Source: Halichondria panicea
Lineage: Eukaryota; Porifera; Demospongiae; Suberitida; Halichondriidae
DNA length: 64,000 nucleotides
Assembly: GCF_963675165.1 (NCBI RefSeq)
Contig: NC_087383.1
Location: 3,254,979 to 3,318,978 of the forward strand
Reading direction: 5' to 3'
In this document: one piece after another, positions 1 through 64,000 of the stretch
Layout of the letters: each line of letters begins with the position of its first letter
Position numbering within the stretch: the first letter of the stretch is position 1
Made by a program: the position numbers and the translations under genes
Notes under the pieces: model-generated
Seen by the model: the letters and a program-made list of their open reading frames with translations, nothing else
Database searches by the model: none
What the model was told of the DNA's origin: nothing

Positions 1-819
1 TCACGTGCGAGTCATGTTACTTTGTGCACAGTGTTTGTGTAGAAGTATCAGTAGTTCGACACTCTTCTCTTCTTATGCACTCTTGGTACTACTGAGTCTG
101 TAGTAAAGTGAATGTGTCTATTCAGCAAAAAAAATTAATTTGCTAACTTAGTTAGCTAAGCTGTTAGTGTATAATTATGCACATGCAGTACTCTGTTGAC
201 TTGCTATACCTCTGTTGATTTGAGCCAGTATATGGGAGTTGTTTTAGTTACAGGTATATAGAGACAGATGAGAGGACATAAAGAAAGTTATGAGTCTGAT
301 TAAATCTAGTAACCACAGTAGTACTATAGACAACGCCCATTTACTGTGCACATGACAAGCAACTTGCAAAACACAGTAGTAATTGTGCACTGTGGAAATG
401 CATTGTGCCATTTATGGCAAATACACAATAGCTGTTAATTGTATTGTAACCTCAACGTTGCTTACGTGTCGCCATGAAACATGTGGCGCATACTCTTGAT
501 TAAAATGGCATAGTGAGAAAAAAAATCAGTCTCTTTTGAGCTAGGGTGACTAAAAAGCTTTGTGGATCCTGTGTGTTAGGTATCTGGATGTCGTAACATC
601 TATATATAGGTTTCCTAAAGATTATCAATGTATCTGCTTCTGCTACTCAAGGAAGCAATAGACTTGACGCTTCACTTTTGCATTGTGGGAAAGTGTATGC
701 TTGTGGCATACGTAAAAAAACAATAACTATATATGACGTCGGAAACATGACATCAGTATACTGAGCAAAAAGGGATGTAATGTTTTAATCTACCCAAACA
801 AGTCCTTTCCATCACTCAC
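1..819. other. No gene recognised; expected 3' part of receptor copy 1 missing
   Basis: This AT-rich stretch contains no reading frame or receptor exon that I can recognise on either strand. In all complete copies of the array, exon 5 lies within about 40-210 bp of exon 4. Nothing resembling exon 5 (a conserved 24-codon block reading FEDEDYRVFF-like) is seen in the 800 bp beyond exon 4 of copy 1. Confidence 0.6.
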
Positions 820-1734
820 AAAAAAATTTGCACTCAGTCCAGTTATAGGGAGTGGAGATGAGATCATTCTGTTGGCCACCTCAATTCCTGCTTCTTCTAA
901 AGGATCTTGCACTTGTGTCAATGTCTGCAAAGTGACAAACTTAAAATGCAATTATGGTGTTTTACGCTTTTAGTAATTATTGTGACACATGCATGCATAG
1001 ATGTACTGTATGACACGTTTAGTTATACCTCAGTAAACAACCTCTCATCTTGAGTGATGAAGGCAATACGTTTCCAGCCATACTCTCGAATGAGGCTGAC
1101 TATGGCTGGAGTGAAGATTGTGTCAGAGGGGTAGGTACGGAAAAAGTTGGGGAAACGTTCTCTGTTACTCAACTCAGTCAGCGATGAAGCATACGAAATC
1201 TTTACAGAATAGAGAATTGATTAGCTTCAGCTTATAGAAATTACTAATAGCTACTTATAATTATACATCACTACAATACGCATGCTATCCACTTGACCAT
1301 GCATGCACCTGTGAGATACTATTGTGGTGAATGATCTCTGCCACAGGAGTAGAGGCTACTGAGCAGCCACAGCCCAGGAGACCAAGCACAGTCGGATGGG
1401 GTGGAGAAATGGCATCAAAATATTCATTCAGCGACACAGTTCTATCACACTGCAAATTGAGTTTATTTGATCTAGTCCAAGTTAGATCTAGATCTAGAAG
1501 ATCTATACTCACCATTGTGTCCACCACAGGTGTGTGAGTGAGGTTGTAGCCAGGTAGAATGGAGCTGTCAGCATTAATCAGCTCCTCTGCTAACTCAATG
1601 GCTGGGACTGCTCCTGATGAGTCAAAACCTCCTGTAGGTCCAGAAGTAAACAGAGCATATTTCAGCTCTTGACTATGGACAGCTTTAAATAAGCACCCTA
1701 GTAGCAGAGTTAATGCAATAGATGTAACACACAT
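820..1734 (-). pseudogene. GABA-B-receptor-like copy 1, truncated after exon 4
   Basis: Four exons match the start of the array genes: 1513-1734, 1309-1449, 1029-1199 and 820-924. They encode a signal peptide (MCVTSIALTLLLG...), then the first lobe of a class C receptor ligand domain with the array-typical LLGCGCSVASTPVAE and SNRERFPNFFRTYPSD-type blocks. All four are open, in phase and have intact GT/AG sites, with about the same intron sizes as the complete copies. No exons 5-15 follow toward position 1, so this is either a 5' gene fragment left by unequal crossing-over or a gene with an unusually long intron continuing beyond the window. Exon 4 is closest to copies 4-6. No stop codon is seen inside the exons, so decay may be recent. 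Confidence 0.75.
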
Positions 1735-1953
1735 CTTTAAATTGCATAAGAGTAAAGACTTATTAAGTTGCAGAACTGATGCACTTGCTAATAATTATAT
1801 ATAGATAATTAATGATCAATTTTGTCAGGATGCAAAACTATAGGGGAGGGGCTGTATAATGTTGCTTGCAACTCTTAAGTGGCTTAAAAAAAAAGTTAAA
1901 CGAGTGTTTTATAACGAGTGTCTCAGTTATAATTATAATCAGCAGTCTGTTCG

Positions 1954-4900
1954 TCAACAATGGTTGAACTCTTCGATTTCTTCAGTGTTGAGGACAATGA
2001 TACTGCAGCCTGTATCTGCAGGTGAACTGGAGATATGAGTATCTATGGTAATCGGCTGGTCGTCAGGATGACAAGTTGAACAGGTCAATGTACGGCCATT
2101 CTGCATATAGGAATATGACTGCCTCAAACACTCTCCATGCATCAATGCACATCATGCCATAACTAACCTGACTCTTCTCTAGAAGACTCTCTAACTCGAC
2201 AATTTTTTCCCTCATTTGAGTTGTCACTTCTCCACTGACAAGGTTTAGGTTCATTTCGTTGGTATTCAGAGTATTGCCAGCTGTATTGAATACATACTCA
2301 CCCTCAGGGTCTCTGTACAAACTCACCATCTGCAAGAATGCATGGGTCATTCATCGTGAGAGCCAATAGAAGTTTTTACTTCAATAACACAGTACATGCA
2401 TGTGAGTACTTCTATAGATACCAACACATACGAATAACACTGCAGTTAAAATTTACTTCGTGAATTTAAAAGTCCGATACATGACATTGCAAGAAAGTAT
2501 AATGATGCGAATTAACCTTAGGAATGAAAATTAGGCCCAGAAAGAATGTTGTGGCCATAAGGAGACTCCCGGAGAAGATGGCTTCAATTATATTGATATA
2601 AATTCCGGGCACTAGTGTGACAATTGCAATGAGCACCAGAGCAATGCTTGAGATGTAGATCACTGCAGCAATGTACTTGGAGTCGTTCAGCAGCTTGATC
2701 TTGATTTTGCGTGTTTGAATAGCGAGGACGATTCCAATGATTTGAAGGATTGCTAGGTATGCAAGTGTCACTACCAGATAGATTGTCTGAATGGTTCCTG
2801 GAAAACACTGATACACCATTTCATTTATCCTTTCTCCAAACTCCTACAAAGCAAGTGTGATTCTTTCATATAATAAGTATTATAGTTATTGCCCAGCCAG
2901 AGTGCAACATGCCATATATTGCGCCATGCACTGGAGCAATATAATGCCCGAGGGCCGCAGGCCCCGAGGGCATTATGTCATCCAGTGCAATATATGGCAT
3001 GTTGCACGAGGGCGCCTGCAATAACTAACTTGTTGCCTAATGACGTTAAACTCGTCTGACTGGTCATATAAATCGTAATAAAAGACATGTGTTTTGAAGG
3101 AATTTAGTTTTGCTGTATTCCATAGTAAATTTTTAGGTTTTCTTCCCACTAGTAGTTATAAAAGTAGTAGCCTATAAAATATAAAAGGGGTTATTGGGTG
3201 GGATGGTGGGGCATAAGTCCCAAATGGATATCTCTTAAAGATATCTACTGCATTTACACACAGTGCAAGTGCATATATATATTCCAGTGCAATAATATAT
3301 GGTAGCCATGGCAGTGATGCAACATGCCATATACTGAGCACTGGATTGCTTTGATCTGCCCACTCACTGGGCAACAATACAAACTAATTGACTTACATTT
3401 CGCCTTTTGTCTTGTGAGTCCTCAGTGAGGCTCAATGGAGATGGATTTGGTTGTAATTGGGGCACGGAAACTTGTATTATCGACAGCAATACACCAACAG
3501 AAGAAATACCGACTACCAGTAGCACCAGCTTCCAGTCATTCAACGTCTAAGTGACAATAGTATAATACTAGTTTATATATTTTGTGCATGTGCCATACTT
3601 TTTTTGAAAGTGATGGGTTGTGGAAAATGTAGTAGACTCTTCCCATTTTGACAAGGATTGCTGAAAAGGCTAAGCTGTAGCCGATCGTATTGAATAGAGA
3701 ATCAGCCTATTTAGCAGACACATGCATCATTCAAGTTGCACAAGTATAATTATGGTATAATGGCACTTACGTAACACCTTATTGCATTCAACTCATATTC
3801 CGTGCTGGGTAGGACTCTGAAGAAGATGGATATGTAATGACAGTAAGCTCCGACAATGATGAAGTAGTTTATGTTGGGGCTGGTTATCTTGACAACCCTG
3901 AAGGAAAAAACAGCCAAGATTGCGTAATAGCTTAAGCCACTCCAAGTTGAAGTTAGTATTGTCCTTATTCATTTAAGGTCGTTGTTTCGCCTTATGAATA
4001 TTATTATTAATTTTTGCAAATGAACACACTATTTTGTGCCACATGGTTATAGTGCGCATTATGCGGATGACCAGAGTATCACTTGGAGTGCATGGCCTTA
4101 CAATATAGCTATTTCTTTCATTACAGGTTAATGACTCACTTCTTTTTTCTCTGCATAAAATTGAAGATCAGGCACACAGTACAGAAGACAAGGCCGACAG
4201 CTGCCAATGTGTAGTAGGGAATCACCAGAGCTAAATTAAATGTAAGGAATTGAGGGACTGGGGTTCCATCACGTGGGATGCCTCCCTCAGAAGCTGCGTG
4301 GGAAAAGTGTAAGTGTAGTGTAACAGTTTGTTAAGTAACAGATTGAATTCTTACATGCAGACAATTACAAACACTGACCAACACTTGATTGGACAACAGA
4401 ATTTGGGTATAGTAGAATGTGAACTACACTTACAAGGAAACACATTACTGCTGTTTACTCCAGGTTTGTAATAGAATTCAACTTCCGAATCATTAACGTT
4501 TTCAGTGAAACCGAAGTACACACGTTCCAAGGTGCTGTTTGTTAATCGATACTGCAAGAACTCCACCTTGTCAACAATTCGTGATCCAGAACTATCAAAC
4601 TTCACTCGTCCCTTATAAAGACGAAAGATTGTACTCAACAATTGTTATTGTTCAGTAGTAATAATGCAAATTGCATGCATACTGTATACACCGCATGCAT
4701 GCTGTATACACAATAAGAAATATGAGCTCCATAATGTTTACTTACAGACACCCCCACAAAGTCTGTTCTCTCCAGGTTCCACCTGATGATGCAGCCCATG
4801 AGCTGATTGGAGTAGGTGAAGTTCTCCAGTGACACCACCTCCCACTCTACACCAGTCTCCTCACCAGTCCCTCCACACCGAGTCATGTTCAATATCTCCT

Positions 4901-6291
4901 CTTTTGTCAGACTGCCAACCATCTCATTGGTCCTGTTCAACGCGATAGCAAATGTCCAGAGAGCATCGTAAGCCACAGTGGCAAAAAATATGTAACTATA
5001 GTTATTGATTAAACTTTCAGTTCGCAAAAGTCTCATACGATAGAAATATTCAAAATCTCCAGGTGTCTGCAAATTCCACATAATTCACATAAAAATGATC
5101 AATATCTCTACTCACCAATCTAGTATCAGTTGTAAGATCTGGTTCATTCAAATTTGGCAGCAACTGAAGTGCAATGGATCTGTGCAGGATCTCTGCTAGT
5201 TGGTCATCAGTGCAGTTTGTTGGCTCTGGGTTGACCTCCTCTGTCCACCACCTGTCCTGGTACCAGCCGTAGGTCAACCACGCATATTTGGGATAAGTGT
5301 ACCCCCTTAAGTAGGCCTGTACAGTTAAATGTAAGTAAGTATACAAACTGGAAAATAAATTACCTCACAAAGAATTAGTCGGCCAACAGCTGAGTAGGTG
5401 TTGAGGAAGAAAACTCTATAGTTATCATCTTCAAACTAGAAAACATGTAAAGTGATTAGTTACATTTAGAGCATGGACATGCTAATTGAAAGGTAAACTT
5501 ACAAAAAAATTGTTTTCTTTGATACTTTGTCTAATCATTGGGAGTAAGGGTGAGATCATTCTAATATCCACATCTATGTTTGCTCTCCTCAGGGGATCTC
5601 TTACTCTCGTTAGAGCCTGCCATAGATAATTATGTTCAATGTCTATCAACCAAAGGATGCCCTTAGCCTACCTCAGTAAACAAGCTCTCATCTTGAGTGA
5701 TGAAGGCAATGCGTCTCCAGCCATACTCTTGAATGAGGCTGACTATGGCTGGGGTAAAGTCAGCATCTGAAGGGTAGGTACGGAAGAAGTTGGGGAAACG
5801 ACTTCTGTCACTCAACTCAATTGAAGATGACACGTACGAAACCTGAAATGTTGCAAATTGTTGAATCTAACATTGAAATGCTGCAAGTTCTAACAAACCT
5901 GTGAGATACTGTTGTGGTGAATGATCTCTGCCACAGGAGTAGAGGCCACTGAGCAGCCACAGCCCAGGAGACCAAGCACAATCGGGTGGGGTGGAGAAAT
6001 GGCATCAAAGTATTCATTTAGTGACCCTGTTCTATCACACTGTTCAAAATACGGTTAATCTAGAGAGCAGACTGAAACTAGGCTCACCATTGTGTCCACC
6101 ACAGGTGTGTGAGTGAGATTGTAGCCATGTAGAATAGAGCTGTCAGCATTAATTAGCTCCTCCGCTAACTCAATGGCTGGGATAACCCCAGATGAGTCGA
6201 AATCTCCAGTGGTTCCAGAAGTGAACAAAGCATACCTCAGTTCTTGACTGTTAGCAGCTCCAAGCAAGAGAATAATAAACAGAATAGCCAT
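1954..6291 (-). CDS. Metabotropic GABA-B-receptor-like GPCR, copy 2
   Basis: Exons (5' to 3'): 6088-6291, 5899-6039, 5672-5842, 5503-5616, 5364-5435, 5116-5316, 4746-5066, 4434-4611, 4140-4293, 3771-3897, 3599-3706, 3397-3546, 2517-2843, 2168-2329, 1954-2100; about 858 codons. A signal peptide (MAILFIILLLGAANS) precedes a bilobed ligand domain to about residue 467. Seven helices cover about 485-756, with class C GABA-B hallmarks: SPNINYF before helix 2, QTRKIKIKLLNDSKYIA between helices 5 and 6, and FIPK after helix 7. The tail has a short coiled coil (exon 14) and a last exon with CSTCH. Family knowledge: such receptors signal through heterotrimeric G proteins, usually as dimers. The ligand is unknown. 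Intron 12 holds palindromic repeats. It keeps a GT donor there, unlike copies 3-6. The first ATG gives the signal peptide. Confidence 0.9.
2885..3026. repeat. Palindromic mini-element (hairpin) in intron 12 of copy 2
   Basis: Two perfect 21-bp arms (2902-2922 and 2987-3007) read GTGCAACATGCCATATATTG and its complement, with imperfect outer extensions starting GTTATTGC and ending GCAATAAC. The loop contains a second inverted repeat, AATGCCC/GGGCATT. This is typical of a miniature inverted-repeat transposon or foldback element. Confidence 0.7.
3264..3345. repeat. Degenerate second copy of the CATGCCATAT hairpin element
   Basis: This stretch contains CAGTGCAATAATATATGG and TGCAACATGCCATATACTG, the same units as the element at 2885-3026 in a rearranged order. 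It lies in the same intron and looks like a decayed or partial copy. Confidence 0.5.
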
Positions 6292-7497
6292 GTTAATTGA
6301 AGGCTCTCCCTAGGTATAAGCAAAACATACAGTAGACTCTACCATAAAAAGCTTTTTCAGGGCGTAGTCTATGCTTGCGAGCGTGAAGTTATGTGGGGGC
6401 GGGGCTGAAGATAGATCATCCCGATGATAGACTGACGTCAGACTACTGGACAATTTTTTATGTGTTAGAGTGCTTACAATAAATTCTACTGGATGCATGA
6501 TAATTATGATCAATTTTGCTTGCACCATAGATACTGTACACTCCAGGGTGTACAGTATCTATGCTTGCACCGTGCCACAGATCTTAGACGCTATGAGGCC
6601 GCCAGCCAATCAGCCCCACCCCTCTTTTTGGAAGCTGATTGTTGTCACACTAATTGGTGCAGCACCTTTGGCTTTGCAGCACATACATGTAACATGAACA
6701 CACATTGACAACATGAAACCACAATGTACTATTGCAGACACTTCGAACCAATTCAAGATTTGTATAGTGTTACTCCTGACATCTCCAGACTTCCACTAAT
6801 AATCCTCTGTTTTTTTAAGCTTTCCATCCTGTGAGCCAACCACTAGATGCCGTAAAATTATCGGAACCTAGTCGTTCAGCTTTCTCCATCAAAATCGTTC
6901 CTTCAGGGAAAACGTTTCTGGAAATTGCAAGTTAACATTGCAAAATACAAATCCTTCAACCTTGACGTGATTCTTATTTTTTAGGATTGTGTCCTACCAC
7001 ACTTAACGTTTCTGTTAACTTTCTTGTTCAAATTTTTGGTTCTTTTTCGACAGCTTTTATCACTTCAAATGTCATCTTTAGAGATAAGTCATTCCTCTTA
7101 TGCATGTCTATGGCTAGAGTGAGGGCCAGGGCTAGAGCGAGAGGAGCTAAATCTATCTACGTTGATATCCCATGTTGTTTTTAATAAAAAGGCAGACATG
7201 GCCACATCAGATGTAATTACGGCGCCAAGCAGTAATTCCCAAGCCTCGATAAGGCCACACTTATTTTGTGGTTTTATAATTATTGTCCAATGCGTGCATG
7301 TGGCCACCAACTTAATTCGTTCTATTTAAACAATTCTGCCTGGGTGCAGAGGCACATGCACTGTTGTATGGGAAATCAGCACGATGATATAATGTCTCAT
7401 GATCAGCTATGATAAAATACAACGACATTGTTTAGTCTAAGAGTTAACTAGTAAGAAATTAGTAGTATCTTTTTCGATATCTGTCATAGTTCCATTG
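6292..7497. promoter_or_regulatory. Intergenic region between copies 2 and 3, with GC-boxes and a hairpin
   Basis: No gene is visible in these 1.2 kb. For copy 2, transcribed leftward, this is the promoter region. A GC-box-like GGGGGCGGGGCTG lies near 6393-6407, about 100 bp upstream of the start codon. The GGGGTGGGGCTG box shared with copies 3-5 lies near 6609-6632 in its usual orientation. A hairpin lies at 6526-6563. The rest (about 6830-7320) is unrecognised. Confidence 0.45.
6526..6563. repeat. Near-perfect 16-bp-arm palindrome
   Basis: The arms CATAGATACTGTACAC and GTGTACAGTATCTATG are separated by six bases. The palindrome is about 240 bp upstream of the copy 2 start codon. It could be a transposon footprint or a dyad binding site; nothing else distinguishes these. 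Confidence 0.65.
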
Positions 7498-10400
7498 TCA
7501 GTTTTGGTGGCCATTTGGCTGATAATCTGAATGACACCTTGGACAGCTCAATGTACGGCCATTCTGCATGGGAATATGTTCCATACCTGCCTTAATGCAC
7601 ATACCACAACTAACCTGAAACTGTTTCAGAAGGTGTTCTAATTCAACGATTTTCTCCTTCATTTGAGTCGTTGCATCTCCACTGAAAAGGTTCACGCTTG
7701 TTTCGTTAGTTTGTACTGAATTGTTAGTCTGATTCAACACAAAGTCTCCTTCTGGATCTCGATACAAGCTGATCATCTACAAATGAACAAAAAACTCTCT
7801 ACAACAAGATAGTTCTAGGTCAATAACCACAATTATTAAAAGAGCACAAGCGGAACCCCAAAAAACTTTTTCTATCAACAACTGGCTATTATAAATTATA
7901 TCGATGTCCTTTAGGTATATATAGTATAGTATACCAAATGATCCTTGTAACTGTACAATCCCCAAGTATAGACAGACACACATGTACTGAATATATTGAA
8001 CCTTAGGAATAAAGACGAGGGCCAGGAAGAACGTTGTTCCAACAAGTATGCTTCCGGAGAAGAGGGCCTCCTCGATGTTGATAAACTGATCTGGAATTAT
8101 GACGTTACTTCCAATAAAGAACAAAGCAATGCTTGAGATGTAGATCACTGCAGCAATGTACTTGGAGTCGTTCAGCAGTTTAATCTTGATTTTGCGTGTT
8201 TGAATAGCGAGGACAATTCCGATAATCTGAAGGATTGCTAGATACACAAACGTCACTGTTAGATAGATCGTATGAATAGTTTCTGTATAGCATTGGTATA
8301 CCACTTCGCTTATCCTTTCACCAAATTCCTGTGTGGTAGTATAAAACGTGTAAAATTTTAATTATAGTATTACAATGACATCTGTATCAAGATTCAATCA
8401 CATATTAATTTCCGATGTCTACTTGCATTTCTTGAAAAGGTGTCTGTAGTGACATTTAGTGGATATGGTATTGGTTGAAGCTGTGGCACTGTAACTTGCA
8501 GAACTGCTAGCACAACACCAATTCCAGATATGCCCATTACTATTAGCACCAGCTTCCAGTCTGTCAGTGTCTACATTATAATTATGTACGTTGCATGAGC
8601 GTTGCATGGTGAACGATTTTTCAAATACCTTCTTTCCAAGTGACGGGTTGTGAAAAATGTAGTAGACTCTCCCCATTTTGACTAGAATTGCAGAAAAAGC
8701 CAAGCTGTATCCAATTGTATTTATAGTAGAGACAATCTGCAGAAGAATTAAGAGTCATAAACAAGAAGTACAGCGCAGATACATATACTTGATAATACTT
8801 ACGAAACATCTCACAAATGTGAAGGTGTAATCAGTGCTTGGCAACACTCTCAGATAGATGGATATGTAATGACAGTAAGCTCCCATAATTATGAAGTAGT
8901 TTATGTTGGGGCTGGTCAATTTCACAACTCTGTAATTGTGAGCATATATATATATGCGTATATAAAAACAATGCTATAGATGTTTACAAGAATGCAACTT
9001 AATTGAAACCTTAAGCTTGTTGTCATGATGGCTATCACCTCTTTTTCCTTTGCGTGAAATTGAAGAGTAGACAGACCGTACAGAGGACGAGGCCAACAGC
9101 TGCGAAGATGTAACAGGGAATCACAAGAGCAAAATTGTATGTGATAAACTGAGGCACTGGTCTACCATCTGGTGGGACTCCTCCTTCAAAACCTGCATAT
9201 ACGCATGTGCAATAAAATGCTCGATTCAAATGAGTACAATCGTAGCACTATTATAAACGCTTCCCATCATCTGGGTGTAAAGTGGAATCTTTATCTTTCT
9301 GCAAATAAACACTGGGCGAAATTGTTGGCTGCTCTTACTTGGAAACACAGTGATGTTACTCTCCCCACTCTTGTAAAAAAAATCCGCCTGAGAGTCATTG
9401 ATGTTTTGGGTGAAGCCGAAATATACACGAGATATTACTGATGACTCATTATTTATTAAACGGTACTGGAAAATATCCACAACACCAACAACTCGAGATC
9501 CATCATTATCAAAATTTACTTTCCCCTGTAAAATGTTGAGAGTGTGTAAGAGAGGACACTTTACAGTTGCTATAATTATACGCAGTGACTTACAGACACT
9601 CCCACAAAGTCTGTTTTCTCCAGGTTCCACCTGATGATGCAGCCCATGAGCTGATTGGAGTAGGTGAAGTTCTCCAGTGACACCACTTCCCACTTTACAC
9701 CAGTCTCCTCATCAGTCCCTCCACACCGAGTCATGTTCAATATCTCCTCTCTTTCCAGACTGCCAACCATCTCATTGGTCCTGTTCAGCGCGAGAGCAAG
9801 TGTCCAGAGGGCATCGTAAGCCACGGTGGCAAATAAAGTGTATGTGTAGTTGTTGTCTTGAGTATAGTCTGCAATCCTTCCTTTGTATAAAGAATCAAAT
9901 TCCCTCGGAGTCTGCATTTGGGATAATTAAAACCTCAATATCCATGTAGCTCACCAATCTAGTATCAGTTGTAGAATTTAATTTATTAAGATTTGGCAGC
10001 AACTGAAGTGCACTGGATCTGTGTAGGGCCTCTGCTAGTTGGTTGTCAGTGCAGTTTGTTGGCTCTGGGTTCACCTCCTCTGTCCACCACCTGTTCTGGT
10101 ACCAGCCGTAAGTCAACCACGCATATTTGGGATAAGTGTATCCCTTCAAGTAGGCCTGCATAATTATGACGTTTTGTCACTTTATGTACATATTCGGATT
10201 GATTCCATCGTGTAGTTTACCTCACAAATGATTTGTCTGCCAATAGCTGAGTAGGTATTGAGGAAAAACACTCTATAATCCTCGTCTTCAAACTAAATGT
10301 AGACATGTGAACACATATATACCATGTCAACAGTGTCCTTCCATTACTTACAAAAAAATTTGCACCCAGTCCTCCAGTCATAGGGAGTGGAGATGAGATC

Positions 10401-11325
10401 ATTCTGTTGGCCACCTCAATTCCTGCTTTTTCTAAAGGATCTTGCACTTGTGCCAATGTCTGCAAAATACCAAAAATGCATTTATAGAATTTACGCGTCA
10501 AGGTATAGATCTAATGACATGCATGTTGTGTGCATTTACCTCGGTAAACAAACTATCATCTTGTGTGATGAAAGCAATGCGCCTCCAGCCATACTCTTGA
10601 ATGAGGCTGACTATGGCTGGAGTGAAGATTGTATCAGAGGGGTAGGTACGGAAGAAGTTGAGGAAACTTTCTCTGTTACTCAACTCGGACAATGATGAAG
10701 CATACGAAATCTGTATATATATATGGAGTAGAGTTAGGTATTGCCTGACATGCAGTTTCAAAAGAAGCAATATATCATAATAATACATTGATTACTATAG
10801 ACTAAGTATAGACATCAAGACAATTATTGTATAGATCTCAGTAATAATTTGTATATACAATACTTATGATAATACTGACAGCAACCACGTTAGACTCTAC
10901 CTGTGAGATACTGCTGTGATGAATAATCTCTGCCACTGGAGTAGAGGCCATTGAGCAGCCACAACCCAGGAGACCAAGCACAGTCGGGTGGGGTGGAGAA
11001 ATGGCATCAAAGTACTTATTCAATGAAACAGTTCTATCACACTGCAAATTGGAATTCTTCATGTAGAATTACGCTAGCCTTTACTGCAAACTATACTCAC
11101 CATTGTATCAACCACAGGTGTGTGAGTGAGGTTGTAACCGGGTAGAATAGAGTTGTCAGCATTAATCAGCTCCTCTGCTAACTCAATGGCTGGGACAGCT
11201 CCTGATGAGTCAAAACCTCCAGTAGGTCCAGAACTGAACAGAGCATACCTTAGCTCTTGATTGTGTGCAGCTCCAAGCATAGCTTCAATGAGAAGCACCA
11301 GAATATAAGCACCTTTGACAGCCAT
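7498..11325 (-). CDS. Metabotropic GABA-B-receptor-like GPCR, copy 3 (shortened tail)
   Basis: Exons: 11101-11325, 10901-11041, 10540-10710, 10352-10459, 10221-10292, 9955-10155, 9594-9911, 9339-9525, 9039-9192, 8803-8929, 8629-8736, 8427-8570, 8002-8328, 7615-7776, 7498-7563; about 836 codons. Signal peptide MAVKGAYILVLLIEAMLGA, ligand domain, seven helices and coiled coil are as in the other copies. Intron 12 appears to use a GC donor (AAAT then gcaagt); the nearby GT would bring a stop into frame in exon 13. The last exon is only 22 codons. Relative to copies 4-6 about 8 bp are missing after the CPRCH motif, shifting the frame into an early TGA and removing about 18 residues. Introns 10 and 12 are short (66 and 98 bp), lacking the transposons of copies 4-6. 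It is therefore the nearest outgroup to those three. Confidence 0.9.
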
Positions 11326-11407
11326 TATGATAATTATAGTGCTATAATTATAGGCTATTATCTAGTAGCAAAGTAGATCTAGCAACAAAAATTAATATCC
11401 TGTTTCC

Positions 11408-11435
11408 GATCAGCCCCACCCCTCTTTTTGGAGAG
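11408..11435 (-). promoter_or_regulatory. Conserved GC/GT-box upstream of copy 3
   Basis: On the minus strand this reads AAAAAGAGGGGTGGGGCTGA, a KLF/Sp-type GGGGTGGGGC box. The same block occurs just upstream of copies 4 and 5 and further upstream of copy 2. Here it lies about 85 bp 5' of the start codon. A promoter role is inferred from position and conservation. Confidence 0.5.
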
Positions 11436-11565
11436 AAACAAAACTGTGTCATTAATATTCTTGACAAATTAAGTACTTATGGGAAATCAGCATAATAATG
11501 TCTCAGTACAATGATAATAATTATGCATTATGCAACGGCAGTGTTAGTAAAGTAAAAATCTAAAA

Positions 11566-14500
11566 CTAGATTAGGAGAGACGTATCGTCTTTGAAATCAG
11601 TCATGGTTTCATTGTCAGTTTTGGAACAGTTCTGGCCATTTGACAGATAGTCTGAATGACACGTTGGACAGGTCAATGTATTGTCATTCTGCATGGGAAC
11701 AGAACATAACCGCCTCAAATACTCTCCTGCAATGCACACTTGACTACTAACCTTCAAAAGTGTTTCTAACTTTGCAATTCTCTCTTTCATTTGAGTCGTT
11801 GCATCTCCACTGACAAGGTTCACGCTTGTTCCGTTAGTTTGCACTGAATTGTTTGTCTGATTCAACACAAAATTTCCTTCTGGATCTCGATACAAGCTGA
11901 TCATCTACAAATGAATGCAAATTGGACAAAAAACTTTAAGCAGATAATCTCTACATTTCTTCTACTATAATTATCTGACTATTATCAATGTCATTTAGAG
12001 TCCCAATTATAATAACAGTACATATGCATGCGTGTAGTCTATATACCAATGTGTACAATCTACACAGACACGTACCCAGTTATCCTTGTGAGTATGAAAA
12101 TGATATTATACCTTAGGAATAAAGATGAGAACCAGGAAGAAAGTTGTCGCAATAAGTATACTTCCGGAGAAGATGGCCTCTTCTATGTTGATGAGATGAT
12201 CAGGAATTAGAACGATACTTCCAACAAAGAACAAAGAAATGCTTGAAATGTATATCACTGCACTAATGTACTTGGAGTCGTTCAACAGTTTGATCTTAAC
12301 TTTACGTGTTTGAATAGCGAGGACAATTCCAATAATCTGAAGAATTGCTAGATACACAATCGTAAGTGTGAGATAGATTGTCTGAACAGATTCTGTATAG
12401 CATTGGTAAACCATTTCGCTTGTCCTTTCATCAAATTCCTGTGTGGTCAGTGTGAAATATATAATACGATGGCATCTAAGCATCTAGATTCAATCAACAT
12501 CTCTCACTGTATGATTAGTAGTATGGTTAGAGAGTGCAACGTGGGATTTTTAGCATGAGTTAACAAGGCAAAGCCGAGTGCTATAATTACCTTGCCATGG
12601 CTTGTGCTATTAATCCCTTATTGCACGAGTAACCGATTCTCTGCAGTTTTAACTGTCGAATTATAGTTTCACTACACGGCTCTTGTACTTTTACTAAAAA
12701 TGTGGTGAAAAAATTTAAGTCCGACATTTTCTATTGCTAAAGTTGATTGATGCTAAATTGAAGTGAAGAGATTAAAGCCGAGCGAAGAGATTCCAGACAA
12801 GAACTAGCTATGGAAGACTAAAACATATATGCTAGAAATGTATCTATGCAAGTGACTCGGGTTTTATAGTAGTCGGTCAGTCTGTCTGTCTGTTATTCTG
12901 TTTATTCTGAGTCTGCTTACCTGGATGCAATAGTGGCTGTGTTTGTACCATGGATAGCCTCAACACTAATTTCGATTGGCAGATTTTGATGTTAAAGCTT
13001 AATTGTCGAATAAAAGTGAGCAAAAGCTAAGAAGCTTGAACCTTGCATATTGGCTAGATGTACACGCGGCTTTGAATCGAGGCTGTAGACTAAACCCCAA
13101 ATTAACACCAAGGGATTGCACTTTACTTGCTATCTATAGCTATAGACACTTGCTGCACTATAAATAACACAGTATTGTAACAAGAGAGCTCACAAGAGTG
13201 TTCTGTCTTTTCTCGAGTAAAATCAGTATAAGATCAAAGCCTCCAAGTATAAACAATATAATAAACTCATTTCATATAATAAACTCATTTCCGTATATAA
13301 ATTTCAGTGTAAAAGGAGTACAAAACATGGAAATGAGACGAAATACTAGTGCATGGCTTTATAAGATAAGTTTCTGGTATGCATAGCAGTGGGAAATGCA
13401 GTAGGAAGGTGCATGCTGAGATCGCGTGACAGCGCGCCAAAAACTGCCCACACACAGGAAGCCACCACCTTTTTTTGCGCATGATAATATGATATTATCC
13501 TATGGATACTGAAGATTATCACGAGTCTGTGCCAGTAACTGCACGAGTGCCTGCAAGGCACGAGTGACAGTTACTAGGCACGGACGAGTGATAATCATCA
13601 GTATCCATGGGATAATGCATTTATTGCTTGGCAACCAAAATGCAGGTTGAATCTGCGCATGCGCAACGTGCGGTTGCTTTATCAACCAGAAGAATGCGTA
13701 GCAACAAAATTGAGTTCTCCCAGTTGAAGACGAGTTTAAGAGAAAGAAAACAGCTAGAAAGACAAAGAAATAAGACTCTAGAACACCAAGAGAGCTTGCA
13801 GAAGGCTACTTAAAGATTTTATAGAGAACAGACAAGAAAAAAAGACAAGAAAAACGTTGACAACCAGCAACCCGTTTTGAAAATGGATAGTTCTGAAGGA
13901 TAAACAGCATGTGCTTGCTTTCTATCATGCTCCAGTGTATCAGAAGAGGAAATGCACCGCTATAACTGAAGAAAAGTGTGACAACCGTTTTTGAAGCCAA
14001 AAAACGACTTTATACAAGCCTGAACAGGCTTATATGGTGGTGCAGTACACTTCTACATGTGCAATACTCCGCTCAAAGCACCCACTCCCGGTCCCAACAC
14101 TGATGCCTGTTTGATGCATTAAATATGAACACTGACAACCTCCTGACCCTCAGCTTCACTGCAAAAGAGCACAGAAGTGATACAGAGCATCAGAAAACAA
14201 GAAAAGAGACCGATAAACATTGCAATGCATGATAATAAGTGTGTAAACTATGTTTTTCTTGTTCTCTCACTGCTGAAAACGTTTTATTCCAAATAAGAAT
14301 CACTTCCTAGTGTGCAATAACAAGTGTGCAATAATACTTCCGGGTGTGCAATATCCCTTTCCTTGCCATTCGTGAAATCTGGAACAGGAGCGTCTTTAGG
14401 TCGATCAATTAGTGTGGATCCGGCCTCACCACGCCTCCAAGTCATTCTATTAGTCTAGATCCGGCTAGCAATTCTAGCTGGGACTCCCAGTTCTAGCTCC

Positions 14501-17500
14501 TTTTGTTTAGCGTGTCAGAGACTGGGAGAAGATGATTGGCACTCCCTGGCTCCTTTGGATGTACAGCTGTCCAGATCCCTAGAACATACCCTCCATTCTG
14601 ACGAGTTATCAGTGCATAGGGTGCTTACTAGATTCTTGCCAGCCAGTACAGTTCAAGCTACACACAGCACCGCTCAACTATTCTCTACCCCATTATCTAG
14701 CTAAATCTGGTCCAACTAGACAGCAGACACAGCTAGTTAATTCAGTAAAGCCAGGGGTAGCCCTACTTCTACGGTTGTTCAGTACCCACGGTAACAATTC
14801 CTCTGGGCTGGGCTAACTAGTTGAGCCACGCCTCCCAATTCTCAAGGCTAGGTACATGTCTCTGTCTAGCTGCTTCTTCAGCTTCTTGCTCAGTTTTGTG
14901 GCTTAGAGAAAGGCCAGCTACTCAGGGGGAAGAGTCCAGATGAAAGTCTGGCAGCCAGGTGACGTCCAAACGGTCAGTTATTCTTTCCACCAACTTTTTA
15001 ATCTAGTCTAGTCCTGCTTGCACTGCTACTACTACTGCTGCCTACTGCTGCTACTCTTCCTAGCTAGTCAAAGGTTTCTTTTTTTTTTTTTTTTTTTTTT
15101 ATAACTACATATGCACAAAGAGACATCAAAGCTTACATCAAAGGACACAGATTTTTAGCCTACTTGACTGATAAGGCGGTTACCTAGACTACAGTTTGTT
15201 TGTCAGGGAGGAGCTCACATACAACTTCATCTAATTCATCATAACGATTCCTTACCCATTGTTGTAATTTCTACAACAGATTGCCAAGGAAAGAGATAAG
15301 GAAAAATATCTGCACAGTTGGTGATGAGTCGCTTCCTGTGCAATTTGAATGAAAAACGCTGATGTCAGCACTTATTAAAAAGCAATAATGTTTTATATTG
15401 TCGCCGCAACGTTAAACATGCAAAAAACTAGCTTTCTTGTGCATGCTGCTCACCGTTTATGATTAGCTCCCAGATAATCATTAATAATTTTTAGGTGCAT
15501 AAGCACCCTGAGCCCATAGCCTGGATACGCCACTGCATGCATAGATAAATTTCTAGCATACGTTTTAGTCAGCAAAGGTGACAAGTACAGTGCATCACAT
15601 ATCCGTATTTTTGTGTATAACCGTATTAGAAGGGAAAAAACCATATAAACAAGCCCCATGCGATGATAATGTGCAATCTAGCCCGGATATGATTCGGGAT
15701 TAATTGTACTGCTCACTGTACAATTATAGCATATGCAGTATATCATACGATGTCTATTATTACAACTTGCATTTCTTGAAAAGGTGTCTGTAGTGACATT
15801 TAGTGCATCTGGTATTGGTTGAAGCTGTGGCACTGTAACTTGCAGAACTGCTAGCACAACACCAATTCCAGATATGCCCATTACTATTAGCACCAGCTTC
15901 CAGTCGTTCAGTGTCTGCATTATATAATTATGTACATGAGCGTTGCATGGTAATGCAAATACTTTTTTTCCAAGTGATGGGTTATGAAATATGTAATAGA
16001 CTCTCCCCATTTTGACCAGAATTGCTGAAAAAGCCAAGCTGATTCCGATTGTATTTATAGTAGAGTTAATCTGCGTAAAAAAGAGGTCATCGAGATTAAT
16101 TACAACCAAGAGTTCATTAGGAAGAGTACGCAACTCCAATTAAAACCGTAGTAGGCGTTTCTTCCAACCTACGTCACAACCTGCTGTTGTATAAACTGTG
16201 ACTTCAATTTGCAATGAATAACATAGTGATGGTTGTGTAGGAAAGGCAATGAATAACATATAGTTTATTGCATTTCCTGCTAGTTGCGGTTACGTAGGTC
16301 AGACGGAACGCCTTTTGTGCTACAGTCTATTGGAGTTACGTACTCTTCCTAATGAACTCTTGTTACAACACATGTACAATATAAGTAATTATGTGTACTT
16401 GAAAGTACTTACGAAACATCTCACAAAGGTCACAGTGTAGTCGGTGCTTGGCAACACTCTCAGATAGATGGAGATGTAATTACAGTAAGCTCCAACAATG
16501 ATAAAGTAGTTTATGTTGGGGCTGGTCAATTTCACAACTCTGTAATCGTGATATGTAAAAACAATGCAGCTATAATTATTACAGATGTTCACAATATAAA
16601 TGCAAACATAATTAAGAACTAGAAGCCTCTGTGTCAAAATAGACATGATGGCTATCACCTCTTTTTCCTTTGCGTGAAATTGAAGAGTAGACAGACCGTA
16701 CAAAAGACGAGGCCAATAGCTGCCAATATGTAATAGGGAATCACGAGAGCTAAATTGTATGTGATAAACTGAGGTACTGGTCTACCATCTGGTGGGACTC
16801 CTCCTTCAAAACCTGCATATATACGCATATACAATAAGATGCTCGATATAAAATGTATAGTACAGCTTAATAATTATTGATTCCTTATTGCAAATACGCT
16901 TCCCAACATTTGGGAATCTGTATAAAGTCCATGCAATTATACAATAATACTATACACAACATAGGCATGGCTGATGATCTTACTTGGAAACACAGTGATA
17001 TTACTCTCTCCACTCTTGTAAAAAAATTCCGCATGGGAGTCATTGATATTTTGGGTGAAGCTGAAATATACACGAGATATTACTGCTGACTCATTGATTA
17101 TTAAACGGTACTGGAAAATCTCCACAATATTAACAACTCGAGATCCATCATTGTCAAACTGTACTGGCCCCTTTAAAAGGTGAGAGGGGTATATGTTTAT
17201 AATTTAAAGGACGACACAGTTGCTATATTTTTTGACTTACAGAGACTCCTATAAAGTTTGTTTTCGCCAGGTTCCACCTGATGATGCATCCCATGAGCTG
17301 ATTGGAGTAGGTGAAGTTCTCCAGTGACACCACCTCCCACTCTACACCAGTCTCCTCAACAGTCCCTCCACACTGAGTCATGTTCAATATCTCCTCTCTT
17401 GTCAGACCACGAACCATCTCATTGGTCTTGTTCAACGCGATAGCAAATGTCCAGAGTGCATCGTAAGCCACGGTTGCGAAAAAGGTGTACGTATAGTTAT

Positions 17501-19042
17501 CTTGAGTATTGTTTGCAAGCCTTCTTTTATATAAAGAATCAAATTCCCTCGGTGTCTGTACGTGTATTTGGGATAATTAAGACCTCAGATTGAAATATCA
17601 TGCATGCAGCTTACCAAGCCAGTATCAGTTGTAGAATTCAGTTTATTCAGATTTGGCAGCAACTGAAGTGCGATGGATCTGTGCAGGGCCTCTGCTAGTT
17701 GGTCATCAGTACAGTTTGTTGGCTCTGGGTTCACCTCCTCTGTCCACCACCTGTCCTGGTACCAGCCGTAGGTCAACCATGCATATTTGGGATAAGTGTA
17801 CCCCCTCAAGTACGCCTGCATATGATGTACATAATTGTATTACATGCAAGGATTGATTCCATCATGCAGTTTACCTGACAAATGATTTGTTTGCCAGTAG
17901 TTGAGTAGGCATTGACGAAGAAAACTCTATAATCCTCGTTTTCAAACTACAAATTAATGTGAACACATAATGATGTGCATGTCATGTCTATAATTATATA
18001 ATTTTATTACTTACAAAAAAATTTGCACCCAGTCCAGTCATAAGGAGTGGAGATGAGATCATTCTGTTGGCCACCTCAATTCCTGCTTCTTCTAAAGGAT
18101 CCTGCACTTGTGCCAATGTCTGCAAATAAAAAGGGCTAAAAATGTTATTGACAGCTTCAAGGCATATAGCATTTACCTCAGTAAACAAGTTCTCATCTTG
18201 AGTGATGAAGGCAATGCGTTTCCAGCCATACTCTTGAATGAGGCTGACTATGGCTGGAGTGAAGATTGTGTCAGAGGGGTAGGTACGGAAGAAGTTGGGG
18301 AAACTATCTCTGTTACTCAACTCGGACAATGATGAAGCATACGAAATCTGTATCGAATATAGAGTATAATTATAGGTATCTTGCCTGATCAGTTTCAAGA
18401 AGCAATAATCCTGTGTCATAATAGGCAAAAACATTGATCAAAGCTGGTAAACATCTAAAATCGAGACAATTTAACTAGTATAGATCTCTGTAATATCACT
18501 ATACAATAACTATTGCATGGCATTAACCACGCAAGAAAAAATATACCTGTGAGATACTGTTGTGGTGAATGATCTCTGCCACAGGAGTAGAGGCCACTGA
18601 GCAGCCACAGCCCAGGAGACCAAGCACAGTCGGGTGGGGTGGAGAAATGGCATCAAAATATTCATTCAGTGACACAGTTCTATCACACTGCAATAGTTTT
18701 TGTGAGATGCATTTTAGTATAGCTACTGCAGTATTAAGATGGAACCTAACATGCCATCAATTGTATTAATGGTGAAATGTACATATAGCTAGATCAAGTA
18801 TATAGTGTAAATCTCACCATTGTGTCCACCACAGATGTGTGAGTGAGGTTGTAGCCAGGTAGAATAGAGCTGTCAGCATTAATCAGCTCCTCTGCTAACT
18901 CGATGGCAGGCACCACTCCTGATGTGTCAAAACCTCCAGTAGGTCCAGAAGTGAACAGAGCATACCTTAGCTCTTGATTATGAGCAGCTCCAAGCATAGT
19001 TTCAATGAGAAGCACCAAAATATAAGCACCTTTGACAGCCAT
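11566..19042 (-). CDS. Metabotropic GABA-B-receptor-like GPCR, copy 4
   Basis: Exons: 18818-19042, 18547-18687, 18177-18347, 18015-18119, 17875-17946, 17615-17815, 17241-17555, 16984-17170, 16659-16812, 16413-16539, 15963-16070, 15771-15914, 12112-12438, 11752-11904, 11566-11688; 850 codons. Residues 1-20 form the signal peptide and the ligand domain runs to about 472. Helix 1 is in exon 9, helices 2-4 in exons 10-12 and helices 5-7 in exon 13 (about 651-759). The tail holds MISLYRDPEG, a short coiled coil, then LTCPTCHSDY. Intron 10 contains a 254-bp inverted-repeat element and intron 12 is 3.3 kb, full of repeats. Intron 12 needs a GC donor for the frame to stay open. The start is the first ATG after a conserved GC-box. 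Confidence 0.88.
12526..12633. repeat. Palindromic mini-element in intron 12 of copy 4
   Basis: The arms GTGCAACGTGGGATTTTTAG and CTATTAATCCCTTATTGCAC are imperfect complements around a core with ACAAGGCAAAGCC and CCTTGCCATGGCTTG. A near-identical copy occupies the same place in intron 12 of copy 6 (26713-26825), and a decayed half copy lies near 20237-20340 in copy 5. It was therefore present before these genes duplicated. Confidence 0.65.
13497..13872 (+). repeat. Palindrome-headed dispersed repeat, copy A
   Basis: It begins with a 110-bp imperfect palindrome bounded by ATGGATACTGA and TCAGTATCCAT. The flank after it contains AATGCAGGTTGAATCTGCGC and an AAGAAAACAGCTAGAAAGAC-like segment. 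The same order, reverse-complemented and about 80% alike by eye, occurs just upstream of the NLR gene. A 61-codon frame inside it is not conserved in the other copy, so I treat it as non-coding. Confidence 0.65.
15079..15100. repeat. Poly-T tract
   Basis: An uninterrupted run of about 22 T lies in intron 12 of copy 4. Read on the minus strand it is a poly-A tail, which could mark the end of a retroposed sequence running leftward from here. No flanking target duplication was found. Confidence 0.6.
16108..16361. mobile_element. Inverted-repeat mini-transposon in intron 10 of copy 4
   Basis: The ends AAGAGTTCATTAGGAAGAGT and ACTCTTCCTAATGAACTCTT are perfect complements, and the internal sequence is non-coding. 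Orthologous insertions sit at 22541-22817 (copy 5) and 29320-29596 (copy 6). A related copy is at 47147-47652. Intron 10 of copies 2 and 3 is only about 65 bp and lacks it. Confidence 0.8.
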
Positions 19043-19054
19043 TATTTACAGATC

Positions 19055-19082
19055 GATCAGCCCCACCCCTCTTTTTGGAGAG
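19055..19082 (-). promoter_or_regulatory. Conserved GC/GT-box upstream of copy 4
   Basis: This is the same GGGGTGGGGC-containing block as at 11408-11435, ending about 13 bp 5' of the start codon of copy 4. So close to the ATG it would lie in the core promoter or the 5' leader. Confidence 0.5.
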
Positions 19083-19109
19083 GGAAACAAACTGTGTCAC
19101 GACTTATTC

Positions 19110-19149
19110 TAGCCTCGAATCCAGGCCGGTCTGCCTGGTCTCGAGGCTA
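19110..19149. mobile_element. 40-bp miniature element with 8-9-bp target duplication, upstream of copy 4
   Basis: TAGCCTCGAATCCAGGCC at the left end is mirrored by a right end finishing CTCGAGGCTA. It is flanked by GACTTATT on both sides (the ninth base differs). Same family as 25584-25633 and 46089-46858. Confidence 0.7.
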
Positions 19150-19263
19150 GACTTATTAAAATTAATTATGATTATTATTATGGGAAATCAGCATGATAAT
19201 ATCTCAGCACAATGATAAATAATTATGCAATGGCAGTGCTAGAGCAAAAGCAAAAATCTAAAA

Positions 19264-22200
19264 CTAGAAGTAGAAAGAAATATCTTCTTCGAAATCAGTC
19301 ATGGTTCCATTGTCAGTTTTGGAACAGTTCTGGCCATTTGACAGATAGTCTGAATGACACGTTGGACAGGTCAATGTATTGTCATTCTGCATGGGAACAT
19401 AATTGCCTCAAACACTCTCCTTCAATGCACACCTGACTACTAACCTTCAAAAGTGTTTCTAACTTTGCAATTCTCTCCTTCATTTGAGTCGTTGCATCTC
19501 CACTGACAAGGTTCTCGCTTGTTCCGTTAGTTTGTACTGAATTGTTTGTCTGATTCAACACAAAGTTTCCTTCTGGATCTCGATACAAGCTGATCATCTA
19601 CAAATGAATGCAAATAGATTGTAATTGGACAAAAAAACTTCAAGCTAGATATTCTCTACATTTCTTCTACTATCTGACTATTATCAATGTCATTTACAGT
19701 CCCAATTGTAATAGCAGTACATATGCATGCGTGCATGTATATAATGTACAATCTAGACAGACACGTACCCAAATGCAGTCATCTTTGTGAATATGAAAAT
19801 GACAATAATTATACCTTAGGAATGAAGATGAGAGCCAGGAAGAAAGTTGTCGCAATAAGTATACTTCCGCAGAAGATGGCCTCTTCTATGTTGATGAGAT
19901 GATCAGGAATTAGAACGATACTTCCAATAAAGAGCAAAGAAATGCTTGAAATGTATATCGCTGCACTAATGTACTTGGAGTCGTTCAGCAGTTTGATCTT
20001 AACTTTACGTGTTTGAATAGCGAGGACAATTCCAATAATCTGAAGAATTGCTAGATACACAATCGTAAGTGTGAGATAGATTGTCTGAACAGATTCTGTA
20101 TAGCATTGGTAAACCATTTCGCTTGTACTTTCACCAAGTTCCTGTGTGGTCAGAGTGAAATATATGATGAGATGATGATATCTAAAAATTAAGCATCAAG
20201 ATTCAATCGACATCTCTCACTGTATGATTAGTAGTATATGGTTAAAGAGTGCAATATGGGATTTTTAGCATGAGTAACAAGGCAAAGCCGAGTGCTGTAT
20301 TTGCCATTGCTTGTTGTGAGTTGCTATATATATGCATAATACCGATTCTCTGCAGTTTTAACCGTAGAATTATAGTTTCACTATATACACAGCTCTTGTA
20401 CACTAAAGTCCGACGTTTTCTATTCCTTCTTGCTTAAGGTTGAATGTGTTTGCTTGCCTATAGCAACCTAAATTGAAGTGAAGAGATTAAAGCCGAGCGA
20501 AGAGATTCCAGACAAGAACTAGCTATGGAAGACTAAAACATAATTATGCTAAAAATGTATCTATGCAGGTGACCCGGGTTAGTCAGTCAGTTTGTTTAGA
20601 TCTGTCATTCTGTGTATTCTGAGTCTGCTTACCTGGTTACAATAGCACTGTGTTTGTACCATGGATAGTATCAACACAACAAGGGAATATTTTATAATTT
20701 GGCAGATTTTGATGTTAAAGCTTCATTGTCGAATAAAAGTGAGCAAAATCTAAGAAGCTTGAACCCTGCATATTGGGCTAGATGTACACGCGGCTTTGAC
20801 TCGAGGCTGTAGACTAAACCCCAAATTAACGCCAAGGGTTTGCACTTTACTTGTTATCTATTATTATAGCTATAGAACTTGCTGCACTATAATTATAGTA
20901 CAGTATTGTAACAAGAGAGCTCACAAGAGTGTCCTGTCTTTTCTCGAGTAAGATCAAGATCAAAGCCTCCAAGTATAAACTAGTATTATAATAAACTCAT
21001 TTCCGTATATAAATTTCAGTGTAAAAGAGTACAAAAACATGGAAATGAGATGAAATGCTAGTGGCTTCATAAGATAAATTTCTAGCATGCATAGCAGTGG
21101 GAAATGCAGTAGGAGGGTGCATACTGAGATCGCGTGACAGCGCGCCAAAAAATGGACGGCCCACACACAGAAAGCCACACCACCTTTTTTGCGCATGACA
21201 ATGTTGCCGCAATCGTTAAACATGCAAAAACTAGCTTTCTTGTGCATGCTGCTACCGTTTATGAACAGCTCCCAGATAAACATTTTAAGTGCTTGAACCC
21301 TGAGCCCATAGCTGGATACGCCACTGCATAGATAAATTTCTAGCATATGTTTTAGTATCAGACCAGCAAACGTGACAAGTACAGTGCAGCACATATCCGT
21401 ATACAGTAGACTCTCGCTATTCCGGCTCTCTGAAGTACGGCCACCTCGATATACCGGCCATTTGGCTTGGCACGGAATGCTAGCTATATATGTTTACTGC
21501 ACAAAACTCACCCTGAAGTACGGCCACTCGCTATTCTGTTTACCGTCCAGTGCTGGCTGTCCCAAACAAGGTTTTCAATGTAATTTTATAGGTATATTAC
21601 GGCCGGATATGACGTTTTGGGTGTGGTTTAGCAAATAAAATTGGATTATACTTAAATATCCTTCATTATCCTCCAGACAAGAACCGCAAAAGTAGTCATT
21701 AGATTCGAGGTAAGGTCATTTTTAAGCCGCGGTTATTTCCTGAGATACAGCCACCTCGCTATTCCGGCCAAGCTGCATGGTCCCAAGGGTGACCGGATTA
21801 ACGAGAGTCTACTGTAACCATATTAGAAGGGGAAAAACCGTATACTTGGAGGTAAGATTTTGTCCACGAATGAGTTCAGCAAGATCTATAATCCTATAGC
21901 CTCACCCACTGCTATATAAAACTGCCTTTGTTACAGAATTATATCACTCCTTGTCTCCAACAGCAGGGTAGGTATTTTTATTTTCTATCGCAGTGCGACG
22001 CCACGATCGCACGATGTATAAAGGACTAGACATGTTCAGCCGCGGCCGTTATTTGAAAACAAGCCCTATGCAATGACGATGCAATATAGCCCGGATGTGA
22101 TACAGGATTAATTGTACTGCTCATTGTACAATTATAGCATATGCAGTACATCATACGATGTCTATCATTACAACTTGCATTTCTTGAAAAGGTGTCTGTA

Positions 22201-25200
22201 GTGACATTTAGTGGATCTGGTATTGGTTGAAGCTGTGGCACTGTAACTTGCAGAACTGCTAGCACAACACCAATTCCAGATATGCCCATTACTATTAGCA
22301 CCAGCTTCCAGTCGTTTAGTGTCTGCATTATATAATTATGTAAATGAGCGTTGCATGAGCGTTGCATGGTAATGCAAATACCTTTTTTCCAAGTGATGGG
22401 TTATGAAAAATGTAATAGACTCTCCCCATTTTGACCAGAATTGCTGAAAAAGCCAAGCTGATTCCGATTGTATTTATAGTAGAGGTAATCTGCGTAAAAA
22501 TTATTTAATCAGTAAGAGGTCATCAAGATTAATTACAACCAAGAGTTCATTAGGAAGAGTACACAACTCCACTTAAAACCGTAGTAGGCGTTTCTTCCAA
22601 CCTACGTCACAACCTGCTGTTGTTATAAACTGTGACTTCAATTTACAATGAATAACATAGTGATGATTGTGATAATTATAGTAGGAAAGGCAATGAGTTA
22701 CATAGCATAGTTACTTATTGCCTTTTCTGCTAGACTAAGTTGCGGTTACGTAGGTCAGACGGAACGCCTTTTGTGCTACAGTCTATTGGAGTTGCGTACT
22801 CTTCCTAATGAACTCTTGTTACAACACATGTACAATATAAGTAATTATGTGTACTTGAAAATACTTACGAAACATCTCACTAAGGTCACAGTGTAGTCGG
22901 TGCTTGGCAACACTCTCAGATAGATGGAGATGTAATTACAGTAAGCTCCAACAATGATAAAGTAGTTTATGTTGGGACTGGTCAATTTCACAACTCTGTA
23001 ATTGTGAGATGAACGTGTGTATGTGAAAACAATGCTTATTATAGATGTTTACAATAATGCAAACATAATTAAGCCTCTGTGTCAAAATAGACATGATGGC
23101 TATCACCTCTTTTTCCTTTGCGTGAAATTGAAGAGTAGACAGACCGTACAAAAGACGAGGCCAATAGCTGCCAATATGTAATAGGGAATCACGAGAGCTA
23201 AATTGTACGTGATAAACTGAGGCACTGGTCTACCATCTGGTGGGACTCCTCCTTCGGAACCTGCATATACGCATGAGCAATAAAATGCTCGATATGAAAT
23301 GTATACTACAGCTTAATAATTATCGATTGCTTATTGCAAATACGATTCCCAACATTTGGGAATCTGTATAAAGTCCATGCAAGTATATACTATACACAAC
23401 ATATATAGGCATGGCTGATGGTCTTACTTGGAAATACAGTGATATTACTCTCTCCACTCTTGTAAAAAAATTCCTCATGGGAATCATTGATATTTTGGGT
23501 GAAGCTGAAATATACACGAGATATTACTGCTGACTCTTTGATTATTAAACGATACTGGAAAATGTCCACAATATTAACAACTCGAGATCCATCATTGTCA
23601 AACTGTACTGGCCCCTTTAAAAGGTGAGAGGGGTATATGTTTATAATTTAAAGGACGACACAGTTGCTATATTTTTTGTCTTACAGAGACTCCTACAAAG
23701 TTTGTTTTCTCCAGGTTCCACCTGATGATGCATCCCATGAGCTGATTGGAGTAGGTGAAGTTCTCCAGTGACACCACCTCCCACTCTACACCAGTCTCCT
23801 CAACAGTCCCTCCACACTGAGTCATGTTCAATATCTCCTCTCTTGTCAGACCAAGAACCATCTCATTGGTCTTGTTCAACGCGATAGCAAATGTCCAGAG
23901 TGCATCGTAAGCCACGGTTGCGAAAAAGGTGTACGTATAGTTATCTTGAGTATTGTTTGCAAGCCTTCTTTTATATAGAGAATCAAATTCCCTCGGTGTC
24001 TGTATTTGGAATAATTAATACCTCAGATTGAAATATCATGCATGCATGCAGCTTACCAAGCCAGTATCAGTTGTAGAATTCAGTTTATTCAGATTTGGCA
24101 GCAACTGAAGTGCAATGGATCTGTGCAGGGCCTCTGCTAGTTGGTCATCAGTACAGTTTGTTGGCTCTGGGTTCACCTCCTCTGTCCACCACCTGTCCTG
24201 GTACCAGCCGTAGGTCAACCACACATATTTGGGATAAGTGTACCCCCTCAAGTATGCCTGCATGATGTACATAATTGTATTACATGCAAGGATTGATTCC
24301 ATCATGCAATTTACCTCACAAATGATTTGTTTGCCAGTAGTTGAGTAGGTATTTACGAAGAAAACTCTATAATCCTCGTCTTCAAACTAAATTACAACAA
24401 TTAATGTGAACACATAATTATGACTGTGCATGTCATGTCAACAGTGTCCGTCTATTACTTACAAAAAAATTTGCACCCAGTCCAGTCATAGGGAATGGAG
24501 ATGAGATCATTCTGTTGGCCACCTCAATTCCTGCTTCTTCTAAAGGATCCTGCACTTGTGCCAATGTCTGCAAACAAAAAGGGCAAAAATGTTATTTACA
24601 GCTTCATGCAAGGCATATAGTGTAATGCATTTACCTCAGTAAACAAGTTCTCATCTTGAGTGATGAAGGCAATGCGTTTCCAGCCATACTCTTGAATGAG
24701 GCTGACTATGGCTGGAGTGAAGATTGTGTCAGAGGGGTAGGTACGGAAGAAGTTGGGGAAACTATCTCTGTTACTCAACTTGGACAATGATGAAGCATAC
24801 GAAATCTGTATCAAATATAGAGTATAATTATACGTATCTTGCCTGATCAGTTTCAAGAAGCAATAATCCTGTGTCATAAATAAGCAAAAACATTGATCAA
24901 AGCTGGTAAACATTGATCAAAGCTGGTAAACATCTAAAATCGAGACAATTTGACTAGTATAGATCTCTGTAATATCATACTGCTATACAATACCTATTGC
25001 ATGACAGTAATCACGCCAGAAAAATATACCTGTGAGATACTGTTGTGGTGAATGATCTCTGCCACAGGAGTAGAGGCCACTGAGCAGCCACAGCCCAGGA
25101 GACCAAGCACAGTCGGGTGGGGTGGAGAAATGGCATCAAAGTATTCATTCAGTGACACAGTTCTATCACACTGCAATAGTTTTTGTGAGATGCATTTTAG

Positions 25201-25515
25201 TATAGCTACCAGTATTAAGATGGAACCTAACATGCCATCAATTGTAATGGTGAAATGTATACGTATAGCTAGATCAAGTGTAAATTTCACCATTGTATCC
25301 ACCACAGGTGTGTGAGTGAGGTTGTAGCCAGGTAGAATAGAGCTGTCAGCATTAATCAGCTCCTCTGCTAACTCGATGGCAGGCACCACTCCTGATGAGT
25401 CAAAACTTCCAGTAGGTCCAGAAGTGAACAGAGCATACCTTAGCTCTTGATTGTGAGCAGCTCCAAGCATAGTTTCAATGAGAAGCACCAAAATATAAGC
25501 ACCTTTGACAGCCAT
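19264..25515 (-). CDS. Metabotropic GABA-B-receptor-like GPCR, copy 5
   Basis: Exons: 25291-25515, 25030-25170, 24635-24805, 24463-24567, 24315-24386, 24057-24257, 23685-23999, 23428-23614, 23107-23260, 22869-22995, 22382-22489, 22179-22322, 19815-20141, 19445-19597, 19264-19386; 850 codons. The architecture equals copy 4: signal peptide, class C ligand domain, seven helices, coiled coil and a CPTCH-bearing tail ending in FEEDISFYF. From about 22030 to 25000 exons and introns are nearly identical to copy 6, about 6.78 kb to the right. Intron 12 (2.0 kb) requires a GC donor and has acquired a pogo/Tigger-like element. The start is supported by a GC-box 13 bp upstream. An in-frame upstream ATG at 25680 exists, but it would bury the signal peptide. 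Confidence 0.88.
21404..21814. mobile_element. Non-autonomous pogo/Tigger-like DNA transposon in intron 12 of copy 5
   Basis: The 411-bp element starts CAGTAGACTCTCG and ends CGAGAGTCTACTG, with further internal repeats (CTATTCCGGC/GACCGGATTA). It is flanked on both sides by TA, the target duplication expected for Tc1/mariner/pogo-type elements. No transposase is encoded. Copies 4 and 6 lack it at the corresponding place. Confidence 0.8.
22541..22817. mobile_element. Inverted-repeat mini-transposon in intron 10 of copy 5
   Basis: Orthologous to 16108-16361 with the same ends (AAGAGTTCATTAGG...). It is slightly longer internally and nearly identical to the insertion in copy 6. Confidence 0.8.
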
Positions 25516-25527
25516 TATTGACAGATG

Positions 25528-25555
25528 GATCAGCCCCACCCCTCTTTTTGGAGAG
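25528..25555 (-). promoter_or_regulatory. Conserved GC/GT-box upstream of copy 5
   Basis: Same 28-bp block with GGGGTGGGGC as upstream of copies 3 and 4, about 13 bp 5' of the copy 5 start codon. Confidence 0.5.
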
Positions 25556-25583
25556 GGAAACAAACTGTGGTCATGACTTATTC

Positions 25584-25633
25584 TAGCCTCGAATCCAGGC
25601 CAATTAAAATTAGTCTGCCTGGTCTCGAGGCTA
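25584..25633. mobile_element. 50-bp miniature element with perfect 9-bp target duplication
   Basis: The left end TAGCCTCGAATCCAGGCC and right end GGTCTCGAGGCTA are flanked by GACTTATTC on both sides. A 9-bp duplication fits Mutator-like elements. It lies between copies 5 and 6, upstream of copy 5. Confidence 0.75.
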
Positions 25634-25748
25634 GACTTATTCTTGCCAAAATTATGATTATTATTATGGGAAATCAGCATGATAACATCTCAGCACAATG
25701 ATAATAATTATGCAATGGCAGTGCTAGAGCAAAAGCAAAAATCTAAAA

Positions 25749-28700
25749 CTAGAAGTAGAAAGAAATATCTTCTTCGAAATCAGTCATGGTTCCATTGTCA
25801 GTTTTGGAACAGTTCTGGCCATTAATTTTTGACAGATAGTCTGAATGACACTTTGGACAGGTCAATGTATTGTCATTCTGCATGGGAACATAACTGCCTC
25901 AAACACTCTCCTTCAATGCACACTTGACTACTAACCTTCAAAAGTGTTTCTAACTTTGCAATTCTCACCTTCATTTGAGTCGTTGCATCTCCACTGACAA
26001 GGTTCTCGCTTGTTCCGTTAGTTTGTACTGAATTGTTTGCCTGATTCAACACAAACTTTCCTTCTGGATCTCGATACAAGCTGATCATCTACAAATTAAT
26101 GCAAATATTGGACAAAAAACTTCAAGCTAGATATTCTCTACATTTCTTCTACTATAATTATCTGACTATTATCAATGTTATTTTAGAGTCCCAATTATAA
26201 TAACAGTACATATGCATGCGTGTAGTCTATATACCAATGTGTACAATCTAGACAGACACGTACCCATATGCAGTCATCCTTGTGAATATGAAAATGATAT
26301 TATACCTTAGGAATGAAGATGAGAGCCAGGAAGAAAGTTGTCGCAATAAGTATACTTCCGCAGTAGATGGCCTCTTCTATGTTGATGAGATGATCAGGAA
26401 TTAGAACGATACTTCCAATAAAGAACAAAGCAATACTTGAAATGTAGATCACTGCAGCAATGTACTTGGAGTCGTTCAGCAGTTTGATCTTGATTTTGCG
26501 TGTTTGAATAGCGAGGACAATCCCGATAATTTGAAGAATTGCTAGATACACAATCGTAAGTGTGAGATAGATTGTCTGAACAGATTCTGTATAGCATTGG
26601 TAAACCATTTCGCTTGTCCTTTCACCAAATTCCTGTGTGGTCAGAGTGAAATATAATTATGCATAATATTGATGTAAGCATCTCGACCTCTCTCACTGTA
26701 TGATTAGTAATATGGTTAGAGAGTGCAACGTGGGATTTTTAGCATGAGTTAACAAGGCAAAGCCGAGTGCTATAATTACCTTGCCATGGCTTGTGCTATT
26801 AATCCCTTATTGCACGAGTAACCGATTCTCTGCAGTTTTAACCGTAGAATTATAGTTTCACTATATACACAGCTCTTCTTGTACTGATAATTTCACTGAA
26901 GCCCGACATTTTCTATTCCTTCTTGCTAAGGTTTTATATTGAATGTATTTGCTTGCCTATAGCAACCTTAATTGAGATTATAGCCAAGCGAAGATATTTC
27001 AGACGAGAACTAGCTATATGGAAGTCTAAACATATGCTAGATATATAGAAATTTATCTATGCGGGTGACTCGGGTTATAGTAGTCGGTCAGTCTGTCTGT
27101 CTGTCATTCTGTGTGTTTGTATTCTGAGTCTGCCTACCTGGATACAATAGCACTGTGTACCATGGATAGCCTCAACACAAACAAGATAATATTTTTTAAT
27201 TTGGCAAATTTTGATGTTAAAGCTTCATTGTCGAATAAAAGTGAGCTTTTTTAAAAGCTAAGAAGCTTGAACACGGCTTTGACTCGAGGCTGTACACTAA
27301 ACCCTAAATTAACGTTTGCACTTTACTTGCTATCTATAGCTATAGACACTTGCTGCACTATAATTATAGCACAGTATTGTATAACAAGAGAGCTCACAAG
27401 AGTGTCTTGTCTTTTCTTGAGTAAAATCAGTATAAGATCAAAGCCTCCAAGTATAAACAAGTTCATTTCATATAATAAACTCATTTCCGTATATAAATTA
27501 ATGTCAGTGTAAAAAGAGTACAAAAACATGGAAATTAGACGAAATACTATAGAGTAAGGCATCTATATTCAGACACAATGTATGTTCAGACACTCATTCT
27601 GAGGAAACAAGCAGTGATAAAAAATTTTCTTTTGCACCATATGATCAAGCATGTGTTACTATGAATGTATGCAAAAAAGAATTGATAAATATCAACTAAG
27701 TCTTCAAGAGCTGAAAATGTGCTAGTGTCTGATAAACGGTAAGAACAGACAAAAAAATCGATCATCAGACACAACCTACCTTTTCTTCTGTAGGGGGATA
27801 TGCTGAGAGTTACATCAATAAAACCCCCAAAGTTGGAGTTGCAAAACGCTTGTATGAGGTCAAAGGTCAAATGTCATTGGCATGTGTACGCACATGCCCA
27901 CTAAAACATTTGACCTTTGACCCCAAGTTGCGTGGGGTGCCAGTATAACATTTGACCTTTGACCTCATTTTCTGTCTGATCATTGATACGCGAGTGACTC
28001 AGCAGAAATAATTGCTGCATGGACATACAAGCGTTTTGCAACTCCAACTTTAGGGGTTTTATTGTTTAGTTATTGTCCTTACATAATTACTATGTGACTC
28101 TCAGCATATTCCCCTACAGAAGAATTAAACGGTAGGTTGTGTCTGATGATCGATTTTTTTGTCTGTTCTTACCGTTTATCAGACACTAGCACATTTTCAG
28201 CTCTTGAAGACTTAGTAGTTAATATTTATCAATTCTTTTTTGCATACATTCATAGTAACACATGCTTGATCAGATGGTGCAAAAGAAAATTTTTTATCAC
28301 TGCTTGTTTCCTTAGAATGAGTGTCTGAACATGCATTGTGTCTGAATATAGATGCCTTACTCTAGTGGCTTTATAAGATAAATGTCTGGTATGCATAGCA
28401 GTGGGAAATGCAGTAGGAGGGTGCATACTGAGATCGCGTGACAGCGCGCATTAATAATTTTTAGGTGCTTAAGCACCCTGAGCCCATAGCTGGATACGCC
28501 ACTGCATAGATAAATTTCTAACATATGTTTTAGTCAGCAAAGGGGACAATTAAGTAAAGTGCAGCACATTATCTGTATTTTTGTGTATAACCGTATTAGA
28601 AGGAAAAAACCGTATACTTGGAGGTAAGATTTTTGTCCACGAATGAGTTTGCAAAAATCTATAATCCTATAGCCTCACCCACTGCTATATAAAACTGCCT

Positions 28701-31700
28701 TTGTTACAGAATTATATCACTCTTTGTCTCCAATAGCAGGGTAAGTATTTTTAGAAATTAGCTATTGCAGTGGGGCGCCACTATCGCACGATGTATAAAG
28801 GACTAGACAGGTTCAGCCGCGGCCGTTATTTGAAAACAAGCCCCATACAATGACGATGTGCAATCTAGCCCGGATATGATACGGGATTAATTGTACTGCT
28901 CACTGTACAATTATAGCATATGCAGTATATCATACGATGTCTATTATTACAACTTGCATTTCTTGAAAAGGTGTCTGTAGTGACATTTAGTGCATCTGGT
29001 ATTGGTTGAAGCTGTGGCACTGTGACTTGCAGAACTGCTAGCACAACACCAATTCCAGATATGCCCATTACTATTAGCACCAGCTTCCAGTCGTTTAGTG
29101 TCTGCATTATATAATTATGTAAATGAGCGTTGCATGAGCGTTGCATGGTAATGCAAATACCTTTTTTCCAAGTGATGGGTTATGAAAAATGTAATAGACT
29201 CTCCCCATTTTGACCAGAATTGCTGAAAAAGCCAAGCTGATTCCGATTGTATTTATAGTAGAGGTAATCTGCGTAAAAATTATTTAATCAGTAAGAGGTC
29301 ATCAAGATTAATTACAACCAAGAGTTCATTAGGAAGAGTACACAACTCCACTTAAAACAGTAGTAGGCGTTTCTTCCAACCTACGTCACAACCTGCTGTT
29401 GTTATAAACTGTGACTTCAATTTACAATGAATAACATAGTGATGGTTGTGATAATTATAGTAGGAAAGGCAATGAGTTACATAGCATAGTTACTTATTGC
29501 CTTTTCTGCTAGACTAAGTTGTGGTTACGTAGGTCAGACGGAACGCCTTTTGTGCTACAGTCTATTGGAGTTGCGTACTCTTCCTAATGAACTCTTGTTA
29601 CAACACATGTACAATATAAGTAATTATGTGTACTTGAAAATACTTACGAAACATCTCACTAAGGTCACAGTGTAGTCGGTGCTTGGCAACACTCTCAGAT
29701 AGATGGAGATGTAATTACAGTAAGCTCCAACAATGATAAAGTAGTTTATGTTGGGACTGGTCAATTTCACAACTCTGTAATTGTGAGATGAACGTGTGTA
29801 TGTGAAAACAATGCTTATTATAGATGTTTACAATAATGCAAACATAATTAAGCCTCTGTGTCAAAATAGACATGATGGCTATCACCTCTTTTTCCTTTGC
29901 GTGAAATTGAAGAGTAGACAGACCGTACAAAAGACGAGGCCAATAGCTGCCAATATGTAATAGGGAATCACGAGAGCTAAATTGTACGTGATAAACTGAG
30001 GCACTGGTCTACCATCTGGTGGGACTCCTCCTTCGGAACCTGCATATACGCATGAGCAATAAAATGCTCGATATGAAATGTATAGTACAGCTTAATAATT
30101 ATCGATTCCTTATTGCAAATACGATTCCCAACATTTGGGAATCTGTATAAAGTCCATGCAAGTATATACTATACACAACATATATAGGCATGGCTGATGG
30201 TCTTACTTGGAAATACAGTGATATTACTCTCTCCACTCTTGTAAAAAAATTCCGCATGGGAATCATTGATATTTTGGGTGAAGCTGAAATATACACGAGA
30301 TATTACTGCTGACTCTTTGATTATTAAACGGTACTGGAAAATGTCCACAATATTAACAACTCGAGATCCATCATTGTCAAACTGTACTGGCCCCTTTAAA
30401 AGGTGAGAGGGGTATATGTTTATAATTTAAAGGACGACACAGTTGCTATATTTTTTGTCTTACAGAGACTCCTACAAAGTTTGTTTTCTCCAGGTTCCAC
30501 CTGATGATGCATCCCATGAGCTGATTGGAGTAGGTGAAGTTCTCCAGTGACACCACCTCCCACTCTACACCAGTCTCCTCAACAGTCCCTCCACACTGAG
30601 TCATGTTCAATATCTCCTCTCTTGTCAGACCAAGAACCATCTCATTGGTCTTGTTCAACGCGATAGCAAATGTCCAGAGTGCATCGTAAGCCACGGTTGC
30701 GAAAAAGGTGTACGTATAGTTATCTTGAGTATTGTTTGCAAGCCTTCTTTTATATAGAGAATCAAATTCCCTCGGTGTCTGTATTTGGACTAATTAATAC
30801 CTCAGATTGAAATATCATGCATGCATGCAGCTTACCAAGCCAGTATCAGTTGTAGAATTCAGTTTACTCAGATTTGGCAGCAACTGAAGTGCGATGGATC
30901 TGTGCAGGGCCTCTGCTAGTTGGTCATCAGTACAGTTTGTTGGCTCTGGGTTCACCTCCTCTGTCCACCACCTGTCCTGGTACCAGCCGTAGGTCAACCA
31001 CACATATTTGGGATAAGTGTACCCCCTCAAGTATGCCTGCATGATGTACATAATTGTATTACATGCAAGGATTGATTCCATCATGCAATTACCTCACAAA
31101 TGATTTGTTTGCCAGTAGTTGAGTAGGTATTTACGAAGAAAACTCTATAATCCTCGTCTTCAAACTAAATTACAACAATTAATGTGAACACATAATTATG
31201 ACTGTGCATGTCATGTCAACAGTGTCCGTCTATTACTTACAAAAAAATTTGCACCCAGTCCAGTCATAGGGAATGGAGATGAGATCATTCTGTTGGCCAC
31301 CTCAATTCCTGCTTCTTCTAAAGGATCCTGCACTTGTGCCAATGTCTGCAAACAAAAAGGGCAAAAATGTTATTTACAGCTTCATGCAAGGCATATAGTG
31401 TAACGCATTTACCTCAGTAAACAAGTTCTCATCTTGAGTGATGAAGGCAATGCGTTTCCAGCCATACTCTTGAATGAGGCTGACTATGGCTGGAGTGAAG
31501 ATTGTGTCAGAGGGGTAGGTACGGAAGAAGTTGGGGAAACTATCTCTGTTACTCAACTTGGACAATAATGAAGCATACGAAATCTGTATCAAATATAGAG
31601 TATAATTATACGTATATATTGCCTGATCAGTTTCAAGAAGCAATAATCCTGTGTCATAATAAACAAAAACATTGATCAAAGCTGGTAAACATCTAAAATC

Positions 31701-32255
31701 GAGACAATTTGACTAGTATAGATCTCTGTAATATCATACTGCTATACAATACCTATTGCATGACAGTAATCACGCCAGAAAAATATACCTGTGAGATACT
31801 GTTGTGGTGAATGATCTCTGCCACAGGAGTAGAGGCCACTGAGCAGCCACAGCCCAGGAGACCAAGCACAGTCGGGTGGGGTGGAGAAATGGCATCAAAG
31901 TATTCATTCAGTGACACAGTTCTATCACACTGCAATAGTTTTTTTGAGATGCATTTTAGTATAGCTCCCAGTATTAAGATGGAACCTAACATGCCATAAA
32001 TTGCAATGGTGAAATGTAAATATAGCTAGATTAAATCTATAGTGTAAATCTCACCATTGTGTCCACCACAGGTGTGTGAGTGAGGTTGTAGCCAGGTAGA
32101 ATAGAGCTGTCAGCATTAATCAGCTCCTCTGCTAACTCAATGGCAGGCACCACTCCTGATGAGTCAACAGAAGTGAACAGAGAATACCTCAAGTTTTGAC
32201 TGTGAGCAGTTCCAAGCAGGAGAACCAGCGTAATATAGTTAAACAAAATAGCCAT
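25749..32255 (-). CDS. Metabotropic GABA-B-receptor-like GPCR, copy 6
   Basis: Exons: 32055-32255, 31789-31929, 31413-31583, 31241-31345, 31093-31164, 30836-31036, 30464-30778, 30207-30393, 29886-30039, 29648-29774, 29161-29268, 28958-29101, 26306-26632, 25936-26088, 25749-25877; about 844 codons. Most of the gene, introns included, is almost identical to copy 5. Exon 1 differs: the signal peptide (MAILFNYITLVLLLGTAHS) resembles copy 2, and about six residues (GPTGGF-like) are missing after LFTS. Exon 13 resembles copy 3 rather than 4 and 5. This gene is therefore a mosaic. Intron 12 requires a GC donor and contains a foldback transposon. An ATG nine codons upstream (32282) is possible, but 32255 matches copy 2 and gives a clean signal peptide. 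Confidence 0.88.
26713..26825. repeat. Palindromic mini-element in intron 12 of copy 6
   Basis: Almost base-for-base the element at 12526-12633, in the corresponding intron position (GTGCAACGTGGGATTTTTAG ... CCCTTATTGCAC). Confidence 0.65.
27549..28363. mobile_element. Foldback transposon with about 300-bp inverted arms in intron 12 of copy 6
   Basis: The ends GAGTAAGGCATCTATATTCA and TGAATATAGATGCCTTACTC start two long arms (about 27550-27850 and 28040-28363) that are near-perfect complements. The spacer holds direct repeats of TGACCTTTGACC. In copies 4 and 5 the flanks are joined (GAAATACTAGTG near 13340; AAATGCTAGTGG near 21055), showing the empty site. TA repeats at both edges suggest a TA target. 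The open frames in the two arms are mirror images of each other and not independent genes. Confidence 0.8.
29320..29596. mobile_element. Inverted-repeat mini-transposon in intron 10 of copy 6
   Basis: Nearly identical to 22541-22817, with the same ends and position in the gene; it was duplicated together with the gene. Confidence 0.8.
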
Positions 32256-32753
32256 GTTTATAAGTCTCTCTACCTGCTGCACTGCACAACAATAGCATTT
32301 TCATGGGCGTATGCTCAAGGCAATGTGGGGGCAGGGCTGCAATGTAAGCCACAAGAACTCATAACTGATTATCTATTAGTCTCAGATATCAGCCGTCCAT
32401 ATCAGTAGTTGGGGCAACCCTGTCCTTGTATCATGTGTATAGATCGACCTTACACCTCAGTGCCTCAAATTATCGGTATTGAGCCTCTACTGTAGATGTG
32501 TGGTAATTTGAATTCGCGAAATGAATCCACGAAAATTTATATTTTGTTCCTTGAAAATAAAGCACTATACAATATATTTTGTCCCTTCTGTTCTATTAAT
32601 GGTCTGAGAACGAGACTATACAGCCAAAGTATAAACAACATTTAGTATTGGACAATGAAAGACAAATTAATGTCCTAGTGCTACTCCTCCATGCAACGAC
32701 ACACACAATAACTAGAAGCAAAAATGAAATGTTGTGTACCCAGGGTGTTTACA
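32256..32753. promoter_or_regulatory. Intergenic region between copies 6 and 7
   Basis: No gene is visible. A G-rich GTGGGGGCAGGGCTG box about 70 bp upstream of copy 6 takes the place of the GC-box of copies 3-5. Around 32500-32600 lies an AT-rich stretch with GAATTCGCGAAATGAATCCA, resembling the TTCGCGAATGAG repeat near 38820. Confidence 0.4.
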
Positions 32754-35700
32754 TCATGGTTGGAAATTTTCACCAGATCTATTAGACGTCACGGTAGAAC
32801 TGTTCACCTCTTTTTGACTGACACATGAATTACTCTGTAAAAACAAACAAGCATGACTTGGCTGAGATATGTACGTATAGTGCACATAATTATAACCAAC
32901 CTCATAGCTTCGCACTACTTTCTCCAACTCTTGTATCCTTAGCTCCATTTGAGTTTGTTTACTTTCCACCGTTCTTCTCTCTACGTCAGACAGTCCACTC
33001 ATCTTATTTCCTGTTACTGAGTTCCTCCTCTCACCCATAATAAACTTCCCTGTCGAGTCTCGGTACAAACTGACCATCTGCAATGATCGAGAAAATATTG
33101 AACGGGCAAGCGCAGTAATTCAATTGGATTTACCGTGGGAATAAATGCAAGTGCTAAGAAGACGGTTGTTGCAGCCAGTAGACTACCAGAGAAGAGTGTT
33201 TCAACAGTGTTTAAGAGAGAACCATCGATTGCTATGGCTATAGCGTTGATCACAAGGGAAATTGCAGAAGCGTAAATCATTCCCGCAATGTACTTCGAGT
33301 CATGCAATTGCTTGATTTTCACTTTTCTGGTCTGAAAAGCCAGAATAAGCCCGACAATTTGGAGCAGAGCTGTATATACAACTATTAGCACAATCCAGAT
33401 TGTTGCGAATGTGTTTTGACCAAAACTGAAACAAACATAAACCTGCTGTTCAATCATAACCCCTAATTCCTGTGTGTGTGTGTGTGTGTGTGTGCCAGGG
33501 GCATTAAAATGAGGTATTTACTACTCACAATCACACCCACTTTAACTTACATTAAAAATTTGCTGAGTTGACTCAGATGAATTTGACACGTGTGGTATTG
33601 GTTGAAGCTGTGGCACTGCGACTTGCAATACAGCTAAGATGACACCAACGCTTGAAATACTGATGGCTATCAAGAAAAGCTTCCAATCTTTTAGTGTCTA
33701 TAACGTCAACATTATAATGCTTACACATTACATTTATTTCTCGGTACCTTTTTTGTCAATGATGGGTTGTGGAAAATATAGTAAACTCTTCCCATTTTGA
33801 CAAGAATTGCTGCGTATGCCAAGTTGTATCCTGTTATGCTTGCAAGGTAATCAATCTGTACAGAATGGAAGGTGTTTTATATCGGATTGAGCCAAGATCA
33901 GTAGAATGAACACGTCACTTACAAAACATCTCACAACGTTCAGAGTGAAGTCTTTACTGGGTAAAATTCTGAAGTATATAGAGGAGTACATCATGTAGGC
34001 GCCAACAATGATGATGTAGTTTATGTTCGGACTTGTTATTTTGACAATCCTGAGTAATAAAACAATTATAGTATATAAAGGCTTGCATTTTATCACAATT
34101 CGGCTATGTTCGTACACAATACAAGAGTTACTCACTTCTTTTTTCTCTGCGTAAAATTGAAGATCAGGCACACAGTACAGAAGACAAGGCCGACAGCTGC
34201 CAATATGTAGTAGGGAATCACCAGAGCTAAATGGTAAGTGAGAATCTGAGGAATTGGTATCCCATCAGGTGGTATACCCTCTGCATGTAAACAAAAAATA
34301 ACCAAAGCTCAAAGATATGCAATAGCTCTTGTTAGTTTTGTACAACTCACGGGGAAAAACTGAGTTATTGTTTTCTCCATTAATGTATATGAATTCTGCA
34401 CTGGACTTATTGATGCTGTGAGAAGATGCAAATAACACACGTGTCAAACTAGAGTTGTTGGCTGATAATCGGTACTGAAAGAACATCACGTCATCAAAAA
34501 CTCTTGATCCAGTGTCGTCAAATGTGACTTGACCCTGAAGAAAAGTAACGTAATTGAAATACATGCATATATATGGCATCAATAATGTTGGTAACTTACA
34601 GACACCCCCACAAAGTCTGTTCTCTCCAGGTTCCACCTGATGATGCAGCCCATGAGCTGATTGGAGTAGGTGAAGTTCTCCAGTGACACCACTTCCCACT
34701 TTACACCAGTCTCCTCATCAGTCCCTCCACACTGAGTCATGTTCAAAATCTCCTCCCTTATCAGACCGCCAATCATCTCATTGGTCCTGTTCAGCGCCAG
34801 AGCAAATGTCCAGAGTGCATCGTAAGCCACGGTTGCGAAAAAGGTGTACGTATAGTTATCTTGAGTATTAATTGCAAGCCTTCTTTTATATAGAGAATCA
34901 AATTCTGTAGGTTTCTGTAATAGTAAGATTTATGTATAATTATATATATGCTATTAAAATAATGTTGAGAGAGTTTTTGCTTATACCAATTGAGATTCTG
35001 TAATGGTTTTAGAGTCATTCAACTCTGGTCGCAACTGAAGTGCAATGGATCTGTGCAGGGCCTCTGCTAGTTGGTCATCAGTGCAGTTTGTTGGCTCTGG
35101 GTTCACCTCCTCTGTCCACCACCTGTCCTGGTACCAGCCGTAGGTCAACCACGCATAATTGGGATAGATGAAACCTCTTATGTATGCCTATAAAATTATA
35201 ATATTAAAAAAACGTTTGAATCATGGAAGTTATAACTGAACTATATAATTACCTCGCACATAATCTTTCGACCAAGGTTTGAGAAAGCATTGATAAAGAA
35301 AACTCGATGGCCATCCTTTTCAAACTAAAACAAAAATTAAAGTGATCATGACTTCAATTTAATTTGTCTAAACTCACAATCAAATCAGCATCTGAGGTGC
35401 TGAATCCATTGTTATAAACGGTTGAAGAAACTATCTTGTTAACAATTCCAATACCAAGGGAGTTCAGAGGACCTCTTAGATTAACCAGAACCTATTATAG
35501 AATTGAGAACAGCTATACACCATCAAGAAACCATTCTTCTTTATTCATCACAGATGGTTAATTAAATTGGCACAATTGCAAAGGAGTGTCGTATTACTAG
35601 AATGTTTTGCGAGTATTCGAACTTGATCAATTCGCAACAATAAAATCCGCAAAACCTACTTGTACGTACACACTATCCTTGCCAGGACGCAATAGTTAAA

Positions 35701-36950
35701 TCGCAAAGAGTCAAATTTTCTGCTGATTTGGCTCATTCGCAAAGGTTTTTCACCAGCAAATAGTAATACGGTACGTCATGCACATCTTAATTGGCTAATT
35801 GGATGTAATGCATTCAACAAAATGAGACCCACCTCAGTAAACAAGCTCTCATCTTGAGTGATGAAGGCAATGCGTCTCCAGCCGTACTCTTGAATGAGGC
35901 TGACTACGGCTGGAGCAAAGTCAGCATCAGAGGGGTAGGTATGGAAGAAGTTGAGGAAACGACTTCTGTCACTCAACTCAATCGAAGACGACGCGTACGA
36001 TACCTGATATGTTGGATTTCAATGACTGTCACAATAAATTAGTGAAACATCTAGACCTCATGCATGCACCTCTATATATACAGTTAGCTATATAACTGAA
36101 CAATTCACAGCTAATTGCATTGGGTGCCTATATAATTATTACCGTATATAGCTTGTAATAATAAACAGCGAAACCTCTTATAATGGACTCTCTAAATAGT
36201 GAATCCCTCTGTTATAGCGAACCGTGGCAGCATGCCTTGTACCAACTGTACTGCTTTTACTATCAACTTGTGTAATTGCAACCCCCGAATAGCGGACACC
36301 TCTAAACTCCGGACAATAGATGAGTCGCCTGTACGAAAGATACATTTATAGCAGAATTAACCTCCTATAACGGACGAAGGGTGTGGTTTTAAATCTACAA
36401 GAATGGTTTCCCAGAGCCTGCCACATATGTTTGACACAGAGAGCAAACCTGTGAGATACTGTTGTGGTGAATGATCTCTGCCACAGGAGTGGAGGCCACT
36501 GAGCAGCCACAGCCCAGGAGACCAAGCACAGTCGGGTGGGGTGGAGAAATGGCATCAAAGTATTCATTCAGCGACACAGTTCTATCACACTGCAATAGTT
36601 TTTGCGAGATGCATTCAGTTTAGTGGCTATAGTTTACCAGTATAAGATGGAACCTCAACGTGAATTGAAATGGTGAAATGTACGTAGCTATTTAGTGTAA
36701 ATCTCACCATTGTGTCCACCACAGGTGTGTGAGTGAGGTTGTAGCCAGGTAAAATAGAGATGTCAGCATTAATCAGCTCCTCTGCTAACTCAATGGCAGG
36801 CACCACTCCTGATGTATGGAAGCCTCCAACAGGACCAGAGGTGAACAGAGCATACCTGATCAGCTCTTGACAGAGTGATAGCTTAAGATTATTGATCACC
36901 ACTGCCAATAGTAGAAACAGTACTGCACTAGAAAAGTTGAAGACTGCCAT
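32754..36950 (-). CDS. Metabotropic GABA-B-receptor-like GPCR, copy 7 (divergent)
   Basis: Exons: 36708-36950, 36449-36589, 35833-36003, 35378-35491, 35253-35324, 34987-35187, 34600-34914, 34351-34534, 34136-34280, 33923-34049, 33748-33855, 33551-33697, 33134-33469, 32901-33077, 32754-32834; about 853 codons. The domain order is that of the family. Exons 1, 2, 3, 6 and 7 are close in DNA to the other copies. Exons 4, 8, 13 and the tail differ strongly; exon 4 (VLVNLRGPLNSLGIGIVNKI...) shares little with copies 3-6. Exon 14 has a longer coiled coil (about 20 charged heptad residues after the MVSLYRDSTG block). The last exon lacks the CxxCH motif. The intron 12 donor is a normal gtaagt. A TG microsatellite abuts exon 13. 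Confidence 0.88.
33470..33495. repeat. (TG)n microsatellite
   Basis: About 12 TG units lie immediately beside the 5' edge of exon 13 of copy 7, on the transcript within the intron 12 acceptor region (an AC-rich tract before AG). Confidence 0.85.
35590..35771. mobile_element. CCGTAT-end mini-transposon in intron 3 of copy 7
   Basis: It has CGTATTACTAGAATGTTTTG at one end and ATAGTAATACGG at the other, with internal AATTCGCAACAATAAAATCC. The sequence is shared with the element at 47323-47533. The left end is slightly mutated. Confidence 0.7.
36173..36390. repeat. Decayed pogo-like repeat in intron 2 of copy 7
   Basis: AGCGAAACCTCTTATAATGG, GTTATAGCGAACC and CCTCCTATAACGGACGAAGG resemble end sequences of pogo/Tigger-type elements (CTTATAACGGAC-type). 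No clear paired ends or target duplication could be defined. Confidence 0.4.
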
Positions 36951-37118
36951 GCATGAGAAGTTTAATAGCAGAATAACCCTCGAGCTAGAGCTAGAACTAA
37001 AAGTAAGTTCAGGAATTTCTGTGAGCCATTAAATGTGGGCTGGAGGTACAAACCACAGCAGACTGTATGATGAGGTCTGATAGTGACGTGTATGACATAC
37101 TCATACCGGAACCTGGTT

Positions 37119-37758
37119 TACAGCTGTTTGCATCACCTTGCAAAAATTAATACTAAATCAGCTCGATCACTGCATTACCACAAAATCACCGTACAATGTT
37201 GCTATGCAAACAACATGCAGTCCTGAGCAATGAAGGTTTCTAGAACTTGTATAACAGGTACTTTTTGAGTAGACCCTCGAATATATAAGGTGGTATAAAT
37301 TATATCAAGAGTAGATGCTTTTATCTACTCTTGGTGGTATGGAAACTCACATAATTTTATGGTGAGGTTTGAAGTTTCAGGCTGAAGAAACTGTTAGTAC
37401 GAAGTACCTTTAAACACTAACAGATCACAAAATATTGTTTGGTGCTAATCTAGTAGAGAAGTATGTTCGGACTTGATGGTTAAAACCGGTATACCACAGT
37501 GAGCAAGTTAGTAGGCTCTTTAGCGTAACAATTTTTCGTACAGCACAAGTCTCAGCATAAGGCGTTGGTAGACCATTCTCTACTTCAAATCCTCCCGGTT
37601 CTATGACTCTCCATGACTGATGTAGTCTATTTCTTGAAGTCATGCACCATTGCTCACTTACCCAATACTATTTGTTTGCATAGCAACATTGTATGGTGGT
37701 TTTGGTAATGTAGTGGTATTTTGCAAGGTCTACATGTACATGTATGCAAACAGCTGTA
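37119..37758. mobile_element. Foldback element with about 90-bp arms
   Basis: The left arm starts TACAGCTGTTTGCAT and continues with TTGCAAAAATTAATAC and ACAATGTTGCTATGCAAAC. The right arm is the imperfect complement, ending ATGCAAACAGCTGTA. About 450 bp of unrecognised spacer lies between them. Confidence 0.6.
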
Positions 37759-37768
37759 CACTCTGACA

Positions 37769-37881
37769 CCAGAGGAAGTTACAACATCCGCGTGTCTTTA
37801 ACACACACTTTCTGAACTTTAACCTAAGGAATGTGTGTCTAAAACGTTTCCTTTGACACGCGGATGTCGTATCTCCTCTGG
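37769..37881. repeat. Palindromic element with ACATCCGCGTGTC arms
   Basis: CCAGAGGAAGTTACAACATC and ACATCCGCGTGTC on the left are mirrored by GACACGCGGATGT and ATCTCCTCTGG on the right, with mirrored ACACACA/TGTGTGT inside. It is a probable miniature inverted-repeat transposon. Confidence 0.65.
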
Positions 37882-38039
37882 GTTTACACTACAACTGCTA
37901 CAGTTGGATACTCCTCTTCATACACTCCTGGTGACACAAATAAAACTTTATGGTTTTATGCCTGGTCATTGAACATACATATGTGCACTGGGGCATTAAT
38001 TAGTGATCTTGACACATTGGTACAAAAAATTAGCTCTAA

Positions 38040-41000
38040 CTAATGGTCGATGCCATTTGTTCTGTGACGAGTGATTTCCTCAAGTTCATTGCTATCCGCA
38101 ACAGTGGCTGGAGCAGTTGCTATTGACGACACTATCTCAGTGATTGAATTTAGTAGGGGAGACGGACTTGGACTGTGTCCACTCAAGCGAGAAGAAGTCT
38201 GAACTCCTAATCCGTTCTGCAAAATTTACAAAAAGTATAAACGCAATCTATATAGCTACAAATGCAACGTGCAGGTCCTATATACAAAGATTATTATAGA
38301 GAGGTACACATATAGATTAATGGCCCCATCAAGTAATTTAACACCCCTCTCTCTCAACCTACAAATACAAGAAAACTCAATAATGCCTATGTCAAAGGTG
38401 CTGATGTCTCAGTGGATGCGTCAAAGCTACATAACATAAAGCTACTAGCTTTGCTTACACACGTACACACAGATATCATAATGTTCGGTAATTTTGCTTG
38501 ATGCAAGCATAGACAAAGGATGCATTGAAGCTAATCTGTAATCATAGGGAAACTCAAAGAGTGGGAAATGATCAATGCTAAAAAGGATGCCAAAAGTACA
38601 AAGTCTAAAATTAATGGCTGCTGCATCAGTACAGGGCAGTAGAGCCTTGAAGCTGTCTTCTCACTCTTACAGCAATAGCTAGCGTTACAGTCCAGAGCTA
38701 ACTACTAAGTAGAGTTAGCAACAACACTCATTGAAGCAAATCCATGAATTAAAATCCAAGAAAGTAGCATAAAATACATGCATGATTGGTAAAGTTCTAC
38801 CTTAAGACGATAAATTATTATTTTCGCGAATGAGATACCGTATAGAGGGTAATATTCGTAGGCAAAATATTTGTGGTTTTTGTGGTTGAATGTCTGACCA
38901 CAAATATTTACCCACGAATGAGCGACCTTGCCTACCTTTACCTGCAGTGCAAGCAGCAACCACGAAAATATTATCCACGAAATGACTAAATATTGCTCAA
39001 CCACGAATATCCCGAAAATTACTTGCAATATTTAGTTTATACTCGCAGATAATTGGTGAATATCTCAACTTAAAACCACTTGCGAGTAATAATAACCAGC
39101 AAAACGAGCTAGACAGTGAAATCGTACAATGTGAAAATTTGTCATCTTAATAAATATATTAATACTGACCTCTTTCATCAAACTATTATCGAATTCTCTC
39201 TTAGAGAAAGTTTTTGATAATGCTCTCTCCATCTTTGCGGAAGCATGGGGGTCTGTATTGGATGTCTGAAACACATTCTCTCCATTTGGGTCACGGTACA
39301 GGCTCACCATCTGTGCAAAATTGAAAGCACTAGCTGACATTCTGTGATGTTAAAGTCAAAACGTCGAATGCACAGCTAATAAAAAAAATAACAGAATACT
39401 AAAGGTGTAACTGCTAACAGGGGACTTAATACTAATTGCTGGCTGAGGCAAAATCAAACCCTTAGAACAGAAAAGGACAGCCAGGCACACAAGTAATGTT
39501 TATTGGAAGTTGGCTTTACAACACAACATTAATAACGTAATTTTATGATCCAGTCTATATACCTTTGGTATAAACACGAGGGACAGGAACAGGACTGTGA
39601 CCACCCACAGTCCACCAGAGGTGAGAGCCTCGCCAATGTTAGGTATGCGAGTAGCCGTGAAAGAAATCACTCCGATCAAAATCAAGACAAGACTGGAGGT
39701 ATAGATGAGAGCAGCAATGTACTTGGAGTCATTCAGCAGCTTGATCTTGACTTTGCGTGTTTGGATGGCCAAGATTATTCCAATGATTTGCAGGAGTGCA
39801 AGGTAGGCAAACAGGAGGGCCAGCATTGCAGTCTGTGGTACATTGCTCGATACGTAGCACTGGTACGACATGTACTCAATCCGAATTCCGAACTCCTGTG
39901 ATGACAAAAAAGCGGAAAATATAATTAATGAGCAATCAGCGACCTTGGTACTACGACCTGAAGCTTATAACCCTAACAACTATCACAGTACACATACATT
40001 AACAAGGGAGATTTGCATCTCCTTTTGTGATTCAGTGAAGCAGTACAGTAAGTACAGGATGTTATGCTCACACAACTATAGTAAACAGTTACACTACACA
40101 TAATAAAATAGCTAGATCACATACGTTTACAGTATTATTTCCTCGCTCATCATTTATTCTCAGATCTGGAGTGGGTCTGAGCTCAGGCACTGAAACTTGC
40201 AGTATTGTTAGCAGAATGCCAAAGCCAGCTACAAAAAGCACCACCAGACTAAGTTTCCAGTCAGTAACGGTCTACAGTGAGGTGAAATTAAAAATTAACT
40301 GATGACAGCATACATGTATCATAATGTACTGAATCGTACGTGCATAGCAAAATGTTGATAAGAGTATTAAGAAATATAATACCAGAGAAAAAAACATGTA
40401 TATAAACGCTGAAAGTGAACAATAACAACAACAGAGCCCCTGGCAAGGCGCATACAAAAATTACCATGTGTTTGTGTGAGCACGTACCTTTTTGCTGGTG
40501 GTTGGGTTGTTGAAGATGTAGTAGATTCTCCCCATTTTTGCCAGTATGGCTCCGTATCCGAAACAGTAGCCTGATATTATAAGGAGGCTGGAAATCTGAG
40601 ACGAAGAAACCAAACATGCGTAAGTAATTAATTACCACAAGTTATGCGTAATTAATTACCACAAGTACATGTAATTGTGGCTATAACAATGAATGTAGCC
40701 TAGCTACATATACGTGAGATGTTAGGTACGTGAGATGTTAGGTACAGCACGTAGGTGTGTTATTTGTGTTATTTTGCTACTGTATAGTGTATAGTATATC
40801 TATGGCTGATTGCAAAGATTACTCAACTACATGTATAGGAAAAATAAAAAATGCTACGGTATAGAACTTACAATACATCTTGCTTCATTCACAATGAGGT
40901 CTGTGCTAGGAAGAAGCCTGAAATAGATGGTTGTGAACTGAATATACGCTCCAAGGATGACAAAGTAGTTGATGTTAGGACTAGTCAGCTTCACAACTCT

Positions 41001-44000
41001 GTATAAGGTTAACCCGGTTAATATACAGCAGACAAAAAGTTTATAAAGTACACACACTTTAATTAGCTCATTTGTACCTCAAACACACACAACGGAGTAT
41101 AGCCTGCACTAGCTACCCCACCCAGTCTGTTGTGTTGATCAAACTTCACATTACACGTACAAAAAAGGTTACATTTCACACTTTATAGCTCATTGAATAC
41201 TGAGGTCGTATGATGCTGTGTACAACACACACAACACACACACGCACACGAACTATTGACACTCACTTCTTGTTTCTCTGTGTGAAGTTAAAGATGAGAC
41301 AGGCGGTGGTGAAGGCAAGTCCAACAGCTGCCAGCACATAGTACACTACCACCAGTGACAAGTGGTACGTGGTTATCTCAGTGATTGGGATGCCATCCAT
41401 TGGAATACCTCCTTTAAAAACAGTAACAGCGATATAGTTACTATAATTATGTACTTGGTTAAATCTATCATTGCAAGTCGTAACTTACTGTATACTTACG
41501 ATTCCAACAATATGGTTGGTGAAAATTGACAATTAGGTTAACCATTAGTATTTGCAAATCATGGTGTATGTTTTGTTCAACTCACCAGGGAATATTGTGC
41601 TGTTACTCTCCCCGTTAATGAATATTAGCTCTCTACTTTGATTCTCTCTATCATGGATGGTTTGACCGAAGTTTATCCTCAACAAGACGTCGTTTTGCAG
41701 TCTGTACTGAAACAGCTGAACCGTCGGCTGAATTCTTGTGCCATCATTGAATTCGACTCTCCCCTGCACAGAGTATGTTCAGTTGTGTGAGCAAATGTAT
41801 ATTGAATAACATCACACAACACATCGTTTAATTTAAGGAATTTTGGGCTGCAATACTAACTATATGAATAGTTAACTCACTGACACTCCCACAAAGTCTG
41901 TTTCCTCCAGGTTCCACCTGATGATGCAGCCCATGAGCTGATTGGAGTAGGTGAAGTTCTCCAGAGGTACTAATAATCCATCACTCCCCCTACACTGAGT
42001 CTTGTTCAATATATCCTCTCTTGTCAGACTGCCAACCATCTCATTGGTCTTGTTCAGCGCCAAAGCAAATGTCCAGAGGGCGTCATAAGCCACGGTGGCT
42101 AAGAACACGAAAGTGTAGTTGTTGGCTTTTGATTCTGGTTCTTCAAGTCTCGTTCGATAGATGGTCTCAAATTCTTGAGGTGTCTGTATATACAAGACAA
42201 CAAAAGCTGTGCAACACATTCAACTAGAAGCATCTTATTGTCGTGGGTACCCGTGTTATATAGAGAGTTTCAAAGAGCCACAGAAAACACTAATTGGAAT
42301 TGGACATCTAGGGCTAAAGTTGAGGGCAATCAAAGTTAGCTACTGAAATAATACCACTAGCGTAGGAATCGGTGTGTATGTACAACCACAGCTCATATCA
42401 AAGATACATACTCACCAGTCCAGTATCCGTCATACTGTTGGAATCATTCAGTGTGGGGACCAGCTGCAGCACCATACTTCCATGCAGGAACTCTGCTAGG
42501 TGTGAGTCAGTGCAGTCTGCAGGTACTTGCTCTGGGTTAACTTTCGCTTTCCACCAGTTCTCTTCATACCAGCCGTATGTCATCCACACATAGTTTGGGG
42601 AGGAGTACCCCCTAGGCCTTAGGGACGCCTGTGGACGTGGAAATAATGTTGGTACATTTGATTGCATTGACATGAATGAGATGTTTACCTCACAAATTAT
42701 CTGTCGAGCCATATCGGAATAGGTGTTAATGAAGAACACTCGAGTGTTACTGTCTTCAAACTGCAGAATGAGAATTTCTTATAATTATGAGGGCACCCAT
42801 ACAAAGAGATGTATGAATTATTGTTTTACAACAAACAGAATGTGATAAATCTTTCCAATACATGTTTTCACATACATCTGTGATCGGGAACTCACAAAGA
42901 AGCTTCTTCCGTTTGTCCTGATTGTAGAAATTGGTATCTCGGATGGGATCACAGTGTTCCTTACTCTCACATTTCTCAAAGCTTTTTCAATCCTTGAAAA
43001 TGCCTGAATAAAGATTAGAGCAGTACAATAAAGACTATCCCTTGTCTCAATGACCGTAGCTGACAGCCACACCCCCTTATCGTTTATATGCAAGTACTGT
43101 ATATGTGGCTTGGGTCTGTTGCATATACTCACTTCTGTGAACAAGCCCTCGTCTTGAGTGATGAATCCCATTTGTCTCCAGCCGTACTTTTCAATGAGGG
43201 TGACTACGGCTGGAGCAAAGTCAGCATCTGAGGGGTAGGTACGGAAGAAGTTGGGGAAACGACTTCTGTCACTCAACTCAATTGAAGACGATACATAGGC
43301 AATCTACGTGGGGGAAGGTGTTCATACAGAGTACATGTTTACCAGGTATAATTTTAGAGACGTATATAGTGGGAATTTTCGCGGGTGCAACTTTTCTCGC
43401 TCTATGCTCATGCAAAGCCCTCAGCAGAAATGTTTGTGGGTTCTGTTCATTGCCAGGAAACCACACCCACCATTAGCTTTGCATGTGAGCTTATCCCGTT
43501 TCTCGTTAACTGCTCTGCCCTCTAAAAACGCAAAATTTTGTACCTCCCGAAACTTTCCCGCTTAATATGGTATATTTGGGAAGACAGGAAATTCCTAACC
43601 AGTGACCACTTCCTGCCCTATGTACCTTACTATTGACACATGTGACCTCAACATTTATCATGAAAGCCATCAAAGGAAATGTCACGACTTGTATTCACCT
43701 GTGAGATACTGTTGAATTGAATGATCTCTGCCACAGGAGTGGAGGCCACTGAGCAGCCACAGCCCAGGAGACCAAGCACAGTCGGGTTAGGGGAAAAGAC
43801 AGTTCCAAAGTACTGCCCGAGTGATTCAGTCCTGTCACACTGCAAAAATCATTAAAGCATTACAGTTTGTAATAACCTTCATCGGGACCAGTTGCAAGAC
43901 ATGTTTTAAAATTTACTACATCACAATAAATTATAGACAAAACTATATAACTCATCTAGACACACCACTGACTGACATCGTTAATAATTCAATTTTAAGA

Positions 44001-44358
44001 ACGTGTATAAATGGCAGCACAGCAACTACCACTTCTGAATCAAAAATTTGAGCAAATTAGCAGCAATAAAATTAATGCAAAGCAGCTTAAACAATGCTGC
44101 AGCACGACTCACCATTGTGTCCACCACAGGTGTGTGAGTGAGGTTGTAGCCAGGTAGAATAGAGCTGTCAGCATTAATCAGCTCCTCTGCTAACTCAATG
44201 GCAGGCACCACACCTGATGTATGAAAGCCTCCAGTAGGTCCAGAAGTGAACAGAGCATACCTCAGCTCTTGACTATGAGCAGCTCCAGAGAAGAGCAGTA
44301 GCATTAGAGTGAGTACTGCAAGAGACGGGTCCTCCAATCTGAGACCTTTGATTCGCAT
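38040..44358 (-). CDS. Metabotropic GABA-B-receptor-like GPCR, copy 8 (most divergent)
   Basis: Exons: 44113-44358, 43699-43839, 43133-43303, 42896-43003, 42689-42760, 42416-42628, 41881-42183, 41586-41763, 41267-41411, 40872-40998, 40488-40595, 40125-40271, 39563-39895, 39170-39310, 38040-38216; about 869 codons. A signal peptide precedes QELRYALFTSGPTGGF, then the ligand domain and seven helices. QTRKVKIKLLNDSKYIAALI and FIPK in exon 13 confirm the GABA-B-like class. Exon 6 has four extra residues (PEQVPADCTD) and exon 4 is unrelated in sequence to other copies. The 59-codon last exon is Ser/Pro/Thr-rich and lacks CxxCH. Parts of exons 1, 2 and 7 are nevertheless nearly identical in DNA to copies 2-6. 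Intron 12 could use either of two in-frame donors; I chose gtatgt. Confidence 0.88.
38805..39020. repeat. AT-rich inverted repeat in intron 14 of copy 8
   Basis: TTTTCGCGAATGAGATACCG, CAAATATTTGTGG and CCACAAATATTTACCCACGA form several interleaved inverted repeats (CCACGAATA/TATTCGTGG types). It is probably a decayed mini-transposon; boundaries are uncertain. Confidence 0.45.
41224..41250. repeat. (CA)n-rich microsatellite in intron 9 of copy 8
   Basis: An interrupted CAACACACACAACACACACA tract lies just downstream of the exon 9 donor. Confidence 0.6.
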
Positions 44359-46088
44359 CCTTATGTCTAGTTCTATGTAGGTGTACGTGTATAGCCTACA
44401 GTCGAGTCGTAGGTTTTCTGGATCTATCAGTCTGAGTCCGTCTCAGAGACAGTTCTGTGCATATGCATTGACAAGATGTTTGCCTTATAAAACACGAGGC
44501 AGTGATATAATTATGACTCGAAACTGGGCGGGGCTCAAAGCATGAAATACCTTCGGTATTCAATAAATTTTTATCAGCAAGTCATCGAGCTCATAGTCGA
44601 GCTAGTCGTGTAGCTAGCTAGCTCTGAACTGCTCCAGTTTGGAAACGTTAACGGTTTCTACTGCTAAAGCCTCTTCAATGAAGATTTCATAAGAGGTATG
44701 ACTGTCACAATGAACACAAATGACAATTATTATGTGAAACATTAATTGCACAAACCTCTAGCTGCCAATTAATTAATCCAGGAAGCACCTTGCCTCGCTT
44801 CGGTGGATATGTGTTAACATAAAGATATACTAGCTATTATTAATACACACATGATATCATCCATCTTCGCATTAATTTGATGCATGCAGGCATAATCACG
44901 GAGAAACTCAAAAGAGTGGGAAATGATCGGCCATAATTATAATAGTTAAGCTTATAATTGTTGTAAAAAGGATGCCAAAAGTCCTAAGTCTAAAATTAAT
45001 GGCTGCTGCATCAGTTCAGTAGAAGCATTAATTGCAGGTAGCAGAGATTGATATTAATTTTAGCGAGAATTATTGGTCAGGTAATTAGCCAGGTCAGTGC
45101 ATGTGCATAGTTAGGTATATGAACTGGACCTAGGTATTCTTTGTATATATGGATGCATAATGTGTGTCACGTTATCTTAGATTTCCATGTGATGTGTAAT
45201 TTGTGGTAAATAATATACCTTGCATGGCTTCCTATAGAGGTTGGTATACGGCCATACGGCCTAATACGGGTATGCTCAAACCACTGCCTGTCATTGTTTT
45301 TTTTTATCCTCAAGACAATATTATGTATTCACATTTAATAAGCTTATATGAGAAACAAATTTTACACACTGTATCCAGAGAATGATTAAGTACCAAACTA
45401 CATCTCACAACACATTAGAAAAGAAAGTATGAACACTGTACTGCAGCTTATCGTAGGTGCTGGTCTAACATGTACACTAATGGTCTACATGTCATATAAA
45501 ATGTTCGCAAAAAGAGAAGGCTCAGAACCATGCAGTTGGTCCAATAACGTTAATTTCTGATTTTCCGAAAGCTTATACAGACAGACCTTTCAGATGATGT
45601 GTTATCAAAAGTTTTCAAAGGAGAAATTATGGCCCGCCAGGAGCTTGCAGTATCCATTAGTCAGGGGCTTGAGCACCCCCTGGCCTCCCAGACAACGAAA
45701 TAATCTATAGCTATACTAGAGCAGCTCTATTTAATTGGCTCGTGTTACTAGTATTGAGCATTTGTAATCAACTTTGGCAATAGTGTAATGCAATGACATA
45801 CATGCACGCACACAAGTTTCCCTCTGTCATCTAATCAATGCGGGGGCATAAATTTGACCCTACACGCTGCCCCATTGCTCACCAGTACCCTTGAGCACCC
45901 CTCTGCTTCAATTTCTAGAAACGCCCCTATCAGACCATGGCAAGGTGAACCTACTATCATATAGAGGGCCAGATCCCTCGGTTCCACTCCAACTCAGAGC
46001 TTGAGAACATACCGTGGATTACCCAATGAAAGCAGACTGAATTCTATAATAATGAGTGCAGATTTTTTTGTTTCTGCATGGACCTGCC

Positions 46089-46858
46089 TAGCCTCGATTC
46101 CAGGCCGCTTGAACAATTAAGGCGGCCTGGTATACCTTGTATGCGCATGCGTGTACATTACCCCAAAAAGGGGGTAATCCGTGTATTTGTGGATACTGTC
46201 AGTAAAATAAACCGTATACTATTTGTATTCTGATTTTACAGTCCGTTACATAGAAGTATTGTGCAAAGATGATTGTCTGAGTTCTTACGCCCTTTATTGT
46301 ATCAAGCCAAGTCTCTACTTAGCGACACCCTACATGCACTGTAAGGCTACAGATGTTATAGGAAAGGCATAATGTGTTCCTGTGGGTCCCCTGATGAGGC
46401 TGTGGTAATATAGACCAGGCAAGTGTTCTGCTACTAAATTTTGCCTTTATGTTCGACAAGAAGTCATTGCTGAAGACAAAGAAGCTAATGATTACTCCTG
46501 AAAGCTTTTAATAAGCTTTAACTCGACACTCAGGAAGTTATTCACTCAAGATCTACTGATGTATTAAAGAGTTCACCACTCTTCCTAGCTGGCAGCTCTA
46601 GCTGTCTGGGAGGCTTTCTTAAACTGTCTCTTTGATAAACAGAGCTAGAAGAAGCAACACTGTGCAGCATAATTATTCTACTTTGATTAGTGTCTCTGAA
46701 AGCTGCCATTGTGGTCACATTGTCATACGTATTATTCCCTTTTGTAACTTTGTCCGGTTTTTTACAATTTGTATGATGAAATTGTTGTCAATTATTTCGC
46801 GCATGCGCATACAAGGTATACCAGGCCGCCTTGTTCAAGCGGCCTGGAATCGAGGCTA
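46089..46858. mobile_element. Mutator-like non-autonomous transposon with 9-bp target duplication
   Basis: Terminal inverted repeats of about 60 bp begin TAGCCTCGATTCCAGGCCGC and end CGGCCTGGAATCGAGGCTA. Each arm also contains its own smaller fold (AGGCCGCTTGAAC and AAGGCGGCCT). The element is flanked by perfect 9-bp repeats GGACCTGCC at 46080-46088 and 46859-46867. Family knowledge: 9-bp duplications are typical of the Mutator superfamily. No transposase-like frame is present in the 650-bp interior. Confidence 0.85.
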
Positions 46859-47146
46859 GGACCTGCCCTGACATTCTACAAAGCAATGCATACTGCATGT
46901 CAGTGCCATCATGAGAGTTTTTACGAGTGGGTACAACTGTTGCCCAGGCATGCATAACCTTAATTTAATCTCAGTGTAAACCACGAGTGACAATATCACT
47001 CAAATCATGCCATGCCAAGGATATGATTATCCCAATGCTCCTTCAAATACTGACTCAATATTGATTTTTACTTCCGAAATGCTGCCATTATAATTGTTAA
47101 GAAAGTGCCCATTACGCCAGCATAATTTATACTAACAAGAATTCAT

Positions 47147-47652
47147 TAGGAAGAGTACGCAACTCCACTTAAAACCATAGGGGGCATTTCTCCAATCTTA
47201 CGTCGGAACCACATGCTGTTGTATAAACTGTGAAATCAAGCTTGCAATGAATAACATAGTGATGGCTGTGATTATTATCACTAATGTATTCATTTACAAC
47301 TGGAAAGGCAATGAATAACATACCGTATTACTAGAATGTTTTGCAAGCATCAAACATTTGCGAATTAACTTTGCCAGGGTTGATCAATTCGCAACAATAA
47401 AATCCGCAAAACCTAAATTATTACTAGTAAATACACACGATCCTTGCCAGAACGCAATAGTTAGATCGCAAAGGGTCAAATTTTCTGCTAATTTGGCTCA
47501 TTCGCAAAGGTTTTTCACACGCTAGTTATACGGTAGTTAATAATTTTATTCATTGCCTTTTCTGCTAGTTGCGGTTACTACAGCCAGTAGGAATATTTTT
47601 TGTGTACATTCTATAATATTATAATGGAGTTGCGTACTCTTCCTAATGAATT
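47147..47652. mobile_element. Inverted-repeat mini-transposon interrupted by a second element
   Basis: The ends AATTCATTAGGAAGAGTACG and CGTACTCTTCCTAATGAATT and most of the interior match the intron-10 elements of copies 4-6. It is split by the element at 47323-47533. Confidence 0.8.
47323..47533. mobile_element. CCGTAT-end mini-transposon nested in another
   Basis: The 211-bp element runs from CCGTATTACTAGAATG to TAGTTATACGG, flanked by TA on both sides. It matches 35590-35771. Its absence from the intron-10 copies of the host element shows it landed later. Confidence 0.75.
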
Positions 47653-48282
47653 GATACTAATAATGTACCTATAATAATTTATTATTAAATGCCAGCATAA
47701 TTATACCAACCCTATACCTCTTAGTCAGTATGTTAGCATTATTGTCTGTACATGCATGTAGCTATATAGCGCACGTTTTCCACTTTGTACATTACGTTTC
47801 GTTAGCACGCTAACATGAAATAAACCGACTTATTTTGAGAGACCTTCACCAGTTCAACCGAGTGTAGTGCAGAGCCTGATTAAAATTTGACCAATTTTTG
47901 GTCAGCAGCTATATAGCTAAAGAGTTCCGCTATAGTCATCAGTTCCTTGCAGGAGTCCTTACTGGTGAGAATATCAGCACTTTCCGAAATTACGTTGTGT
48001 TTGTCCGACTATTGTAACTACCGAACGGCGTCTTCTCTCAGCTGTAAGACAGACAATTCTCAATGTAATTAATAGCTACAATTTGTATAATATAAAATTA
48101 TAGATAGGCTACCAAAGTGGCTTTAAAATGGTCCTTGCATGAATGCCTTATGGTGCATGTCTGTATCTGCTGTAGTTCAGTGTCTGACATAATTATGATG
48201 ATGTCCGATGATTGACACTTTACTTTAATTATAATAGAAAGCAAGCAGACGCTGTTTAGCCTTCAACTATCTAGTGTTGCTG

Positions 48283-48632
48283 GTTGTCACCGTTGTTTTT
48301 CTTGTCTGTGTTTTCTACAAAATATTTAACTAGCCTTCCACAAGCTCTCCTGGTGGTGTTCTATAGTCTTAGTCTTTTATAACACGTCTTCTTTCTCTTA
48401 ATTAACTCGTCTTCAACTGTGACAAATTGCTACGCATCCTTCTGGTTGACGAAGCAACCACATCGCGCATGCGCAGATTCAGCCTGCATTTTGGTTTCAA
48501 AGCATTATCTCATGGATACTGATGATTATCACTCGTCTGTGGCTATAGTAACTGTCACTCGTGCAATTACAGGCGCTAGGCTCATACGAGTGATAATCCT
48601 CAGTATCTATGGGATGATAATTTATAGCTATA
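48283..48632 (-). repeat. Palindrome-headed dispersed repeat, copy B, next to the NLR start
   Basis: The reverse complement of the 13497-13872 repeat: it contains the CATGGATACTGATGATTATC/GATAATCCTCAGTATCTATG palindrome, TTCAGCCTGCATTTTGG and CGTCTTCTTTCTCTT. It ends about a dozen bases before the NLR start codon, so it may supply the leader or promoter. Confidence 0.65.
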
Positions 48633-48644
48633 TATAATTATATA

Positions 48645-51600
48645 ATGTTCACAGAAACATCCTTTCAGTACAACAGCCAAAGCAGCACATTAACTTCTTT
48701 AACTATGAATGAAGAAATAAACGAATTTGTCGAAAGCTTGAAGGAAGCTTACAGATACAACCGCTTGAGAGACCAAGAACGATGGCCACCAGTTAGAGGA
48801 GAAAGACTGATCAATTTACAATTAGTCGAGGCTAATAAGATAGAGGGATTCGGCGGCAAGACAAAAAATTCTAGACACAATAACAAGCAACCTGAAGATG
48901 ACAAAGACAAGCAACATGAAAATGACAAAGACAAACGCAAATCAATACTCCATACTGACCTGTTCAAGATTGATAGTGGCAAGAAGCCAGTAAGGAAGAT
49001 TATTGTAGAAGGCAATGCTGGGATTGGTAAAAGTACACTGTGTGCCATGCTTGCCGAAGGGTGGGCTGAGGGAGAGATCCTGACACAATTTGATATCATC
49101 ATCATACTTCCACTTCGAGAACCATCGGTGCAATCGGCCAACTCTCTTTCAGACCTACTTCAGCTGTTTAACGTCTCTGAACCTGCTATTATTAACTACG
49201 TCGAGAAGAAGATCAGAAAAGGGCTTCTCATCATAGCTGATGGCTGGGATGAACTCAGTGAAGACAAAAGATCAGAGAATTCATTTCTTCACAAATTCCT
49301 TTTTGGCCTATTTACTTGTGTTGTACTCACATCCCGACCTTCTGCTTCAACTCCTATTCGTAGGCTTATGGATCGTTTTGTCGAGGTGGTGGGTTTTGAC
49401 GAAAAAAATATCAGACAGTACATTAAGGCTGATTTCGAGCAAGATCCGGAGAAAGCTTCTTCTCTTATTGAGCAGCTTGAAAACAATCCACTCATTCAGA
49501 GTGTTTGCTCTGTACCATTAAGTTGTGCTATTGTCTGTGACGTGTGGCACAAAGATCAAACCCTCCCAAGCACAATCACAGAATTGTACTTCAGAATAAC
49601 GCGGTATGTCATGCTACGTGACCTAAACAAAAAATTCCCACAATACGATGTGATGGCACTCGAGAGTTTTGATTCCATTCCTGAAAAGCTTCAGAGAGAG
49701 TTTTGGCTGGTTTGCAGGTTCGCTTATGAGTTTCTGTCCAATGATCAAATAGTCTTCTCAGATAGTGAAATCAGTAAAATTGCATCATTTTCACAAGACA
49801 CCAAGTTTAGTGAAAAAAAATCATTTTTCTTTGGTCTATTACAAACTGCACATTCGATTCTGCCTGGGCAAAGCTCAGTAGGTTATGGGTTATCTTTTCA
49901 CTTTGCTCACCTGACCATCCAGGAGTTCTTGGCTGCTGTTCATATTGTCACTCTATCTCATGAAAAGAAGCAAAAGATTTGCGATAGTTATGCTGGAAAC
50001 GATCGGTTTAATGTAGTCTGGAGATTTGTGCTTGGTCTTGAGGGAGAAAAAAAGTACAGTGGCCATTTTGTCTCGTTAGGTGATGTGTTGGTTGATCAGA
50101 TACTATTTGCATTAAGGGATGAAGATATGTTACTGTGCCACTGCTCATTGGAATCCACGGCTGATGTTGTACACTGTAAAGTAGTCAACAGGATTTGTGT
50201 CAAGTTTAGTGACGATCTTTATAGATCAATCAATACCCCCCTAACTGCTCATGACTGTGTAGCTCTTTTGCACATTTTTGAATCTATATCACATAATTGT
50301 TCTGAGGTCAAGCTCAATTTTTCAGGGAGTCTTAATGAAAAACAACTTCAGAAACTAGCTACTATCCTTATTGATAAAAAGTTGCAAGTAAAAGAATTAA
50401 GTCTCGATAACTGTCAGCTTACAAATGAATGTCTCATGACCTTCTTTAAAAAAGCATCAGCTTCATTTCGACATATTAATGAAGTGTCTCTAGATGGGAA
50501 CCTTGTCACAGATTTACCATTTTCACCCAGCAATAACACAGTAACATGGCTTTCTTTATCTAAAAATCCACTTTGGGAATGTGGCGTCCAGTCACTAGAG
50601 AGAGCTGTATGCGCAGGCTCACTAGTAAAACTTGAGTATCTGTTGCTATCTGGTGCACTTACAAACAGCACAGACATTGTTGATGTCACAGTGTTAGCCA
50701 CACTTCTTCCAGCATTAGCTACACACTGCCCTAATCTGAATTACCTTGATCTCTCTAAGAATAATATCGGTGTGCCAGGAGCTGGTGCAATAGGAGAGGC
50801 ACTTGTAAAACTTGCTATCAATAGGAAGGAGTTAGATCTGAACCTAAGTGAGACCAATCTCGACAGTGTGGCAGCGACAGCATTTTCTGACAAAGTGTTG
50901 GCTATGTTAGTGGATGTTTCAAACCCACTCTCCTGTGGAATTTATTTGCGTGTTAATAAGAATCCACTTGGACACAGCGGCTTGTTAGCTATCTTTAGAA
51001 TGCTCTCTAACAAAAACTGTCCAGTAATGAGACTTGTTCTAGACCACACTCACGCAGTTAATCAAGGCCAATTAACGACATCCTCTTTTGAAACCCTAAC
51101 ATTTCCTGGTCAATGTAGCAAATTAAATGATATATATCTTCAAAACAACAAACCAAGCGGGGACACTCACATAGCATGCTTGACTATGGCTTTAAAAGCC
51201 AATATTTTTGGTAATCTTGAATGGTTGCAACTATCAGAAACTCTCCCTGATAATGCTGAGAAGAACGCTGGAATACTGACTGACCTCTTAACATCCATTG
51301 CCACTCATTGCCCTAATCTGAATAACCTTGATCTCTCTAAGAATAATATCGGTGTGCCAGGAGCTGGTGCAATAGGAGAGGCACTTGTAAAATTTGCTAC
51401 CAATAGGAAGGAGTTAAAACTGAACCTAAGTGAGACTAACCTCGACAGTGTGGCAGCGACAGCATTTTCCGACAATGTGTTGGCTATATTAGTGGATGTT
51501 TCAAACCCACTCTCCTGTGAAATTGATTTGCATGTTGATACAAATCCACTTGGACACAGCGGCTTGTTAGCCATCTTTAGAATGCTCTCTAACAAAAACT

Positions 51601-54600
51601 GTCCAGTAACGAGACTTCATCTGGACCACACTCATGCAGTTAATCAGGGCCAATTAACGGCATCCTCTTTTAAAACCCTAACATTTCCTGGTCAATGTAG
51701 CAAATTAAAAAGCGTATCTCTTCAAAACAACAAACCAAGTGGGAACACTCACGTAGCATGCTTGACTATGGCTTTAAAAGCCAATATTTTTGGTAATCTT
51801 GAGAGGTTGCAACTATCAGAAACTCTCCCTGATAATGCTGAGAAGAACGCTGGAATACTGACTGACCTCTTAACATCCATTGCCACTCATTGCCCTAATC
51901 TGAATGACCTTGATCTCTCTAAGAATAATATTGGTGTGCCAGGAGCTGGTGCAATAGGAGAGGCACTTGTAAAATTTGCTACCAATAGGAAGGAGTTAAA
52001 ACTGAACCTAAGTGAGACTAACCTCGACAGTGTGGCAGCGACAGCATTTTCCGACAATGTGTTGGCTATATTAGTGGATGTTTCAAACCCAATCTCCTGT
52101 GAAATTGATTTGCATGTTGATACAAATCCACTTGGACACAGTGGCTTGTTAGCCATCTTTAGAATGCTCTCTAACAAAAACTGTCCAGTAACGAGACTTC
52201 ATCTGGACCACACTCATGCAGTTAATCAGGGCCAATTAATGGCATCCTCTTTTAAAACCCTAACATTTCCTGGTCAATGTAGCAAATTAAAAAGCGTATC
52301 TCTTCAAAACAACAAACCAAGTGGGGACACTCACGTAGCATGCTTGACTATGGCTTTAAAAGCCAATATTTTTGGTAATCTTCAGAGGTTGCAACTATCA
52401 GACACTCTCCCTGATAATTCTGAGAAGAACGCTGGAATACTGACTGACCTCTTAACATCCATTGCCACTCATTGCCCTAATCTGAATGACCTTGATCTCT
52501 CTAAGAATAATATCGGTGTGCCAGGAGCTGGTGCAATAGGAGAGGCACTTGTAAAATTTGCTACCAATAGGAAGGAGTTAAAACTGAACCTAAGTGAGAC
52601 TAACCTCGACAGTGTGGCAGCGACAGCATTTTCCGACAAAGTGTTGGCTATGTTAGTGGATGTTTCAAACCCACTCTCCTGTGGAATTTATTTGCGTGCA
52701 CGTGTTGATAAGAATCCACTTGGACACAGCGGCTTGTTAGCCATCTTTAGAATGCTCTCTAACAAAAACTGTCCAGTAACGAGACTTTGTCTGGACCACA
52801 CTCATGCAGTTAATCAGGGCCAATTAACGGCATCCTCTTTTAAAACCCTAACATTTCCTGGTCAATGTAGCAAATTAAAAAGCGTATCTCTTCAAAACAA
52901 CAAGCCAAGTGGGGACACTCACGTAGCATGCTTGACTATGGCTTTAAAAGCCAATATTTTTGGTTATCTTGAGAGGTTGCAACTATCAGAAACTCTCCCT
53001 GATAATGCTGAGAAGAACGCTGGAATACTGACTGACCTCTTAACATCCATTGCCACTCATTGCCCTAATCTGAATGACCTTGATCTCTCTAAGAATAATA
53101 TCGGTGTGCCAGGAGCTGGTGCAATAGGAGAGGCACTTGTAAAATTTGCTACCAATAGGAAGAAGTTAAAACTGAACCTAAGTGAGACTAACCTCGACAG
53201 TGTGGCAGCGACAGCATTTTCCAACAATGTGTTGGCTATATTAGTGGATGTTTCAAACCCACTCTCCTGTGAAATTGATTTGCATGTTGATACAAATCCA
53301 CTTGGACACAGTGGCTTGTTAGCCATCTTTAGAATGCTCTCTAACAAAAACTGTCCAGTAACGAGACTTCATCTGGACCACACTCACGCAGTTAATCAGT
53401 GCCAATTAACGGCATCCTCTTTTAAAACCCTAACATTTCCTGGTCAATGTAGCAAATTAAAAAGCATATCTCTTCAAAACAACAAACCAAGCGGGGACAC
53501 TCACGTAGCATGCTTGACTATGGCTATTAAAGCCAATATTTTTGGTAATCTTGAGAGGTTGCAGCTATCAGAAACTCTCCCTGATAATGCTGAGGAGAAC
53601 GCTGGACTACTGACTGACCTCTTAACATCCATTGCCACTCACTGCCCTAATCTGAATGACCTTGATCTCTCTGAGAATAATATCGGTGTGCCAGGAGCTG
53701 GTGCAATAGGAAAGGCACTTGTAAAACTTGCTATCAATAGGAAGGAGTTAGAACTGAACCTAAGTGAGACCAATCTCAACAGTGTGGCAGCGACAGCATT
53801 TTCCGACAATGTGTTGGCTATACTAGCTGATGTTTCAAACCAACTCTCTTGTGAAATTGTTTTGCATGTTGATAAGAATCCACTCAGACACAGCGGCTTG
53901 TTAGCCATCTTTAGAATGCTCTCAAATAAGAACTGTCCAGTAACAAGTCTTGATCTGAAATCGATCATTCACACTTCCATTACTCATCTCGCTCCATTTT
54001 CGAACAACCCTCTTTTCACTTCTCTTAACAGCACTATAACATGTCTCTGCCTTAGTGGAAATTTGTTTCATGGTGAGAACATTTTGATACTAGCCGAATA
54101 TATTCAGTGCTGTGTTTTACTGGAGAGACTTGATTGTGTTGAGTGTCAGCTTACTTCAAACGATATACTTATATTATTGTTGCATCTAAAATCTCAAGAT
54201 ATTCAACGAACCTGTTTGAAACGTTGGAATCTTATAGGAAACAGGATTGATGATCACATAGTTGAAACCCTTACTACACACTTGCCCTCAGTATTCCCTT
54301 GCATAGAAAACATTGATCTAGCAACACCACCAGCATTCTTTCACTTCTTTTACATCAATAATCCTGTGAGTCAACAGGCAGTGGAAACTTTACAACAGTT
54401 TCTAAAGGTAAGGTTGATGTTATAACTGCATGCGTATAACAATGCTCAATGAAAAGTATGTTTTCAGGAGAGAAAGATGTGTCAAGACATAACATTCAGC
54501 CAAGGTCCCAATAAAGAAACAGTGGCTCAAACTACATCATCACTATCGGATGTTGTGCACCCATTGCCAGAGGTATATATATATGCGAGTATAATATAGG

Positions 54601-57600
54601 GACTTGATGTATAATTTATTACCCAAAGAACGTAGAATTATATAAACGAGTAGAATTCGGGTCTTCTATTTAGCGAAGGTAGTACCATGCATGCAATATC
54701 TTAGAGAGCCTCTCGAATTGCTTTCATAACATGTATGATTCTTGAGGCTTGTATGCATGCGTGCTAATGTCAATCAAATGAATTTTATCATCATAATGTC
54801 ATGACGCTGTGTTGGACATGTCCCTCAGGCTACCTCCAGTGATGACGTGCACTCAAACCCTGCATGTGTTCCTCAAGAAATGGATGAGCCAGAGAGTACT
54901 CCAATTACTGCTAGTTGTAATCAACTGAGAGTTTCTGAAACCTCTCCAGTAAGAAGTAGCCACAAAGAAATGCCGAACGGTAAAGAATAAACATAATTAT
55001 ACGACCGTAAATACTTTTTTTTGAGGTTTCAGATCAATTACAGTCATTACCTTGAGGTGTATAATTAGTATCACGAGTGCAATCCAATTGGTATTAAGCG
55101 CAATGCATATAATTATGCTGATTGAGGCTCTTATAATTATGCGAATCTTATTATGCAGCAACTGAAATTTTCCCGGAATCTGAGCGTTCATGTTTGACTA
55201 TTGAAACAAAAAGAGAAATAAAAATCACTGAATTTAATTCAAGAGTAGAAGAAACTGACCTCCCCAAATTAGTGTCCTATTGTGACAACACCCATGACAG
55301 TTCTCTTGATAAGCTGGCCAACCTCTCACCATCTGGACAGCAAAGTGACGACATGAGGGATCTTGCATTGGTGTATAGCACTCAGGCTGTTGTTCATGAT
55401 GTCATAAATGCTCCAGAGGGTTCTCACAAAATATGCAAGCAAAAAGAATTGATCCTTGGTAAGATATTATGCTTTTTCGTATACATGCATGTGTGTATGC
55501 TTTCTGACCACAAACATTGGATACTTACTTAGCAGGCCTCATATACTTTAATGTTATACTATTATAAATGGGTATATCAATATTATATTAATGCTAAGTT
55601 ATATATAATTATGTCCGCGCTAATAATAATTAAACCGTTATAGAAAATCTACTGTTTTGAAAATACCCCCAATTAAAGTTTCCATTCAACTTTAAAACTC
55701 ATACTTTACAAATAATTATTATTGTGCTATATACACTGTAAATCCGTCCCCTAAAAACTGAATTACTACCCATCTTTAATTACTAACCTATAAGGTATAT
55801 AGTTTGCAGATATATATTGCATGAGTGTATCCCTTGTGTATAGGTAACGAATCATTTCCACGGAAAGTCTCGAGTTTGACTGTTGAAACACTAAAGAGAG
55901 AAACTAAAGTCACTGACGAGCAGCTGGACACAAGAGTAGAAGAAATAGATCTTCCCAAATTATCGTCATATTTCGATAACATCCATGACGGTTATCTTGA
56001 GGAGCTGTGCCTGTCATCTGGACAGCAAACTGACGTAAGGAGTCATGCATTTGTACACGGCACTCAGGCTGGAATGTTGCTGGCTTTGAAATACTGGCTG
56101 GATAGAGCTCTTGCAGAGGGCACCTTTAGAGCCTTACTACTCATCTTACTCTCCCTGGACAAAGGAGATGTTGCTATCAAGGTGGCCGAGTACTTATCAG
56201 TCAAAGGTGAGTGCATTGTATAGCTATACTATTTTAACAGGCTTAGTATGTGATGATGCATGCCATGCAGAATAGTATATGCCATACAAGGAAGTAAACT
56301 TGCAATAATTAAGGTATTCTGATTGGCTCCACTCTACATTTAATTAGACGTGAAGCCTGACAACTTCTTAATAGGCCTGGGAAAGAAAGGAAATCTAGTG
56401 TGCATAATCGACTTTGGTATAGCCAAGAAGTATTGCGATGCATCTATAGCAAAAAAATTATGTTGTATATACTGTAGAACGGATTTATAGAATTCGAGGT
56501 AGTGAATGACACTGTATACTGCATGCGTTTCTAACTATTGCCAATTCATGTGCATGCTCACTCTTTGCATTTCTTGATTGCAAATAATTATGTCATAATG
56601 CAATCATCGCATTCGAAACTCACGTTATAATAATTATATGCAGATTCTTGATTATGCATCCCACTGTCGTTGCTGCTAAAACATTTTTGCTATAAAAATG
56701 ATGTAGGAGCTCTTATAGATTATTGGCAAATGGTATATAATGTTCGATGAGAGAGGCCTTATAATTATATATAACCTCGATACATCATTGTCTTGACCTT
56801 AGAAACACTTCATCTACAACATGACACTAAAAAATCTTCAGCTCGGCCTCTTATTTCAGGAGAAAGTGAAAACAAGGTATATATTACCAATTCGCTGATA
56901 TACATTATAATAGCATTCGATCACAATGTTAGATACAGACTGACCCAACTTTATTGATCGTGAGAAAAAGTGACTCATCCACACAAAGAGGTTGGTTTTG
57001 AATTAGTGTGCATGTGCTTTTGTCTAGCTGTTCGATCGTCATTGTCATGTAACTTATTGATCATGAATACACAGATGCCCAAGATTTGAGTCTGCACACC
57101 TTGCAAGCAGAGCTGAGGGACCTCATTGATCCCAAACAGCTTGGGATACAACTCAATGTACCAGCTGAAATCTTATTAAGAGTCCACCATCTCGGTGAGT
57201 GTATATACAATGCATCAGGTAACATAACCTCTTATAACCTCTTATGCCTCGGTGCACATGTCATGCATGCACAAGCGAGGTATACGTATACGGTAGTGTG
57301 TAACTGCATTTGTTTGTGTGTGTGTGTCTGCATGTGCAGACTGCTACAGCTGTTCACGGATCAATGAAGTGCAAGTATAATATAATTATAATATATATTA
57401 AGCTTCTATAATTATTATAGTCATATTTTCTTGAATTTTAATTTGTGGATTTGCAAAAAATAATGCTTGGTTCTCGAGTTATGCCTATAGTTTGACTTAC
57501 TTGGAATGCCATTGCAGAAGAATGCATGCGTAGCAAATCTTTCCCATGGATTGTCTATAGAGCGTTTTCATGTGACGTCACTGACAGTCACATGAAAATC

Positions 57601-58178
57601 AACTTGCCGGCCATTTTAGAGTACAGCTGGCCTCTATTTATCTATAGCTAGCTGCAGAATTTTAGAATGCATTTTCCAAGCGCTGCGAGCAGCATTAGCA
57701 TGGTGCAGCTTGCAACACTCGTTATGGCTCTGCACTATAACGCTATAGCTATTGGTTGCTGCAAGAGTGAGAAAAGACTCTATACTGGTGCAGCAGCCAT
57801 GCAAGATCTAGACTTTTTACTTTTGGCATATTTTTTATCAAAAAAAAATGCATTTTCATCAGATAAGGTAGTACTTTGTATGTAGTTTTGACATCCACCG
57901 AGGCATCAGCATGCTTTTATCTGTTGTATTTTATTCAGAGTTTTGGGGGGCATCTAATTTATATGAATAGTTTATAACACTAATCCATGCACCCTCAAGA
58001 TATTGAAGGTCAGAAGAATGCCCTGTTCCAGTACATTGCCAACAACCACAAGAGCAGAGCGATAACTTGGAGCAAAATTACCGATGCTCTGCACAGCATG
58101 CATTATGGGGACCTCTCACAATACATTGGGGAGAAATACTGCACACACATGCACACGGTGAGACTATGCTGTGTATAA
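48645..58178 (+). CDS. NLR-type protein: NACHT, expanded LRR array, C-terminal Death-fold segments
   Basis: Exons: 48645-54407, 54468-54572, 54829-54979, 55159-55458, 55844-56206, 56803-56876, 56939-56990, 57075-57194, 58000-58178; about 2368 codons, all phases consistent. Residues about 35-120 hold a charged linker ([20 protein letters not shown], then a DKDK-rich stretch). NACHT: Walker [10 protein letters not shown] at about 123-131 and Walker [12 protein letters not shown] at about 194-204. Leucine-rich repeats span about 560-1880. Small exons follow: two related exons with DLPKL(V/S)SY(C/F)DN, the second ending in helices like the end of a Death fold. The last two exons join into another ([17 protein letters not shown] ... 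[13 protein letters not shown]). Family knowledge: NLRs are cytosolic immune sensors, usually with N-terminal effector domains; none is seen in the first exon. The ATG at 48705 is an alternative start. The NACHT-LRR exon is certain; linkage to the 3' exons is inferred. Confidence 0.8.
50727..53990 (+). repeat. Tandem array of 582-bp LRR modules inside one exon
   Basis: The anchor TGCCCTAATCTGAAT recurs at 50727, 51309, 51891, 52473, 53061 and 53643: five periods of 582, 582, 582, 588 and 582 bp, and a sixth partial unit of about 350 bp. Each 194-codon unit contains about seven leucine-rich repeats ([38 protein letters not shown] and so on). The long period carries two extra codons (Arg-Ala). 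The inner units are nearly identical in DNA; the first and last are more diverged, the pattern left by unequal crossing-over. Confidence 0.92.
56347..56452 (+). pseudogene. Casein kinase 1 catalytic-loop exon fragment inside NLR intron 5
   Basis: The plus strand encodes [20 protein letters not shown] followed by [13 protein letters not shown], clearly the catalytic loop and DFG segment of a casein kinase 1. About 35 codons are present and then homology stops. It begins directly after an acceptor-like TTAATTAG, in the phase left by the preceding NLR exon, but runs into a stop with no obvious donor. The active-site D, K, N and DFG residues are kept. It is probably a captured genomic fragment, not a functional kinase. 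Confidence 0.8.
57569..57598. repeat. Short palindrome TTTTCATGTGAC
   Basis: TTTTCATGTGACGTCACTGA is followed by CAGTCACATGAAAA, a 12-bp inverted repeat in NLR intron 8, possibly a remnant of a mini-transposon. Confidence 0.5.
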
Positions 58179-59176
58179 TGTGTAATTTCAGTGTTTTGAA
58201 TAAATCGCATTCAATTTGATACATGCACACAAACACGGTGAGACTATGTTGTATATATAATTATAGTTAAACTATAGTGATTAGTAATTATGCATATCGC
58301 TGCTTTTTTTACATGCATGTGCGAGTGTTTGCTTGCTATTCTAATATGGATAATTATAGTGCATGCATGTTTGCCTGGCTGAAATAAAATAACTGTCCTC
58401 AATACAGGTAGATGTGAATTTGAGTACGAGTCATTAGAGTGCAAAGATTTATTCATTACAATGTTTACGATGTCATTATTTACTTGTTTATTGTTTAGAG
58501 TGTTTTGTAATGTTCATAGGGTGCTCAATACAGTACCTATAATTATATATAGCTACTTAGGTCATTATTAATTTTTACTTGTGTCGTGTAATTATTATAG
58601 ATAAACAACGTACTAGTGTATACGTGTTATCATTGCAATCCTTAGCCTTTATACTTATGCTGCTGTAGTTTTTTAATCATGCATTGGAACACTACATGTA
58701 ACACTTCAAGATTAATATGTACATAGCATGCACTGGTTCAATGACAACGTTAATTTGCAACCAGTTTTGCGTTTCCCATAACGTCACTATCCTGAGTGTA
58801 CGTATATAGTTCATACGAAAATTTGCACCAACAAACTCGCTACATGTATACGGTATGTACTTTGCTTGCTGAAAATAATGGTAAAAGTCAACTTTAAAAC
58901 AACGCTGCTGTCACATTTGATCTGTGTCCTTTTTTCTTTACCCATCCCCCAATATGGGTATTTTACCAAAAACACATTGGTGATTTGACCATAGTATGAT
59001 TTGACTACAGTGTAGGATTGACTTTGGGAAGCACTAAAAATGGTAACAAGAGAAAGCGGGAGATCGAGCTGTACGTCAATTTGTCATAATGTCATGAACA
59101 GTATTTAATTACATTTCTACAATCATATACAGTCATTCAATTTAAATGCCATTTGTGATGCAGTAAAAGTTTCTAT
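58179..59176. other. Convergent intergenic region between the NLR gene and CFAP53
   Basis: Both flanking genes end here. No reading frame or RNA gene is recognised. A duplicated CACGGTGAGACTATG from the end of the last NLR exon occurs again near 58234-58250. Confidence 0.5.
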
Positions 59177-62138
59177 CTAGAATAGTTGCTGTCCAGTAAG
59201 TAAGAATCTCTTGGGGTGAGTTTTGTCAGGGTCTGGCCTTGCTAGAGCATTTTGTACTCTCCGTTTGTAGAGCAGCTCCTCTTCCCTGCCAATGGTTATC
59301 TCCCTCTGTGTCTGCTCTTCCTCTAGCTTCTTCACAGCCCGAGTGTAGCCCATTTGCTGTTGGAGATGTCTCTGATAATCCAACTTGACCTGAAGGAGAA
59401 AAAAGGCTACAGTCAAACTATGGGTTGATGTACGGATCATTTTAAATCTGTAATGAGATGCTGATCTCAAAACTTACTCAGCAGAGAGCCTATCACAAAA
59501 TATATGAAGGACGTACCAACATGTTTTCCTCTTTTTGCTTTTGTTCCAACTGCCTGTGTTTCTCAAAGTTGATTAGCAACTGCTCTCTCTCTTTCTCTTC
59601 CACTAGTTTCTCTTCCTGGATCTTGGCCACTGCAAAAAACGCAAACAGTCACTGAAAATGAAAACAAGCATCCCATGAAGCAATTTATGAGCTCGTAGCT
59701 GTGTTCAACATGACCCAGTAAAGTGATAAGTTCGTAAAATAATTTCTCAATACGCTGAAAAGGTCCAAATGTAGCTATCAAACGTAGTTACAAAACAGGT
59801 ACCTACATTTCTCTTGTATCTGTTTCTTCCTTGTTTCAAGCACATTCTGTAAGAGTTTCTTTCTAGCCTCTCTTTCCATCCTCCACTGGTTCACCCTCTT
59901 GGCCCACTGTTTCTGGACCTCCTCATTGAGCAGGGCATCCAATTCCTTCTCCTTATTTTTTTCCTCCTCAGCCTGAGAAGCCAGGTAGTCACGATAACAC
60001 TTCACCTCATCACGCAGCTGGTTCTGTATGAGGTGAATAATGATTACGAACAGGTAATTTTTAATGATCACATACTAATACTGTATGGTGTACACTATAC
60101 ATACGTGTACCTATATCAGACAGTGCATTACCTTTTTGTTTAAGTGGTGCATAGCTTCATTGCTACTCTCAGTCAGCACTTGCTCCAGGAGCCTCATATC
60201 CATGGCAAGCTCCTCTTGGGCTTCCTTAGCCTAAGCAAGTAAAAGATAAAAATAGGAATTGAAGCTAGTGCCCTTACCAACCACTAACTACTCTAACCTC
60301 TATTAGCAGATTTAAACTACGTACTTGGTAACTACTACCATCCAACCAAACGCTATTATATAGCCCACCTGCTTCTTCAGTTTAAGCTTCAATGAGTAAT
60401 CAATGTCCATTTTCCTTCGGGCCTGGGTCCTCCTTTTTTCTTCCTTCATTTGCTGCTCTTCCATTGCTCTTATAGCAGCATCTTCACGCTGGGAAGGGTG
60501 TCATTTTGATTTGCTATCAGAGTATGATAGATCTTAACTCACCAGTAGATCAGCTTCTTGCTCCTTGAGCCTCTTTTGATCCTGAAGCTGCTCATTCTTG
60601 GAAGCTGTTTGCAATGTCAACGCCTGGAATTAAACAGTCACAGTCAACCAGTAATAATTATATACACCTTCTGACTTACCTTGATCATTTCCTTGTTCCT
60701 CTCTATCTGTAGAACACCATCCATCTCCTCTCTAGCACACTTGGCCAAACGATCCTTCTCCCACAAGCCAGCATAGAACTGCTCCTCTGAATATAATTGC
60801 ACATAACTTTACGTCATGCTCACTTCATTGCATGGTGCTCACCTTGTTCTTTTATTCTCTTCTTCTCTGCATTGAGTCTGAGTTGCTCTGCCCTTTCCTC
60901 ACATACCCCATCCTGGTGATGCTTACTCTGAATGCTGCGCAACTCCTCACACTGGCCCCTGAATCATTACAATCAACATGAGTACAGTCTATGTATGCAT
61001 ACACGTTACCATAAATCGTGTACAGGAAAAGGAGTCACACAGCAGCTACACTCAAGGAGAGTACATACACTGCCGGTAGCCTTACCTCCATCTCTGTTCT
61101 AGCTTTCGCTCGACGAGTGCCAGTCTCTCAGCCTCTCTCTTCTCTTTGAGACTGCGTGCCCTCTCCCTCATTTTAGCCTGTTTCTCAAGAGGTGTCTCCT
61201 GTCTTCCTGCCATTTCAATCAGATACTGTTCCTCCTCTGTCTTCAGTAACGACCTCAGTCTGGTTGAAGGGGAAGATCATAATTATAACAATTGTAATTG
61301 TCCAAAGACTACTAGTCTACTTTGCCCTGCCTAAGATTCTCCTACGAAGATCTTGTAGCAATTATCAATTGATCACTTCGAATTCGAGGCAGCACAATAA
61401 AAATACCACGTGAAAGATTGCATGTTACCAAGAATAAGCTACTCATGATGCTACGTAAACAAATACTGAGGCTAGCTGGATAAACAACCACATTGGGTCA
61501 CCAATTATAATTTAAGTGCCTATCAGAGATTACAGACAACTTTTAACTTACTGATCTCTCCTCTCTTCTAGACTGAACTGCTGCTGTTTGAGGAGGCTCT
61601 CCATGCGACGCTGAATGGTATTCTTCTGAATCTTCTTATCAGTAGTCTCTACCCATTTTGTCTATTGGGAAAAGAAGTTTGCACAGTTATTACAATCCCC
61701 ATTAGTATGCTCCTTCTAAGGTGTAGCATAAGCTGAGGTGACATTTGTACATTAGCAAGCTATCAGCAGCAAACCATAGGTGAAGTTTTCATAACTAATT
61801 ATTCAGGGGGGAGTTCATGCAGTGGACAAATTAATTGAAATTTGTTATGTACCTTCAGATCGAACTGCTTGCTGTATTTGATGATGGTGTTGACCTCCTC
61901 TCGTAGCTCATCCTGCCTCCGTCTCTCCAGAATCAGGTGGTCCCTTGGACGGCCCATTGATGGCTTTGCATGCTATTAAAAGAGTATAACTATTATAAAA
62001 TTATGCAGTTTCCAATATTATTAGATCTATAGCTATGATATGTACGTAGATAGCTACGAGGCTCACAATAGCCACAGAATGTGGAGTATGGCCTGTGACC
62101 TCTCTGCTTCTGCGTATTCTGACTGCACTCAGCTCCAT
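59177..62138 (-). CDS. CFAP53: Cilia- and flagella-associated protein 53
   Basis: Exons: 62067-62138, 61853-61972, 61552-61661, 61086-61259, 60843-60958, 60680-60786, 60543-60623, 60369-60488, 60132-60230, 59807-60023, 59517-59629, 59177-59389; 513 codons, close to my recollection of about 514 for the human protein. The product is almost entirely coiled coil, rich in Glu, Lys, Arg and Gln. Recognisable blocks include LILERRRQDELREE near the N-terminus, RCEELR, VCEERAEQL, LWEKDRLAK, and near the C-terminus VLETRKKQIQEK with a trichoplein/CFAP53-type pattern. Family knowledge: CFAP53 (formerly CCDC11) is an inner protein of axonemal microtubules needed for motile cilia and left-right asymmetry. 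The start codon is the first ATG after the X-box promoter. Alternative, less likely: another trichoplein-like coiled-coil protein. Confidence 0.9.
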
Positions 62139-62413
62139 CCTAACGATTACACACACACAGCTACAGAAACTGTTTATCCGGGCTAGCTCTCCGGAGATAC
62201 AACTCGTTGCTATGGCAATGATTACATAAGAAGTAATTATAGTTTAACCACACCCACTTTAGTATCAGGGTGTGTCACTCTCGGTGTTGTGTGAAAACCA
62301 AGTTGATTGTTTGCCTTCAAGCTGCTAGATCTACCTCTGTGAGCTTTGAAAGAGCTAGAGTGCGTTGGCGTTGTGCATTGTGATAAGTCCTGGAGTGTCA
62401 CATGTGCTAGACC
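62139..62413. promoter_or_regulatory. 275-bp bidirectional promoter region
   Basis: The start codons of CFAP53 (minus) and the unidentified gene (plus) are divergent with only 275 bp between them. The interval contains an RFX X-box and no other recognised element. Confidence 0.65.
62206..62219. promoter_or_regulatory. RFX X-box
   Basis: GTTGCTATGGCAAT matches the palindromic X-box (GTTGCCATGGCAAC type) at 12 of 14 positions. It lies 68 bp upstream of the CFAP53 start codon, the usual distance for ciliary genes. Family knowledge: RFX factors drive ciliary genes through this site. Confidence 0.85.
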
Positions 62414-64000
62414 ATGAGTGGTGAGTTTATATCGTCTATTGCAGCTTTAATTAACAGTAAATAGAATCTCTACCTAGATCTCCTATAAAACACCTCATCA
62501 GTTTTGTGTGATTGGGTGATTGGCACCACCTTAAATGTTTTACGTGTTGTGCAGAGCCGGGACCACGTGAGCTGGATGACATGGCCTCTGTACCTGCATC
62601 GGGTACGTTATTAATGATATTGATGATTAGACCATAGAATCTATGATCTGATTAGACCACTAGATGTCATACATATGCTATGATGTGTGTTGTATCGGGT
62701 GTGTCAACTTAATGCATGCCAATTAAATGCTCGTTACGTCATTGGCATGGCAACTTCGTTTCAACTCTCAATTTAGACGATAGATGGTGCTTATCTTGTA
62801 ACATAATTATACATGCATGTTTATGTACGTATTATAATTTGTGATTATTGCTCTAGGCAATTAGTTAAAATGTGAAGTGTTTTCCTTTCCCTATAATTCC
62901 TCACTGTGGGATCTAAGGTATCCTTAGACCACTGTAAACAAACCTTTCATACATGTAGCTTTGGGTTCTGGTGTATGAAAGATTATCCTAGTCCTGTAGT
63001 GATTCTGTGTGACCCGTGTATGGTTGCATTATACACTGCTGCAAGGTTTCAGTCTCAAATTAGACATTAAGATAAAAATATCTGTTTGATGCAAATCGAT
63101 GTACCTCGGATTTCTGATAGCTTTGTTGTTGATAGGCACTAGCAGGAGTGCATTGGAAATACACTATCCAGAAAGATTAAGCTCACTTTCAATTTGTGTT
63201 ATTGCTGTTATAATATTTTATCGCTGCTAAGCTTGTATGTTTCGTAAACTGCTTTCTAGTACTGATGATGTAATGTATGGTTGATATGCATTCCTGTAGG
63301 TACTATGACTATTGAAGTTGTGGAGGAGCCCTCACCTCAGAAATCAGAGCAGGGTAAGGCAATTCACTCATCTGTGTGTACGTTTCTGAGTATGGCTTAT
63401 TCACCTTCTCATAATTGGTTACATTTATAATTGTATTCATGAGTGTGTATGATTACTAAGCCTATGCCACTCCTTGACCATGCTATTGTTAGCTAAAATG
63501 AATAATTAGGTATGCTAGCTCTTCTGGATTACACTTTCATCAAAACATTATGCTCTCTCCGTGCAGGTAGTCAACAGGGGTTGCTAGCCTCGGGTGGCGA
63601 CACAACACAAGAAGGATCCCCAGTCAAGGATGGGGGCGGGGCTCCACAGCAGGATCAGGAGGAGGCGGTCCCGGAGAAGCTGGCTGATGACGATGCACCC
63701 AAGGAGGCGCTCTGGAGGAGGGTGCTCTATTGGTTCTTCCCGAAACTAAGGAGAGGTGAGTTGGACTGTTACCTGTCCAGTGTAAAGTGTGGGATTACTG
63801 TAATTCATACAATGGATACTGTACTCCGGCTCATGTGTACAAAGCATATTCATTGCAATTCATTATACACGTAGGCATTGTCTAACGTTAGGTGTATATT
63901 TTTGACAGAGAATAATTGATCTACCTTTACAGTTGAGAAGCACCGTGACCTGATAGCCAATGATAACGAGTACAATGCAGTGTTCAAGTACTGTGTAAGT
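62414..64000 (+). CDS. Unidentified gene, 5' part only
   Basis: Exons 62414-62420, 62555-62602, 63300-63353, 63567-63755 and 63933-63994 join in phase and continue beyond the window with a GTAAGT donor. The first coding exon would be only seven bases (ATG AGT G); if it is not used, an in-frame ATG at 62581 could start translation. The first about 95 residues are acidic, Gly/Pro/Gln/Ser-rich and probably disordered. They are followed by LWRRVLYWFFPKLRR, an aromatic basic patch that could contact membrane, and EKHRDLIANDNEYNAVFKYC. I do not recognise the family. It shares its promoter region with CFAP53. Confidence 0.6.

Follow-up and report, generated by a model that had tools for sequence, protein, structure and literature searches.

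We describe a tandem array of GABA-B-type class C receptor genes in the sponge Halichondria panicea. In the reading that we favour, at a probability of roughly 0.6, the array is specific to its lineage, was built by tandem duplication together with gene conversion confined to exons, and encodes receptors whose predicted pocket would serve a ligand other than GABA. Large tandem clusters of GABA-B-type genes are already known from Ephydatia, according to the available portion of that account (PMC7385117); what is added here is the exon-mosaic twist.

Although they are without neurons, sponges have GABA-B-like receptors in much larger numbers than vertebrates do, and a bioRxiv paper devoted to the genome of Tethya reportedly describes expansions of this family in three sponge classes. 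If such arrays do not bind GABA, it would be a mistake to cite them in favour of early GABA signalling, and they would become candidates for the sensing of dissolved metabolites or microbes.

Array extent and gene models

Repeated receptor exons are visible in the minus-strand stop-to-stop frames of the window, by which we mean the whole 64,000-nucleotide stretch analysed (C7:3254979-3318978, in an assembly of 131.5 Mb and 39 contigs). A tblastn search with five exon queries located 13 GABA-B-like genes over about 92 kb of C7, from 3299.2k to 3207.8k. These were modelled with a purpose-written spliced protein-to-genome aligner and numbered R01 to R13 from right to left. All 13 genes gave aligner scores of 3215-3959, compared to at most 182 for the controls (the 13 opposite strands, 13 shuffled segments and six other stretches). 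Eight of the genes lie in the window, head to tail on the minus strand, and five more plus one 3′ fragment lie beyond its left edge. The main features are as follows, in window coordinates unless a contig is given:

44358-~39170, minus strand: R01; exons 1-14 modelled, end of exon 14 set by eye, final exon not modelled
36950-32754, minus strand: R02; aligner model to exon 14, exon 15 spotted by eye in the DNA
32255-25749, minus strand: R03; 15 exons, protein 97% identical to R04
27550..28364, no strand assigned: foldback repeat lying within R03 intron 12; has 149-nt arms that are 97% complementary and 127 matching pieces genome-wide; looks like a dispersed mobile element
25515-19264, minus strand: R04; 15 exons, protein used for the Pfam and PDB scans
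24463..24567, minus strand: exon 4, in R04 as example; diverges most of all exons, at a mean pairwise protein identity of 42%
23685..23867, minus strand: exon 7b, in R04 as example; the homogenised 3′ half of exon 7
19042-11566, minus strand: R05; 15 exons, intron 12 of 3.3 kb
11325-7498, minus strand: R06; 15 exons, its own early stop preceding the aligner's last-exon frameshift
6291-1954, minus strand: R07; GABA-B-like receptor, 15 exons
1734-820, minus strand: R08; exons 1-4 in the window, exons 5-15 at C7:3254506-3251670
C7:3249122-3243843, minus strand: R09; outside the window, probably a pseudogene, its model containing one stop and two frameshifts
around C7:3227019-3227242: the 3′ fragment; aligner score 370

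The initial annotation had described eight genes head to tail on one strand, seven complete and one a fragment. The arrangement on the minus strand and the seven complete genes stand (R01 being modelled through exon 14), but the total was understated, the array comprising 13 genes and a 3′ fragment. The supposed fragment at position 820 is the eighth gene, R08, cut by the window edge; since its exons 5-15 continue further left, we rejected the idea that this segment is degenerate. An aligner scan of C7:3299600-3315600, 3228000-3243000 and 3190000-3206500 found no extra array genes. Genome-wide, an exon-13 query matched 39 places, 14 of them in the array (the 13 genes and the fragment), and a search with 7tm_3 gave at least 123 exon-level matches.

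The full plan of 15 exons, with intron phases 0,0,0,0,0,0,0,1,2,0,0,0,0,0, is present in 8 of the 13 models (R03-R10). R02, R11 and R13 agree with the plan and its phases up to exon 14, R01 agrees with the plan through exon 14, and R12 follows it but lacks intron 5. The exon plan earlier said to be common to all copies is supported to this extent. Four copies, R03-R06, have a GC-AG donor (GCAAGT) at intron 12. Measured from stop to ATG, the gaps are 498 bp (R02-R03), 221 bp (R04-R05), 240 bp (R05-R06) and 219 bp (R07-R08), bearing out the 219-240 bp given previously for several of them. The R03-R04 gap is 233 bp with the conserved ATG, or 68 bp if an upstream in-frame ATG is used, and the R06-R07 gap is about 1206 bp, counted from R06's own stop.

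In the predicted proteins, a hydrophobic leader at the N-terminus is followed by a Venus-flytrap domain, seven helices and a short C-terminal tail, with no cysteine-rich domain after the flytrap. With this layout, binding of a small extracellular molecule and signalling via a G protein would be expected of each receptor, and the array genes are apparently functional receptors.

Four related genes form another same-strand array at C2:870001-900000; it has the same exon plan up to exon 14 and shows no homogenisation of exon 7b. Class C receptor clusters also occur at C4:7234835-7298586, at C3:343380-434796 and on C17. Many of their members are single open frames of about 500-920 aa, and hence apparently intronless, so that the family would have expanded in this genome in a second way as well.

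Family placement and the predicted ligand pocket

Scans made with the R04 protein gave Pfam matches to ANF_receptor (2.2e-49) and 7tm_3 (1.4e-37), and none to the cysteine-rich domain NCD3G at E<=0.001. The best matches of R04 among solved structures were GABBR1/2 (E of about 1e-74, compared to 1.2e-18 for mGlu4), and its exon 14 region falls within the alignment to the GB2 tail. A tree of the 7TM region was built from 33 of 36 aligned proteins, with 12 array genes included (R09, C5_2420k and C2_6573k were dropped). In this tree, the array and the C2 array form one clade (support 100) within a sponge family (91), which is sister to human GB1/GB2 plus the sponge gene L007 (87), all within the GABA-B clade (99). 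R01 groups with the C2 array (81), and none of the array genes has a one-to-one human orthologue among these 33 proteins. The PDB scan of R04 and the tree with its 12 array genes both place the array nearer to GB1/GB2 than to mGlu receptors, in support of the family assigned in the initial annotation.

The contacts of GABA are listed as W65, S130, S153, H170, E349, Y250 and W278 in the part of the source available (PMC12499500). For this same set we use the rat numbers 181, 246, 269, 286, 366, 394 and 465, which are reproduced by the spacing of the landmarks in human GB1. Glu465 contacts the amine of GABA and the serines hold its carboxylate. Pocket residues were read from a sequence alignment of the 13 array genes. 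S246 and W394 are present in all 13, S269 in 12 (Leu in R03) and Y366 in 10 (Phe in R02, His in R12 and R13). H286 is found in none (Tyr in 11, Leu in two), nor is W181 (Phe in 11) or E465, where the residue is never acidic (Phe in six, Leu in five, Ala in one, Thr in one). The contact set W181, S246, S269, H286, Y366, W394 and E465 is thus incomplete in the array.

The loss of E465 and H286 from 13/13 genes makes canonical GABA binding by the array receptors unlikely. As the residues that hold a carboxylate are kept and the acid that holds the amine is lost, the likeliest ligands would be non-GABA carboxylic acids, for example dissolved metabolites that come from food, from symbionts or from the sponge itself, a proposal to which we give somewhat less than even odds. 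The counterpart of the GB2 coupling residue L686 is also kept, in 12/12 genes, and those of K690 and Y691 of GB2 are kept in 10/12 and 11/12, respectively (R09 left out). Compared to human and fly GB1/GB2, the array receptors are alike in having a flytrap and 7TM domain without a cysteine-rich domain, and in keeping S246, S269 (12/13), W394 and the GB2-type L686. They differ in lacking E465 and H286, in their tandem arrangement, in the absence of one-to-one human orthology in the tree, and in combining the pocket serines with the GB2-type coupling residue in one subunit.

The pocket is not more variable than the remainder of the flytrap domain (mean entropy of 0.57 vs. 0.63, P=0.57, for seven positions in 12 genes). 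This lack of hypervariability weakens the chemosensory reading raised in the initial annotation and counts mildly against a diversification of ligands. Vomeronasal V2R-type class C receptors form tandem arrays; the sponge array resembles them in its dense, same-strand class C genes, but differs from them in its pocket, which is not hypervariable.

Two further GABA-B-like genes, L028 (C3:6740k) and L033 (C15:2010k), carry Glu465, His286, Tyr366 and Trp394 in the alignment, with Glu at the S269 position and Thr at the S246 position. These two may be GABA binders and perhaps better candidates than the array copies.

Exon mosaicism

Exon 1 and the 3′ part of exon 7 are near-identical between copies that are synonymously saturated elsewhere. 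R10 and R13, for example, have an overall dS of 1.33, yet their pS is 0.12 in exon 1 and 0.09 in exon 7b; for R07 and R10, pS is 0.04-0.22 in exons 10-15 vs. 0.61-0.70 in exons 8-9. A run test, based on 676 third positions that are polymorphic, covered 75 of the 78 pairs; three pairs less than 8% different were skipped. The permutation floor of P<=0.0005 was reached by 54 of the 75 pairs, a figure that does not correspond to 54 events because the pairs have common ancestry.

Trees of separate exon blocks, built from 11 of the 13 genes (R03 and R09 left out), are in conflict. In the AU test, the exon 1-3 data rejected the 7TM tree (p<0.001) as well as that of exons 4-6 (p 0.012), the 7TM data rejected the trees of exons 1-3 (p 5.7e-5) and of exons 4-6 (p 0.002), and the exon 7b data rejected all three other trees (p 0.001-0.006). 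The exon 4-6 data rejected the 7TM tree (p 0.001) but not that of exons 1-3 (p 0.146). On these conflicts the SH test was milder than the AU test: it did not reject the trees of exons 1-3 (p 0.139) and 4-6 (p 0.211) with the 7TM data, the 7TM tree with data from exons 4-6 (p 0.0565), or the tree of exons 4-6 with data from exons 1-3 (p 0.387).

The similarity of exons 1 and 7b in many pairs might also be expected if their synonymous sites were constrained, rather than converted. However, between the array and the C2 array these exons are saturated (pS of 0.84 and 0.81, respectively, vs. 0.23 and 0.22 over representatives within the array), showing that their synonymous sites are not generally constrained, and exon 7b of R12 escapes the similarity (pS 0.41-0.45). 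We reject synonymous constraint on the grounds of this saturation and give it almost no credence.

Where both flanking exons had a pS<=0.2, introns could be aligned in 61 of 62 comparisons between recent pairs, but in only 3 of 27 between old pairs, 20 of which oppose R03-R05 to R08 or R10 and are hence non-independent. For pairs of intermediate age (overall pS 0.15-0.3), introns aligned in 23 of 52 comparisons, and in 3 of the 8 where both flanking exons had a pS<=0.2. These counts in pairs of intermediate age indicate that introns decay fast.

Because the exon genealogies conflict, exons 1 and 7b are near-identical and the introns within the tracts are mostly unalignable, we infer that exon-by-exon gene conversion is the mechanism behind a mosaicism that is itself seen at the sequence level. 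Exchange confined to exons leaves the copies as mosaics: the array would have grown by tandem duplication, and conversion mostly within single exons would keep it mosaic. Growth by whole-gene duplication, as put forward in the initial annotation, describes the tandem growth well but is incomplete, given the exon-confined exchange and the conflicting exon genealogies. Whole-gene trees of such arrays consequently blend several histories, and exon-by-exon exchange would make the roles of single exons directly testable.

One version of this process, which we consider improbable, is that spliced messages (cDNA) template the conversion, so that exons are copied without introns and the locus is exon-modular. 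If this were true, flytrap exons would be steadily reshuffled into new carboxylate sensors. By eye, the copied tract of R12 starts at the site of the lost intron 5, and exon 5 of R12 looks unconverted right up to that site, which speaks against a cDNA tract that extends well past the intron 5 junction. Templating by cDNA is not established; ordinary conversion in exon-sized islands of homology fits equally. Our search of the literature (titles and starts of abstracts, subscription journals and bioRxiv apart) found no report of gene conversion in sponge GABA-B-like arrays.

Alternative roles for the array and related systems

The array might consist of ordinary paracrine receptors for GABA or a GABA-like compound, multiplied for dosage and used to control contraction in an animal without nerves, with the amine held by another residue. 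GABA elicits responses in sponges, according to the portion of the report available (PMC11883242), which also counts against a non-GABA reading, and both the GABA-B family placement (PDB matches and 7TM tree) and a pocket that is conserved rather than diversified would fit. We nonetheless consider this unlikely, if well short of negligible, in view of the loss of E465 and H286 from all 13 genes, and of the alignment of Glu465 and His286 in C3_6740k and C15_2010k, which are perhaps better GABA candidates despite their Glu at S269 and Thr at S246. Rather doubtful, too, is the idea that the array diversifies dimer partners and not ligands, with variation in exons 4, 8 (the stalk) and 14 (the tail) and in the loop that opens exon 7, and homogenised lobe-1 exons. 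Mean pairwise identity is indeed 42% in exon 4, 47% in exon 14 and 51% in exon 8, compared to 86% in exon 2, the most variable 12-residue windows fall where exon 7 begins and where exons 4 and 6 end, and GB1 and GB2 act as a heterodimer (PMC12499500, in the part available). However, relaxed constraint explains the divergence of exons 4 and 14 equally, between-clade means keep pN below pS, and the argument starts from exon positions rather than from an interface mapped onto a structure.

Quite improbable, in our view, is a birth-and-death array of little function, whose copies arise, convert and decay. One of the 13 genes (R09) has a stop and two frameshifts, and there is one 3′ fragment, as would be seen in such an array, but the reading frames of the remaining 12 models are intact up to their own stop (R01, R11 and R13 being without modelled last exons). 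Furthermore, dN/dS is 0.24-0.62 over the 18 pairs listed, and 0.24-0.30 in 14 of them.

We prefer receptors for a ligand other than GABA. Sensing of external or microbial compounds by these receptors is plausible, the precedent being fAR1 of Dictyostelium, likewise a flytrap-bearing G-protein-coupled receptor of a nerveless organism. Recognition of folate and LPS has been demonstrated for fAR1, as far as the available part of that report goes (PMC5969738), whereas the array is known here from its sequence alone.

Among sponges, Ephydatia muelleri has >120 mGABA receptors, with >50 genes in one cluster, and their ligands are possibly GABA and/or organic acids (Kenny et al. 2020, PMC7385117, available portion). 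The Halichondria array is similar in being a cluster of GABA-B-type genes in a sponge, but it is smaller, and its exon-wise mosaicism and pocket losses have no counterpart in that portion of the Ephydatia account. In Amphimedon, 33 glutamate-family receptors are described in the part of the study available, two of them clustering with human GABA-B receptors in a placement that was unstable in a larger dataset (Krishnan et al. 2014, PMC4302439).

Two observations concern other genes. To the right of the array, an open frame of 1934 aa on the plus strand (48621-54425) contains a NACHT domain (1.6e-18) and leucine-rich repeats, and represents an NLR-type immune receptor. It has internal repeats every 582-588 nt, with six copies at 80-93% to the reference and a second family of five at 92-98%. 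Finally, the genome has what we take to be silicatein signatures, in keeping with an animal that is most likely a siliceous demosponge: the motif QCGSSYAF occurs at one place, where, by eye, adjoining frames resemble a cathepsin-type propeptide and a serine cluster ahead of a catalytic-His region.
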